The notes under the pieces are model-generated. The model saw nothing but the letters and a program-made list of their open reading frames with translations, did not search any database and was not told the origin of the DNA. A program made the position numbers and the translations under genes. Positions 1-48,327 of a DNA stretch of 48,327 nt are shown piece by piece. Positions within the stretch are counted from its first letter, which is position 1. Each line of letters opens with the position of its first letter. The stretch is from NCBI GenBank assembly GCA_902623585.1, contig CACNUO010000007.1:1-48327 (forward strand), written 5' to 3'. This stretch comes from an uncultured Alphaproteobacteria bacterium (GTDB lineage Bacteria > Pseudomonadota > Alphaproteobacteria > HIMB59 > GCA-002718135).

Positions 1-692
1 CTATTTGGCATAAATACATTTATGACACCTGGTGATGCAGCATTCATAAATGCTTTTTGATGATTGTTTTTATCTAATGAATTTTTAAATCCTTTACATC
101 TTTCATTACTTACATAAGATCCTGTGGGACCTTCAATTAAACCAACTTCCTGATGGTTATTTTTGATTATTTGATCTGCAATTAATTCACCACCAAATCT
201 ATGATTACATGCAACTGAACTTATAGTAGGGATATCCCAAGCTCTATTATAGGCTATAATTTGAACCTTTTTATTTAAGCAATTTTCAACAAATTGATCT
301 GTTGGTTTAGTTGCTGAAATTATTGCAACTAATCTTTCTTTCAAATATGGCTGAATGAGCTTATCGTCTAATTCTTCACCATCATCAGTTGTTATCAATA
401 AAATTCTAAAACCCGATAAACGTAGCGCTTCATGCAATTCAGTTAATACCTCTGGATAAAATCGATTGGTTATATAAGGTAAAATAACTCCCACTAGTCC
501 ACTATCTTCAATATTTTGAGAATCTTGCAAAAAAGTTTGAGGTTTATATTTTAGTTTTTTGGCAGCTTCAAGAACCCTTAGTTTTGTCCTGCTTGAGATG
601 CTTGCACCTTTAGTAAAACATCTTGAAACAGCTGATTGAGATACTCCTGCTAATTTTGCGACATCTTGGGATGTGGCATTTTTATTCATCAT
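1..692 (-). CDS. LacI-family transcriptional regulator (C-terminus cut by window edge)
   Basis: About 230 residues are visible; the usual family length is 330-350, so the last third lies beyond the left edge. The N-terminus is a LacI helix-turn-helix (SQDVAKLAGVSQSAVSR, residues about 8-24) followed by the hinge region and a periplasmic-binding-protein-like sensor domain (GLVGVILPYITNRFYPEV). I place the start at 692 because AAGGA lies just upstream; the adjacent ATG at 689 is equally possible. It is divergent from the CUT1 importer starting at 793, with 100 bases between them that hold a long dyad. That arrangement suggests it represses the importer operon and responds to the imported sugar or a metabolite of it. 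Family assignment is secure; target and ligand are inferred. Confidence 0.93.
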   Translation of the reverse strand, partial: MMNKNATSQDVAKLAGVSQSAVSRCFTKGASISSRTKLRVLEAAKKLKYKPQTFLQDSQNIEDSGLVGVILPYITNRFYPEVLTELHEALRLSGFRILLITTDDGEELDDKLIQPYLKERLVAIISATKPTDQFVENCLNKKVQIIAYNRAWDIPTISSVACNHRFGGELIADQIIKNNHQEVGLIEGPTGSYVSNERCKGFKNSLDKNNHQKAFMNAASPGVINVFMPN

Positions 693-709
693 TTTTCCTT
701 TTTTATGTA

Positions 710-743
710 TGCAAATGCTTGAATAATTATTCAAACTGTTGCA
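710..743. promoter_or_regulatory. Candidate LacI-type operator in divergent promoter region
   Basis: A perfect 16-base palindrome (TTGAATAATTATTCAA, 719-734) is nested in a longer dyad with the same centre: TGCAA at 710-714 and TTGCA at 739-743. It lies between the regulator and importer start codons, where an autoregulated LacI-family operator would be expected. Downstream -10-like hexamers such as TAATAT near 763 exist, but the region is too AT-rich to choose one. Binding by the adjacent regulator is inference. Confidence 0.55.
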
Positions 744-792
744 TTAATAAAATATTATAAATTAATATATTAATAAATTATAGGGGAAACAA

Positions 793-2007
793 ATGAAAAA
801 AATACTAGTATTATTTGCGATTTTCACATCATTTTTTTTCTTAGCCGGTACTAATGCAAAAGCTTGCGAGCTAAACAATTCTGTACCAGTAACTTCTTTA
901 TCTGCAGGATTTGATGCCTGGAAAGTTGTTACTTCTGCTATGGAAGAGTGTGGAAATTTTACACCTACACTTGATCAAGAATACAGAGATAAGCTTGTTG
1001 CATCATTAGAAAGCAACCCATCTCAATTTACAATGGCAGGTGTTTCAGCTTCTACAAATGTATCGGTTCTTGATGCTGGTGTAACTAGACCACTTGACGA
1101 TCTAGTTGCTAAATATGGAGACTCTCTACAAGATAATCAAAAAATTGTAATTGATGGAAAAATTATGGCAATTGCAATGATGACAAATGCTCAACATTTA
1201 TTTTACAGAGAAGATATTTTGAGTGATCTTGGTATAGATATTCCAACAACTTATGACGAGCTGTTGAAAGCTGCTAAAGTTATTAAAGATGCTGGAGTTG
1301 TAGATTATCCACTTGGTGGAACATTCAAGTCAGGTTGGAATTTAGGAGAAGAATTTGTAAATATGTATTTGGGCTTTGCTGATTCTTTTTTTGATGGAAA
1401 TATGCCAGCAGTTAATAATAACGATGGCTATGAAACACTTAAGATGATGAAAAAACTAACAGAATATATGGATCCTGAGTATTTAACTTCAGATTCTACA
1501 TATGTTCAACAACAATTCCAACAGGGTAAGATTGCTCTTGCAAACCTTTGGGCGTCTCGAGCTGGTGCTATGGATAATGCAGAGGAGTCAACAGTTGTTG
1601 GATTAGTAAAGTTTGCATCAGCGCCTAAAGCAAAAAAGAATGGTAAACCAGCATCTACATTATGGTGGGATGGTGTTGTTATAGCTAAAAATGTTACTGA
1701 TGAAGAAGCAGAAGCAGCATTTAAACTAGCTATGGTTGGATTAGATCCAGCAAACTTAGGAGCGAACCCTGAAGCTGCTCCTTGGCTGTCTAATGCGTTT
1801 GATCCAGCTCCATCAAATATTGGTGCAATTTTAACTGCAAAATCTGGAGCAGCTCCTTATCCTGCATCAGCAAAAATGAGCACACTCCATGGAGTCTTAG
1901 GTGCTGCTATTGGTGATTATTTGACTGGCGCAGCTACTGCAAAAGCTACTCTAGAAAAAATTGAGGCTGATTATATTACTGCAGCAACAGAAAAAGGTCT
2001 CTTATAA
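793..2007 (+). CDS. CUT1 sugar ABC transporter, periplasmic substrate-binding protein
   Basis: This is a 404-residue extracellular solute-binding protein of the maltose-binding (family 1) type. A Sec signal peptide spans residues 1-24, with cleavage probably after AKA. The residue at the predicted mature start, Cys25, is not in a proper lipobox, so a soluble periplasmic protein is more likely; Cys25 and Cys53 could form a disulfide. Family-typical stretches include LYREDILSDLGIDIPTTYDE-like wording near residue 140 (here FYREDILSDLG) and a conserved WWDG near 290. The ribosome binding site ATAGGGGA is strong. Two permease genes follow after a hairpin. The substrate is unknown; the sugar class is inferred from the family and the neighbouring LacI regulator. 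Confidence 0.88.
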   Translation: MKKILVLFAIFTSFFFLAGTNAKACELNNSVPVTSLSAGFDAWKVVTSAMEECGNFTPTLDQEYRDKLVASLESNPSQFTMAGVSASTNVSVLDAGVTRPLDDLVAKYGDSLQDNQKIVIDGKIMAIAMMTNAQHLFYREDILSDLGIDIPTTYDELLKAAKVIKDAGVVDYPLGGTFKSGWNLGEEFVNMYLGFADSFFDGNMPAVNNNDGYETLKMMKKLTEYMDPEYLTSDSTYVQQQFQQGKIALANLWASRAGAMDNAEESTVVGLVKFASAPKAKKNGKPASTLWWDGVVIAKNVTDEEAEAAFKLAMVGLDPANLGANPEAAPWLSNAFDPAPSNIGAILTAKSGAAPYPASAKMSTLHGVLGAAIGDYLTGAATAKATLEKIEADYITAATEKGLL

Positions 2008-2021
2008 TTTTATATAATTGT

Positions 2022-2059
2022 ATATTACTCCCCTTTTAAAATCTTAAGGGGGGTAATAT
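2022..2059 (+). promoter_or_regulatory. Intercistronic hairpin between binding protein and permease
   Basis: A 14-base-pair stem (2022-2035 with 2046-2059, one G-U pair, four to six G-C pairs in the middle) closes a 10-base loop. No T-tract follows, so it is not a standard intrinsic terminator; it more likely protects the 3' end of the binding-protein message or attenuates. Its right arm contains AAGGGGGG, the only Shine-Dalgarno-like sequence before the permease ATG at 2066, so folding would hide that site. Confidence 0.6.
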
Positions 2060-2065
2060 TAGTAA

Positions 2066-3085
2066 ATGAAAAAATCTACTTTTTTAGTTTTTACAATGCC
2101 ATCATTTATAATGATGACATTATTTATTGCCTTACCTCTTCTAATAGTTTTAATTCAAAGTTTTCAATTCAACCAAGATGTATTAGAAACGATTGAAAGA
2201 GAAAATTGCGATCCTTTTGGATGTAAAACAGAAACAATTACCGTTCCTGTATTAGATGAAAATGGAAATAAAATAAAAAATAATATTTGGGTAGGCTTTC
2301 AAAATTATAAAAATATTTTGAAATTTGAACAATTATCATCTGTTATTTCAAATGATGGTTTTGAATGGAGTAAAATAAGATCTATTGATTTTTATAAAGC
2401 TCTAAGGTTTACACTAACATTTACATTTATTACTTTACCATTTGTAATAATCTTAGGTTTAATATTAGCTCTATGCGTTAATGTTTTAATTAATAGATTG
2501 AAAGGTCCAATAATTTTTATAACCTTGCTCCCATTTATAATTACACCTGTAATAGGTGCTTTATCAATAAAATGGTTATTTATAGGAGATGGTATATTAA
2601 CTTTATTTTTAGAAAATATTTTAGATAAAGATATTGCCCTATTTTCTCAAGGCTGGACGATAGAGATTCTAATGCTTTTTTATAGAGTTTGGCACACTAT
2701 ACCTTTTGCCTTTGTTATTTTTTATGCAGGACTACAAACTGTCGATAAAGAAAAAATTGAGGCAGCATTTGTAGATGGGGCAAATAGACTTCAGCGTTTA
2801 AGATTTATTATAATTCCGCATATCATGCCATTAATAGTATTTGTTGCTTTAATTCATTTAATGGATTCATATCGAGTTTTTGATGAAATTGTTGGTTTTA
2901 GTGCTTCTGGATTTAGGATTTCATTACAATGGATGACTTATGATTTCTTGAGAATTGATGATTCTGGAACAAGATCTATTGGAAGAGCATCAGCTACTTC
3001 TGTTCTTACAATGATAGGAATTATAATAATATTAATTCCAGTTTTAAGAAGAACTTTTAAAGAGCAAAAAGAAAAAAGATTATAA
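2066..3085 (+). CDS. CUT1 sugar ABC transporter permease (MalF-like)
   Basis: This 339-residue membrane protein carries the BPD_transp_1 domain. TM1 is at about residues 8-32. A periplasmic insert of roughly 75 residues (about 35-110) with a Cys-containing strand (CDPFGC) follows, then five further TM segments. The cytoplasmic EAA loop that docks on the ATPase is at 232-252 (EAAFVDGANRLQRL). The large loop after TM1 recalls MalF, although it is shorter. It overlaps the second permease by one base (TAATG), so the two are probably translationally coupled. It forms the channel together with the product of 3085-4218. No ATPase gene is encoded in this operon. Confidence 0.9.
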   Translation: MKKSTFLVFTMPSFIMMTLFIALPLLIVLIQSFQFNQDVLETIERENCDPFGCKTETITVPVLDENGNKIKNNIWVGFQNYKNILKFEQLSSVISNDGFEWSKIRSIDFYKALRFTLTFTFITLPFVIILGLILALCVNVLINRLKGPIIFITLLPFIITPVIGALSIKWLFIGDGILTLFLENILDKDIALFSQGWTIEILMLFYRVWHTIPFAFVIFYAGLQTVDKEKIEAAFVDGANRLQRLRFIIIPHIMPLIVFVALIHLMDSYRVFDEIVGFSASGFRISLQWMTYDFLRIDDSGTRSIGRASATSVLTMIGIIIILIPVLRRTFKEQKEKRL

Positions 3086-4218
3086 TGGAAAGTAAACTTT
3101 TTAACTTAACCACGCCTCTTAAAATTATTGTTTCAATTACAATAATTACGTGGTGTATAATTGCTTTATTCCCTCTCTTATGGATTGTTGTAATGTCAAT
3201 AAAACTTCCTGTTGATTCTTTTGCTTCCAATCCTTTAAAGGTAATAATTGGTCCAAGCACAAAAGAACAGGTTGGAGGTCTATCTTTTGTTAACTTTATT
3301 TTTCTTTTTCTATCAATTTATTTGTTTTATAAATTATACCAAATAAGAAAAATTTTATTTGATTTAATTAATCCTATTTTAAAATTTTCTTTAATTACTT
3401 TTTTCATTTTATTCATTTTATATATAACTATTTCCTTCATATTATTTTTTTTAATTCAAAATAATTTATCTGAATTTGTAAATATATTATTTTCAAATTT
3501 AGAATTCTTAAAAATTTTTTCTTACCCAATCATAGGTTTTACTCCTCAGCATTATTTGTCTGTTTGGGTTGGTAATGAATTTTATAAACAATTCTTAAAT
3601 ACTATGATTGTAACAGGTGGGGTTGTTACAATTTCATTAACTGTTGGAACACTAGCTGGTTATGGATTAGCAAGAAGTAATTCTATGATTGCCTTTTGGC
3701 TTTTAATTTTTGCTTTAATTTTTAGAGCCTTACCTCATTCTGTTTTGGTTACTGGTTATTTAGAACCTTTTATAAATTATGGATTATATGGAAAAAAAAT
3801 TGCTGTTATTGTTTTGTTAGTAGCTATTAACCAACCTTTTACAATATGGATGCTGAGATCATTTTTTATGAATATACCTCAAGATTTAGATGAAGCTGCT
3901 CAAATTGATGGATGTAATCCTTTTCAAGCTTTCTGGAAAGTTGTGATGCCTTTAATGTGGCCAGGTGTAATTACAACAGGATTATTTTCTTTCTTGTTAG
4001 CTTATAATGATTATCTTGTTGCAGCATTATTATTAGATGGACAATCACAAACTATGGTTCCAGCAATTATGCAATATTTTAATATGGAAACTAAAATGAC
4101 AGATTTAGTTGAGTCAATTGCTGCTGCTGCATCAATTACCGCACCATTGTTTTTGTTAGTGATGTTTTTCCAAAAACAAATAGTGTCTGGTTTAACTCAA
4201 GGTGCAGTAAAGGGTTAA
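3085..4218 (+). CDS. CUT1 sugar ABC transporter permease (MalG-like) with extra hydrophobic insert
   Basis: This is the second permease of the importer, 377 residues against about 280 for typical MalG-type proteins. The C-terminal 210 residues are standard: TM segments, the EAA loop (LDEAAQIDGCNPFQAFWKV, about 270-290) and a final TM. The excess lies between TM1 (about 14-38) and the core, where residues 66-84 and 100-126 look like two additional membrane spans separated by a short basic stretch (YQIRK). Residues 152-160 then rejoin the family pattern just before TM2. The start overlaps the stop of the upstream gene. A HAD-family gene follows after 34 bases. Confidence 0.88.
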   Translation: MESKLFNLTTPLKIIVSITIITWCIIALFPLLWIVVMSIKLPVDSFASNPLKVIIGPSTKEQVGGLSFVNFIFLFLSIYLFYKLYQIRKILFDLINPILKFSLITFFILFILYITISFILFFLIQNNLSEFVNILFSNLEFLKIFSYPIIGFTPQHYLSVWVGNEFYKQFLNTMIVTGGVVTISLTVGTLAGYGLARSNSMIAFWLLIFALIFRALPHSVLVTGYLEPFINYGLYGKKIAVIVLLVAINQPFTIWMLRSFFMNIPQDLDEAAQIDGCNPFQAFWKVVMPLMWPGVITTGLFSFLLAYNDYLVAALLLDGQSQTMVPAIMQYFNMETKMTDLVESIAAAASITAPLFLLVMFFQKQIVSGLTQGAVKG

Positions 4219-4252
4219 CAATAATATGATAATTATTTATTAAAATTATAAG

Positions 4253-4912
4253 ATGAAATACAAAGCATTACTTTTTGGATCAATTGGAACACTGATTGAA
4301 TCTTCTAATATCCAACGTAATTCATTTAACGAAGCCTTTAAAGAAGCTGGTTTAGATTGGTATTGGGACGAGCAAGATTATAGAATTTTATTAAAAAAAT
4401 CAGGTGGCACTAAGAGAGTAGAAGATTTTGCAGAAAAAAATAATATCAATGTTAATGCATCACAAATTAGAGATAGAAAAACAGAATTATTTAGTTCATT
4501 CATTATTCAAAACAAACAAAAATTAAGAGAAAGTGTTTATGAAATGATTAGATATACTAAAGATAATAATATTAAACTTGCATTCTCAACTTCTACAACT
4601 GTAAATAATGTAGAAGCTGTATTTGAAAGTCTTTCTAATCAAATTTCAAAAGCGGATTTTGATTTTATTGGAAATAGATCATTTGTTAACAATGAAAAAC
4701 CTCATCCAGAGATATATAAAGTAACACTAGAAAAATTAAATTTAAAACCTGAAGAATGTCTTGCAATTGAAGATACAGAGGAAAGTAGTAATGCCGCTGT
4801 TAATGCAAGTGTTAAATGTATTGCATTTCCAGGTGATTTTCACAAAGAAGATAAATTTGATATGTGCATCAAAAAAATGAATTTATTAGATCAAACCATT
4901 TTTTCATTGTAA
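4253..4912 (+). CDS. HAD-superfamily CbbY-like protein lacking the catalytic aspartates
   Basis: At 219 residues this resembles CbbY and other HAD-IA phosphatases/phosphomutases, including the cap-domain pattern GLDWYWDEQDYRILL and a following GG-R. Motif II (FSTST, about 113-117), the motif III lysine (NEKPHPEIY) and the motif IV acid (IEDTEESSNAA) are kept. Motif I, normally DxDGTL, reads GSIGTL here (residues 9-14), so both the nucleophile and the general acid are gone. It cannot use the usual aspartyl-phosphate chemistry; a binding, regulatory or altered catalytic role is possible. It is transcribed with the CUT1 importer and the SDR gene. The fold is secure; the function is unknown. Confidence 0.8.
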   Translation: MKYKALLFGSIGTLIESSNIQRNSFNEAFKEAGLDWYWDEQDYRILLKKSGGTKRVEDFAEKNNINVNASQIRDRKTELFSSFIIQNKQKLRESVYEMIRYTKDNNIKLAFSTSTTVNNVEAVFESLSNQISKADFDFIGNRSFVNNEKPHPEIYKVTLEKLNLKPEECLAIEDTEESSNAAVNASVKCIAFPGDFHKEDKFDMCIKKMNLLDQTIFSL

Positions 4913-4925
4913 ATTATACGCATAA

Positions 4926-5693
4926 ATGTTTCTAAAAAAATTCGAAGTAAAAGATAAGACTGCGCTTGTTACAGGTGCAGGTAAAGGGATTGGTAAAGCA
5001 TCTGCAATCGCACTGGCAGAAGCTGGAGCAAATTTAATAATTATAAGTAGAACAGAAAAAGATCTTATAGCTGTTAAAAACCAAATTAAAAAAATTAAAA
5101 GAAAATGCAACTACTTTGTTTGTGATGTAACAAATTTAAAAGAAATAAAAAAAATATTTTCTAAAATTCCAAAATTAGACATATTAGTAAATAACGCTGG
5201 AACAAATAGGCCAGAATATTTTACTAAAATTAAAAGAAAAGATATGAGTGAAGTGGTTGATCTTAATATTAAAGCATCATTTGATATTGCTCAATTAGCA
5301 ACAAAAATTATGCTAAAATCAACAAATAGAAAAAAAAGTGGTGGATCAATTATAAATATTTCATCTCAGTTAGGTAAAGTTGGAGCTCCTCTTAGAAGTG
5401 TTTACAATATGACCAAGTTTGGCGTTGAAGGTCTAACTAAAGGAATGGCTATCGATTTAGCAAAACACAACATTAGAGTTAATTCAGTTTGCCCTACATT
5501 TGTTGAAACTCCTATGGTTAAAAAATTTTTCAAAGATAAAAATTTTAAAAAATCTGTTATTGAAAATATACCTTTAGGAAAAGTAGCAACAGAAAGTGAT
5601 ATTGCTAGTGCAGTAGTGTATCTTGCTTCTGATGCTGCATCGATGATAACTGGCTCTTCATTAGTAATTGATGGAGGATGGACTGCTAAATAA
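4926..5693 (+). CDS. SDR-family NAD(P)-dependent oxidoreductase
   Basis: This 255-residue classical short-chain dehydrogenase has the Rossmann motif TGAGKGIG (about 17-24), NNAG (about 89-92), a serine in ISSQLG and the catalytic YNMTK (Tyr and Lys four apart). It ends with the family-typical IDGGWTAK. The sequence type is that of sugar or polyol dehydrogenases such as gluconate 5-dehydrogenase, but substrate cannot be read from sequence. It lies 13 bases after the HAD gene and overlaps the next gene by one base (TAATG), so it belongs to the importer operon and probably oxidises the imported compound or a derivative. Confidence 0.88.
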   Translation: MFLKKFEVKDKTALVTGAGKGIGKASAIALAEAGANLIIISRTEKDLIAVKNQIKKIKRKCNYFVCDVTNLKEIKKIFSKIPKLDILVNNAGTNRPEYFTKIKRKDMSEVVDLNIKASFDIAQLATKIMLKSTNRKKSGGSIINISSQLGKVGAPLRSVYNMTKFGVEGLTKGMAIDLAKHNIRVNSVCPTFVETPMVKKFFKDKNFKKSVIENIPLGKVATESDIASAVVYLASDAASMITGSSLVIDGGWTAK

Positions 5694-6766
5694 TGATTTC
5701 TAGAGAATTAAAAAATTTTTTTGCCAACTATCAGATTGCAACTCAAACATTTAACAAAAAGACAATTGAAAAATCATTAAGCAATTATTTTACAAAAGAA
5801 TCTTTATTTAATTTTTGCCATCCTTTTGGAACTTTTAAAGGTTTAAATAATTTTCTTTCTAAATGTATTTTGCCATTATTGGATAGTATCCCTGATCTAG
5901 AAAGAAGAGATATGATTATTATGGCGGGAAAAACCCCTGAAGGGCAAAAATGGATAGGTACAATGGGTAATTATATGGGAACTTTTATAAAACCATACTT
6001 AGATATTCCACCAACAGGCAATTTAATTCATATGCGCTATCATGAGTTTTTTAAAATAGAGGAAAATAAAATTACTGAAGTACAATCTATTTGGGACTTA
6101 CCTGAAATTATGATGCAAGCAAATGCATGGCCAATGTCTCCTCAACTTGGTGCATTTCTGTGTACCCCAGCTCCTATGACTGGAGATGGCTTGTCAATAA
6201 ATGGAGAAAAGAAAGAAAATTTTGATCATGTTATAGATATGTTAAATGATTTATCCTTACATCCTAAAAATCCAGATCCAAAAATTATGAATCTAGAAAA
6301 ATATTGGCACCCAAATCTTAATTGGTACGGACCAGCCGGAATTGGAACAGGTAGAGGTATAGCAGGTTTCAGACATTGGCATCAAATCCCATTTTTAAGA
6401 GCAATGCCAGATAGAAAAGGTGGTTCATCAAATGAAAAATTAGCCACCGATGGCATGGAAGATTTGCAAACACACTGGATACATGAAGGAAATTATGTGT
6501 GTGAAACAGGTTGGCCTAATATGAGATTAACAATAACCAATGATGGCTGGATGGGTATTGCTCCATCAAATCAAGCACTAGAAATGAGAAGTCTTGATTT
6601 CTGGAGGCTAGAAAATGGTTTGATTAGAGAAAATTGGGTCTTAATTGATTTACTTGATATTTATAGACAAATTGGAATCAATATATTTGACAGAATTAAA
6701 GAGTTTAATAAAGCTCGTCAAACAGGACATATCAATTTATCTGATGGATTAGATGTTTTAAAGTAG
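5693..6766 (+). CDS. Tandem NTF2/SnoaL-like domain protein
   Basis: This 357-residue protein has no signal peptide. Two halves look like SnoaL-like (NTF2 fold) domains: residues about 10-145, ending in YHEFFKIEENKITEVQSIWD, and about 185-320, ending in LDFWRLENGLIRENWVLID. Both ends show the diagnostic pattern of a strand with F-x-x-ENGKI/LI followed by E/W and a hydrophobic strand. Conserved His and Trp residues (KYWHPNLNWYGPAG, FRHWHQ) could line an active-site cone. Related proteins are usually called polyketide cyclase or ester cyclase, a label without functional meaning here. Position at the end of the CUT1/SDR operon suggests isomerase or dehydratase chemistry on the same substrate; that is inference. 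Confidence 0.7.
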   Translation: MISRELKNFFANYQIATQTFNKKTIEKSLSNYFTKESLFNFCHPFGTFKGLNNFLSKCILPLLDSIPDLERRDMIIMAGKTPEGQKWIGTMGNYMGTFIKPYLDIPPTGNLIHMRYHEFFKIEENKITEVQSIWDLPEIMMQANAWPMSPQLGAFLCTPAPMTGDGLSINGEKKENFDHVIDMLNDLSLHPKNPDPKIMNLEKYWHPNLNWYGPAGIGTGRGIAGFRHWHQIPFLRAMPDRKGGSSNEKLATDGMEDLQTHWIHEGNYVCETGWPNMRLTITNDGWMGIAPSNQALEMRSLDFWRLENGLIRENWVLIDLLDIYRQIGINIFDRIKEFNKARQTGHINLSDGLDVLK

Positions 6767-7624
6767 CTAATTTTCCTTATTAATAAAATAAGTTGCTACG
6801 ATTACAATTATACCACCAATAAAAGTAATTAAAGTTGGTATTTCATAAAAAATTATAAACGTTAACAACACACCAAATACAGGAAATAGAGCATAAAATG
6901 GAAATACTCTATTTACAGGATACATCCTATATAAATAGAACATCGACATGTGTGCAGCAATTGAAACAAAGATACCTGAATGAAATATTAATAACCATGA
7001 CTGAAAACTAATAGTTTTTATTTCGTTTATTGTTTGTCCTTCAAATATTGATGATGAAATAATTAATAACATAAATCCTACTAATCCCATTACTGCATTT
7101 GTGAGAGTGACCTCTAAATCTTTAAGGTATCTGGAAAATACCTGTGCACTAGCATAAAAGAATGCCATTAACGTTATTAAGATTAATGCAAAAATTTCAT
7201 TTCTTATTAAAGGATCAAAGCCTAACAAAATAATTCCAAAAAAAGAAATAAATATAAGCACCCATTTTTTAATACTTACTTTCTCTTTTAAAAAAAATGA
7301 GCTTAATAATATTGCAAATGGTACAGCCAATTGAGAACCAATAATTATCGGAGAAACTATGTTTGCTTCATTTAAAGACAATGTCATAAAAACATTTGCT
7401 AAAAAACCCATAGAAATTGAAAAAAAGAGAAGTGGTAACCAGTATTTTTTTTCAGGAATTCTAAATCTCCAAAAAGGCAAAAGGCATATGAAAACCACTA
7501 ACATTCTTAAACTTCCCATTAATAATGGAGGTACATTTTCATTAAAAATAACTTTCTGAACGGGGTAGGCACTTCCAAATAAAAAAGTGATTATTAAAAT
7601 TAAAAAATAATGTCTTAAAAGCAT
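6767..7624 (-). CDS. EamA/DMT-superfamily permease
   Basis: This 285-residue integral membrane protein shows the ten-span, two-EamA-domain layout: near the start GSAYPVQKVIFNE, the first repeat ending at about residue 135, and a second repeat from about 140 to the C-terminus. Members export or import small metabolites such as amino acids, sugars or organic acids. It lies 23 bases downstream of the phosphate acyltransferase gene on the same strand and is likely cotranscribed, so it may move a substrate or end product of that pathway. Its stop codon directly abuts the stop of the convergent NTF2-like gene, with no terminator space. Confidence 0.85.
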   Translation of the reverse strand: MLLRHYFLILIITFLFGSAYPVQKVIFNENVPPLLMGSLRMLVVFICLLPFWRFRIPEKKYWLPLLFFSISMGFLANVFMTLSLNEANIVSPIIIGSQLAVPFAILLSSFFLKEKVSIKKWVLIFISFFGIILLGFDPLIRNEIFALILITLMAFFYASAQVFSRYLKDLEVTLTNAVMGLVGFMLLIISSSIFEGQTINEIKTISFQSWLLIFHSGIFVSIAAHMSMFYLYRMYPVNRVFPFYALFPVFGVLLTFIIFYEIPTLITFIGGIIVIVATYFINKEN

Positions 7625-7647
7625 TCGAGCTAAAATTTATTTACTGG

Positions 7648-8547
7648 TTAGTTATTTGCAGCAACTACAGCTGCCATAATTGATGCAAGTTTAGAATTTT
7701 TACTATCTGCTCGACTAGGAACCACAACTGGTACTTTACCACCAATTACTATTCCTGCTGCACAAGCATTCATAAAATAAACCATTATTTTGGATAAAGA
7801 ATTTCCAGTTTCTAAATTAGGAACTAATAATACATCAGTATTACCAGCAACATCGTTCTTAATCCCTTTTATTTTAGCTGCTTCCTCAGAAACAGCATTA
7901 TCAAAAGCAAGCGGCCCATGAACAAAAGCATTAATTTTTTCTTCTAACGCAAGTTCCATAACTTTTTTGGCATCAACTGAACTTGGCATACTATCAATTG
8001 GATCTTCTGTACCTGATAAAATTGCAACTTTTGGTTTGTTAATGTTTAATTTATTACAAAACTGCACAGCATTTTTAAGAATTTGTAATTTTATATCAAC
8101 TCTTGGTAAAACATTTAAGGCGCCATCAGTGATAAAAAGAGGTTTTTTAAGCTGCGGTGTAGTCATATGCCAAATATGACTTAATCTTCTGCCATCAAGT
8201 AAATTAAATTCTTTTTTTAAATAAGAGCGCATTAAAATATCAGTATGGAGGTTCCCTTTAATTATGATTTTACTTTTATTTTCATTAGACATCTGACAAG
8301 CAATTGAAGCACTATCCTCTTCATCTTTAGCCTCTACAATATTAAAATTAGAAATATCAAAACTTAAATTTTTCGCTGTTTCAGCAATTGAACTTCTATT
8401 TCCAATTAAAGTTGGATCGATGAGGTTCATATTCTTACCTTCAATTACAGCTGATAATATGCTTTCTTGATTGGGGCACACAACAGCTGCAGGTATGTTA
8501 GGAGTTTCTAAAGCTTTACTTTTAAGATCTTCTGGTAATGTGCTCAT
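7648..8547 (-). CDS. pta: Phosphate acyltransferase (Pta/Ptb family)
   Basis: This 299-residue protein matches the PTA_PTB domain of short phosphate acetyl/butyryltransferases, without the long N-terminal regulatory part of E. coli Pta. Family stretches include HGPLAFDNAVS, and near the C-terminus AGIVIGGKVPVVVPSRADS followed by K-x-x-S-I. The reaction would be acetyl phosphate plus CoA to acetyl-CoA plus phosphate, or the butyryl equivalent. It is divergent from an aminotransferase/alanine dehydrogenase pair. In sulfonate-degrading alphaproteobacteria a Pta of this kind uses the acetyl phosphate released by sulfoacetaldehyde acetyltransferase (Xsc). No xsc is present here. Acyl specificity is not certain. 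Confidence 0.8.
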   Translation of the reverse strand: MSTLPEDLKSKALETPNIPAAVVCPNQESILSAVIEGKNMNLIDPTLIGNRSSIAETAKNLSFDISNFNIVEAKDEEDSASIACQMSNENKSKIIIKGNLHTDILMRSYLKKEFNLLDGRRLSHIWHMTTPQLKKPLFITDGALNVLPRVDIKLQILKNAVQFCNKLNINKPKVAILSGTEDPIDSMPSSVDAKKVMELALEEKINAFVHGPLAFDNAVSEEAAKIKGIKNDVAGNTDVLLVPNLETGNSLSKIMVYFMNACAAGIVIGGKVPVVVPSRADSKNSKLASIMAAVVAANN

Positions 8548-8665
8548 ATTTTGTATTCTCTCTATACCACTGCTACAATTTTTCCTATGATATTTCTTTA
8601 TTGTGTAAGAAATATTCTTTGATTTATCGATAATTTCATATACTCAATCTTTAATAAGGAAAAAA
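8548..8665. promoter_or_regulatory. Divergent promoter region with two dyads (pta / aminotransferase)
   Basis: These 118 bases separate two divergent start codons. An inverted repeat of ATATTTCTT (8590-8598) and AAGAAATAT (8607-8615) with an 8-base spacer lies near the centre. A perfect palindrome TTATCGATAA (8624-8633) lies closer to the aminotransferase start. Either could be a binding site for a shared regulator, though no regulator gene is adjacent. AAGGA precedes the aminotransferase ATG. Confidence 0.45.
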
Positions 8666-10006
8666 ATGGATTTAGAAAAAAGAACTGAAATACCTAATTC
8701 ATTAGAAGAACATTGGATGCCATTTACATCCAATAGAGACTATAAAAATAGTCCAAGATTAATGGTTAAGGCAGAAGGTGTTTATTACACTGATCATTAT
8801 GGAAATAAATTAATTGATGCTAGCTCAGGATTATTTTGTAGTCCAGCGGGTCATTCAAGACCAGAAATAAGAGAAGCAGTATCAAAACAATTGGAGCAAT
8901 TAGATTATGTTCAACCATTTCAACAAGGTTTTGGCGGTTCATTTGATTTAGCTAGAAAAGTTTCAAAACATACACCCGAAGATTTAAATAAAATATTTTT
9001 TACTATTTGTGGTTCATCAGCTGTTGAAACAGCAATTAAAACAGCCATAGCATATTTTAAAGCAAAAGGAGAAGGTCACAGATCTCACATAGTTGGAAGA
9101 GAAAGAGGTTATCATGGAATGAATATTGGAGGAATTTCTGTTGGTGGAATGATTGCTAATAGAAAAACTTTCTCAAATATTCTCATGCCAAATGTACATC
9201 ATCTAAGACATACTCATTTACCTGAAAATTTATTTGTAAAAGGCGAACCTGAAACAGGTGCTGATCTAGCAGATGATCTTGAAAGAATTGCTGGTAACAT
9301 AGGTGCTGAAAATATTGCAGCATGTATTGTTGAGCCAGTAGCAGGATCAACAGGAACTTTAGTTCCGCCAAAAGGATATTTAAAAAGACTAAGAGAAATT
9401 TGTGACAAACATGGAATTCTTTTAATTTTTGATGAAGTTATTACTGGCTGGGGAAGAATGGGCGCTCCATTTGCAGCGCAAGCGTTTGATGTTTGTCCTG
9501 ATATTATGACAATGGCTAAAGCAATTACTAATGGTGTTGTACCTTTAGGAGCAGTAGCTTCACGTGATCATATCTATGATACTATTGTTGATGCTTCACC
9601 TACAGGAGCTATAGAATTTTTTCATGGCTATACTTATTCCGCCATACCTGTTTCAATGGCAGCAGGTTTAGCAATGCAAGATATAATTGAGAAAGAGGAT
9701 TTATTTAATAGGGCTAAAGATATGTCTCCATATTTCTTAGATGGTTTATTTACTTTGAAAGACTTAGATATCATTACTGATATAAGAGGATATGGAATGA
9801 TGGGAGGAATTGACATTAAAATGGATGAGCGTTTAGGCAAAGCTGGATATGCTTGTTTTAAAAAATTATTTGAAGCAGGTTTAAGCTTAAAAGCAACAGG
9901 TGATTGCTTAATCGTTGCACCTCCATTTACTTGTGAAAAAAAACATATTGATGAGATAATTGAAAAATTAAGAACAGGTATCTCAAATTATATGCATGAT
10001 AGATAA
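8666..10006 (+). CDS. Class III aminotransferase, omega-amino acid/taurine:pyruvate type
   Basis: This is a 446-residue PLP enzyme of the beta-alanine:pyruvate (omega-amino acid) branch: EEHWMPFTSNRDYKNSPRL at the N-terminus, GRERGYHGMNIGG, the PLP-contacting aspartate in IFDEVITGWGR, and the Schiff-base lysine in TMAKAITNG. It overlaps alanine dehydrogenase by one base, the standard pairing that removes alanine and regenerates pyruvate. With a divergent Pta, the most economical reading is taurine:pyruvate aminotransferase (Tpa, taurine to sulfoacetaldehyde). Beta-alanine, hypotaurine or another omega-amino acid is also possible. The family is sure, the substrate is not. Confidence 0.85.
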   Translation: MDLEKRTEIPNSLEEHWMPFTSNRDYKNSPRLMVKAEGVYYTDHYGNKLIDASSGLFCSPAGHSRPEIREAVSKQLEQLDYVQPFQQGFGGSFDLARKVSKHTPEDLNKIFFTICGSSAVETAIKTAIAYFKAKGEGHRSHIVGRERGYHGMNIGGISVGGMIANRKTFSNILMPNVHHLRHTHLPENLFVKGEPETGADLADDLERIAGNIGAENIAACIVEPVAGSTGTLVPPKGYLKRLREICDKHGILLIFDEVITGWGRMGAPFAAQAFDVCPDIMTMAKAITNGVVPLGAVASRDHIYDTIVDASPTGAIEFFHGYTYSAIPVSMAAGLAMQDIIEKEDLFNRAKDMSPYFLDGLFTLKDLDIITDIRGYGMMGGIDIKMDERLGKAGYACFKKLFEAGLSLKATGDCLIVAPPFTCEKKHIDEIIEKLRTGISNYMHDR

Positions 10007-11121
10007 TGAAAATAGGTGTTCCATCCGAGATTAAGGCTCAAGAGTCTAGAGTTGGGCTTACCCCACAAAGTGTTAAAGAATTAGTAAAGGATAAGCATAC
10101 TATTCTAATACAAAAAGATGCCGGTGCTGGTGCTGGATTTTCAAATAGTGATTATGAATTGTCAGGTGCAAAAATTGTAAATTCAGCTGAAGATATTTTT
10201 AATGACTCTGAAATGATTGTAAAAGTAAAAGAACCTCTAATGAATGAAGTAGCAATGATAAAAGAAAACCAAATTTTATTTACTTATTTACATCTTTCAG
10301 CTGCTCCAGAATTGACAAAGGGTTTGATTGATTCAAATTCAATTTGTATAGCTTATGAAACGGTAAGTGATCATAATAATAAATTACCTCTACTAGCACC
10401 AATGAGCGCTGTAGCAGGTAGAATGTCGATACAAGCCGGAGCTTATTCTCTTGAAAAACATAAGGGTGGAAGTGGTTTGCTTTTAGGTGGCGCACCTGGA
10501 GTTCAACCTGGAAATGTCTTAATTTTAGGCGGAGGTGTTGTAGGAGAAAATGCAGCAATAATTGCTACAGGTATGCAAGCAAAAGTTTTCATTGTTGATA
10601 AATCAGAAAAAAGATTAGAAGAATTACAAGAAAAATTTGGTGATAAAATAGAACCACTTCATAGTGATAAAATAAATCTAAAAGATTATATTTCTGAATG
10701 TGATTTACTAATTGGAGGAGTGCTTGTTCCAGGTTCTAATGCTCCTAAGATTATAACTAAGGATATGATCAAAGAGATGAAAAGTGGATCGGTGATTGTT
10801 GATGTTGCAATTGATCAAGGTGGTTGTGTTGAAACTAGTAAACCAACAACTCATGCAAACCCTACGTATGTTGTTGATGATGTTGTTCATTACTGTGTTG
10901 CAAATATGCCAGGGGGAGTTCCTAGAACTTCCACGCTTGCTTTAAATGCAGTCACTTTGCCATTTATTCAAAACTTAGCTTCTAACGGTTTTAATGATGC
11001 TTTAAAAAATGATAAAAACTTTATGAATGGTTTAAATGTTTTTAAAGGTGCCGTTACATATAAAGCTATTGCTGATGATTTGAATTATGATTATGCTAAT
11101 CCAGAAACTTTAGTCCACTAG
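10006..11121 (+). CDS. ald: Alanine dehydrogenase
   Basis: A protein of 371 residues, full length for Ald (about 370). The N-terminal MKIGVPSEIKAQESRVGLTP pattern, the substrate-site YLHLSAAPELT, the Rossmann motif LGGGVVGENAA (about 172-182) and VDVAIDQGGCVETSKPTTH are all characteristic. The reaction is alanine plus NAD to pyruvate, ammonia and NADH. The start overlaps the aminotransferase stop (TAATG), indicating translational coupling, so its job is probably to recycle the alanine formed by that aminotransferase. Its stop overlaps the stop of the convergent MetE-core gene by four bases (CTAG shared on both strands). Confidence 0.95.
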   Translation: MKIGVPSEIKAQESRVGLTPQSVKELVKDKHTILIQKDAGAGAGFSNSDYELSGAKIVNSAEDIFNDSEMIVKVKEPLMNEVAMIKENQILFTYLHLSAAPELTKGLIDSNSICIAYETVSDHNNKLPLLAPMSAVAGRMSIQAGAYSLEKHKGGSGLLLGGAPGVQPGNVLILGGGVVGENAAIIATGMQAKVFIVDKSEKRLEELQEKFGDKIEPLHSDKINLKDYISECDLLIGGVLVPGSNAPKIITKDMIKEMKSGSVIVDVAIDQGGCVETSKPTTHANPTYVVDDVVHYCVANMPGGVPRTSTLALNAVTLPFIQNLASNGFNDALKNDKNFMNGLNVFKGAVTYKAIADDLNYDYANPETLVH

Positions 11122-12167
11122 AAACTATTAGAAGCTTCTACCATTATCTTTAATTTTATTTTTGCCAAATCTCGAGGTAAGTGACCAAGGCCACAATCAG
11201 GAGCAACAATTAATTGTTCCTTATCAATAAACTTTAATGCATCATTTATTCTCGAGACAATTTCTTCTTTAGACTCTACTTGAGAGCTTGCTATTTTTAC
11301 TAAACCAAAAATAACTTTTGTTTGTTTAAAATCTTTTAAAAAATTTAAATCATTATATCGATGAGCATCTTCAATAGAAACTGTATCTATAATTGACTCA
11401 TCTAAAGCTTTACTAATTTTACTGTAAGAATCTAAAGGCGCTTTTGGATAATCTACTGCATCTAATTTATCAGGATAGCCGCAACAAATATGAGTAATTT
11501 TTTCAATACTTTGATTATTAATATCCTTAAAACATCTTTCTAGGTTTTTGATTCCAAAATTAAGAGCATTTTCTGGTTTTCTAGCAAACAACGGTTCATC
11601 GACTTGAATATATTTACATCCTGCATCAATCAATCTTTTAATTTCTACATTAATAGCATCAGCTAAGTCTTCACCCATAAGTTCATCTGAATCATAAAAT
11701 GTATTTGCTATGGTGTCTGTTATAGTCATTGGTCCAGGAATAGTAATTTTTAAATCTTTATTGGTTAAACTCTGATTTTTTTTCCACTCTTCAACTAAAA
11801 AAGATTTTTTTGCTTTAACTTTTGAAGTTATTGTTGGTAACCAGCATTTATAATTCCCTGTCCTAGCAACTTTTTCTGTGAGATTTTCAAAATCAATTCC
11901 TTCTAAATATCTACAATGATAGTGAATATAATTTTCTCTTCTAACTTCACCATCGGTTAGGATATCAATACCGCATTCTTCCTGATCACTAATTATTTCT
12001 TTGGTAGCTTTATTAAATAACTCTTCAACATTATCGCCCATTTTTTTTATTTCATCTTCGTAAAATTTAGTTGGATATTCTGTGTCTGTGCCACCAGAAG
12101 CATTAAACCAATCAGTTATTTTTAAGTAGCTTGGTTTTGGATAGGCGCCTATAACAGTCGTTAACAT
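11118..12167 (-). CDS. Stand-alone MetE catalytic-domain-like protein (cobalamin-independent methyltransferase family)
   Basis: At 349 residues this corresponds to only the C-terminal barrel of MetE (full MetE is about 750). I chose the ATG at 12167: it begins MLTTVIGAYPKP as the family does and clears the upstream stop by seven bases, whereas the longer reading needs GTG at 12218 inside the preceding gene. The zinc-ligand pattern is visible as HICCG and PDCGLGHLP (His, Cys, Cys), and DILTDGEVRRENY is the usual N-terminal part. Such core enzymes take methyl groups from donors other than methyltetrahydrofolate-triglutamate, for example methylated corrinoids or sulfonium compounds, or have unknown roles. 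Cotranscribed with the hydrolase gene upstream. Confidence 0.8.
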   Translation of the reverse strand: MLTTVIGAYPKPSYLKITDWFNASGGTDTEYPTKFYEDEIKKMGDNVEELFNKATKEIISDQEECGIDILTDGEVRRENYIHYHCRYLEGIDFENLTEKVARTGNYKCWLPTITSKVKAKKSFLVEEWKKNQSLTNKDLKITIPGPMTITDTIANTFYDSDELMGEDLADAINVEIKRLIDAGCKYIQVDEPLFARKPENALNFGIKNLERCFKDINNQSIEKITHICCGYPDKLDAVDYPKAPLDSYSKISKALDESIIDTVSIEDAHRYNDLNFLKDFKQTKVIFGLVKIASSQVESKEEIVSRINDALKFIDKEQLIVAPDCGLGHLPRDLAKIKLKIMVEASNSF

Positions 12168-12174
12168 ATCTTTA

Positions 12175-13710
12175 TTATTCCATTTTTCTGCTAAATGGTC
12201 CAGATTTTGTATTAACACCTGAACTGGAAAGTTTAGTGTTTGATAATTGTCGCTCCTGATGAATCATGCGGTGACTTAACAATTTTGATACTAGTTTATG
12301 TTTTATATCTTTAAATTCTCTTAAGTCTGATAGATCATTTATTTCCTCAGGATCTTTTTCTAAATCAAATAATAAACATGGCAATGAAGGAAAATGAACA
12401 TATTTCCATTTATTATTTCTAATGACCGATAGATTACATTGTTCGGGCGCTAATTTTTTATCTTTAACAAATGAAGTACTTTCTCTAAAATCATAATCAA
12501 AAACAACATATTCTTTATTAGGTGATTTTTCGTATTTATGATTGATATTGTGCATCAGTGATTGACCATTCCAATCAATGGGGATGTCACCACCAAGCCA
12601 TTCTAAAATTGTAGGAGCAACATCTACAGATTCTGTTAAATGGTTAATTTCTTTTGGATTGTTTTGAGGCAGATAAATAAATAATGGAATTCTATAAGAA
12701 GAGTCCCACCAACCTAATTTCCCCCATAAATTATTTTCATTTAACATCTCTCCATGATCACTAGTAAAAATTATCATTGTATTTTCTTCTTGCCCTGATT
12801 CTTTAAGAGCATTCAAAATTTTACCAATATTAAAATCAACTTCTGCGCACATAGCAAAATAGACACTCATAATATTTTTGATATCTTGATCTTTTAAAAG
12901 ATCATAATTAATTTCAGAGAAATTTTCTTTTAGTAAAAATTTTTTACATAACTCTTCAAGTAGTGGATGTTTTTTTGATAATTCTTTCAGTGAAATATCA
13001 TTTTTAGATAAGTTAATACTATCTGGATTAAATTTACTAAACCATGGATCAGCTACATGAAAGGGTGGGTGTGGTTTTAAAAAAGATACATGCATAAAAA
13101 ATGAATCTTTAACCTTTTTTAAGTCGTTAACAACTTTGTCAGCTAAAAATGCGGTGTCTGAAAATTCAGTTGGAATATAATATGGTTCATAAATATACGC
13201 TTGATCATCTGTAGGCTTTCTTCCTTTGTACAAATCTTCTGCTTTATTAATTTCAAAACCATTTTGATTAAGGTGGTTAGCCCAAGGCTCAGGTTTTCCC
13301 CCTGGTAAAACACAACCATCATCAAATCCTTCCATTGGTGATTCATATGTAAAATTTTTTTTATCTTTTGGATCCAAGTATCTTGGATCCCAAGAAGTAT
13401 CAGTGTATCCGTAAAGTCTTGGATTATAATTTAGTTTACGAACTTCTTTAGCGATATTTGTAAATCTTTTATCAAGAGGAGCGCCATTATATACTGAACG
13501 ATGTATAAATGGATATAAACCTGTAAGCATAGTAGTTCTAGATGGACCACAAGGGACAATTCCAGCAAAATGTGATTTAAAAACTACACTTTGTTTTGCA
13601 AGTTTGTCTAAGTTTGGTGTTAGAGCATATGGATGATTTAGGAAGCTAAAGCAGTCAAAACGCCATTGATCAGCACATATAAAAAGAACAGATTTTTTGG
13701 ATTTTTCCAT
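12175..13710 (-). CDS. Sulfatase-superfamily hydrolase, phosphonate monoester hydrolase-like
   Basis: This 511-residue enzyme of the alkaline phosphatase/sulfatase superfamily has metal ligands at ADQWR (13-17) and TSDHGE, and the formylglycine motif CGPSR (Cys54-Arg58). No signal peptide is visible, so it is cytoplasmic. Length, VPCGPSR-TMLTGLYP, LDKRFTNI, the C-terminal CNLSVIRNNKWKYVHFPSLP and DFRES resemble the Rhizobium/Burkholderia phosphonate monoester hydrolases as I recall them, promiscuous enzymes that also cut phosphodiesters and sulfate esters. The Cys needs conversion to formylglycine by an enzyme not seen here. It is divergent from the peptide-type importer at 13862. Natural substrate unknown. 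Confidence 0.83.
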   Translation of the reverse strand: MEKSKKSVLFICADQWRFDCFSFLNHPYALTPNLDKLAKQSVVFKSHFAGIVPCGPSRTTMLTGLYPFIHRSVYNGAPLDKRFTNIAKEVRKLNYNPRLYGYTDTSWDPRYLDPKDKKNFTYESPMEGFDDGCVLPGGKPEPWANHLNQNGFEINKAEDLYKGRKPTDDQAYIYEPYYIPTEFSDTAFLADKVVNDLKKVKDSFFMHVSFLKPHPPFHVADPWFSKFNPDSINLSKNDISLKELSKKHPLLEELCKKFLLKENFSEINYDLLKDQDIKNIMSVYFAMCAEVDFNIGKILNALKESGQEENTMIIFTSDHGEMLNENNLWGKLGWWDSSYRIPLFIYLPQNNPKEINHLTESVDVAPTILEWLGGDIPIDWNGQSLMHNINHKYEKSPNKEYVVFDYDFRESTSFVKDKKLAPEQCNLSVIRNNKWKYVHFPSLPCLLFDLEKDPEEINDLSDLREFKDIKHKLVSKLLSHRMIHQERQLSNTKLSSSGVNTKSGPFSRKME

Positions 13711-13861
13711 ATTTACTAATGATTATTAAAGTAATTAATTAAGAAGAAATACACAATTTTTTTAAAAAAATTGTAATAAAAACGTCAAATATTTTTGCTA
13801 AAAAATCAAAATTGTTTACAAACAAAATCATACGATAAATTTATCTTATAGGAGAAAATAT
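13711..13861. promoter_or_regulatory. Divergent promoter region with a 22-base perfect palindrome
   Basis: The 151 bases between the hydrolase and the importer hold a perfect 22-base palindrome (13753-13774: ACAA, seven T, seven A, TTGT). A second dyad, TTGTTT-AC-AAACAA (13812-13825), lies nearer the importer. The second can double as a -35 region (TTGTTT) with GATAAA at 13834-13839 as a weak -10. AGGAG precedes the importer ATG. The first palindrome could be an operator or a transcribed hairpin. No regulator gene adjoins. Confidence 0.45.
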
Positions 13862-15916
13862 ATGTTAAAAAAACTATTCATAGCGTTAGTATTTTCTTCC
13901 GCAACCTTTGTCTGGAGTGGAAGCTCTTTTGCAGGTGGTCATTGCGTAGGTACAACAATGAACGATGCACAGACAGGCGGAAAATATCCTCAGCAATATG
14001 AGTTATCAGAATATGAAAGTGCAGCCGGCTGTACTATGAAGTTTTCAGATAATCCAAATATTGCTAGCATAAACGCTACAATACAAGGTAACCCAGGAAG
14101 TCTACCTCCAGTTGAGGATAGATTACCTGATGAGCCACTTGTTGTAGTACCATATGAGTCTATTGGTAAATATGGAAATACAATAAACTTCTTATCGAAT
14201 GCAACTGAAGCTGGAACTTCTGATATGCTATCTACAAGACACGTAAACTTATTACGTTTTGCTGATGACTTAACTACAATTGTTCCAAACGTTGCTAAAG
14301 ATTATGAGTGGAATGATGATTTTACTACTTTAACATTCATGTTACGTAAAGGTCACAAGTGGTCAAATGGTGAACCTTTTGTGGCTAGAGATGTTGAGTT
14401 TTGGTACGAAGATTTGATGATGAATCCAAAGATTCGTGAAAAACCATATCCATATCTTTTAGTTGGTGGTGAGCCAATGACTGTTGATGTAATTGATGAT
14501 CAAACAGTAAGATTTAACTTACCATCTCCGTTCCCTGGTTTAACTGCAACTATTGCATGGTCATATAACCAGTTCTTCATGCCTTCACATTTCCTAGAAC
14601 AATTCCATCCGGAAATTGATTCAAATGCTGATGCAAATGCTCAGGCATTAGGATTTGCAGATGGTTATGATGCTTTAGCAGCATATTATGGTAACTCAGG
14701 TTGGACTGATACTCCAACTCCTTTACTAGCTAAACCAGATCTAGTTGCTGGATTACCTTATGCAGCTTATCCTTCTTTAGAAGCTTACATGACTATTGAA
14801 GATACTACTGAAGGTAGAGTCTATGCAGCTAACCCATACTTTTTCCAAGTTGATACAGCTGGAAATCAATTACCATACATTGATTATCAAAATGAAAGAT
14901 ACATCAATGAAAATGAAATAAGATTGTTAAAACTTGTTAATGGTGAAGTTGATTATAAATCACAGTCTGTTCAATTAGAGTCCGCTCCTCAATTACTTGA
15001 TGGTGCTGAGTCTGGTGGATATCAAGTTCAAATCAATCCAGGTTGTGGTGCTGCATTATTTAGTTTTAATGTAACACATCCTGATCCTGAAAAACGTAAA
15101 GTCTATGGGGATATTCGTTTCCGTCAAGCAATGTCAATTGCTATGAATAGAGACGAGATCAACGAAGTTGCATATTACGGTTTAGGTAAAGTTGAGCAGT
15201 TTGTAGGATTTTCTCCTGCACCTGACTTCGTCCCTGAAAGTATAAAAATGCATATGACGCAATACGATCCAGATGGAGCAAATGCTCTTCTTGATGAAGT
15301 AGGATTAAAAGACGTTGATGGTGATGGATTTAGAGAATTACCAAATGGTGATGCTCTAGCTATTAACATTGACTATGCTACTCAAGGTATTGGTGGTGTT
15401 GAAGTTGAACTTGTTGCAAGATACTTCAATGAAGTAGGAGTAAAAACTACTTTTAAAGAGGTAACTCCAGATGAATATCGTGGTTCGCAAGCTGCTAACC
15501 AACTTGACGTTCATGTTTGGGATAAAGGTCAACCATTAGCAATTGTTGCTGGTAACCCAGAAACATTTAAACCTCCGTTTGGTAACTACTTTAACCATAC
15601 ACAAGGTTTAGATTGGGCAGCATACATTGATAGTAATGGTGACGAAGGTACTAAACCTCCTCAGTGGGTATATGACTTAAGTGATGGAATTGATAAATTC
15701 CAATCTTACGCTCTTGGTACTGCTGAGTCTAATGAGTGGGGTGAAAAAATTGCAACAATGTTAACAGAGCAAAGTCTATTGATTGGTACGGTGAAAGCAC
15801 CTTTCCCAACTTATCATAGAAATGCTTTGAAAAACTTTACGCAGTTTAAAACTACTTCGTATGAGTATTATAGAACATACCCATACCTAGCTACTCAATG
15901 GTGGTTAGACGAGTAA
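13862..15916 (+). CDS. Peptide-type (family 5) ABC transporter substrate-binding protein
   Basis: This is a 684-residue periplasmic protein of the DppA/OppA family (SBP_bac_5), clearly longer than DppA (about 535). The Sec signal peptide ends SSFA at residue 24, giving a mature N-terminus Gly-Gly-His-Cys. Family features are the DLTTIVPNVAKDYEWNDD pattern, LRKGHKWSNGEPFVARDV, and the later FNVTHPDPEKRKVYGDIRFRQA motif. Enlarged members of this family often bind oligosaccharides rather than peptides (for example the Agp alpha-galactoside system), and the neighbours here are sugar enzymes. A strong site (AGGAG) precedes the ATG and an intrinsic terminator follows the stop, so it is probably made in excess over its permeases. 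Confidence 0.9.
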   Translation: MLKKLFIALVFSSATFVWSGSSFAGGHCVGTTMNDAQTGGKYPQQYELSEYESAAGCTMKFSDNPNIASINATIQGNPGSLPPVEDRLPDEPLVVVPYESIGKYGNTINFLSNATEAGTSDMLSTRHVNLLRFADDLTTIVPNVAKDYEWNDDFTTLTFMLRKGHKWSNGEPFVARDVEFWYEDLMMNPKIREKPYPYLLVGGEPMTVDVIDDQTVRFNLPSPFPGLTATIAWSYNQFFMPSHFLEQFHPEIDSNADANAQALGFADGYDALAAYYGNSGWTDTPTPLLAKPDLVAGLPYAAYPSLEAYMTIEDTTEGRVYAANPYFFQVDTAGNQLPYIDYQNERYINENEIRLLKLVNGEVDYKSQSVQLESAPQLLDGAESGGYQVQINPGCGAALFSFNVTHPDPEKRKVYGDIRFRQAMSIAMNRDEINEVAYYGLGKVEQFVGFSPAPDFVPESIKMHMTQYDPDGANALLDEVGLKDVDGDGFRELPNGDALAINIDYATQGIGGVEVELVARYFNEVGVKTTFKEVTPDEYRGSQAANQLDVHVWDKGQPLAIVAGNPETFKPPFGNYFNHTQGLDWAAYIDSNGDEGTKPPQWVYDLSDGIDKFQSYALGTAESNEWGEKIATMLTEQSLLIGTVKAPFPTYHRNALKNFTQFKTTSYEYYRTYPYLATQWWLDE

Positions 15917-15937
15917 TTTAACTCAATAAATAATAAA

Positions 15938-15974
15938 AAAAGCGGCAATTATATATTGCCGCTTTTCTTTTTTT
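15938..15974 (+). terminator. Intrinsic terminator between binding protein and permease genes
   Basis: A 12-base-pair stem (15938-15949 with 15955-15966; core GCGGCAAT/ATTGCCGC) closes a five-base loop TATAT and runs into a T-rich tract to 15974 with one C. The permease ATG follows 28 bases later without a Shine-Dalgarno sequence. Partial read-through would yield much binding protein and little permease. Confidence 0.88.
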
Positions 15975-16002
15975 AATTATTCTTGTCTCCTAATTATTTT
16001 AT

Positions 16003-17016
16003 ATGATTAATTTTATACAATTTACTCTCACAAGAGCAGGACTTGCAATTATAACTTTGCTTCTTGTATGCTTTATTGTTTTTTCATTAATGGAATTAGT
16101 TCCTGGAACTTGTGCTGAAAGATATCTAGCATTTAAAAATACACAAGGATCACAAATAACTTATGAAGACATAGAAAAAGAAAAAATTCGTTTAGGTTTA
16201 GATAAACCTTTTTTGTATAGATATGGCAAATGGGTTTCTAATATAGTTTTTAATGGAGATTTTGGTGATAGTTGTATTCTAAGAATGAATATTAATGAAT
16301 TATTAAGTGGAAGATTTACTTTATCTTTAACAATATGTTTGGTTGCACTTATATTTTCATATTTAATTGCCATACCAGTTGGGATCATATCGGCCACGAC
16401 AAAATATGCATCATTAGATAATACGCTTAAATTTATTAGTTATCTTGGAATAGCACTTCCCAATTTTTTAGTAGCACTCTGTATTATGCTTTTTATGACT
16501 GTTTACTATGGCGATACGATGACAGGTTTATTTTCTCAAGAATATGAAAACGAACCCTGGTCATCAGCAAAACTATTTGATTTTTTAAGTAGAGCTTGGC
16601 TTCCAATATTTGTTTTAGGTTGGAATGCAACTGCCTTTGCTCTTCAAACAGTAAGAGCACTAATGCTAGATGAAAATGATAAACTATATGTAATGGCTGC
16701 AAGGGCTAGAGGAATATCAGGAATGAGTTTGTTGTGGAGATATCCCGCAAAACATTCTTTAGGTCCAGTAATCAATTCTATAGGTTTCGACCTTAATCGT
16801 ATATTTAGTGCATTGCCGATTGTAGCCTTAATTTTAATTCTTACTGAAGCTGGGGCATTGTTGATTGAAGCTCTAGCAAGATCAAATGATCAGCAATTAG
16901 CAGGTGCAATTATTTTTCTTCTAACAGCAACAATTGTTTTTGTTAATTTTATAACGGATATTATTTTAGCTATAATTGATCCAAGAATAAGAAAAGGAGT
17001 TATGGGTGGAGGTTAG
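16003..17016 (+). CDS. Peptide-type ABC transporter permease (DppB-like)
   Basis: This 337-residue inner-membrane permease has TM1 at about 10-32, then the DppB-type exported segment with LGLDKPFLYRYGKWVSNIVFNGDFG, and a C-terminal BPD_transp_1 domain. The ATPase-contact loop is at about 230-250 (YVMAARARGISG). The stop region overlaps the next permease gene by 11 bases. It pairs with the DppC-like protein to form the channel of the importer fed by the 684-residue binding protein. No Shine-Dalgarno sequence is visible before the ATG, which lies 28 bases beyond the terminator. Confidence 0.93.
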   Translation: MINFIQFTLTRAGLAIITLLLVCFIVFSLMELVPGTCAERYLAFKNTQGSQITYEDIEKEKIRLGLDKPFLYRYGKWVSNIVFNGDFGDSCILRMNINELLSGRFTLSLTICLVALIFSYLIAIPVGIISATTKYASLDNTLKFISYLGIALPNFLVALCIMLFMTVYYGDTMTGLFSQEYENEPWSSAKLFDFLSRAWLPIFVLGWNATAFALQTVRALMLDENDKLYVMAARARGISGMSLLWRYPAKHSLGPVINSIGFDLNRIFSALPIVALILILTEAGALLIEALARSNDQQLAGAIIFLLTATIVFVNFITDIILAIIDPRIRKGVMGGG

Positions 17017-18166
17017 TAATCAAAAAAAAGAAGCTTATTACACTGCTACGCAGATGCAGTTAGTAAGAACACGCTTTTTTGGAAACAGATCAGCTATGAT
17101 TGCTGGTTCTATTTTATTGTTTATGATTATTTGTAGTCTCTTTGCTGATTTTTTATCACCTTATGATCCAACAATTAAAGGGAGAGATAAAGATTATGAA
17201 AATGGTGCGCCTCAAATTCCAATGTTTTGGGATGAGAATGGTTTTTCCGCTAGACCTTTTTTACATACATTAGAAAAATATAGAGGAGCAGATACAAATT
17301 TTAGATGGGTGTATAAAGTTGATACTGAAAAAAGAAGATACGTTTATTTTTTTGTCGAAGGCTGGGAATATAAAGTTTTTGATTTTAATATAAATCTTCC
17401 CGGTAAAATTTTAGATTTTAAAATTCCAGGTTTTACATTTAATACTCATTTATTTGGCGTCGAAGAGGGTGGAATTCATATATTTGGAACAGATAAAGCT
17501 GGAAAAGATTTATTTAGTAGAACTTTAAGTGCAATTTATATTTCGCTAGCTGTAGGTACACTTGGTGTTTTTATATCATTTGTACTATCGCTAATTATTG
17601 GAGGAATTTCAGGTTATTATGGTGGTTGGATTGATAGTGTACTTCAAATGTTTACTGATGCAATTCGAACGGTTCCACCAATACCTCTGTTTATGTGTCT
17701 TGCTGCTTTTGCACCATTAGAATGGAGTTCTGAATTACGTTTCTTTTTTATATCTTGTTTGCTTGGATTAATTTCATGGCCAACACTTGCTAGAAGAGTA
17801 AGAACACATCTACTTAGCGAAAGAAGCCAAGAATATATTCTTGCTGCAAAACTTTGTGGAGCATCTTCTACTCACATTATTGTAAGACATTTATTACCAA
17901 GTTTCACTAGCTACATTATTGTCGATTTAGTCATTAGTTTTCCATATATGTTATTATCTGAAACGGCTTTAAGTTTTATTGGACTTGGTTTAAGAGAACC
18001 CGTAAACTCTTTAGGTGTACTTTTGCAAAATGCAACAAAGGCTGACGTACTTTTAAACTATCAATGGTATTTTATACCTGTATTTTTCTTAGTCGTATTA
18101 ATTTTAACATTTGTTTATGTAGGGGATGGGTTACGTGATGCAGCAGATCCTCATAAGGTAAAATAA
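17006..18166 (+). CDS. Peptide-type ABC transporter permease (DppC-like), GTG start
   Basis: The protein has 386 residues; DppC is about 300. The start is GTG at 17006, chosen because AAGGAG sits seven bases upstream; a later ATG at residue 17 lacks such a site. TM1 (about 30-50) is followed by a hydrophilic insert of some 90 residues (about 55-150) rich in Tyr, Phe and Asp, before the usual FGTDKAGKDLFSR motif. YejE-type and sugar-type members carry similar inserts. The C-terminal domain includes YILAAKLCGASSTHIIVRHLLP, the ATPase-docking loop. The insert probably forms a periplasmic contact with the enlarged binding protein. Confidence 0.92.
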   Translation: MEVSNQKKEAYYTATQMQLVRTRFFGNRSAMIAGSILLFMIICSLFADFLSPYDPTIKGRDKDYENGAPQIPMFWDENGFSARPFLHTLEKYRGADTNFRWVYKVDTEKRRYVYFFVEGWEYKVFDFNINLPGKILDFKIPGFTFNTHLFGVEEGGIHIFGTDKAGKDLFSRTLSAIYISLAVGTLGVFISFVLSLIIGGISGYYGGWIDSVLQMFTDAIRTVPPIPLFMCLAAFAPLEWSSELRFFFISCLLGLISWPTLARRVRTHLLSERSQEYILAAKLCGASSTHIIVRHLLPSFTSYIIVDLVISFPYMLLSETALSFIGLGLREPVNSLGVLLQNATKADVLLNYQWYFIPVFFLVVLILTFVYVGDGLRDAADPHKVK

Positions 18167-18167
18167 T

Positions 18168-19157
18168 ATGAGTCATTTATTAGAAGTAAAAAACTTAGAT
18201 GTAAAATTTGATACTGATGAAGGTAGAATTACAGCAGTTGAAAACATTTCACTTTCTGTAGATCAAGGTGAAGTACTAGGTATAGTTGGTGAATCTGGAT
18301 CAGGTAAATCTGTGACAGCTAAATCAATTATGAAATTAAACCCAGGTAACACCTCTTATAATGAAGATGCAGAAATAATATTAGATAACGAAAACGTTCT
18401 TCAATTTACTTCTAAACAAGACTTAAAAAAAATTAGAGGTGGAAAAGTATCAATGATTTTTCAAGAGCCTATGGCAAGTTTTGCTCCAGCTATAAAAATT
18501 GGTGCGCAAATGGTTGAGCAATTACTAATACATAAAAATATTAATAAAGATGAAGCAAAATCTATATCTATAAATATGCTTAAAAGAGTAGGTATTGCAG
18601 ATGCAGAAAAACGGTTTAATCAATATGCATTTGAATTATCTGGAGGAATGCGTCAAAGAGCGATGATAGCTATGGCACTTTCAACTATGCCAAAACTTTT
18701 ATTGGCAGATGAGCCAACAACTGCCTTAGACGTTACAATTCAAGCTCAGGTAATTAACTTAATTAAAGATATTATAAAAGAATATCAAATGGGAGTAATA
18801 TTTATTACTCATGATCTAGGTGTTATTGCCCAGGTAGCTGATCATGTAGCAGTAATGTATTTAGGGAGTGTAGTAGAAAAAGGTCCAGTAAATGAGATTC
18901 TTAAAAATCCCAAACATCCTTATACAAAAGGTCTATTGCAAGCCTTGCCTGATATAAATAACTTAGATGCACCATTATCCCCAATACCTGGAAACATTCC
19001 AAGTCCATTAGATAGACCTACAGGCTGTGTGTTTAGAACTAGATGCCCTCATCACAATCCAGAGGGTAAAGATGGTAAAATTGAAATGAAATTAATTGAA
19101 GTTGAACCAGGTCACTGGGTTGATCAGTGTGGAATTAAGTGTGGTCAAAATGGGTAA
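18168..19157 (+). CDS. Peptide-type ABC transporter ATP-binding protein (DppD-like)
   Basis: This 329-residue ATPase has Walker A GESGSGKS (about 42-49), a Q-loop FQEP, signature LSGGMRQR, Walker B LLLADEPTTALD and the H-loop THD. The C-terminal oligopeptide/dipeptide domain with GCVFRTRCPHHNP and a final EVEPGHWVDQC is present; in characterised relatives the cysteines of this tail bind an Fe-S cluster or zinc. It powers the importer jointly with the next gene, which it overlaps by eight bases. Confidence 0.95.
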   Translation: MSHLLEVKNLDVKFDTDEGRITAVENISLSVDQGEVLGIVGESGSGKSVTAKSIMKLNPGNTSYNEDAEIILDNENVLQFTSKQDLKKIRGGKVSMIFQEPMASFAPAIKIGAQMVEQLLIHKNINKDEAKSISINMLKRVGIADAEKRFNQYAFELSGGMRQRAMIAMALSTMPKLLLADEPTTALDVTIQAQVINLIKDIIKEYQMGVIFITHDLGVIAQVADHVAVMYLGSVVEKGPVNEILKNPKHPYTKGLLQALPDINNLDAPLSPIPGNIPSPLDRPTGCVFRTRCPHHNPEGKDGKIEMKLIEVEPGHWVDQCGIKCGQNG

Positions 19158-20136
19158 TAATTTAATTTCAGTAAATAACGTTTCTGTAAATTTTGATTAT
19201 CAAGAGAATTTTATTTCAAAAAAACAAAAAATACATGCTGTAAACAATATTAATATCAAAATTCAAAAAGGATCTTTTTTTGGTTTAGTAGGTGAGTCTG
19301 GTTCAGGAAAAACTACTCTTGGCAGGGCAATACTTGGAGCTAACAAAATTAGTTCAGGAAATGTTATTTTTCATGATGATGAAAGAGATTATGATTTAAC
19401 AAATATGAACAAACAAGATTTAAAAGAATATAGAAAAAAAGCCCAACTAATCTTTCAAGATCCTTATGCTGCTTTAAGCCCAAGAATGACAGTTAGAGAT
19501 ATTATAGCAGAACCTTTAGAAGTTATGAAAATAACAAATTCAAGACAAGAGACTGATGAAAGAGTAAGAGATATAGCATCTAAATGTAGATTAAATATTG
19601 AACATCTTAGAAGGTTTCCTCATGCATTTTCTGGAGGACAAAGGCAAAGGATATCAATTGCAAGAGCTTTAGTAAGTAATCCAAAATTTATTGTAGCAGA
19701 TGAAAGTGTTGCTGCTTTAGATGTATCAATACAAGCAGATATATTAAATCTTTTAAAACAACTTCAAACTGAACTAAACCTTACTTACTTATTCATAAGT
19801 CATGATTTAAGTGTAGTAGCGCATGTATGTGATGTCGTTGCTGTTATGTATTTGGGTCATATAGTTGAAATGGGACCCTCTAGACAATTATTTAAGAACC
19901 CTAAACATTCTTATACAAAAGCATTATTATCTTCTATTCCATCAATTGATCCAGAAAAAAGATCTCAAGCTATAGAGCTAAAAGGAGAAATTCCTAGCGC
20001 ATTAAATCCACCTCCAGGTTGTGTGTTTAGAACAAGATGTCCTAATCCCGGAATAGATTGCAAAGGTGGAGAAATAAAAATGGGGCTTACTGAAGTTGAA
20101 CCAGGTCATTGGGTCGATCAGTGTTGTGCTCTATAA
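19150..20136 (+). CDS. Peptide-type ABC transporter ATP-binding protein (DppF-like)
   Basis: This is the second ATPase of the importer, 328 residues from the chosen ATG at 19150 (MGNNLISVNNVSVNF). An upstream in-frame ATG at 19096 would add 18 residues translated from the tail of the preceding gene and is rejected. It shows Walker A GESGSGKTT, Q-loop FQDPYAAL, signature FSGGQRQR and Walker B FIVADESVAALD, in which the usual Pro after Asp-Glu is Ser. It ends with the same GCVFRTRCP and EVEPGHWVDQC tail as its partner. With it the importer gene set is complete (binding protein, two permeases, two ATPases). Confidence 0.93.
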   Translation: MGNNLISVNNVSVNFDYQENFISKKQKIHAVNNINIKIQKGSFFGLVGESGSGKTTLGRAILGANKISSGNVIFHDDERDYDLTNMNKQDLKEYRKKAQLIFQDPYAALSPRMTVRDIIAEPLEVMKITNSRQETDERVRDIASKCRLNIEHLRRFPHAFSGGQRQRISIARALVSNPKFIVADESVAALDVSIQADILNLLKQLQTELNLTYLFISHDLSVVAHVCDVVAVMYLGHIVEMGPSRQLFKNPKHSYTKALLSSIPSIDPEKRSQAIELKGEIPSALNPPPGCVFRTRCPNPGIDCKGGEIKMGLTEVEPGHWVDQCCAL

Positions 20137-20154
20137 GTAGTTTTAATAATCGGA

Positions 20155-21144
20155 ATGAAAAATATCGCATTTATTGGAACCTCACATATTCATACGCCAA
20201 ATTTTATTGCTAAGGTAATTTCAAACAATCAAATTAATTGCATTGGTGTTTGGGACAAAGACAAGAACAGGTCAAAAAGTGATTCTGAAAAACTGCAATG
20301 TAAGAATTATGATAACTATATTGATTTATTGAAAGAACCTAATTTAGATGGTGTTATTGTATGTTCAGAAACTAATTTGCACTATGAATTAGTTAAAAAG
20401 ATTACCGAGAATAAAAAACACTGTTTTATAGAAAAACCTTTGGGGATAGGAAAAAAAGATTCTTTTGAAATGGCAAATCTTATTGAGTCTTCAAATATTA
20501 TTTTTCAAACTGGATATTTCATGAGAAGCAATCCTGTTTACATAAAACTTAAAGAACTAATTACTGCTAATTATTTTGGTGAAATTTCAAGAATTCGACT
20601 CGTTAATTGTCACGATGGTATTATGAGGGATATTTTCAAAAACTATCTGTGGATGACTGATCCCAAAGTTGCTGGAGTTGGAGCTTTTGGTGATTTAGGA
20701 ACACATGTTTTAGATCTTCTATTGTGGTTTTTTTCTGATGTTGAGTCAGTAAGTGCAACCTTTACAAAAGTATATAATCAATATCCAGGTTGTGAAGAGA
20801 GTGGAGAAGCATTAATAAAATTTAAAAGTGGGTTGATAGCTAGTATTGCTGCGGGATGGATAGATGTAGCGCAGCCTTATACTATTTTTGTAAGTGGAAC
20901 GAAAGCTCACGCAAGAACAACGAATGAGCAATTAATTATAAACGAATATAAGGAAGGTAAAAAAATAGAAAGAATAGAAGAAAATTTACCAGAAACATTG
21001 CCTCATGCATTTGATTTGTTTCTCAATTCATTAATTGATAACAATACTAAAAACCTAGTTACTCCTACAGAAGCAGCATTGAGAAGTGGTATAATGGAAT
21101 CAATTTACCAATCAGAAAAAGAAAAAAAATGGATAAATATCTAA
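20155..21144 (+). CDS. Gfo/Idh/MocA-family oxidoreductase with His-rich nucleotide loop
   Basis: A protein of 329 residues. The N-terminal Rossmann fold starts NIAFIGTSHIHTPNF, in which the usual GxGxxG is replaced by a loop containing two His. The family EKP motif is intact (IEKPLGIGKK, about 94-103), and GAFGDLGTHVLDL carries the conserved Asp and His of the catalytic region. It is the first enzyme gene after the importer, 18 bases downstream. Relatives oxidise sugars or inositols at C-OH with NAD(P), and some use NAD to cleave glycosides. Given the following epimerase and ComDE genes, it probably handles the imported compound. Confidence 0.85.
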   Translation: MKNIAFIGTSHIHTPNFIAKVISNNQINCIGVWDKDKNRSKSDSEKLQCKNYDNYIDLLKEPNLDGVIVCSETNLHYELVKKITENKKHCFIEKPLGIGKKDSFEMANLIESSNIIFQTGYFMRSNPVYIKLKELITANYFGEISRIRLVNCHDGIMRDIFKNYLWMTDPKVAGVGAFGDLGTHVLDLLLWFFSDVESVSATFTKVYNQYPGCEESGEALIKFKSGLIASIAAGWIDVAQPYTIFVSGTKAHARTTNEQLIINEYKEGKKIERIEENLPETLPHAFDLFLNSLIDNNTKNLVTPTEAALRSGIMESIYQSEKEKKWINI

Positions 21145-21159
21145 ATTAAAAATATAAAT

Positions 21160-22218
21160 ATGAGTAAAATAAAAGTTGGTATTATTGGTGTTGGGGGTAT
21201 TGCGAAGTTACATGTACCTGGTTGGCGCATGTCAGAACATGCAGAATTAATAGCAGGTTCCGATATAAATAATTCTATTCTTGAAGATTGGGGTAATATA
21301 AATCAAATAAAAAAATTATATCTTGATCCCTTAGATATGATTAATGATCCAGATATAGATGTAATAGATATTTGTGCGCCTAATAACTATCATTGTGATT
21401 TAGCAATTAAAGCAATGCAAGCTGGCAAAGATGTTTTATGTGAAAAACCCTTAGCTCCAAATGCCTCACAAATAAAAAAAATGATTGAAGTAAGAGATCA
21501 AACGAAAAAAAAATTAATGTGTGCTCAACACTTTAGATTCAGAAAAGACTCTCAATTAATAAAAGATCAATCCACATCAATTGGTTCGATATATCATGCA
21601 CGTTCTTGGATGCTGAGAAGAAATTTTTTACCAGTCTCACTTGGTTTTTTAAAAAAAGAAAATTCAGGAGTAGGGCCTTGTATTGATATAGGGGTGCACG
21701 TATTAGATTTAACTCTTTGGTTTATGAACAATCCAGAACCACTTTCTGTGACGGGTGTGTCAAAAACAGAATTAGCAAAGCAGCCAAATTCTTTTAGTTA
21801 TAATGGAGAGTACGATAAGGAAGCAATGAACGTTGAAGATTTTGCAGCTGCGTTTGTTAGGTTTAAAAATGGTGCAACCTTGATGCTTGAAGTATCATGG
21901 ATGCTTCATCATAAACTACCAGAAGATAAAATAGAAGATATGCAGGTATGGTTATACGGAAGAGAAGCTGGTTTGCATTGGCCTAATTGTGAGATTATAA
22001 AAAATGATATCAATTCTCAAACTCACATAACTAAAAAAATTAAAGGAAATTTAAAAGACACTATTGAACCTCATGCCAAGGAATGTATCGAGTTTGCAGA
22101 GTTTGTTGCAAACGATCAACCAGTTACTATTCCGGCTGAACACTCTCTGCAAGTAATGAAAATTTTAGATGGAATTTATAAAAGTCAAGAAGTAGGAAAA
22201 GAAATTATTTTAGAATAA
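21160..22218 (+). CDS. Gfo/Idh/MocA-family oxidoreductase
   Basis: This 352-residue dehydrogenase has a standard start (KVGIIGVGGIAKLHV, GxGxxA), CEKPLAPNA at about 93-101 and the substrate-domain motif CIDIGVHVLDLTLWF with the conserved Asp and His. It follows 15 bases after the first Gfo/Idh gene. Two adjacent paralogues often act as an oxidation/reduction pair on one sugar, for example moving between sugar and keto-sugar forms. It is not a tandem duplicate: motifs and length differ from its neighbour. Substrate cannot be read from sequence. Confidence 0.88.
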   Translation: MSKIKVGIIGVGGIAKLHVPGWRMSEHAELIAGSDINNSILEDWGNINQIKKLYLDPLDMINDPDIDVIDICAPNNYHCDLAIKAMQAGKDVLCEKPLAPNASQIKKMIEVRDQTKKKLMCAQHFRFRKDSQLIKDQSTSIGSIYHARSWMLRRNFLPVSLGFLKKENSGVGPCIDIGVHVLDLTLWFMNNPEPLSVTGVSKTELAKQPNSFSYNGEYDKEAMNVEDFAAAFVRFKNGATLMLEVSWMLHHKLPEDKIEDMQVWLYGREAGLHWPNCEIIKNDINSQTHITKKIKGNLKDTIEPHAKECIEFAEFVANDQPVTIPAEHSLQVMKILDGIYKSQEVGKEIILE

Positions 22219-22231
22219 TAGATTATGATTA

Positions 22232-23131
22232 ATGAAAAATAATTTATTTTTAGCTATTATATTATCACTTTCAGGTTTGTTTTTATTGGATTGTATGGGG
22301 ATTGCGATAAAGTTTTTACGAAACGAATATCCAGCAGCTCAACTTTCTGTTTTTAGAAATTTATTTGGCATGATCCCATGTGTTATTGCTTTATATTTTT
22401 CACATGATTGGCATCAAAACGGTAGACAAATAAAAATAACGCAATGGAAGTTAGGATTATTTCGAGGGGTATTTGTAGCGCTGGCTCAATTGTGTTTGTA
22501 CACTTCTTATGGCTACCTTCCTTTTGCTTTAGTTGCTACCATGGAATACACAGGACCTATGATGGTTACCCTTCTTGCTATTCCTATATTAGGTGAAAAA
22601 TTTGGTTGGTATAAAATGAGTGCAGTAATTTCTGGTTTTGCAGGTATCGTTTTAATTATGCAACCTTGGTCATCAGATTTTAATTATATGTTATTACTAC
22701 CTATTCTTGCTGCTTTTGGATATTCATTAGCAAGAGTAACATCCTTAAGTTTTGAGGATCATGTTCCTTCACCACTTATCAACTTGTATGGTCAAACTGG
22801 AACAATCATAGTTGCATGTATGTTAGTGATGTTTTTTGGTATGTGGGAAAATTTTAAAAGTGTAAATGATTTCTTAGTAGTTTGTGTCATGGGAATTGCA
22901 GGAGGATCTGGAACTTTATTATTAATATATGGCGCAAGAAAAGCAGAACTTAGTAAAATTATGCCATTTGATTATATCGAGATATTTTTTGCACTTATTT
23001 TAGGTTGGATATTTTTTGCAGAATGGCCAGTTGATCAACTTTTCCCAGGTGCTTTTTTCATAGTTTTAGGTGGATTAATCATTTATCTTCAACAAAGAAA
23101 AAATAATTTTCAAAGATTAAGGAAAACATAA
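22232..23131 (+). CDS. EamA/DMT-superfamily permease
   Basis: This 299-residue membrane protein has ten predicted spans in two EamA repeats (about 8-140 and 150-290). ALVATMEYTGPMMVTLLAIPILGEKFG is the first-repeat signature and MPFDYIEIFFALILGWIFFAEWP the second; I cite the family as RhaT/EamA drug-metabolite type. It is embedded in the putative sulfonate-sugar operon between a Gfo/Idh gene and the aldose epimerase, overlapping the latter by one base. A role as exporter of an end product or intermediate is plausible. It is a different subtype from the minus-strand copy at 6767-7624. Confidence 0.85.
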   Translation: MKNNLFLAIILSLSGLFLLDCMGIAIKFLRNEYPAAQLSVFRNLFGMIPCVIALYFSHDWHQNGRQIKITQWKLGLFRGVFVALAQLCLYTSYGYLPFALVATMEYTGPMMVTLLAIPILGEKFGWYKMSAVISGFAGIVLIMQPWSSDFNYMLLLPILAAFGYSLARVTSLSFEDHVPSPLINLYGQTGTIIVACMLVMFFGMWENFKSVNDFLVVCVMGIAGGSGTLLLIYGARKAELSKIMPFDYIEIFFALILGWIFFAEWPVDQLFPGAFFIVLGGLIIYLQQRKNNFQRLRKT

Positions 23132-24183
23132 TGGAATATAAAATTGACAAACTTCAAAATGATAAAGGTTTAGATATAGACATAGTTAATATTATTAACT
23201 CAAATAATTATAGTTTTAGTTTTTATACATATGGTGGCTATATGAGTGAAGTTTGTATTCCAACTTCTTCTAATGTCTCTGAAACAGAGGATGTATTATT
23301 AGGCTATGGTAATTTAGACGATTGTCTGGAAGCTCATGGATATTTTAATTCAATTATTGGAAGAGTTTGTAATAGAATAGGGCAAAGTAAATTTACTCTT
23401 AATGGGGAAGAATATAATTTATATTCTAATACCGAGCCTGATCATCTTCATGGTGGAGAGGTAGGTTTTAATAAAAAGATTTGGAAAATAGCAGATATTA
23501 AAAAAACAAGTGAAAGTATAAAAGTAGAGCTCACTTACCACTCTAAACATTTTGAAGAAAATTATCCAGGCAACTTAAATTGTAAAACTATTTACGAACT
23601 TAATAATAATAACGAAATTCTAATTTCCTTTAATGCTACTACAGATCAAGATACTATTGTTAATATGACTAATCATAACTATTGGAATTTCCATGGCCAT
23701 AAAGATAATTATAAAAATATTACTGACCATGTTGTCAGAATATCATCTAATCAAATTTGCGAAACTGATGAGGGATCAATTCCTACTGGTAAATTATTTG
23801 ATGTAGTTAATACAAAATATGATCTTAATAATTCATTTGAAATTGATAAATCTTTTTTAGAAGGCGGTGGTATTGATCACAATTATGTTCTCAAAGATCA
23901 TTCTATTGATCAATCTATAGCTTCCATCTACAGTAATATTACTGGTATGGGAGTTGAATACTCGACTGATCAACCTGGAATACAATTTTATACTGGTAAT
24001 ATGATGAAAGATTCATATCATGGCAAACATAATCGAAATTATGGATTACAATATGGTATGTGTCTAGAGACGCAAATTTTTCCAGATGCTATTAATCAGC
24101 CAAATTTTCCATCAACTATATTAAAAGTAGGCGAAACATATAATTCAAATACAAAAATAAAATTAAGAAATGATTTTAAATAA
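23131..24183 (+). CDS. Aldose 1-epimerase (mutarotase)
   Basis: This 350-residue GalM-family protein contains GRVCNRIGQSKFTLNGEEY, LHGGEVGFNKKIW (first catalytic His region), NMTNHNYWNF (second His) and FYTGNMM with the C-terminal catalytic Glu in CLETQIFPDAINQPNFP. It interconverts alpha and beta anomers of an aldose. In sulfoglycolytic clusters the GalM-family YihR is the sulfoquinovose mutarotase; placement directly before comDE and a YihV-like kinase makes that comparison relevant. The generic sugar role is the safer reading. Upstream overlap of one base with the permease gene. Confidence 0.92.
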   Translation: MEYKIDKLQNDKGLDIDIVNIINSNNYSFSFYTYGGYMSEVCIPTSSNVSETEDVLLGYGNLDDCLEAHGYFNSIIGRVCNRIGQSKFTLNGEEYNLYSNTEPDHLHGGEVGFNKKIWKIADIKKTSESIKVELTYHSKHFEENYPGNLNCKTIYELNNNNEILISFNATTDQDTIVNMTNHNYWNFHGHKDNYKNITDHVVRISSNQICETDEGSIPTGKLFDVVNTKYDLNNSFEIDKSFLEGGGIDHNYVLKDHSIDQSIASIYSNITGMGVEYSTDQPGIQFYTGNMMKDSYHGKHNRNYGLQYGMCLETQIFPDAINQPNFPSTILKVGETYNSNTKIKLRNDFK

Positions 24184-24229
24184 ATTAATTTATTGTTTTA
24201 TAATTTTATATCTATAGACATCCGCATAA

Positions 24230-24730
24230 ATGAAAATCAGTAAAAAAATCATAGATAATTTAAAAAAAGGTGGAGTAGATTTTTACTTAAGTGTTCCTTG
24301 TAAGTTATTAGCCAACATGATTGATATCCTTGAAAATGATAAAGATGTTTATTATTCGGCTGTACCAAGAGAGGAAGAAGGTATGGGTATTTGTGCTGGA
24401 GCTTATTTAGGAAATAAATTCCCGTGTATAATGATGCAGAATACAGGGATTGGAAATTCAGTGAATGCAATTGTTTCTCTATTACAATTATATCAAATGC
24501 CTGTTGTTTTTTTAATTAGTTACAGGGGTACACCTGGTGAGCCAGTAGGAGCGCAAGGTGGAATGGCGAAGATTACTGAAGATATTTTACAAACGTTGAG
24601 AATACCTATGTTGCATTGCTCTTCTGAAAAAGAATTAGATAAAATTTCAACATTTAGCAAACATGCCAAAGTTGTTGAATCACCTGTAGCTATTTTATGT
24701 GATTTCAATTTAATGAAAGATGATAAATGA
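24230..24730 (+). CDS. comD: Sulfopyruvate decarboxylase, alpha subunit
   Basis: At 166 residues this matches the pyrimidine-binding (N-terminal) half of ThDP decarboxylases as found in the split ComD subunit. YSAVPREEEGMGICAGAYL provides the catalytic Glu, and MQNTGIGNSVNAI and ISYRGTPGEP follow as in archaeal ComD. The VPCK stretch near residue 22 resembles ComD rather than the VPDS of phosphonopyruvate decarboxylase. With ComE it would convert 3-sulfopyruvate to sulfoacetaldehyde and CO2. It ends in an ATGA overlap with the beta-subunit gene. A 46-base AT-rich gap without visible signal precedes it. Confidence 0.88.
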   Translation: MKISKKIIDNLKKGGVDFYLSVPCKLLANMIDILENDKDVYYSAVPREEEGMGICAGAYLGNKFPCIMMQNTGIGNSVNAIVSLLQLYQMPVVFLISYRGTPGEPVGAQGGMAKITEDILQTLRIPMLHCSSEKELDKISTFSKHAKVVESPVAILCDFNLMKDDK

Positions 24731-25296
24731 ACCGTTTTGATTTATTAAATAAGGTACAAAATATTCTTAAAGATAACTTAGTTATTTGTAATATAGGTCT
24801 TCCATCTCAAGAATTATATAAAATTAGTGATCAACCAAATTTTTTTTATATGTTAGGCAGTATGGGCTTATCATCTTCTATTGGCTTAGGCTTGGCACTA
24901 TCCCAAAATAAACACGTTATTAGTATAGATGGTGATGGATCAGTTTTAATGAATATGAATACCCTAGCAACAATAGGTAATAGAGCGCCATCAAACTATA
25001 CTTTATTGATAATTGATAATGGTTCTTATGGATCAACAGGAGATCAACGAACATTTACTGATGAGAAAACTTCCTTAAAGGATGTTGCATTAGGAGCTGG
25101 CTGTAAAAATGTGATTGAATGTTCTGGCGAGGAAACAGTTAATGAATTAAACAAAGCCATTGATGATAAAGATAATTCATATGTAATAATTTCAAAGATC
25201 AATTCTGGAAATGTTAAAATTGATCCCATTCCACTCAATCCTATAACTATAAGAGACAGGTTTAGAAAGTTTATTGGTAAAGTTAAATACCTTTAA
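24727..25296 (+). CDS. comE: Sulfopyruvate decarboxylase, beta subunit
   Basis: This 189-residue subunit carries the ThDP diphosphate-binding half. CNIGLPSQELYK, FYMLGSMGLSSSIGLG, the GDG...N thiamine motif (GDGSVLMNMNTLATIGN) and DNGSYGSTGDQRT correspond closely to archaeal ComE as I recall it, including the C-terminal PLNPITIRDRF. Together the two genes form one heteromeric enzyme. In bacteria ComDE serves sulfolactate and sulfopyruvate degradation; in archaea it serves coenzyme M synthesis. The adjoining kinase and 2-hydroxyacid dehydrogenase favour a catabolic role here. Confidence 0.9.
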   Translation: MNRFDLLNKVQNILKDNLVICNIGLPSQELYKISDQPNFFYMLGSMGLSSSIGLGLALSQNKHVISIDGDGSVLMNMNTLATIGNRAPSNYTLLIIDNGSYGSTGDQRTFTDEKTSLKDVALGAGCKNVIECSGEETVNELNKAIDDKDNSYVIISKINSGNVKIDPIPLNPITIRDRFRKFIGKVKYL

Positions 25297-25306
25297 TTAA
25301 TATTTT

Positions 25307-26215
25307 ATGATCATTTGCGCAGGATCAATATTTACAGATTACATAAGTAGGATTAATAAATTTCCAAAAAAACCAATTAAAGTTTTATCTAGAGGTATTG
25401 ATAAAAGATTAGGTGGTTCAGCAGCAGTATCGGCATTTACTGCAAAAATTTTGGGATCTGAATCAAAATTCATAGGAAAATTTGGAGATGATGATTCATC
25501 AGTCTTTTTAAAAAATGAATTAAAAAAATTTTCTATAAATACTAGTAAATCAATTTTTATTAAAAAATGTCAGTCTTCGCAAAGCTTTGTAATTGAGGAT
25601 ACAAAAGGTGAAAGATTACTAGCAGCATATAATGATCCAAAATTACTTGATTATAAGAAAATACCCAAATTAAATTTTAAAAAAAAGGATATTTATTCAA
25701 TAGATATGAGATGGATAAATATGGCCTCTTATATTGCTATTAATACCAATAAAAAAAATATTAAATGTGTTGCTGATCTAGATAATTTTAAAAATTCTAA
25801 TAAAATTTCTGAAATTGTTCACAAAGCTTCGCACCCTATATTTTCTGAAGAAGGTTTGAAAACTTATAAAAAAAACATCAATATGCAAAAGGCTCTTTTT
25901 CAAATATTCAATGAAACAAATAAATTTGTTGCAGTTACTATGGGATCAAAAGGTGTTTATTGGGTTGAAAATAACTCATTATATCATTGTAATGTTCCAA
26001 AAGTAAAAACAGTTGAAACGAATTGTGCAGGAGATGTTTTTCATGGTGCTTTTGCAACAGCTCTATCATTAAATAAATCAAACTCTCAAAGTATTCAATT
26101 GGCAGCAGCTACTGCAACTTTAAAATGCATGAAAGCTGGAGGCGTATATTCAATACCAAATTTAAACAACGTAAAAAAGTTTTTAAAAAAATTAAAAATT
26201 AGAAAAATTAAATGA
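25307..26215 (+). CDS. PfkB-family sugar kinase, resembling sulfofructose kinase YihV
   Basis: A protein of 302 residues, PfkB length. It has GGSAA near residue 37, the KFGDDD stretch, and the catalytic ETNCAGDVFHGAF near 245, where Asp is the base (CAGD instead of the usual GAGD). Several segments recall E. coli YihV (6-deoxy-6-sulfofructose kinase): SSQSFVIEDTKGER, DMRW, FSEEGL and LKCMKAGG. In my manual alignment to the recalled YihV sequence, the sulfonate-binding Lys27 and Arg138 correspond to Lys25 and Arg135, while Asn109 falls on Ala107. Directly between comE and a 2-hydroxyacid dehydrogenase gene. Kinase identity is sure; sulfosugar specificity is a hypothesis. Confidence 0.87.
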   Translation: MIICAGSIFTDYISRINKFPKKPIKVLSRGIDKRLGGSAAVSAFTAKILGSESKFIGKFGDDDSSVFLKNELKKFSINTSKSIFIKKCQSSQSFVIEDTKGERLLAAYNDPKLLDYKKIPKLNFKKKDIYSIDMRWINMASYIAINTNKKNIKCVADLDNFKNSNKISEIVHKASHPIFSEEGLKTYKKNINMQKALFQIFNETNKFVAVTMGSKGVYWVENNSLYHCNVPKVKTVETNCAGDVFHGAFATALSLNKSNSQSIQLAAATATLKCMKAGGVYSIPNLNNVKKFLKKLKIRKIK

Positions 26216-27147
26216 CAAAAATTTTAATTACAGAATTTATAGATTCACAATCATTGCAAAATATAAATAAAAAATTTGATGTAATTTATAAAAAAGATGC
26301 CTGGCAAAATAAAGATTTTTTAGAGAGAGAAATTCAGAAATTTGATGGCATCATCGTAAGGAATAAAACAAGTTTAGATAAGAAAATTTTAATAAATGCG
26401 TCAAATTTAAAGTTTATAGGAAGATTAGGTGTTGGTCTTGATAATATAGATACAGAATACTGTAAAAAAAATAATATCATTGTTCAGCCAGCAACAGGTA
26501 TGAATTCTGACTCTGTTGCAGAATACGTTGTGAATTCCTCTCTTACATTATTAAAAAAAACTCACATTATTAAAGAACAAACTCTACAAGGAAAATGGCC
26601 AAGGACATCAATTGTTACAAAAGAACTTAAAGGAAAGATTCTTGGCCTAATAGGCTTTGGGGATATTTCAAAAAAAGTTTTAAATCTTGTAAATGTTTTT
26701 GATGTTAGCTGTATTGCATATGATCCTTTTATAACTTCGAAACAAATGGAGGTAGAAAATGTTAAGAAAGTTTCATTCGATGAAATTCTTAATTTGGCCG
26801 ACATAATTTCTATTCATGTCCCATTAAATAATGAAACAAAGTATCTATTTGACAGACAAGCTTTTATTAAAATGAAAAAACAACCAATTATAATTAATTC
26901 TTCTAGGGGTGGCGTCATCAATGAAAAAGACTTAATTGATGCTTATAAAAATAAATATATCTCTGGTTTCGCATTAGATGTTTTTGAAAATGAACCAGTA
27001 AATGAAGCATTTTATAACAATATTACAAATGATATGAATTGCATCTTAACACCTCACATTGCAGGTGTAACTGCTGAATCAAACGTTAGAGTAAGTAATT
27101 TTATAATTGATAAAACAAATAAATTTTTTGAAAATTTTAAAGATTAA
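26212..27147 (+). CDS. D-isomer 2-hydroxyacid dehydrogenase, candidate sulfolactate dehydrogenase
   Basis: This 311-residue SerA-like dehydrogenase has the NAD-binding LGLIGFGDIS (about 143-152, Ser in place of the third Gly), the catalytic Arg in NSSRGGVIN, Glu in DVFENEP and His in LTPHIAGV. There is no C-terminal regulatory ACT domain. (S)-sulfolactate dehydrogenase SlcC belongs to this family and makes sulfopyruvate, the substrate of ComDE encoded 1.5 kb upstream in the same operon. Phosphoglycerate or glyoxylate/hydroxypyruvate activity is the alternative. ATGA overlap with the kinase gene; the stop runs 11 bases into the convergent Gfo/Idh gene. Confidence 0.88.
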   Translation: MTKILITEFIDSQSLQNINKKFDVIYKKDAWQNKDFLEREIQKFDGIIVRNKTSLDKKILINASNLKFIGRLGVGLDNIDTEYCKKNNIIVQPATGMNSDSVAEYVVNSSLTLLKKTHIIKEQTLQGKWPRTSIVTKELKGKILGLIGFGDISKKVLNLVNVFDVSCIAYDPFITSKQMEVENVKKVSFDEILNLADIISIHVPLNNETKYLFDRQAFIKMKKQPIIINSSRGGVINEKDLIDAYKNKYISGFALDVFENEPVNEAFYNNITNDMNCILTPHIAGVTAESNVRVSNFIIDKTNKFFENFKD

Positions 27148-28225
27148 ATTCACTCATCTTAACCACACGATTTTCTTTTATTGATTTCTCTGCTGCTTCT
27201 CCAATAGCCACTGCATGAAGACCATCGTTTATAGAAACTTGTGGTTTTAAATTATTATTAATTGCTTTAATAAATTCTAAATGTTGATAATAAGTCGATC
27301 CATGATGTTGCCCAGCTGATAAAATTTTTTTATCTACCTCAACTAATTCTTTAATTGCATTTTTAGAGTTTCTTAAACCTATTCTAACTTCTGAAGAGTT
27401 TTTTCCTGATGCATCAGCTGGCACACCTGTTTCTATTTTACCCTTATCTCCAACAACACATAGCTCTTCTTGCATTTCTGAATTTTCTGCAAACATACAA
27501 AGTTCTAAAGAACTTCTTATTCCATTTTCAAAATCTAAAATTACAAATGCATTGTCCAATATATCAGGAACTTTTCCATTATAATTTTCATTAAGATGAT
27601 TTACACTTTGGTCACCACTTGCATATACTTGTGTAACTTCACTATTTGTAATTAGTCGCATTAAATCAAAAAAATGACAGCATTTTTCTACTAATGTTCC
27701 ACCGGTGTTTATTTGGAATCTATTCCAATCATCTACTTTTTTGAGAAATGGAAATCTATGTTCGCGAATTGAAAGCATTTTAAGTTTACCAATTTTATTA
27801 CTATCTATTTCTTGGATCATTTTTTGAACAGGTGGCATGTACCTATACTCCATAGCCACCCATATTACTGATGGATATGAAGTTGATAATTTTTTAATTT
27901 CAAGACAATCTTCTAATTTTGAACATAAGGGTTTTTCAATTAATAAATGTTTTTTTGTTTTTAACGCTTCTTTAATAATATCATGATGGGTAAAATTGGG
28001 AGTCGAAATAATAAAAGCATCCACTTCATTACTTTTAAAAATTTCATTATTATTTGAATAGATTTTAATATCATTTGAGATAAGATTTTTAGCTTTATTT
28101 ATTGAATTATCATTACTGTCTGAGATGGCAACTACTTCAGCTGAATCTATAAGATTAATATTTGAAATATGTTCACAGCCCATTAGTCCACTTCCAACAA
28201 TTCCATATTTAATTTTCGTTTTCAT
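27137..28225 (-). CDS. Gfo/Idh/MocA-family oxidoreductase
   Basis: This 362-residue dehydrogenase has KYGIVGSGLMGCEH (GxGxxG), LIEKPLCSK (about 93-101) and GGTLVEKCCHFFDLMR, where Lys and His take the place of the usual D-x-x-x-H arrangement of inositol dehydrogenase. The C-terminal half includes QHHGSTYYQHLEFI. The gene starts in an ATGA overlap with the fucose-isomerase-like gene upstream on the minus strand, so the two are co-translated. The pair faces the sulfonate-type operon. Substrate unknown; a sugar connected with the isomerase partner is likely. Confidence 0.86.
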   Translation of the reverse strand: MKTKIKYGIVGSGLMGCEHISNINLIDSAEVVAISDSNDNSINKAKNLISNDIKIYSNNNEIFKSNEVDAFIISTPNFTHHDIIKEALKTKKHLLIEKPLCSKLEDCLEIKKLSTSYPSVIWVAMEYRYMPPVQKMIQEIDSNKIGKLKMLSIREHRFPFLKKVDDWNRFQINTGGTLVEKCCHFFDLMRLITNSEVTQVYASGDQSVNHLNENYNGKVPDILDNAFVILDFENGIRSSLELCMFAENSEMQEELCVVGDKGKIETGVPADASGKNSSEVRIGLRNSKNAIKELVEVDKKILSAGQHHGSTYYQHLEFIKAINNNLKPQVSINDGLHAVAIGEAAEKSIKENRVVKMSEFNL

Positions 28226-29595
28226 GTTGTGTAAATTGGAATATTTAATTGCGCACTTAGTTTTTTTATTTCTGAATATACATCTCCATATGTGAATGCT
28301 AGATGATGTTCGATACCAGACGTGAATAATCTAACTAATTTTTGATAGGTATTTGTTTGAAATTTCACAACACCCGAAGTACCTGAAAATGAATTTTTTT
28401 TATCTAAAACTTCACCTTTAATAACAATAAATTTTAATTTATTTTCTGATTTTGAAACTCTAAATATCGTTATTTTTCCAGGTCTAAATGCAAAATCATG
28501 TAGCAAAGCTTTCCTTCTATTAGAATGTACAGTTGCACTTGCTGTATTTTTTTTTGCCATACTAATTGGAGCTAATCCACAATGCCAAAAAACTAAAGTA
28601 TCAGTTTTGGGATCGCAATCAACAACATCTACTAAAAGTGAAGGTCTGTTATTTATCTTATTTAAAATATCGCAACTTATACTTCCTAATACATCAGCTT
28701 CACATGCACTGCTAACTCCCTTTTCATTCATCATAGCCATTGGACCACATGATGCACATCCAAATTGAGTAAACATTTCAGGCCAACACTTAATTGCAAA
28801 AGTATCAATTTTGTTATCATTTTTTATTTTTTCTAACCCATGAAAAATTGAAATACTTTTATTTAATTCATTAGCATTCAACTTAGAGACTGATTTCAAA
28901 TCTTTTTTTATTTGATTTTTAGTTTTTGTAATATCTTTAGTGCTAACATTTTTAGAAATATTAAACAAAGTTTCTAATTTAATTTTCTTAAGACTATAAT
29001 TTAATTTTTTTTCTATTTCTCTATTATCATAATCACAGGTAAAAAATCCATCTGGTCTTTTTCCAACAAGTCCTAAATTCTTTTTTTTTGAAAAAATAAT
29101 GCCATCTTTCTTTTTAAAATTTTTTATTTTTTTCAATGTATTATTTTTTAAAATTTTTTTATTTTTTAAAAAATTATTAATTTTTTCCATTTCGAATAAT
29201 TTATTATTAATAAATATTGAAAATTCTGGCTTATATTTTAATTTGATTAAAGAATGCATAGCAAGATTTACACCACATAAAGAGTTCAATCTTAACCGCT
29301 TACCTGTTCTTGGCTCTTTAAAACTTATTAAATGTATTGGTTTATTAAATGTTTTAGCAAAGCTTGTTATAAATTTTGCATCAGTGAAAGTTGTTTGAGC
29401 AATGATATATTTGCTACAATTTAGTTTTTTAAAATATCTAATAGCTTTTTTCCCTGTTTCATCATCTGTAATTAATTCTTTAAAATGTGAGTATTTAATG
29501 TCTAAAATATCTATAAATTTTTCAAACCTTTTTTTATTATCTAAAGCATAATTTATATCAAATGTATCTCTTGCTAATGCTAAATAACCAATCAT
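28222..29595 (-). CDS. L-fucose isomerase-like protein (COG2407 type)
   Basis: This 457-residue protein is related to FucI/AraI-type ketol isomerases. The diagnostic C-terminal part contains IKCWPEMFTQFGCASCGP, VSSACEADVLGSIS (the Glu/Asp metal-ligand region) and DTLVFWHCGLAP with His. Residues about 130-180 are very Lys/Asn rich, which probably reflects AT pressure in a surface segment. Such proteins interconvert aldose and ketose, although many COG2407 members have no assigned substrate. The gene leads a two-gene minus-strand operon, divergent from a CUT1 importer. No Shine-Dalgarno sequence is visible. If the facing operon degrades a sulfosugar, this is a candidate for the aldose-ketose isomerase step. 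Confidence 0.78.
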   Translation of the reverse strand: MIGYLALARDTFDINYALDNKKRFEKFIDILDIKYSHFKELITDDETGKKAIRYFKKLNCSKYIIAQTTFTDAKFITSFAKTFNKPIHLISFKEPRTGKRLRLNSLCGVNLAMHSLIKLKYKPEFSIFINNKLFEMEKINNFLKNKKILKNNTLKKIKNFKKKDGIIFSKKKNLGLVGKRPDGFFTCDYDNREIEKKLNYSLKKIKLETLFNISKNVSTKDITKTKNQIKKDLKSVSKLNANELNKSISIFHGLEKIKNDNKIDTFAIKCWPEMFTQFGCASCGPMAMMNEKGVSSACEADVLGSISCDILNKINNRPSLLVDVVDCDPKTDTLVFWHCGLAPISMAKKNTASATVHSNRRKALLHDFAFRPGKITIFRVSKSENKLKFIVIKGEVLDKKNSFSGTSGVVKFQTNTYQKLVRLFTSGIEHHLAFTYGDVYSEIKKLSAQLNIPIYTT

Positions 29596-29612
29596 TGAAT
29601 TTTGATATGTTT

Positions 29613-29637
29613 ATAATATTTTTTAACAAAATATTAT
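29613..29637. promoter_or_regulatory. Inverted repeat in divergent promoter region
   Basis: ATAATATTTT (29613-29622) and AAAATATTAT (29628-29637) form a perfect 10-base dyad with a five-base spacer in the 138-base gap between the fucose-isomerase-like gene and the CUT1 binding-protein gene. A consensus -10 hexamer TATAAT at 29686-29691 lies 42 bases before the importer ATG with only a weak -35 (TTTCTG, 17 bases upstream). The all-A/T composition makes chance possible. Confidence 0.35.
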
Positions 29638-29733
29638 TATTTAATTTCAAAATTTGCCATTATTTCTGGGTTTTTATTGCTTGTATATAATAATTTAATA
29701 TGTTTAAGTCTGAAAAAAATTGGAGGATAAATT

Positions 29734-31011
29734 ATGAACTTTAAGTTTATTTTAAAAGCAATATCTGTAGCTTTAGTTTCATTCTCATTAACTTTAATTT
29801 CTGCAGTTTCTTTTGCTGCCACAGATGTACGTATTATGTGGTATGGAGATGGAGACAAAGAAAATGTGCCAATTGCAGCACAAATTGATGAGTTTAATGC
29901 AGCTAATCCAGATATAAATGTAATTTTAGATATTGTACCATATGATGCAATAATGAACACTCTACCTATCCAGCTTGCTGCTGGTGAAGGTCCTGACATT
30001 GCTCGTGTTACTGATCTTGGTGGATTAAACAAATATTATGCTGATATTACGCCTTATGTAGCTGATCCAAGTTACTATGAAAAAAGCTTCGGTCCTTTTT
30101 TAAATTGGTATCGTAAGCCTGGAGATACAACTTCAATTCATGGTTTCCATTCTACAATGACCGTTACTGGTCCATATGTAAATAAAACTCTATTTGAACA
30201 AGCTGGTGTAGATCTATTAGGCCCTGGTGCAACTTGGGAAGAATGGGCAGCAGTTTCAATTGAAGTAGCAGAAAAAACAGGTACTCCTATACCAATGGCT
30301 TGGGATAGATCAGGTCACCGTGTATCAGGCCCTGCGATTTCTATGGGTGCGAAATATTTTGATTCAAATGGTGATCCAAAATTAGTTGATGATGGATTAA
30401 AAGCTATGACTCAAATGCTTTATGACTGGCACCAAGCAGGTACAATGAGTAAAGATCTTTGGGGATCAGTTTCAGGATCTAAATATCATGCTCCAAATGA
30501 TTGGTGGAATGCTGCTGAGGTAGTTTTCATGATGAGTGGTTCATGGCAAATTGGAAGATTTGCAAATGAAGTAGGAGATGATTTTGATTGGTGGGCTGTA
30601 CCAGCTCCATGTGGTCCTGCTGCATGTACTGGAATGCCAGGTGGAAATGCACTATTAGCATTCAATGCTAATCCAGCTGTTGGAAAGGTAATGGATTATC
30701 TTTCTAGTAAAGAACAACTAAGTAGTTTTATTGGTCAAGTTCTTGCCATCCCTGGACACTTAGATCTACAAGTTGACTATCAAACTGATGATCCAAACGC
30801 AAAACATGCATTAAACACTTTTGCTGGCGCAGTGCCAACTATTGATCAAGTCGCTTTTGATCTTCAGGCACACGTTGACAACCGTATAATGTTTAACGCA
30901 ATTATCTCAAGATTAGGACAAGCTATTGTTGGTGAAATGACAATGGAAGAAGCTTGGACACGTATGGATGAAGATGTTGAAAAACAACTTAAAGAAAAAT
31001 ACGGCGGATAA
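29734..31011 (+). CDS. CUT1 sugar ABC transporter, periplasmic substrate-binding protein
   Basis: A protein of 425 residues with a Sec signal peptide ending at about residue 29 (VSFA). It is family 1 of solute-binding proteins: AAGEGPDIARVTDLG near 90, YRKPGDTTSIHGFHSTMTV, a central FMMSGSWQIGRF motif and PGGNALLAF. CGPAAC near residue 295 may form a disulfide. TTGGAGGA is a near-perfect ribosome binding site. The gene is followed by an intrinsic terminator and then by the permeases. It leads an operon that ends in a uronate isomerase gene, so a uronate or a sugar acid derivative is a reasonable ligand guess, not shown by sequence. Confidence 0.92.
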   Translation: MNFKFILKAISVALVSFSLTLISAVSFAATDVRIMWYGDGDKENVPIAAQIDEFNAANPDINVILDIVPYDAIMNTLPIQLAAGEGPDIARVTDLGGLNKYYADITPYVADPSYYEKSFGPFLNWYRKPGDTTSIHGFHSTMTVTGPYVNKTLFEQAGVDLLGPGATWEEWAAVSIEVAEKTGTPIPMAWDRSGHRVSGPAISMGAKYFDSNGDPKLVDDGLKAMTQMLYDWHQAGTMSKDLWGSVSGSKYHAPNDWWNAAEVVFMMSGSWQIGRFANEVGDDFDWWAVPAPCGPAACTGMPGGNALLAFNANPAVGKVMDYLSSKEQLSSFIGQVLAIPGHLDLQVDYQTDDPNAKHALNTFAGAVPTIDQVAFDLQAHVDNRIMFNAIISRLGQAIVGEMTMEEAWTRMDEDVEKQLKEKYGG

Positions 31012-31035
31012 TTACATCCAAAATAATAATAATAT

Positions 31036-31064
31036 AAAGCTGCTCATTTTGAGCAGCTTTTTTT
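31036..31064 (+). terminator. Intrinsic terminator between binding protein and permease genes
   Basis: A 10-base-pair stem AAAGCTGCTC / GAGCAGCTTT (31036-31045 with 31051-31060) around an ATTTT loop runs into a tract of seven T. The next ATG is 12 bases beyond and has no Shine-Dalgarno sequence. Read-through would be needed for permease expression. Confidence 0.92.
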
Positions 31065-31076
31065 CGAAATCATTTA

Positions 31077-32108
31077 ATGGAAAATATTAGAAATCAAACA
31101 AAAATTTTTTTCCTTAGAATTTTAAACATTCCCTTTGCATTTTTAATGCATGCTATTGATTTAATCATGTGGCCAATTCAAAAAATTATTGGAGTAAGAA
31201 ATATGCCATATATTTTTTTGCTTCCAAATTTAATTTTTTTTGGATTATTTGTAATAATCCCTCTTGGTGCAAACTTTTTCTTTTCATTATCATCTGGTGA
31301 CGAACTGTTATTTGCTGAGAGAGAACTTCCTACAACAAAACAATATGATCAGTTATTTGATTGTGAGAGTTATTTAAACCCAAATACATGTACAGAAGAT
31401 TTTTTTTGGAGAGGAGTTTATAACACTATATTCTTTGTTGTTTTTCAAGTTGGCTTAATGATTTTCTTTTCGGTTTTGACTGCCGTGATATTAAATAAGA
31501 AAATTATTGGCAGAGGCTTTTTTAGATCGGTATTTTTTTTCCCTGTTTTATTGTCACCAGTTGTTGTTGGTTTGATTTGGCAATGGATACTGCTAAAAAA
31601 TGGAGCTTTCAATGCAATAATTGAGTCTTATGGTGGAGACAAAATATCATTTTTAACGGATCCATCATGGGCTATGGCATCTGTAATCTTTGTATCAATA
31701 TGGGCTCATATGGGTTTTTACACTCTAATTGTATTAGCAGGTCTTCAAGCAATACCTCCAAATTTATATGAGGCAGCCGAGATGGATGGAACTAGCCGAG
31801 AAAGAATTTTCTTTCGAATAACTCTACCTCTTCTAATGCCAAATTTATTAGTTGTATTTATTCTTGCCTCAATAAAAGGTGTTCAAACATTTGATGAAAT
31901 ATATGTTTTAACTGGTGGGGGACCTGGAACATCTACATCATTGATTGTTCAATATATTTTTACCACAGGATTTGCTTCATCTGGATCTGTTCAAAATTTT
32001 GGTCTTGCAGCCGCCGCATCTATGGTTCTCGGTGTGGTACTTTTATTTTTAACACTTATGCAATTATATTTCAGTCGAAATAAAGAAAGTAAACATCAAG
32101 AAATCTAA
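31077..32108 (+). CDS. CUT1 sugar ABC transporter permease (MalF-like)
   Basis: This 343-residue permease has an N-terminal amphipathic/hydrophobic extension of some 45 residues before the usual first TM (PYIFLLPNLIFFGLFVIIPL, about 43-62). After a short periplasmic loop containing two Cys (FDCESYLNPNTC), five TM segments follow. The EAA loop is LYEAAEMDGTSRERIFFRITLPLL-like at about 228-250. The start codon lies just beyond the terminator and lacks a ribosome binding site, implying low expression relative to the binding protein. Two bases separate it from the second permease gene. Confidence 0.93.
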   Translation: MENIRNQTKIFFLRILNIPFAFLMHAIDLIMWPIQKIIGVRNMPYIFLLPNLIFFGLFVIIPLGANFFFSLSSGDELLFAERELPTTKQYDQLFDCESYLNPNTCTEDFFWRGVYNTIFFVVFQVGLMIFFSVLTAVILNKKIIGRGFFRSVFFFPVLLSPVVVGLIWQWILLKNGAFNAIIESYGGDKISFLTDPSWAMASVIFVSIWAHMGFYTLIVLAGLQAIPPNLYEAAEMDGTSRERIFFRITLPLLMPNLLVVFILASIKGVQTFDEIYVLTGGGPGTSTSLIVQYIFTTGFASSGSVQNFGLAAAASMVLGVVLLFLTLMQLYFSRNKESKHQEI

Positions 32109-32109
32109 T

Positions 32110-33174
32110 ATGTCTGAAACAACTTCAAGAATAATAAAAATTGCTACAAAAAAAAGATATAAAAATAAATATCATTGGACAGATTATTTTTCTTATTTTT
32201 ATTTATTTCTAGGTGTTCTTTTAATGTTTGGTCCTGTTGTGTGGTTAGGATTATCTTCATTAAAGACATTAGCAGGTATACAAGAATATCCTCCAACAAT
32301 TTTGCCACTTTCTCAAATTCAAGTTGATGTTGAAGGATACGACAAACCCTTGCCAATTTTTAATGTGACACAAGAAGATGGGTCAGTAAAGCAGTTAGCA
32401 CAAATTAAAAGAATTGGAATTAATGCTAAAATGGTTGATCCTCTAAACCCAGGAGAAACAGTAAAAGTACCGATTGATAAAAGAGAAAAAATAAGAGAAT
32501 TTAAAATTCAGTGGCAAAACTATGTTGATCCTTTAAGAAAGTATGATTTTTTACTCTATTTCAAAAACTCAACTTTCATTACTGTTGTAGCAACAATAAT
32601 AACGTTAATAATAAATTCAATGGCAGCATATGCACTTTCTATATATGAGTTTAGAGGGAAAAATTTTGCACTTGTTTTTGTTATAGGCACATTATTAATT
32701 CCATTAACGATAATTTTGGTTCCAGTTTTTTATGTTGTTGCAAACTTTGGAATGATAAATTCATTATGGGGTGTAATTCTTCCAGGTGCTGCAACACCAA
32801 CAGGAGTTTTTTTACTTCGTCAATATATGCTTACATTGCCTAGAGAGCTTATAGAAGCAGCAAGAATGGATCACGCAAGTGAATGGGCAATTTATTGGCG
32901 AGTTGTCCTACCTTTATCTATACCTGCTATTGCAGTTTTAGCAATTTTTTCCATCATGTGGAGATGGAATGATTTCTTATGGCCTTTAATAGTTTTATCA
33001 AAAAGTGAAGTTTATACATTGCAAATTGGATTAAATGCATTTCACGGAGAACTTACTAGTCAGTGGAATTATGTATTATCAATGACTATGGTAACCTTAT
33101 TACCTATAGCAATTATATTTGCTTACTTACAAAAATTTATAACAACAGGAATAGCAAGTACAGGTATGAAGTAA
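32110..33174 (+). CDS. CUT1 sugar ABC transporter permease (MalG-like) with periplasmic insert
   Basis: A protein of 354 residues, longer than typical MalG by about 70. TM1 (about 28-52) is followed by a hydrophilic insert from about 60 to 145 (strand-rich, with GYDKPLPIFNVTQEDGSV) before the conserved FKNSTFITVVAT. The EAA loop is at about 252-274 (LIEAARMDHASEWAIYWRVV), with His replacing the usual Gly after Asp. It overlaps the following dehydrogenase gene by one base. The insert may contact the binding protein or substrate. Confidence 0.92.
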   Translation: MSETTSRIIKIATKKRYKNKYHWTDYFSYFYLFLGVLLMFGPVVWLGLSSLKTLAGIQEYPPTILPLSQIQVDVEGYDKPLPIFNVTQEDGSVKQLAQIKRIGINAKMVDPLNPGETVKVPIDKREKIREFKIQWQNYVDPLRKYDFLLYFKNSTFITVVATIITLIINSMAAYALSIYEFRGKNFALVFVIGTLLIPLTIILVPVFYVVANFGMINSLWGVILPGAATPTGVFLLRQYMLTLPRELIEAARMDHASEWAIYWRVVLPLSIPAIAVLAIFSIMWRWNDFLWPLIVLSKSEVYTLQIGLNAFHGELTSQWNYVLSMTMVTLLPIAIIFAYLQKFITTGIASTGMK

Positions 33175-34187
33175 TGCAAGACAAACCTCTAATTTTTTTT
33201 GATCCTTATCCAAGAAATGAAGAAATGGTTTTTACCAATGATGTTAAGACTGAATTAGAAAAAATATCTAATTTAATCTATCACTTTGGTAGTCGAGCTC
33301 CTGATGAACTTGTAGATAAAAATATTGAAGAAATTGAAATATTAGTTGGACAGACTGCTATGCCTAAAGAACGTTTAGATAAATCAAAAAAAATTAAAGC
33401 AATTATAAATGTCAAAGCAAATTGGGAACCGAATATTGATTATCATGAAGCACATAGAAGAGGTATTTATGTTTTATCAGCTGCACCGGCCATGGCTCCT
33501 GCTGTTGCTGAAGCTTGTATAGGTTACGCAATCTCACTTTCTAGAAATGTTTTGGGAGTTTACAAAAAATTTTTAAATTCTGAAGAGCAATATGGAATTA
33601 AAGAAAATAAATTTGCTTATACACTTTTTAACTCAAATGTTGGGTTAATTGGGTTTGGAAATTTAGCAAAAAGTTTACTTCCTTTGTTAAAACCATTTAA
33701 CTGTAAAATTTCAGTATTTGATCCATGGTTATCTAATGAATACTTAGAAAGCCAGGGTGTAAACCCTGTATCGATTGATGATTTGTTATCTAACAATAAA
33801 TTTATATTCATATTAGCTGGAGTTACTACTGAAAATGAAGGATTCATTAGTAAAGATAAATTAAAATTAATTAAAAAAAATAGTTCAGTAGTTCTAGTCA
33901 GTAGAGCGGAGGTTGTTGATTTTGACGAATTTATTGAACTTGCTGAAAATGAATATTTTAGAGCAGCTATAGATGTATATCCAGTCGAGCCTGTGCCAGC
34001 AGATTCAACTTTTAGAAAAAAATCCAATATTTTATTTACTTCACATGTTGCAGGTGCTTTAGATTATTCATATAAAAATATAAGAGATATGATGATGAAT
34101 GATATAAAAAAAATCTTGAATGGGATGCCGCCTATACACTTACAACATGCTGACCCTGACAAAGCAATAATGAGAAGAGATAGATGA
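33174..34187 (+). CDS. D-isomer 2-hydroxyacid dehydrogenase embedded in importer operon
   Basis: This has 337 residues from the chosen ATG at 33174 (MQDKPLIFFDPY), which overlaps the permease stop (TAATG); the longer reading from 33063 would lie inside the permease gene. The NAD-binding loop is VGLIGFGNLAKSL. The catalytic Arg (LVSRAEVVD), Glu (YPVEPVP) and His (FTSHVAGAL) are present. It sits between permease and ATPase genes, so it is made with the importer and probably acts on the transported compound or its first product, such as an aldonic or keto acid. A divergent member; substrate unknown. Confidence 0.86.
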   Translation: MQDKPLIFFDPYPRNEEMVFTNDVKTELEKISNLIYHFGSRAPDELVDKNIEEIEILVGQTAMPKERLDKSKKIKAIINVKANWEPNIDYHEAHRRGIYVLSAAPAMAPAVAEACIGYAISLSRNVLGVYKKFLNSEEQYGIKENKFAYTLFNSNVGLIGFGNLAKSLLPLLKPFNCKISVFDPWLSNEYLESQGVNPVSIDDLLSNNKFIFILAGVTTENEGFISKDKLKLIKKNSSVVLVSRAEVVDFDEFIELAENEYFRAAIDVYPVEPVPADSTFRKKSNILFTSHVAGALDYSYKNIRDMMMNDIKKILNGMPPIHLQHADPDKAIMRRDR

Positions 34188-35266
34188 CTGAAATCATATT
34201 AAAGGACATTTTTAAAAGTTATGATCAAACAGAAGTAATTCATGGAGTTGATTTGAAAGTTGAAAGTGGAAAATTTCTAGTTTTAGTTGGCCCCTCTGGA
34301 TGTGGTAAGTCAACATTATTAAGAATTATTGCTGGATTAGAAAGAATTACATCAGGAGAAATTTTAATCGACGGAAATGAAGTAAGTAATATACCCGCTT
34401 CAGAAAGAGGTTTGGCTATGGTTTTTCAATCATATGCTTTGTATCCTCACATGTCTGTTTTTAAAAATATGGCCTTTGCATTGGAAAATTTAAAAATTGA
34501 TAAAAAAACAATTGAAGAAAAAGTTAATAGCGCAGCTAAACTTTTACAAATTGAAGAGTATCTTCAAAGAAAACCAAAAGCACTTTCTGGTGGTCAAAGA
34601 CAAAGAGTAGCTATTGGAAGAGCAATAGTTAGAGATCCAAAAGCCTTTTTGTTTGATGAGCCATTATCTAATCTTGATGCTGAGTTAAGAGTAACAATGA
34701 GAAAAGAATTATCATCACTTCATGAAAAAATTGGTGGTACAATGATTTATGTTACACATGATCAAGTTGAAGCAATGACATTGGCTGATCAAATAGTAGT
34801 TTTAAATAATGGATATGTTGCACAAGCAGGAGCACCACTTGATTTATATAATAATCCCAGTGATATTTTTGTAGCTGGTTTCATTGGATCTCCAAAAATG
34901 AATTTTATAAAAGTTAATGCAATTGATAAGTTTGGTTCATTTAATTTAGTTTCAGATGCATTGAATTTACAAACAAATCATAAAAATTTACAAAATAATA
35001 GACCTTATTCTCTTGGGATAAGGCCTGAACATATAGAAGTTTGTGAACAGCAAAATTCAGATTTGAAAGTACATGTTGATTTTACTGAACAGCTTGGAAG
35101 TGAAACTTACTTTTATTGTCAGGGTGAAGGAATAAAACAATTAATTGTTCATCATACCGGGCAATATAAAATTAATAAGGGAGAAGAATTATATCTGCGT
35201 TTTAAAAGAGATTCAGTTCATCTTTTTGAAGAGAATGGCATGTCTGTATCAAAAAAAAATAATTAA
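34184..35266 (+). CDS. Sugar ABC transporter ATP-binding protein (MalK/UgpC/MsmK-like)
   Basis: This 360-residue ATPase has Walker A GPSGCGKST (about 38-46), Q-loop FQSYALYPHMSV, signature LSGGQRQR, Walker B AFLFDEPLSNLD and switch THDQ. The C-terminal OB/TOBE regulatory domain is present (LGIRPEHIEVC). It completes the CUT1 importer of this operon. It is the only CUT1-type ATPase gene in the window, so it could also energise the importer at 793-4218, which lacks one; shared MsmK/MsiK-type ATPases are known. ATGA overlap with the dehydrogenase gene. Confidence 0.95.
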   Translation: MTEIILKDIFKSYDQTEVIHGVDLKVESGKFLVLVGPSGCGKSTLLRIIAGLERITSGEILIDGNEVSNIPASERGLAMVFQSYALYPHMSVFKNMAFALENLKIDKKTIEEKVNSAAKLLQIEEYLQRKPKALSGGQRQRVAIGRAIVRDPKAFLFDEPLSNLDAELRVTMRKELSSLHEKIGGTMIYVTHDQVEAMTLADQIVVLNNGYVAQAGAPLDLYNNPSDIFVAGFIGSPKMNFIKVNAIDKFGSFNLVSDALNLQTNHKNLQNNRPYSLGIRPEHIEVCEQQNSDLKVHVDFTEQLGSETYFYCQGEGIKQLIVHHTGQYKINKGEELYLRFKRDSVHLFEENGMSVSKKNN

Positions 35267-36294
35267 TGAGTTCTAAAAAAATTGGACTTGCCATTATTGG
35301 TACGGGTATGGCTGCAAAACCCCATGCCTTGGCTTTAAATGAATTAAAGGACGATATTAATGTAGTTGGAGTTTTTTCTCGAAATAAGGAAAAAAGAGAA
35401 AATTTTTCTAAAAATTATAATTTTAATTCATTTCAAGACATTGATAATATTTATGATAATCCTGAAGTTGACATGGTGGATATCATCACCCCTCCAAATC
35501 AACGCTTAGAACTAGTAGAGCAATTTAGTAAACATGGAAAACATATCTTAATGGAAAAACCAATTGAACGAACTTTAGAAAATGCAAAAAGTATAGTTTC
35601 AATTTGTGAAAATAATAAAGTTAACCTCGGTATAGTTTTTCAACACAGATTTAGAAAATCCTCAATTAAATTAAAATCATTAATAAATGAGAATAAATTT
35701 GGTCAAATTTTTTCAGCTCAAATCAATATTCCATGGTGGCGAGAACAGTCCTATTATGATGAACCAGGTAGAGGAACATACAAGAGAGATGGTGGAGGAG
35801 TTCTTATAAGCCAAGCTATTCATACACTTGATCTTGCTATCTGTCTTTTAGGGGATGTTAAAGACGTGATGGTAATGGCGGAAACTACAAAGTTTCATAA
35901 AATGGAGTCAGAAAATTTTGTAACTGGTGGTATTAAATTTAAAAATAGCGTAATTGCATCTTTATTCGCTTCAACGAGTGTTTTTCCAGGCTCATCAGAG
36001 TCAATTGTTCTTCATTGTGAAAATGCAACAGTCAAACTTGAAGCAGGAACACTTATTATTAATTGGAGGAACGGTAAAAAAGAAGAGTTCGGAGAGGAAT
36101 CTGGAACTGGCGGTAGTGCTGATCCTATGGCTTTTCCATTTGATTGGCATAAAGATCTTATACTTAATTTTGCAAAATCAATTAATACAAATAAAAAATT
36201 TGAAATTACTGGAAAAGAAGCATTGAAAGTTCATTATCTAATTGATGCAATGATAGAATCATCTAAAAAAAATAAACTAATTACAATGGAGTAA
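35266..36294 (+). CDS. Gfo/Idh/MocA-family oxidoreductase
   Basis: This 342-residue protein has GLAIIGTGMAAKPHA (GxGxxA), LMEKPIERTL (about 95-104), then VFQHRFRKSS and GGGVLISQAIHTLDLAI, in which Gln and His occupy the catalytic-region positions. WWREQSYYDEPGRG is typical of sugar dehydrogenases in CUT1 operons. It overlaps the ATPase stop by one base (TAATG). The following gene is another family member, suggesting two sequential redox steps on the imported sugar. Confidence 0.88.
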   Translation: MSSKKIGLAIIGTGMAAKPHALALNELKDDINVVGVFSRNKEKRENFSKNYNFNSFQDIDNIYDNPEVDMVDIITPPNQRLELVEQFSKHGKHILMEKPIERTLENAKSIVSICENNKVNLGIVFQHRFRKSSIKLKSLINENKFGQIFSAQINIPWWREQSYYDEPGRGTYKRDGGGVLISQAIHTLDLAICLLGDVKDVMVMAETTKFHKMESENFVTGGIKFKNSVIASLFASTSVFPGSSESIVLHCENATVKLEAGTLIINWRNGKKEEFGEESGTGGSADPMAFPFDWHKDLILNFAKSINTNKKFEITGKEALKVHYLIDAMIESSKKNKLITME

Positions 36295-36305
36295 AATATT
36301 TATTC

Positions 36306-37325
36306 ATGAGAAAAATTAAAGTTGCTGCAATGGGTGTTGAGCATAGACACATTTTTGGACAATTAAATGGTATGTTAAATTTAGGATGCGAATGTGTTGG
36401 GTGGTGGAATGAAACTGATAATAAAATTACAAAAGATTTTAATCAAAAACATCCTGATATACCTCGCTTTACAAATAAAGAGGATTTATTAAAAAATAAA
36501 GAAATTGAATTAGTATTGATAGCAGACATTCCAGTTAAAAGAGCAGCTTTAGCTATTGAGTGTATGAATGCTGGAAAAGATGTAATGTTAGATAAACCTG
36601 GTTGTACAACTTTAGAACAACTTAAAGAAATTGAAAATACTGCAAAAAAAACAGGAAAAATTTTTTCAATTGATTTTTCTGAAAGATTTGAAGTGCCGTC
36701 GGTTCAAGCTGCCTATGATTTAATTCAAGCGGGCGAAATTGGAGATGTTGTTCAAACAATTGGAATGGGACCTCACCGATTGAATATCCAAACTAGACCT
36801 GATTGGTTTTTTGATTACGATCAATATGGCGGTATTTTATGTGATATTGCTTCACATCAAATAGATCAGTTTTTATTTTTTACTGGATCTAAAAATGTAG
36901 AAATTATAAATTCTTCAACAGGTAATTTTTCAAATCCTGAACATAATAAGTTTGAAGATTTTGGTGAAATTTTAATTCATGGAGATAAGGGTAGAGGTTA
37001 CATTAGGGTAGACTGGTACACTCCTGATGCTTTACCTAATTGGGGTGATGGCAGATTGACCATTTTAGGTACAAAAGGATACATTGAATTAAGAAAGTAT
37101 GTCGATCTTGTTGGTAGAGAGGGTACAGATCACCTTTTTTTAGTTAACAATAAAAAATATGAATATAAAAATGCTTCTGAAGAACCCCTAACATATTTTG
37201 AGAGATTAATGGGTGATGTTATAAACAGAACTAGTACTGCAATGGATCAATCACATTGTTTAAAAGTTATGGAATTGGCAATCAAAGCTCAAAAAAATGC
37301 GATTAGGCTTGGCAATATTAAGTGA
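36306..37325 (+). CDS. Gfo/Idh/MocA-family protein with altered nucleotide motif
   Basis: A protein of 339 residues. The Rossmann start is KVAAMGVEHRHIFGQ, without a glycine-rich GxGxxG, and the family EKP is DKP (MLDKPGCTT, about 94-102). The substrate domain retains GGILCDIASHQIDQFLF with Asp and His. These changes suggest altered cofactor binding or a tightly bound cofactor, as in glucose-fructose oxidoreductase or NAD-dependent glycosidases of this fold. The His-containing loop resembles that of 20155-21144. The gene ends in an overlap with the uronate isomerase gene. Confidence 0.82.
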   Translation: MRKIKVAAMGVEHRHIFGQLNGMLNLGCECVGWWNETDNKITKDFNQKHPDIPRFTNKEDLLKNKEIELVLIADIPVKRAALAIECMNAGKDVMLDKPGCTTLEQLKEIENTAKKTGKIFSIDFSERFEVPSVQAAYDLIQAGEIGDVVQTIGMGPHRLNIQTRPDWFFDYDQYGGILCDIASHQIDQFLFFTGSKNVEIINSSTGNFSNPEHNKFEDFGEILIHGDKGRGYIRVDWYTPDALPNWGDGRLTILGTKGYIELRKYVDLVGREGTDHLFLVNNKKYEYKNASEEPLTYFERLMGDVINRTSTAMDQSHCLKVMELAIKAQKNAIRLGNIK

Positions 37326-38536
37326 TGAATTTGTCTAATCAGGAATTATCCGATACTTTAGAAGACGTTATTAATAATACAAAAATTTTTGATATTCATA
37401 CGCATTTATTTCCATCTGCCTTTAAAAGTCATTCTCTTTCTGGTTTTATTAATTTATTAAACTATCATTATTTAATTGCAGAATTATTAACCAATGCAAA
37501 TATAAGTGCAGAAAAATTTTATTCTCTTGATGACGTAAATAAAGCAAAACTTATCTGGGAAGAATTATTTCAAAATAGAACACCAATTTCTGAAGCGTGT
37601 AAAGGCGTACTAACTGTACTTCAAAAATTAGATATTAATTATAATAATAAAACTTTTGAAGAACTAAAAAATGAATATGAAAATAAATCTCTTACAGATG
37701 AAAAAATTTTAAAATTATCAAACGTTTCTTCTTTAGTAATGACAAATAATCCATTTGATATTGATGAATGGAATTTATATAAAGATAATGATTGGGATAG
37801 AAATATATTTCAATCATCATTAAGACTGGATGATTTAATTATTAACAATTCCCAAGCAACTGAGGTTGCAAAAAATCAAACTAAGATAAATCAAAAAGCA
37901 GATGATATTGTAATAAATTATTTAGATAGTTGTTTTTTAGTATCAAATCCAGTGTATGCAGCTATTTCAGCAAATTCAGATAATTTTAAAGAAATCTTAA
38001 ATGATCCTCTTTGGAAATTAATTTTATCATGGTTAAATAAAAAAAATATCCCATTGTCTTTAATGTTAGGTGTTAAACGAGCTGTAAATAGTAGTTTTGG
38101 TTTAGCTGGAGACGGGATTGGTGATATTAATCTCAAAGAACTAAGTAAATTATGTAATTCTTTTCCGGAAAACAAATTTCTTGTAACTTGTTTATCTTTA
38201 AATGATCAGCACGAATTAACTGTCTTAGCTCGTAAACATCCTAATTTAAAAATATTTGGTTTTTGGTGGTTTATGAACCAGCCAAGTATTATAAAAATTG
38301 TTCTAAAAATGAGGATTGATATGCTAGGTCTTACATTTATACCTCAGCATTCCGATGCAAGAGTTATTGATCAACTTATATATAAATGGTCTCATTTCAA
38401 AAATATCTTACATGAAATTTTATATGAATATTATGAAGATCTTTCTAAGAAAAATTACGAGTTATCAAAATTTATAATAGAAAGGGATATTAATAATTTA
38501 TTAAATCAAAACGCAAAAAGTTTTTTTCTTAAGTAA
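37325..38536 (+). CDS. Uronate isomerase, Bh0493-type
   Basis: This 403-residue amidohydrolase-fold isomerase corresponds in length and pattern to the divergent Bacillus halodurans Bh0493 uronate isomerase rather than to E. coli UxaC. Visible features are the metal-binding DIHTHLF (His25 and His27 from the chosen start), WEELFQNRTPISEACKGVL, FWWFMNQP and FIPQHSDARVIDQLIYKW with the metal-ligand Asp. The reaction is D-glucuronate to D-fructuronate (and galacturonate to tagaturonate). I start at ATG 37325 (TGATG junction); GTG at 37322 would add one residue. It is the last gene of the CUT1 operon and the first enzyme of a hexuronate route completed by 41224 and 43695. Confidence 0.88.
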   Translation: MNLSNQELSDTLEDVINNTKIFDIHTHLFPSAFKSHSLSGFINLLNYHYLIAELLTNANISAEKFYSLDDVNKAKLIWEELFQNRTPISEACKGVLTVLQKLDINYNNKTFEELKNEYENKSLTDEKILKLSNVSSLVMTNNPFDIDEWNLYKDNDWDRNIFQSSLRLDDLIINNSQATEVAKNQTKINQKADDIVINYLDSCFLVSNPVYAAISANSDNFKEILNDPLWKLILSWLNKKNIPLSLMLGVKRAVNSSFGLAGDGIGDINLKELSKLCNSFPENKFLVTCLSLNDQHELTVLARKHPNLKIFGFWWFMNQPSIIKIVLKMRIDMLGLTFIPQHSDARVIDQLIYKWSHFKNILHEILYEYYEDLSKKNYELSKFIIERDINNLLNQNAKSFFLK

Positions 38537-39299
38537 CTGCATATTTTACTAAATTATTATAGCTAATCCGAAGTGAATCAAAAGGATCGCCATTACATTC
38601 ATCTTGTTCAACAATAAACCATTTACAACCTGAGTATGTTGCTGTTTTAACAATATTTTTGATATCTAAATTACCTAAGCCAACCTCTGCAAAAAAACTT
38701 TCTTGATCATTTATCATTATAAAATCTTTTAAATGTAATAATGGCATTCGTTGATCTAATTTTTTACACCACATTAATGGATTTTGACCACCTTTTTGTA
38801 TCCAATAAATATCTGGCTCTCCTTGTATGAATCTACTATCTGTATTTTTATAAATTCTTTCTAAAATAATTTCATTTTGAACTTTTTGGAATTCAAGTGC
38901 ATGATTATGGTAGCATAGCACCTTTCCTTCTGCATAAAACTTGGAGCCAGCAATATTTATATCTTCTATAAATTTATCAATTTCTTCTAAGTTTTTCATA
39001 TCTACATTTAATGGATAAGGAAGAGCGGAATATTCGCAATTAAAAATATTTAGCTTATTAATAACTTCATCAGTATTATTTATAATTTGTTCATTTGGTT
39101 CATGTGTAGCACATATAACTAAATTCAAATCTTCACACATGCTTTTTATTGTTTTAGGATTAATTAAACCAACACCACTGATTTGAATGCTACTATATCC
39201 AATATTTTTGATTTTTTTTAGACTTTCAAATAAATCTTTTTCATTTTGGCAAAAATCTCTAACGGTATAAAGAGTTACTGCAATTTGATTAATTTTCAT
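38529..39299 (-). CDS. Sugar phosphate isomerase/epimerase family protein (xylose isomerase-like TIM barrel)
   Basis: This 256-residue AP_endonuc_2-type barrel related to IolE/IolI and hydroxypyruvate isomerases has AVTLYTVRDFCQNE at the N-terminus, metal-ligand regions VLCYHNHALEF (His, Glu), GEPDIYWIQKGG (Asp), LLHLKDF (His) and FIVEQDEC (terminal Glu). It is cotranscribed with the upstream Gfo/Idh gene, overlapping by four bases. Gfo/Idh plus barrel pairs are typical of inositol and keto-sugar catabolism. Convergent overlap of eight bases with the uronate isomerase gene. Substrate not readable. Confidence 0.86.
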   Translation of the reverse strand: MKINQIAVTLYTVRDFCQNEKDLFESLKKIKNIGYSSIQISGVGLINPKTIKSMCEDLNLVICATHEPNEQIINNTDEVINKLNIFNCEYSALPYPLNVDMKNLEEIDKFIEDINIAGSKFYAEGKVLCYHNHALEFQKVQNEIILERIYKNTDSRFIQGEPDIYWIQKGGQNPLMWCKKLDQRMPLLHLKDFIMINDQESFFAEVGLGNLDIKNIVKTATYSGCKWFIVEQDECNGDPFDSLRISYNNLVKYAVT

Positions 39300-40399
39300 C
39301 TTGATTTACTTATCATTTCTTCTAATTTTTGTTCATATTTAACCTCATCTAAAGGAAGCTCTATTTTTTTTTCCTCCAATCCCGATAGAACCATCGCATT
39401 AATTAACTCAACTGAATTTAAACCATCTTTTCCATTCACTAACAGTTTTTCTTTTCCTAGGAGGAAGTTTGTAAAGTTTTGAATAAGTCTTTGATGCTCA
39501 ATATGTTGATCCAAATCAGCCTTAAAATTAAAATTAATTTTTTCTTTTTTAGGCATTCCAAAAAGTGTTTTAGAGTTTTTAATAAATTCAGTAGATGAAT
39601 CTATTTTTTCCCATGTAACATTATTATCCTGAATTGTAATTAAACCCTTATCTGATGCAATTTCCAATCTGTTTACACCAGGAGCTTCACCTGTTGTTGT
39701 AATAAATACACCTTTTAATCCATTTTTATATTTAAAGATTGAAGTAACTTCATCTTCAACTTCTATCTCATGAAAGCGACCTAATCCCAAATCAGTATAT
39801 ACACTGTCAGGCATACCAAATAACCACTGACACAAATCAAGTTGGTGAATACTCTGATTTATTAAAACGCCCCCACCTTCACTTTCCCATTTAGCTCTCC
39901 AATTAGACGTCTGATAATAATAGTTTGTTCTAAACCAATTAGTTATTGTCCATTGAAAACGGTGAACTTTACCTAATTCGTTTCCATTAATTAGTTCCTT
40001 TATCTTAACATAAACAGGATTAGTCCTTTGATTGAGCATAACAGTAAAAAATGCTTTAAAACTTTGTGAAATATTAATAAATTCTCGACACTTTTTACTA
40101 GTTATTGCTAAGGGTTTTTCAATTATAACATTAATATTATTTCCCAGCGCTTTTTTCGCTAGATCTATGTGCGATTTATGAGGTGTAGCAATGATTGCCG
40201 CATCTATAATTTTATTATCAAAAAAATTATCAGTATTTTCAAAAAAAGGAATATTTTCATATTTATTTTTATATTCTACATTTGAATCAGCAACTGCGGC
40301 TAAGATGGCATTTTCTATTTTATTCTCTTGTAATTTTTTAGCATGATTTGCTCCCATACCTCCTATGCCAATAACACCATATCTGACAGGTTTTTCCAT
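39296..40399 (-). CDS. Gfo/Idh/MocA-family oxidoreductase
   Basis: This 367-residue dehydrogenase shows RYGVIGIGGMGANHA (GxGxxG), IIEKPLAITSK (about 93-103), then TVMLNQRTNPVY, WRAKWESEGGGVLINQSIHQLDLCQW with Asn/Gln/His in the catalytic region. It is the middle gene of a three-gene minus-strand unit: SDR, Gfo/Idh, TIM-barrel isomerase. The 41 bases before it are nearly pure A/T with no Shine-Dalgarno sequence. Probably acts on the same sugar or cyclitol as the barrel protein. Confidence 0.88.
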   Translation of the reverse strand: MEKPVRYGVIGIGGMGANHAKKLQENKIENAILAAVADSNVEYKNKYENIPFFENTDNFFDNKIIDAAIIATPHKSHIDLAKKALGNNINVIIEKPLAITSKKCREFINISQSFKAFFTVMLNQRTNPVYVKIKELINGNELGKVHRFQWTITNWFRTNYYYQTSNWRAKWESEGGGVLINQSIHQLDLCQWLFGMPDSVYTDLGLGRFHEIEVEDEVTSIFKYKNGLKGVFITTTGEAPGVNRLEIASDKGLITIQDNNVTWEKIDSSTEFIKNSKTLFGMPKKEKINFNFKADLDQHIEHQRLIQNFTNFLLGKEKLLVNGKDGLNSVELINAMVLSGLEEKKIELPLDEVKYEQKLEEMISKSR

Positions 40400-40440
40400 A
40401 ATTAATTTTATTATATTAAAATAAAAAAAATTTAATTAAT

Positions 40441-41193
40441 TTATGAAAGTATTGGATCTTTTACTGGAATAATCGGCACTCCGCCTGGGGATTGTTCTGT
40501 GCCAGAAATTTCAATAGTGCTAATATTGCTTCGCCATCTAACACTTACTGCAAACATAATAGCATCAGCAATATCTCTTGGCTCGAGAAGAGTAAAACCA
40601 GACATAAATTTTTTAGCTTTATTTTTATCTGTAAATGCAGCTTTACCAAAATTTGTTTTAGTTCTTCCAGGACATATTTCAGAAACTTTAACTCTTGAAC
40701 CGCTAAGTTCAATTCTTAAGCTTTGTGCGATTCTATGGATAGCACCTTTTTGACCGCCATAAACAGTACTCATTTGTGGGTATAGACCAGCAAGAGACCC
40801 CATTAAAACTACATGTCCTTTTCTTCTTTTTATCATTCCTGGAACAATAGCTTTTAAAGTATGAAGATAAGACTCGACATTTAATCTTGTAGATAATTCA
40901 ATATCTTGCCTTGACGCTTTTAATATACCTTCAGCCCCTCTTCCAATGCCTGCATTACAAACTACAATATCAACTTTTACTTTAGAGAGTTTTTTATAAA
41001 TTTGATCCGTATCAAAGAGATCAATTTGAATGATTTCAAATTTATGTTTTTTTTTCAATTTCTCTAATATTGAGACGTCTTTATCAAGAGCATAAACTTT
41101 TACATTTTCTTTTAAAAATCTTTTAAGTGTTTCTAAGCCAATACCACTTGACGCACCAGTTATAAGCACACTTTTATATATTTTATTGATCAT
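40441..41193 (-). CDS. SDR-family oxidoreductase
   Basis: This 250-residue classical SDR has VLITGASSGIGLETL (Rossmann), VCNAGIGRG, a Ser in LMGSLAGLYP and the catalytic YGGQK (Tyr and Lys four apart). EISGTEQSPGG near the C-terminus resembles YdfG/serine dehydrogenase-like SDRs, which oxidise 3-hydroxy acids and related alcohols. It heads a minus-strand unit with a Gfo/Idh gene and an isomerase gene. Only 30 bases separate its start from the divergent UxuB-like gene. Confidence 0.87.
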   Translation of the reverse strand: MINKIYKSVLITGASSGIGLETLKRFLKENVKVYALDKDVSILEKLKKKHKFEIIQIDLFDTDQIYKKLSKVKVDIVVCNAGIGRGAEGILKASRQDIELSTRLNVESYLHTLKAIVPGMIKRRKGHVVLMGSLAGLYPQMSTVYGGQKGAIHRIAQSLRIELSGSRVKVSEICPGRTKTNFGKAAFTDKNKAKKFMSGFTLLEPRDIADAIMFAVSVRWRSNISTIEISGTEQSPGGVPIIPVKDPILS

Positions 41194-41223
41194 CTTCTGT
41201 TTAAGTATATTTTAATTATTAAT
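41194..41223. promoter_or_regulatory. Very short divergent intergenic region (30 bases)
   Basis: Two divergent start codons are separated by only 30 A/T-rich bases. On the plus side TATATT (41206-41211) lies 12 bases before the ATG, which would give a leader of only a few bases, and its -35 would fall inside the SDR coding region. Neither gene has a convincing Shine-Dalgarno sequence. Promoter assignment is tentative. Confidence 0.3.
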
Positions 41224-42654
41224 ATGCAATTAAATAAAAACATAAATAGAAATCTTTTAAAAGAACAATCATTTCCAAGTTATAATATTAATAATAATGA
41301 AGATTGCATACTTCATTTCGGTATTGGTAATTTTCATAGAGCTCACCAAGCACTATATATTCATGAAATATTAGAAAATAATAAAAACATTTCCATAATT
41401 GGGGTCAATTTAAGGTCTGAAGAAACAAATAATAAAATGCAGTTACAAGACTACTTGTATTCTTTGGTAAGGATATCAAATAATTACAAAAAAGTTGATA
41501 TTTTAAATCCAATTAAAAAAGTTTTATTTGGTTTAAAACACAAGAATGAAATAAGAAATTTAATTGTATCTGAAAAAATTAAATTAATTACAATTACTGT
41601 TACAGAAAAGGGATATCATTTTGATAAAAATAAAAAATTAAATTTTTCGAATCAAATTATTAATGATCTAGAGGATAAAGAGTTATCAACTTTGATAGGT
41701 CATCTAAGTTTTGGAATAATAGAAAGATATAAGAAAAACAAAAAAAAATTAATCGTTTTAAGTTGCGATAATTTGTCTGAAAATGGAACAATTTTAAAAA
41801 ATTTAGTTAAACAATTTATAGAAAAAAAATATCCAAAGTGTTTAGATTGGTTTGATAATAATATTGAGTTTCCATTATCTATGGTTGATGGAATTGTTCC
41901 AAATAATAATAAACAATCTGAATATTTTAACTTGCCATATAATGATAATACAATTGTGGTTACTGAACCTTATAGAGATTGGTATATTCAATCAAATAAT
42001 GATGAGCTAAAAAATATTTTATCAAATAATAAAATAAAATTTGTTGAAGATGTAAAATTTTATGAAAATAATAAACTTAAAATACTGAATGCTTCCCACT
42101 CAGCTGTAGCATACATTGGTCATTTGTGTGGGTATACATATGTTCATGAAGCAATAGAGGATAAAAATATTTACAATTTTATTTTAAATTTTTTAGACCA
42201 AGAAGTGTTACCCACTTTAGAAACTAAAGATGACTTTAATATTAATGAATACAAAATGAAAATTTTAGAAAGATTTAAAAATACCTACATAGAGGATAAA
42301 TTGTTAAGAATTGCTATGGATGGTTCTTTAAAAATACCTATAAGAATACTTGATACCTACAATAATAATAAAGGAGCAACTAAATATATTCAATTTATCA
42401 TAACCTCTTGGTTATTTTTCTTATTTCAAATTATTGAAGAAGATCAAAACAGATTGGATGATGGAAATAAAGAATACTTTTACAGTGTTTACAAAAATAA
42501 TAAGGATAATTTTTTTGAAGAAATAATTAATAATAAAAATATTTTTAATCTTTCGGAAAGTAAAAAAGAAGAAATGTTAACAGCAGTCAAAAAAAATCTA
42601 AATTTAATGAAAGAAAATCCTTTAAAATTATTATTAAAAGAAATAATTTCATAA
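41224..42654 (+). CDS. Mannitol dehydrogenase-family oxidoreductase, probable fructuronate reductase
   Basis: This 476-residue polyol-specific long-chain dehydrogenase has LHFGIGNFHRAHQALY (about 30-45, NAD-binding), TVTEKGYHF, SCDNLSENGTI, FPLSMVDGIVP and the catalytic Lys-Asn-His set in KLKILNASHSAVAY. UxuB, UxaB and MtlD share this family and length. With a uronate isomerase and UxuA in the same window, D-fructuronate to D-mannonate is the likely reaction; mannitol or another polyol is the alternative. No ribosome binding site is visible. It is followed after one base by the Ldh2-family gene. Confidence 0.87.
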   Translation: MQLNKNINRNLLKEQSFPSYNINNNEDCILHFGIGNFHRAHQALYIHEILENNKNISIIGVNLRSEETNNKMQLQDYLYSLVRISNNYKKVDILNPIKKVLFGLKHKNEIRNLIVSEKIKLITITVTEKGYHFDKNKKLNFSNQIINDLEDKELSTLIGHLSFGIIERYKKNKKKLIVLSCDNLSENGTILKNLVKQFIEKKYPKCLDWFDNNIEFPLSMVDGIVPNNNKQSEYFNLPYNDNTIVVTEPYRDWYIQSNNDELKNILSNNKIKFVEDVKFYENNKLKILNASHSAVAYIGHLCGYTYVHEAIEDKNIYNFILNFLDQEVLPTLETKDDFNINEYKMKILERFKNTYIEDKLLRIAMDGSLKIPIRILDTYNNNKGATKYIQFIITSWLFFLFQIIEEDQNRLDDGNKEYFYSVYKNNKDNFFEEIINNKNIFNLSESKKEEMLTAVKKNLNLMKENPLKLLLKEIIS

Positions 42655-42655
42655 G

Positions 42656-43705
42656 ATGAAAATTTTACCCAACAAAATAAATAAATTTTTTGAAAGCATT
42701 TTATCAAAACTATCTGTTCCAAAAAAAGATAGAAATTTACTTATTAAATCACTTTTAGATTCTTCTCTCAGAGGCGTGGACAGTCATGGTATTAGATTAT
42801 TTTCTCATTATGTAAAATGTATTGAAAACGGAAGAATAAAAGCAAAACCTAAAATGAAGCTTATAAAAAAAAATAGAGGTGTAGCTGTCTATGATGCTGA
42901 TGATGGCTTAGGGCATGTAGCAGCTTTAAAGGCATCAGCAATAGTATCATCTATGGCAAAGAAGAATGGCATTGCTTCAATTGGCATAATAAACTCCTCA
43001 CACTATGGTGCTGCAGGTGTATATTCTATGGATATTGCACAAAACGACTGTGTTGGTTTTTCATTTACACACTCAGATGCTTTTGCAATACCGTATAATG
43101 GTAAGAAACCTTTTCATGGGACTAATCCTTATTCTTTTTCAGCACCAATAGGTAATAAAGACTTTTTACATGCAGATTTTTCTTCAACTTCGATAGCATG
43201 GAATAAAGTTATGAGAGCCAGAGCAAATTCTACTAAATTAAACTCTGAGATTGCACTTGATAAATCCGGAAACTACACGACTAACCCTTATAACGCTGTT
43301 TCTTTGGCTCCACTTGGAGGTAAAGAATATGGGTATAAAGGTTTTGGATTATCTTCTTCTGTAGAAATAATGTGTGGACCTCTTATTGGTATGGCTCATG
43401 GATACCGTTTATTATCAATGATTGGACCAGATTTTAGTACACCAAGAAAGTTAGGACATTTCTTAATCGCCATTTCATTAAATGCTTTCACTACAAAAAA
43501 ACAATATTTTAAAGGTATGAAAAACTATATGAGTGATCTAAAAAAACAAAAATCAAAAAAAAATAATAATCCAATTTTATATCCAGGCGAAAAAGAAAAA
43601 ATTACTTCTAATAAAAGATTAAAAACAGGTATTCCAATTGATAAGGAATTAAAAACTGATTTTTTGTTTTTAGCAAATAAATATAAGGTAAAAATTAATT
43701 TATAG
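42656..43705 (+). CDS. Ldh2-family (malate/lactate/sulfolactate) dehydrogenase
   Basis: This 349-residue protein of the NAD(P)-dependent Ldh2/YlbC/ComC family shows SLRGVDSHGIRLF (Arg and His of the active site), INSSHYGAAGVYS (catalytic His), FHGTNPYSFSAP and YGYKGFGLS. Members act on malate, L-lactate, ureidoglycolate, delta-piperideine-2-carboxylate, aldonates and (R)-sulfolactate (ComC). The operon neighbour is a fructuronate-reductase-like gene, so a sugar-acid role is the simplest guess; the presence of ComDE elsewhere in the window makes (R)-sulfolactate an alternative. Convergent overlap of 11 bases with the mannonate dehydratase gene. Confidence 0.87.
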   Translation: MKILPNKINKFFESILSKLSVPKKDRNLLIKSLLDSSLRGVDSHGIRLFSHYVKCIENGRIKAKPKMKLIKKNRGVAVYDADDGLGHVAALKASAIVSSMAKKNGIASIGIINSSHYGAAGVYSMDIAQNDCVGFSFTHSDAFAIPYNGKKPFHGTNPYSFSAPIGNKDFLHADFSSTSIAWNKVMRARANSTKLNSEIALDKSGNYTTNPYNAVSLAPLGGKEYGYKGFGLSSSVEIMCGPLIGMAHGYRLLSMIGPDFSTPRKLGHFLIAISLNAFTTKKQYFKGMKNYMSDLKKQKSKKNNNPILYPGEKEKITSNKRLKTGIPIDKELKTDFLFLANKYKVKINL

Positions 43706-44882
43706 CTTTTATTACACCTTTAAGCTGATCTAGCCCTTTCATTCTGCCTAATAATGAATATCCAGGTATTACTGAATTAAATTGGTCATGAAGTATTGTA
43801 TGCCCATGATCAGGCCTCATAGGAATTTGTTTAATAGGATGATTATTTTTTTTCCTTTTATTTTCTTCTTTTAATATTGCTCTGACAATCGACACCATGT
43901 CCAGGCTTCCATTAAGGTGGTCATCTTCATAAAAATCGAGAGATTTTGGAATGTGTCTTATATTTCTTAAATGAATAAAATTTATATAAGAACCATATTT
44001 TTTAATTATATTAACTAAGTTATTTTTTTTATTAACACCAAGGGATCCTGTACAAAAAGTTAAACCTACATTTGTATCTTTTTTTATATTCACAATAAAA
44101 TTAATATCTTTCTCATTAGATACAATTCTTGGTAATCCATAAACATTATATGGAGGATCATCTGGATGAATATTGTAATGAATATTATATTTTTTTATGA
44201 TTGGATAAATTTCTTCTATAAAATCTTTTAAATTATTTTGTAAATCACTATGTTTTAATTCTGCAAATTGATCAATCTCATAATTTAAATCTTTAATTGT
44301 ATACTTTCTATCGTTTGCAGCTAATCCTCCAAGTAAAGACATCTTAAGTTTTTTTAAATCACTAGAATTCATTTTTTGTAATATTTTTTTTGAAGTATGG
44401 ATGTCTTTAGATGAATACCTTTTTTTTGCTGTTTTTGATTTCAAAATAAAATTTTCAAATGCACAGACATGAAGATGATTATATTTTAGAGCAAATGCTC
44501 CATTTGGTAGTTGATGATTTAAATCTGTTCTCACCCAATCAATCAATGGCATAAAATTGTAACAAATATTTTTAATCTTATTCTTTCCTAAATTTATCAA
44601 TGACTCTTTGTATTGATCTATGTAATATTTATATCTCCCTGACCTCTTTTTTATATCATTATGGACAGGAAGACTTTCAACAACACTCCAAGTTAAATTT
44701 TTATTGTTATTAATTTTGAAACTTTCAATAAATTTCTTTCTTTTCTTAATTTCAAATGCAGACCATTTTTCACCATATTTTACTTGTGCTAGTGATGATA
44801 CGATTCCTTCAACGCCTATCTGTCGAATTTGATCTAATTTTGAAGGATCATTGTGACCAAACCATCTAAATGAGTACAGCAT
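43695..44882 (-). CDS. uxuA: Mannonate dehydratase
   Basis: This 395-residue protein is the same length as E. coli UxuA. SFRWFGHNDPSKLDQIRQ at the start, TWSVVESLPVH, NICYNFMPLIDWVRTDL, YNIHPDDPP, SLGVNKKNN and MRPDHGHTILHD are family hallmarks including metal-ligand His, Cys and Asp residues. The reaction is D-mannonate to 2-keto-3-deoxy-D-gluconate. It stands alone on the minus strand, divergent from the CUT2 importer, and converges on the UxuB-like/Ldh2 pair. No Shine-Dalgarno sequence; a TATACT hexamer ends eight bases before the ATG, consistent with a leaderless message. Confidence 0.94.
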   Translation of the reverse strand: MLYSFRWFGHNDPSKLDQIRQIGVEGIVSSLAQVKYGEKWSAFEIKKRKKFIESFKINNNKNLTWSVVESLPVHNDIKKRSGRYKYYIDQYKESLINLGKNKIKNICYNFMPLIDWVRTDLNHQLPNGAFALKYNHLHVCAFENFILKSKTAKKRYSSKDIHTSKKILQKMNSSDLKKLKMSLLGGLAANDRKYTIKDLNYEIDQFAELKHSDLQNNLKDFIEEIYPIIKKYNIHYNIHPDDPPYNVYGLPRIVSNEKDINFIVNIKKDTNVGLTFCTGSLGVNKKNNLVNIIKKYGSYINFIHLRNIRHIPKSLDFYEDDHLNGSLDMVSIVRAILKEENKRKKNNHPIKQIPMRPDHGHTILHDQFNSVIPGYSLLGRMKGLDQLKGVIKAIN

Positions 44883-44986
44883 GTGACAATAGTATAATCA
44901 ATATAATTATAAATAAATACTTTATTTTATTTTTGTTGATTTAAGTTCTAAATCTGAATACATTAAAAAAAATTTAAGGAGGAATA
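44883..44986. promoter_or_regulatory. Divergent promoter region uxuA / CUT2 importer
   Basis: These 104 AT-rich bases contain, on the plus strand, TTGATT (44936-44941) and TACATT (44959-44964) with a 17-base spacer, giving a predicted leader of about 16 bases that carries AAGGAGGA before the binding-protein ATG. On the minus strand TATACT (44891-44896) would serve uxuA. I see no strong palindrome. Confidence 0.4.
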
Positions 44987-46015
44987 ATGAAAAAATTTAT
45001 AATATTTTTAACTTCTTTTTTTGCTTTACTAGTATCACCTGTTTTTGCCGGTGGTCATGGTGTTACTAAAGTAGCTCTAGTCCCTGGTGGCCCGCACCCT
45101 TATTTTGCTGCGTGGGAACAAGCAGGTTTAGATGCTGTAGAAGACTTTGGTTTAGGAAAAGCAGATTATAGAGTCCCTGCAGAGTGGGATCTAAGTCAAC
45201 AAAACGAGTTAATTGAAAGTTTAGTTGGTCAAGGTTACAATGCAGTACTTGTATTTCCTGGTGATGCAGTTGGTACAAATAAAATTTTAGGTGAACTAGA
45301 TGATGCTGGTATACCAACAGCTGCTTTAGCAGGATGTGTTGAACAACCAACTCAAGCAAAATTTTGTTTTGGAACTGACACTGGTCACTCAGCTTATCTT
45401 GGTACAAAAGAATTAATCAAAGCTTTAGGTGGCAAAGGAAAAATTGCTCACTTTACTGGGTTCTTAGTTGATCCAAATACAACTTTAAGAATCAATGCTG
45501 TTGAACAAGCTGTTTCAGAAGCAGGTGGTGGAGTAGAAATTATTCAAGTTATTGCTGATATTGATGCTTATGAACCAGCTGATGAAAAAATTAATGCTTT
45601 CATGGCGGCTCAAGGAAGTGAAGTAGATGGTATTGTTACTACTGCTTGGGTTCCTGCTGTTGTAGCAGCACAAGCTTTAACTAATATGGGCGATAAAAGA
45701 ATTAAAATGGTTGGTATTGATCATGACGAAGTAGTTTTAAAAGCTATTAAAGATGGTTATGTTCATGGAACTATGCTTCAAAACCCATATGGACAAGGTT
45801 ACATTGGTTCATATGTAATGGACAAAGTTAGACAAGGTTGTGAGTTCAAAGCTGATGCACCTTGGAAATCAACTGCACAAACTGATCAATTTATTGATTC
45901 AGGTACTGTATTTGTTGATATTAGCGATGTTGATACATACGTTATGGCTATGAGAGGAATTTCTCTAGAAATTTTAGAAACTTTTGATAGCACATATCTA
46001 AACTGTCCAAGTTAA
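44987..46015 (+). CDS. CUT2 sugar ABC transporter, periplasmic binding protein (RbsB-like)
   Basis: This 342-residue type I periplasmic binding protein has a Sec signal peptide ending VFA at residue 21, so the mature protein would begin Gly-Gly-His. KVALVPGGPHPYFAAWEQAG, QNELIESLVGQGYNAVLVFPGD, GTDTGHSAYLGTKELI and KMVGIDHDEVVLKAIKDG are typical of the ribose/galactose/xylose-binding group. AAGGAGGA before the ATG is the strongest ribosome binding site in the window. A terminator follows the stop, then two permeases and an ATPase. Divergence from uxuA suggests an aldose or sugar acid feeding the uronate route; ligand unproven. Confidence 0.93.
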   Translation: MKKFIIFLTSFFALLVSPVFAGGHGVTKVALVPGGPHPYFAAWEQAGLDAVEDFGLGKADYRVPAEWDLSQQNELIESLVGQGYNAVLVFPGDAVGTNKILGELDDAGIPTAALAGCVEQPTQAKFCFGTDTGHSAYLGTKELIKALGGKGKIAHFTGFLVDPNTTLRINAVEQAVSEAGGGVEIIQVIADIDAYEPADEKINAFMAAQGSEVDGIVTTAWVPAVVAAQALTNMGDKRIKMVGIDHDEVVLKAIKDGYVHGTMLQNPYGQGYIGSYVMDKVRQGCEFKADAPWKSTAQTDQFIDSGTVFVDISDVDTYVMAMRGISLEILETFDSTYLNCPS

Positions 46016-46023
46016 AATAATAT

Positions 46024-46047
46024 GGGGGCATTAAGCCCCCTTTTTTT
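46024..46047 (+). terminator. Intrinsic terminator abutting the permease start codon
   Basis: A GGGGGC/GCCCCC stem (46024-46029 with 46035-46040) with an ATTAA loop is followed by seven T (46041-46047). The next base is the A of the permease ATG, leaving no room for a Shine-Dalgarno sequence. Confidence 0.93.
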
Positions 46048-47034
46048 ATGAATAATAAAATTCCTAATTTTGTAAAAACTAATCAGTTTGGTTTACTTAT
46101 TTTGGTAATTGTATTTATTTGTATTTTTTCCTTTTCAACTGATGGATTTACTTCAAGATTCAATATTTATGCTCTCTCAAGAGTAGTTGCTCTAGATATA
46201 ATGATTGGTTTAGCAATGATGGTAGTTATACTTACTGGAGGTTTGAATCTATCTCTAGGTGCTTTAGGTGTTTCTGCAGCAATGTTTGGTGGTTGGTGTA
46301 TGGAAAGTATGGGAATTCCTATTTCTATTACAATCATTTTAGTTTTAGCTTTTGGTTCATTTCTAGGGTGGATTAATGGATTTGTAACTGTTAGAACAGG
46401 TGTTCATAGTTTCATTGTTACACTGGCAACGATGAGTATTTATTTTGGCTTCATGACCTTGCTTACTGAAGCAGAAGCTTTCAGAAAACTACCAGAGGCT
46501 TTTACTGATTTTGGAAGTTTAAAACTTTTCAATAAATATATTTCACCATTACTAATTATCAGTGTGCTGACTTGTTTTGTACTTTATTACATTTTTAAAT
46601 ACACTGATATTGGCCGAAAGCTTATCGCAGCTGGAGCTAATCCTGATGCTGCTGAATTATCAGGTATTTCTGTAGATAGAATGTTTATTTATTGTCATAT
46701 GCTGTCAGGCTTCTTAGCAGCACTAGCTGGCATAATGTTAACAGCAAGAATTGGTGCTGCAATTCCTTCTATGGCTGGTCATCTTGGATTTGATTGGTTA
46801 TTACCTGCTTTTTTAGCTCCAGTATTAGGTGGAACACTTCTTTCAGGAGGTAAGGTTACAGTTTTTGGAACAATGCTAGGAGCAATTCTTGTTACATTAA
46901 TTAATAATGGATTATACTTAATCGATGTAGGTGAATTCTGGGTAAGATTTTTTCTTGGTATCATATTATTAGGAGCTGTTCTTCTTGATAGAGCCAGGGA
47001 ATATTTTACTGTTAAAAATTCAATTGTTTCATGA
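46048..47034 (+). CDS. CUT2 sugar ABC transporter permease (RbsC-like)
   Basis: This 328-residue protein of the BPD_transp_2 family has about eight to ten membrane spans. Characteristic segments are MVVILTGGLNLSLGALG (about 56-72), GWINGFVTVRTGVHSFIVTLATM, and the coupling helix GANPDAAELSGISVDR near 195-210, then APVLGGTLLSGGKVTVFG. The ATG directly follows a terminator T-tract and the next in-frame Met is 50 residues later inside a TM, so 46048 is the best start despite lacking a ribosome binding site. ATGA overlap with the second permease gene. Confidence 0.9.
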   Translation: MNNKIPNFVKTNQFGLLILVIVFICIFSFSTDGFTSRFNIYALSRVVALDIMIGLAMMVVILTGGLNLSLGALGVSAAMFGGWCMESMGIPISITIILVLAFGSFLGWINGFVTVRTGVHSFIVTLATMSIYFGFMTLLTEAEAFRKLPEAFTDFGSLKLFNKYISPLLIISVLTCFVLYYIFKYTDIGRKLIAAGANPDAAELSGISVDRMFIYCHMLSGFLAALAGIMLTARIGAAIPSMAGHLGFDWLLPAFLAPVLGGTLLSGGKVTVFGTMLGAILVTLINNGLYLIDVGEFWVRFFLGIILLGAVLLDRAREYFTVKNSIVS

Positions 47035-47999
47035 GCGCGCTTTTAAAAAAAGATTGGTTTGGACTTGGGTTAGTTTTAATTTTTGGTTCAATCTTAATTT
47101 CATTGTTTAAGCCTGCATTTATTTCTCCATTTAATTTATATGTTTTAATGCTGAGTGTTAGTTTGATGCTTGTTGTGGCAATGTCACAAATGATTATCAT
47201 TGCAATTGGTCAAATGAACTTATCTGTCGGGGCAATTGGTGGCTTAGTTGCGATTTCATTTACAGGCTTGATGGAAGTTTATAGCATGTCTATTTTACCT
47301 GCTGTTCTCATTGGATTATTAATTGGTCTTGCTTGTGGTTTTATAAATGGATACATCACTGTTAAAACTGGCATATCAGCTTTTATTATTACCCTTGCTA
47401 CACTTTACATTTTTAAAGGAATGAATTTAGGAATAACAGAGGCTCAACCTTTTTATGAAATTCCTGAGGCTGTTAAATTTTTTGGAAATGCAAAAATCTT
47501 TGGCCCTATACCTTACTTAGTTGTTATACCAATTATTATAACTGTGCTGATGTGGATTTTAATGAATAGAACATCACTTGGAAGGTATATGCTAGCATAC
47601 GGCAATAATGTACAATCATCAGAACTAATAGGAATATCTTCAACAAAAATAGTTATTTATGCTCATGTTATATCAGGCCTTTTAGCTGCTATCGGTGGAA
47701 TGTTAGTGGTTTGTAGATTGCAACTTGGGACACCCAATATAGGTGATTCTTGGCTATTACCTTCATTTGCTGCTCCGGTAATTGGAGGCGCTATACTTGC
47801 TGGTGGAAAAGTAGATGTTATTGCTACTGCCTTTGGTGTGATATTAGTTTCTATAATTTCTCAAGCTTTAGTAATTTTTAAAATTGATCCTTTTTTTGTC
47901 CAAATATTTTTAGGATTTATGATTTTATTAGCAGTATTTATAAATAGATACAGAGAATTTAGAGAAGAGAGAAGAACAAAGGTTTTTTCAGATGAGTGA
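47031..47999 (+). CDS. CUT2 sugar ABC transporter permease (RbsC-like)
   Basis: This is the second, non-identical permease, 322 residues, same family: IIIAIGQMNLSVGAIGG (about 55-70), GFINGYITVKTGISAFIITLATL, coupling helix YGNNVQSSELIGISSTK, and APVIGGAILAGGKVDV. Two distinct permeases imply a heterodimeric channel, unlike RbsC, which is a homodimer. It overlaps the upstream permease by four bases and the ATPase by eight. Confidence 0.93.
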   Translation: MSALLKKDWFGLGLVLIFGSILISLFKPAFISPFNLYVLMLSVSLMLVVAMSQMIIIAIGQMNLSVGAIGGLVAISFTGLMEVYSMSILPAVLIGLLIGLACGFINGYITVKTGISAFIITLATLYIFKGMNLGITEAQPFYEIPEAVKFFGNAKIFGPIPYLVVIPIIITVLMWILMNRTSLGRYMLAYGNNVQSSELIGISSTKIVIYAHVISGLLAAIGGMLVVCRLQLGTPNIGDSWLLPSFAAPVIGGAILAGGKVDVIATAFGVILVSIISQALVIFKIDPFFVQIFLGFMILLAVFINRYREFREERRTKVFSDE

Positions 48000-48327
48000 T
48001 TATATTTTAGAACTCAATAACATTACAAAAAATTTTCCTGGTGTTAAAGCTCTTGATAATGCAAACTTTAGACTCAAAAAAAAATCAATCCATGCACTTC
48101 TTGGTGAAAATGGAGCAGGAAAATCTACATTAATTAAAATTATTACAGGAGTATATAATCAAAATGAAGGAAAGCTATTTTTAAATAATCAAGAGAAGTC
48201 TTTTTCTTCGCCTAATGAAGCAATGAATGCTGGAATTTCAGTTGTGCACCAAGAGAGAAATTTAATAAGGAGATTTTCAGTTGGTGAAAATTTAATGTTA
48301 ACCAACCTTCCTAAAAATAATTTAGGA
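47992..48327 (+). CDS. CUT2 sugar ABC transporter ATP-binding protein (RbsA-like), cut by right edge
   Basis: Some 112 residues are visible of a protein normally about 500 long with two fused ATPase domains. From MSDYILELNNITKNFPGVKAL it shows Walker A GENGAGKST, then GISVVHQERNLIRRFSVGENL, the Q-loop region typical of RbsA/XylG/MglA. The start overlaps the permease stop by eight bases. The rest lies outside the window. Confidence 0.93.
   Translation, partial: MSDYILELNNITKNFPGVKALDNANFRLKKKSIHALLGENGAGKSTLIKIITGVYNQNEGKLFLNNQEKSFSSPNEAMNAGISVVHQERNLIRRFSVGENLMLTNLPKNNLG

Follow-up and report, generated by a model that had tools for sequence, protein, structure and literature searches.

The locus described here lies on one whole contig of 48,327 bases (the window), which belongs to a genome of 74.84% completeness from an uncultured open-ocean bacterium, and it is a composite of two modules. 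Module A (13862-25296) consists of a Dpp importer, EamA, GalM, ComD and ComE and occurs in 8 relatives without sulfosugar genes behind it, and module B (25307-29595) consists of a PfkB kinase and an SlcC-like dehydrogenase together with the facing pair SqgA and isomerase and is also found in Thioglobus-type bacteria. The two probably act as one route, that is, the sulfoquinovose (SQ) cassette would feed module A via a modified sulfo-EMP pathway down to sulfite. Sulfoquinovose is a sugar that contains sulfur and occurs in the membranes of plants and algae. A sulfonated-sugar pathway had been proposed in the preliminary description of this DNA and is now strongly supported by a GH188-type sulfoquinovosidase, an SftI-like isomerase, a kinase nearest to YihV, an SlcC-like dehydrogenase and ComDE.

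Architecture of the locus

The genes from 13862 to 27147 form one co-directional and tightly packed run (Table 1), in which ComE and PfkB are spaced by 10 bp, PfkB and SlcC overlap by 4 bp and a gap of 46 bp lies between GalM and ComD. Its reported content (a substrate-binding protein, two permeases, two ATPases, two Gfo/Idh proteins, EamA, an aldose epimerase, ComD, ComE, PfkB and a D-2-hydroxyacid dehydrogenase) was confirmed, and the facing genes, a convergent Gfo/Idh gene and a fucose-isomerase-like gene, are real. The start of DppF is likelier to be an ATG near 19150 than the TTG at 19096. As for the single operon supposed previously, the packing agrees with it, but evolutionarily the locus is not one operon because the genes up to ComE occur without the remainder. 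Module A is probably an older, lineage-level sulfonate-decarboxylating unit behind which the SQ gene set was plugged in, and module B would be an accessory or mobile SQ cassette placed directly behind ComE. Gene content, family kinship, module structure and conservation are read from the sequence itself.

Table 1. Positions of the features of the locus and the matches on which their names are based
Feature	Position	Strand	Basis or remark
Pta-like phosphotransacetylase	7648..8547	-	NF006045 308 bits, cut-off 282
Dpp/Opp-type substrate-binding protein, 684 aa	13862..15916	+	best NCBIfam Opp4A 103 bits, cut-off 650
Dpp/Opp-type permease B	16003..17016	+	NCBIfam Opp2B 176 bits
Dpp/Opp-type permease C	17006..18166	+	NCBIfam Opp4C 231 bits
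Dpp/Opp-type ATPase D	18168..19157	+	NCBIfam OppD 334 bits
Dpp/Opp-type ATPase F	19096..20136	+	NCBIfam OppF 351 bits
Gfo/Idh protein 1, accessory in module A	20155..21144	+	weak PDB relatives, best 62 bits
Gfo/Idh protein 2, accessory	21160..22218	+	nearest PDB entry DgpA
EamA permease, module A	22232..23131	+	Pfam EamA; retained in cassette-free loci
GalM-type aldose 1-epimerase, module A	23131..24183	+	galM_Leloir 256 bits vs PRK15172 27; retained in cassette-free loci
ComD, sulfopyruvate decarboxylase alpha	24230..24730	+	TIGR03845 161 bits, cut-off 147.95
ComE, sulfopyruvate decarboxylase beta, last gene of module A	24727..25296	+	TIGR03846 223.3 bits, cut-off 221.5
PfkB-family sulfofructose kinase candidate, first gene of module B	25307..26215	+	PDB 7ag6 160.6 bits
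SlcC-like D-2-hydroxyacid dehydrogenase (candidate)	26212..27147	+	Pfam 2-Hacid_dh; PGDH 256 bits, cut-off 454
SqgA-like GH188-type NAD+-dependent sulfoquinovosidase (putative)	27137..28225	-	PDB 8qc2 357.5, 8qc3 350.2 bits
SQ isomerase candidate, SftI-like, L-arabinose/L-fucose isomerase fold	28222..29595	-	NCBIfam NF048012
MalE-MalF-MalG-dehydrogenase-UgpC cassette	29734..35266	+	head-to-head with isomerase, divergent gap 138 bp

From 28 siblings with a full-length isomerase, 18 loci were fetched, and all 18 carry GalM, ComD, ComE, PfkB, SlcC, SqgA and the isomerase. The intergenic spacings of the run are similar in 17 of the sibling loci, and the cassette begins 8-21 bp behind ComE in 17/17 loci measured. 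More widely, among 53 named loci, 50 have ComE, PfkB, SlcC, SqgA and the isomerase together, and the remaining three are partial. The seven genes from GalM to the isomerase gave dN/dS values of 0.03-0.33 in two comparisons, that is, they are under purifying selection, and permease C gave 0.003 against G039.

Enzymes of the proposed sulfoquinovose cassette

The preliminary description sought a GH31 enzyme and regarded the window as lacking a sulfoquinovosidase, but the convergent "third Gfo/Idh" proves to be of the GH188 type and is a putative SQ-glycerol hydrolase. After the two best PDB matches the third, 8zn9, scores 328.6 bits and the best outside these three 103.3, the protein being clearly closer to solved GH188 than to other Gfo/Idh proteins; 8qc2 is named as GH188 in the part of the paper available (PMC11465081). 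K107, Y136, R166, L170, K172, E189, H193 and H321 of ArSqgA, whose catalytic or sulfonate-binding roles are taken from the available part of PMC10755693, are all kept (8/8), as counted by hand on the 8qc3 alignment with a constant offset of 13; Glu163 of that paper cannot be placed with this offset and is omitted from the count.

The isomerase has NF048012 (SftI) as its sole NCBIfam match (285.1 bits, E 8.8e-85). The score is far below the equivalog cut-off of 700, which weighs against the proposed route, and the protein is therefore not classed as SftI although it may have the same function. Five cassette-type isomerases from elsewhere score 257-299 bits with the same model, and two paralogues in other contexts score 97 and 135. 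The predicted fold (pLDDT 92.7) matches AraA (E 2e-21) and FucI (E 1e-13), and each of the 41 PDB entries matched at E<=0.001 is an arabinose or a fucose isomerase. E299, D323 and H430, invariant in 28/28 sequences, are a candidate metal site, which by its spacing would correspond to the metal ligands of FucI.

The nearest solved relative of the kinase is the sulfofructose kinase YihV, the next scoring 99.3 bits. Of the sulfonate-binding residues of YihV (Lys27, Asn109 and Arg138), K27 and R138 are kept; N109 is replaced by Ala, and this substitution counts against the route proposed here. Among 12 aligned kinases, K is found in 12, R in 9 and N in 5. The D-2-hydroxyacid dehydrogenase is regarded as a candidate SlcC on family and context, and its gene accompanies the isomerase in other classes.

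The aldolase step is less direct. A LacD-like gene adjoins the isomerase in 5/18 sibling and 22/27 foreign loci (a PfkB relative is present in 19 of these 27), a LacD remnant lies in situ in G060, and the LacD-like enzyme would be the missing aldolase of the cassette. The window lacks a sulfofructose-phosphate aldolase of the LacD/YihT kind, as had been noted before, and a search of its whole assembled genome (75% complete) also gave no LacD-like match, which weighs against the proposed route. By reading, the single PF01791 match in this genome is DERA, and its class II aldolases comprise an Fba-type enzyme of 354 aa and one in an iol context. Also against the route, none of the four aldehyde dehydrogenase genes of the genome (five PF00171 matches, none inside the window) could be assigned as sulfolactaldehyde dehydrogenase. 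Among the window proteins scanned, no sulfofructose transaldolase or transketolase could be recognised.

The proposed route, its outlet and its importers

We infer all substrates and the order of flow from these genes. SqgA would release SQ from SQ-glycerol, the SftI-like isomerase would convert SQ to sulfofructose, and the YihV-like kinase would yield sulfofructose-1-phosphate, which the LacD-like aldolase of some siblings would cleave to DHAP and sulfolactaldehyde; in the present lineage another aldolase would take over, a possible candidate being the fructose-bisphosphate aldolase of class II. A dehydrogenase step would then lead to sulfolactate, the SlcC-like enzyme to sulfopyruvate and ComDE to sulfoacetaldehyde, from which Xsc, absent from this assembly, would produce sulfite and acetyl-phosphate, the latter being converted to acetyl-CoA by Pta. 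Originally, module B would also have carried a gene for a LacD-like aldolase and, in divergent orientation, a Mal-type importer, and the insertion of this module right behind ComE would let its product flow into module A.

A ComE match of 209-225 bits is found in 47/61 genomes of the genus, including 36 of the 37 cassette-bearing ones. The present ComE exceeds the cut-off by less than 2 bits, 26 of the 47 are above it and 21 fall just below, which counts against the proposed route; TIGR03846 is also passed by 2/14 control genomes. Xsc is indeed missing from the window, as stated previously, and was not found in its own genome either (best match 263.8 bits, cut-off 676.4, by reading an acetolactate-synthase-type enzyme), which likewise counts against the route. 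The absence from the window is explained by its being one contig of an incomplete genome, since in 18 genomes of the genus Xsc lies 23-62 kb from the isomerase. Of the 101 genomes searched, 48 carry Xsc above the cut-off, all belonging to this genus, and 0/14 control genomes do. It is present in 30 of the 37 cassette-bearing genomes, in 18 of them on the same contig as the isomerase and always on the Dpp side, and the window's contig ends short of this position in all but one of the 18. Therefore, the earlier suggestion of a pathway split across the genome fits as far as Xsc is concerned. The Pta-like gene is possibly the partner of Xsc.

Another explanation is that the cassette degrades SQ, that sulfolactate or another C3 sulfonate is excreted, and that module A serves a different, Dpp-imported sulfonate (sulfopyruvate from cysteate or sulfolactate is an example). 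Eight siblings have module A without the cassette, and their ComDE must draw sulfopyruvate from elsewhere, which means that ComDE is not tied to SQ exclusively; Xsc is about as frequent without the cassette (18/24) as with it (30/37, p 0.75), which also counts against the joined route; and ComE was not found in any of 16 genomes outside the genus with a related isomerase, where the highest score is 44.6 bits. On the other hand, the cassette's own SlcC-like dehydrogenase would make the substrate of ComDE, ComE is constantly adjacent, no SuyB-like gene was seen in three siblings, where the GarD-family gene that was read shows 26-27% identity, and G000, G054 and G060 gave no GarD-family match. 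Excretion is considered unlikely.

Still less probable is the reading of the preliminary description, namely one dedicated sulfosugar operon whose Dpp-type importer would be specific for SQ and whose epimerase would be an SQ mutarotase. The short gaps of the co-directional run agree with it, as does an SftI-like isomerase near Dpp-type genes in Desulfosarcina (L149), a sixth isomerase, in an ambiguous context, scoring 321 bits. Against it, Dpp and GalM are retained in cassette-free siblings, being visible in 7 of the 8 loci, and the GalM protein is far from PRK15172, presumably the YihR model, so neither appears dedicated to the sulfosugar. The cassette stands without Dpp in sibling L035, where by reading a Pot-type importer replaces it, and 11/11 Thioglobus-type loci (7.7-21.4 kb) show no Dpp gene. 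The 684-aa binding protein itself occurs in siblings both with and without the cassette. Gfo/Idh proteins 1 and 2 appear together in 7/16 fetched cassette-bearing loci showing Dpp and in 0/7 such cassette-free loci; the second scores 178 bits with 9m3d (DgpA1), 169 with 7xr9 (DgpA) and 29.5 with the GH188 chain 8qc2. The ABC importer travelling with the cassette between classes is instead of the Mal type, its binding protein being 77-83% identical (L070: 70-74%), in contrast to 53% for an IlvB-type protein. A MalE-like gene, of at least three types, lies beyond the isomerase in 17/17 sibling loci, either past the isomerase, past its LacD neighbour or past one hydrolase gene (L034), and the Mal-type cassette of the window is a candidate SQ/SQ-glycerol importer.

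It is highly improbable that ComDE is a decarboxylase of the phosphonopyruvate type, supplying the phosphonoacetaldehyde dehydrogenase-like and the phosphonoacetate hydrolase-like genes of the genome, and that the sugar genes nearby are unrelated. Phosphonopyruvate decarboxylase is the next family and a PhnA-like gene with an adjoining aldehyde dehydrogenase gene (names read from sequence) is present at G000:C8, but both subunits pass the sulfopyruvate decarboxylase cut-offs, Xsc is widespread in the genus, and separate subunits are the form of ComDE. Profile scores favour ComDE over phosphonopyruvate decarboxylase (161 vs 100 and 223 vs 134 bits), which speaks against the grouping with non-sulfonate ThDP enzymes considered earlier.

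Relation to known systems and significance

Sulfolactate is degraded via SlcC, ComC, ComDE and Xsc in the Chromohalobacter and Roseovarius type, with which the locus shares an SlcC-like dehydrogenase adjoining ComDE and, in relatives, Xsc; here they are joined to an SQ cassette, so sulfolactate would be internal, not imported. With sulfo-EMP (E. coli yih; Arthrobacter sp. AK01) the locus shares the SQ isomerase step, the YihV-nearest kinase and, in some siblings, the LacD-like aldolase. Unlike it, the isomerase is of the SftI/fucose-isomerase type and not YihS, no gene for the aldolase was found in the genome and no sulfolactaldehyde (SLA) reductase or dehydrogenase was recognised in the cluster; sulfo-EMP ends in DHPS or sulfolactate, whereas SlcC-ComDE (and Xsc in relatives) follows here. 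GH188 SqgA is also described in Arthrobacter sp. strain AK01 (PMC10755693, available in part). The Y158/Y160 GH188 clusters of Actinobacteria (Backlund and Higgins 2024, PMC11465081), as far as the available part of that paper describes them, share a fucose isomerase, SF kinase, D-3-phosphoglycerate-dehydrogenase gene, ABC transporter and GH188, with an SFP aldolase in one cluster type and absent from the other; they have sulfolactate sulfo-lyase genes and SLA dehydrogenase, while the window has ComDE and no recognised sulfo-lyase, and position 170 of the GH188 is Leu here, not Tyr.

The Thioglobus/Pseudothioglobus-type loci (L131, L133-L140, L147 and L148) share LacD, isomerase, SqgA, PfkB and SlcC with a divergent or adjoining Mal-type importer, L135 and L148 being without LacD like the window. 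They differ in that no ComE was found in the genomes searched; the 3 genomes read have a SuyA-SuyB-like pair, and 7/9 searched have a frame of the GarD family with corresponding size. The pair appears to be a different end for the same upstream part.

Tentatively, streamlined AEGEAN-169/HIMB59-type bacteria may mineralise SQ completely in one cell through GH188, an SftI-type isomerase, kinase, a replacement aldolase after repeated LacD loss, and SlcC-ComDE-Xsc, the upstream half being shared with the SuyAB-ending Thioglobus type. Such a route was not found in the literature searched. Production of SQ amounts to about 10 billion tons a year (PMC10755693), and its named users are the Roseobacter clade, Vibrio, Micrococcaceae, Sphingomonadaceae, Rhizobiaceae and Rhodospirillaceae, the present clade not being among them in the parts of the sources available. 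A 2026 survey, available in part, suggests that environmental SQ breakdown is not a solo process (PMC13372026); the present data suggest that one tiny cell may carry SQ all the way to sulfite. In an Arctic study, AEGEAN-169 and SUP05 are signatures of low-ice Atlantic water and SQ-use genes are enriched in low-ice communities, no link between the two being drawn in the available part (PMC10504371); the present finding would link them. Furthermore, the locus is a case of modular evolution, a single upstream cassette with differing C3-sulfonate outlets, and it raises the question of which aldolase replaces the lost LacD-like one. The cassette, joined to a sulfopyruvate outlet in open-ocean single-cell genomes, would assign a share of the SQ flux to very small oligotrophs and perhaps to a single cell.

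Predicted sulfoquinovose genes of the locus

All the genes named in the preliminary description were found in the window, and by its predicted functions the locus is a real sulfoquinovose (SQ) cassette joined to a sulfopyruvate-decarboxylating operon. The window is the entire contig C7 (48,327 bases) of a 1.11 Mb genome in 42 contigs, and genes lacking a curated model were named by reading of the sequence.

The key to the locus is the facing pair of SqgA, a predicted GH188-type sulfoquinovosidase, and the isomerase. In the PDB search SqgA matched three chains at 328-358 bits, the top one being 8qc2, a GH188 structure according to PMC11465081, and all others reached at most 103 bits; in alignment it keeps 8/8 placeable substrate-contact residues of the Arthrobacter reference ArSqgA, whose roles are taken from PMC10755693. 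The sole curated match of the isomerase is the SQ isomerase model SftI, at 285 bits where the cut-off is 700, and this score is not generic, because five cassette-type isomerases score 257-299 and paralogues beside other genes 135 (locus L040) and 97 (L042). The predicted fold of the isomerase matches arabinose/fucose isomerases in 41 of 41 cases at E<=0.001 (pLDDT 92.7 with a deeper alignment, an earlier prediction having given only 65.1); the PDB sequence search gave it no relative and one chance match (E 0.32). Among plasmids, 15 records matched it, every one below 60% identity.

An isomerase of unclear context, in a Desulfosarcina MAG (L149, 5020-11125), scores 321 with SftI and lies near Dpp-type transporter genes, SqgA and LacD not being in view. 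In addition, siblings (cassette-bearing relatives of the genus) carry an isomerase paralogue of 27-29% identity in another island (L040, 9332-10771; L041; L081) with dihydroxyacetone-kinase-like genes, E1-type dehydrogenase subunits and, in several, a LacD paralogue nearby, forming a second, probably non-SQ pathway for sugars out of the same enzyme families.

The closest solved relative of the PfkB protein is a sulfofructose kinase (160.6 bits, the next 99.3). At three positions of the kinase YihV which we take to be sulfonate-binding, it keeps Lys27 and Arg138 and has Ala for Asn109 in the alignment. ComD and ComE, at 24230-25296, both pass curated cut-offs, ComE by a narrow margin. The D-2-hydroxyacid dehydrogenase is called SlcC-like because of its family and its occurrence alongside the cassette, there being no SlcC model, and it had no PDB relative at the strict limit of 1e-50. 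The proposal that GalM is the SQ mutarotase YihR drew no support from profile scores. In two comparisons, with dS near saturation in the second, dN/dS was 0.11-0.19 for the kinase, isomerase and SqgA and 0.15-0.33 for SlcC; judged by these ratios, the first three remain under purifying selection.

Features of the window and their positions
Feature	Position	Content
Pta-like gene	7648-8547	
Pta and aminotransferase stretch	7648-11121	Pta-like gene divergent from AptA-type omega-aminotransferase; alanine-dehydrogenase-like gene
Sulfatase stretch	11118-13710	MetE-like protein; PehA-like sulfatase (411 bits, cut-off 900); transcribed away from Dpp operon
Dpp-EamA-GalM-ComD-ComE	13862-25296	
DppC	17006-18166	
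Gfo/Idh 1	20155-21144	
Gfo/Idh 2	21160-22218	
SQ cassette	25307-29595	PfkB (25307-26215), SlcC (26212-27147), convergent SqgA and isomerase
SqgA	27137-28225	Gfo/Idh protein
Isomerase	28222-29595	
Uronate-type sugar island	35266-44882	Mannonate dehydratase (446 bits); fructuronate-reductase-like and weakly glucuronate-isomerase-like genes; several Gfo/Idh proteins; Ldh2-family gene
Ldh2-family gene	42656-43705	
Rbs genes	44987-47999	RbsB-type binding protein; a pair of neighbouring RbsC-type permeases (by reading)

Two modules and the spread of the cassette

The complete set of GalM, ComD, ComE, PfkB, SlcC, SqgA and isomerase is present in 18/18 sibling loci fetched, drawn from 28 siblings with a full-length isomerase, and the set from ComE to the isomerase in 50 of 53 named genus-type loci, the remaining three ending early; these two counts are not independent, many named records appearing to coincide with siblings. 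Eleven other genomes of the genus lack the isomerase but match ComE at 209-225 bits. Their loci were all fetched; eight are cassette-free (L178-L182, L184, L185, L188), and in three (L183, L186, L187) the contig stops, so that they are uninformative on the cassette, PfkB being visible in L186 and L187. Directly 3' of ComE in the eight stands a mannonate-dehydratase-like, aldo/keto-reductase-like or agmatinase-like gene, and GalM, EamA and Dpp are visible upstream in seven, L184 ending early. In genome G056, about 24 kb separates ComE from the aldo/keto reductase; this segment contains the SQ cassette, and with it several sugar modules that reach as far as Rbs genes. Together the cassette-free loci and this segment indicate that Dpp-EamA-GalM-ComDE acts as host, while the SQ cassette forms the left end of an island of accessory sugar genes. 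The idea of an SQ-specific Dpp importer is unsupported, as Dpp stays in the cassette-free loci (in view in 7/8). The ComE-cassette association (p 4e-6) is no evidence of function, because the same stretch carries both and they are lost from view together.

The Gfo/Idh pair occurs in 7/16 cassette-bearing versus 0/7 cassette-free loci; a p of 0.054 took in eight cassette-free loci, of which the Dpp part is visible in seven only, so it was not used. Gfo/Idh 2 is ruled out as a second GH188 enzyme, its nearest relative being DgpA, and the PDB search gave no informative relative of Gfo/Idh 1. DppC is nearly unchanged relative to locus L026 (15941; dN/dS 0.003, dS 0.34), whereas GalM of the same run diverges more (dN/dS 0.089, dS 1.09), a contrast that may reflect recombination of single genes. 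Loci L028, L037, L039 and G056 each have a close sulfatase on the far side of DppA.

The best 80 of 118 stretches encoding isomerase relatives were kept as loci, 53 of the genus type and 27 foreign. Among these foreign loci of the best 80, 11 are of Thioglobus/SUP05 type, with isomerase identities of 50-52% and SqgA identities of 64-66%, and 16 bear Desulfosarcina, Tepidamorphaceae, Hyphomicrobiales, gammaproteobacterial and other labels. Binding proteins of the Mal-type importer in siblings L036 (416 aa), L038 and L070 share 70-83% identity with those of Thioglobus-type loci, whereas an IlvB-type protein encoded in the window's genome shares 53% with the corresponding protein of two Thioglobus-type genomes, which argues that the cassette has spread by lateral transfer. 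In the window, the Mal-type importer, with its binding protein at 29734-31011, belongs to a different type (34-37%), common to L029, L030 and L035.

The aldolase step and the outlet

A LacD-like candidate sulfofructose-phosphate aldolase lies directly upstream of the isomerase in five siblings (G057, G050, G020, G026, G059) and at a contig edge in G036; that of G057 has 339 aa and scores 323 bits with NF009498 (cut-off 184). In the best 80 of 118 loci, it adjoins the isomerase in 22 of the 27 foreign ones and is unseen in five, two of them Thioglobus-type (L135, L148). The window's genome, 74.84% complete, gave no LacD-like match. Upstream of the isomerase, G060 has a decayed remnant, similar mainly to both protein ends, and G034 keeps a 29-residue end piece of LacD. 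Remnants and scattered presence suggest that the gene is probably ancestral to the cassette and was lost more than once. In the window's lineage, either a different aldolase must act or the intermediate must be diverted. Two candidates were found in the window's genome, one a class II Fba-type gene of 354 aa on contig C1 (around 109695-110663), the other in the iol operon; DERA is the sole PF01791 member there. Class II Fba finds no support as a universal replacement, G056 and G060 having only a shorter match of iol-type length. Class I fructose-bisphosphate aldolase (PF00274), also considered for this step, matched in 1/19 genomes searched (G060) and not in the window's; 14 control genomes gave no match either, so the G060 match is the sole proof that the search works.

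Of 101 genomes searched, 48 have an above-cut-off match to Xsc, the sulfoacetaldehyde acetyltransferase, and these 48 belong without exception to the genus of the window's genome. It occurs in 30/37 cassette-bearing genomes, the window's own being among the seven without, and about equally often without the cassette (18/24), there being no association (p 0.75). Xsc and the isomerase share a contig in 18 genomes, 23-62 kb apart and on the Dpp side in 18/18; because the window extends for 28 kb in that direction, only the nearest Xsc (G054, 23 kb) would fall inside it. The window does contain a Pta-like gene. The stretch from this gene to the alanine-dehydrogenase-like gene could be a taurine/sulfoacetaldehyde module, but its aminotransferase passes the AptA cut-off (585 vs 500), with no taurine-specific model among the 25 matches listed. 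Near Xsc in G056, a histidinol-dehydrogenase family gene (L057, 18380-19702; hisD 431 bits) stands beside CysDN-like genes; this is also the family of HpsN, the DHPS dehydrogenase, and the gene might be HpsN.

Outside the genus, ComE is absent in 16/16 genomes with a related isomerase, at best 44.6 bits, the completeness of those genomes not being given. The GarD family search matched 7/9 Thioglobus-type genomes (reading frames of 392-402 aa), and three that were read have a 93-aa partner followed by a 391-aa protein 66-67% identical to the SuyB-like protein of L155. In the genus of the window's genome, 5/8 genomes searched matched, and three that were read are only 26-27% identical to the SuyB-like protein; the names SuyA and SuyB come from family, size and context. 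No sulfolactaldehyde dehydrogenase was recognised among the four aldehyde dehydrogenase genes of the window's genome; by reading, one of these is MMSDH-like, a second adjoins a phosphonoacetate hydrolase-like gene, a third adjoins DERA, and the fourth has no assignment. Considered as a possible ComC, the Ldh2 protein scores 212 bits as L-sulfolactate dehydrogenase versus 210 as ureidoglycolate dehydrogenase, the ComC cut-off being 500.

The combination and its host

The HIMB59 order is also named AEGEAN-169, according to PMC10308909, whose text is without 'sulfo', 'taurine' and 'xsc'; the HIMB59 island paper PMC10734472 has no 'sulfo'. Both 'sulfoquinovose' and 'AEGEAN-169' occur, unlinked, in the accessible part of PMC10504371, and that of a 2026 marine/freshwater survey (PMC13372026) mentions neither AEGEAN, HIMB59, SAR11, ComD nor sulfopyruvate, nor GH188 in that spelling. 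None of the best-ranked titles and abstracts listed, as far as their text was available, links SQ to AEGEAN-169/HIMB59 or Thioglobus, which does not establish absence from print. In the one paper of the searched literature where 'sulfoquinovose' and 'sulfopyruvate decarboxylase' occur together, ComDE is an enzyme-list entry, and an SQ cassette with ComDE in an HIMB59-type host was not found there, most subscription papers lying outside its scope. For Actinobacteria, PMC11465081 describes a GH188 cluster that also includes genes for a fucose isomerase, an SF kinase and a sulfolactate sulfo-lyase as well as a PGDH gene, and puts it forward as a possible new pathway. The individual parts are thus already known, and their combination with ComDE and with the present host had no counterpart in the literature searched.
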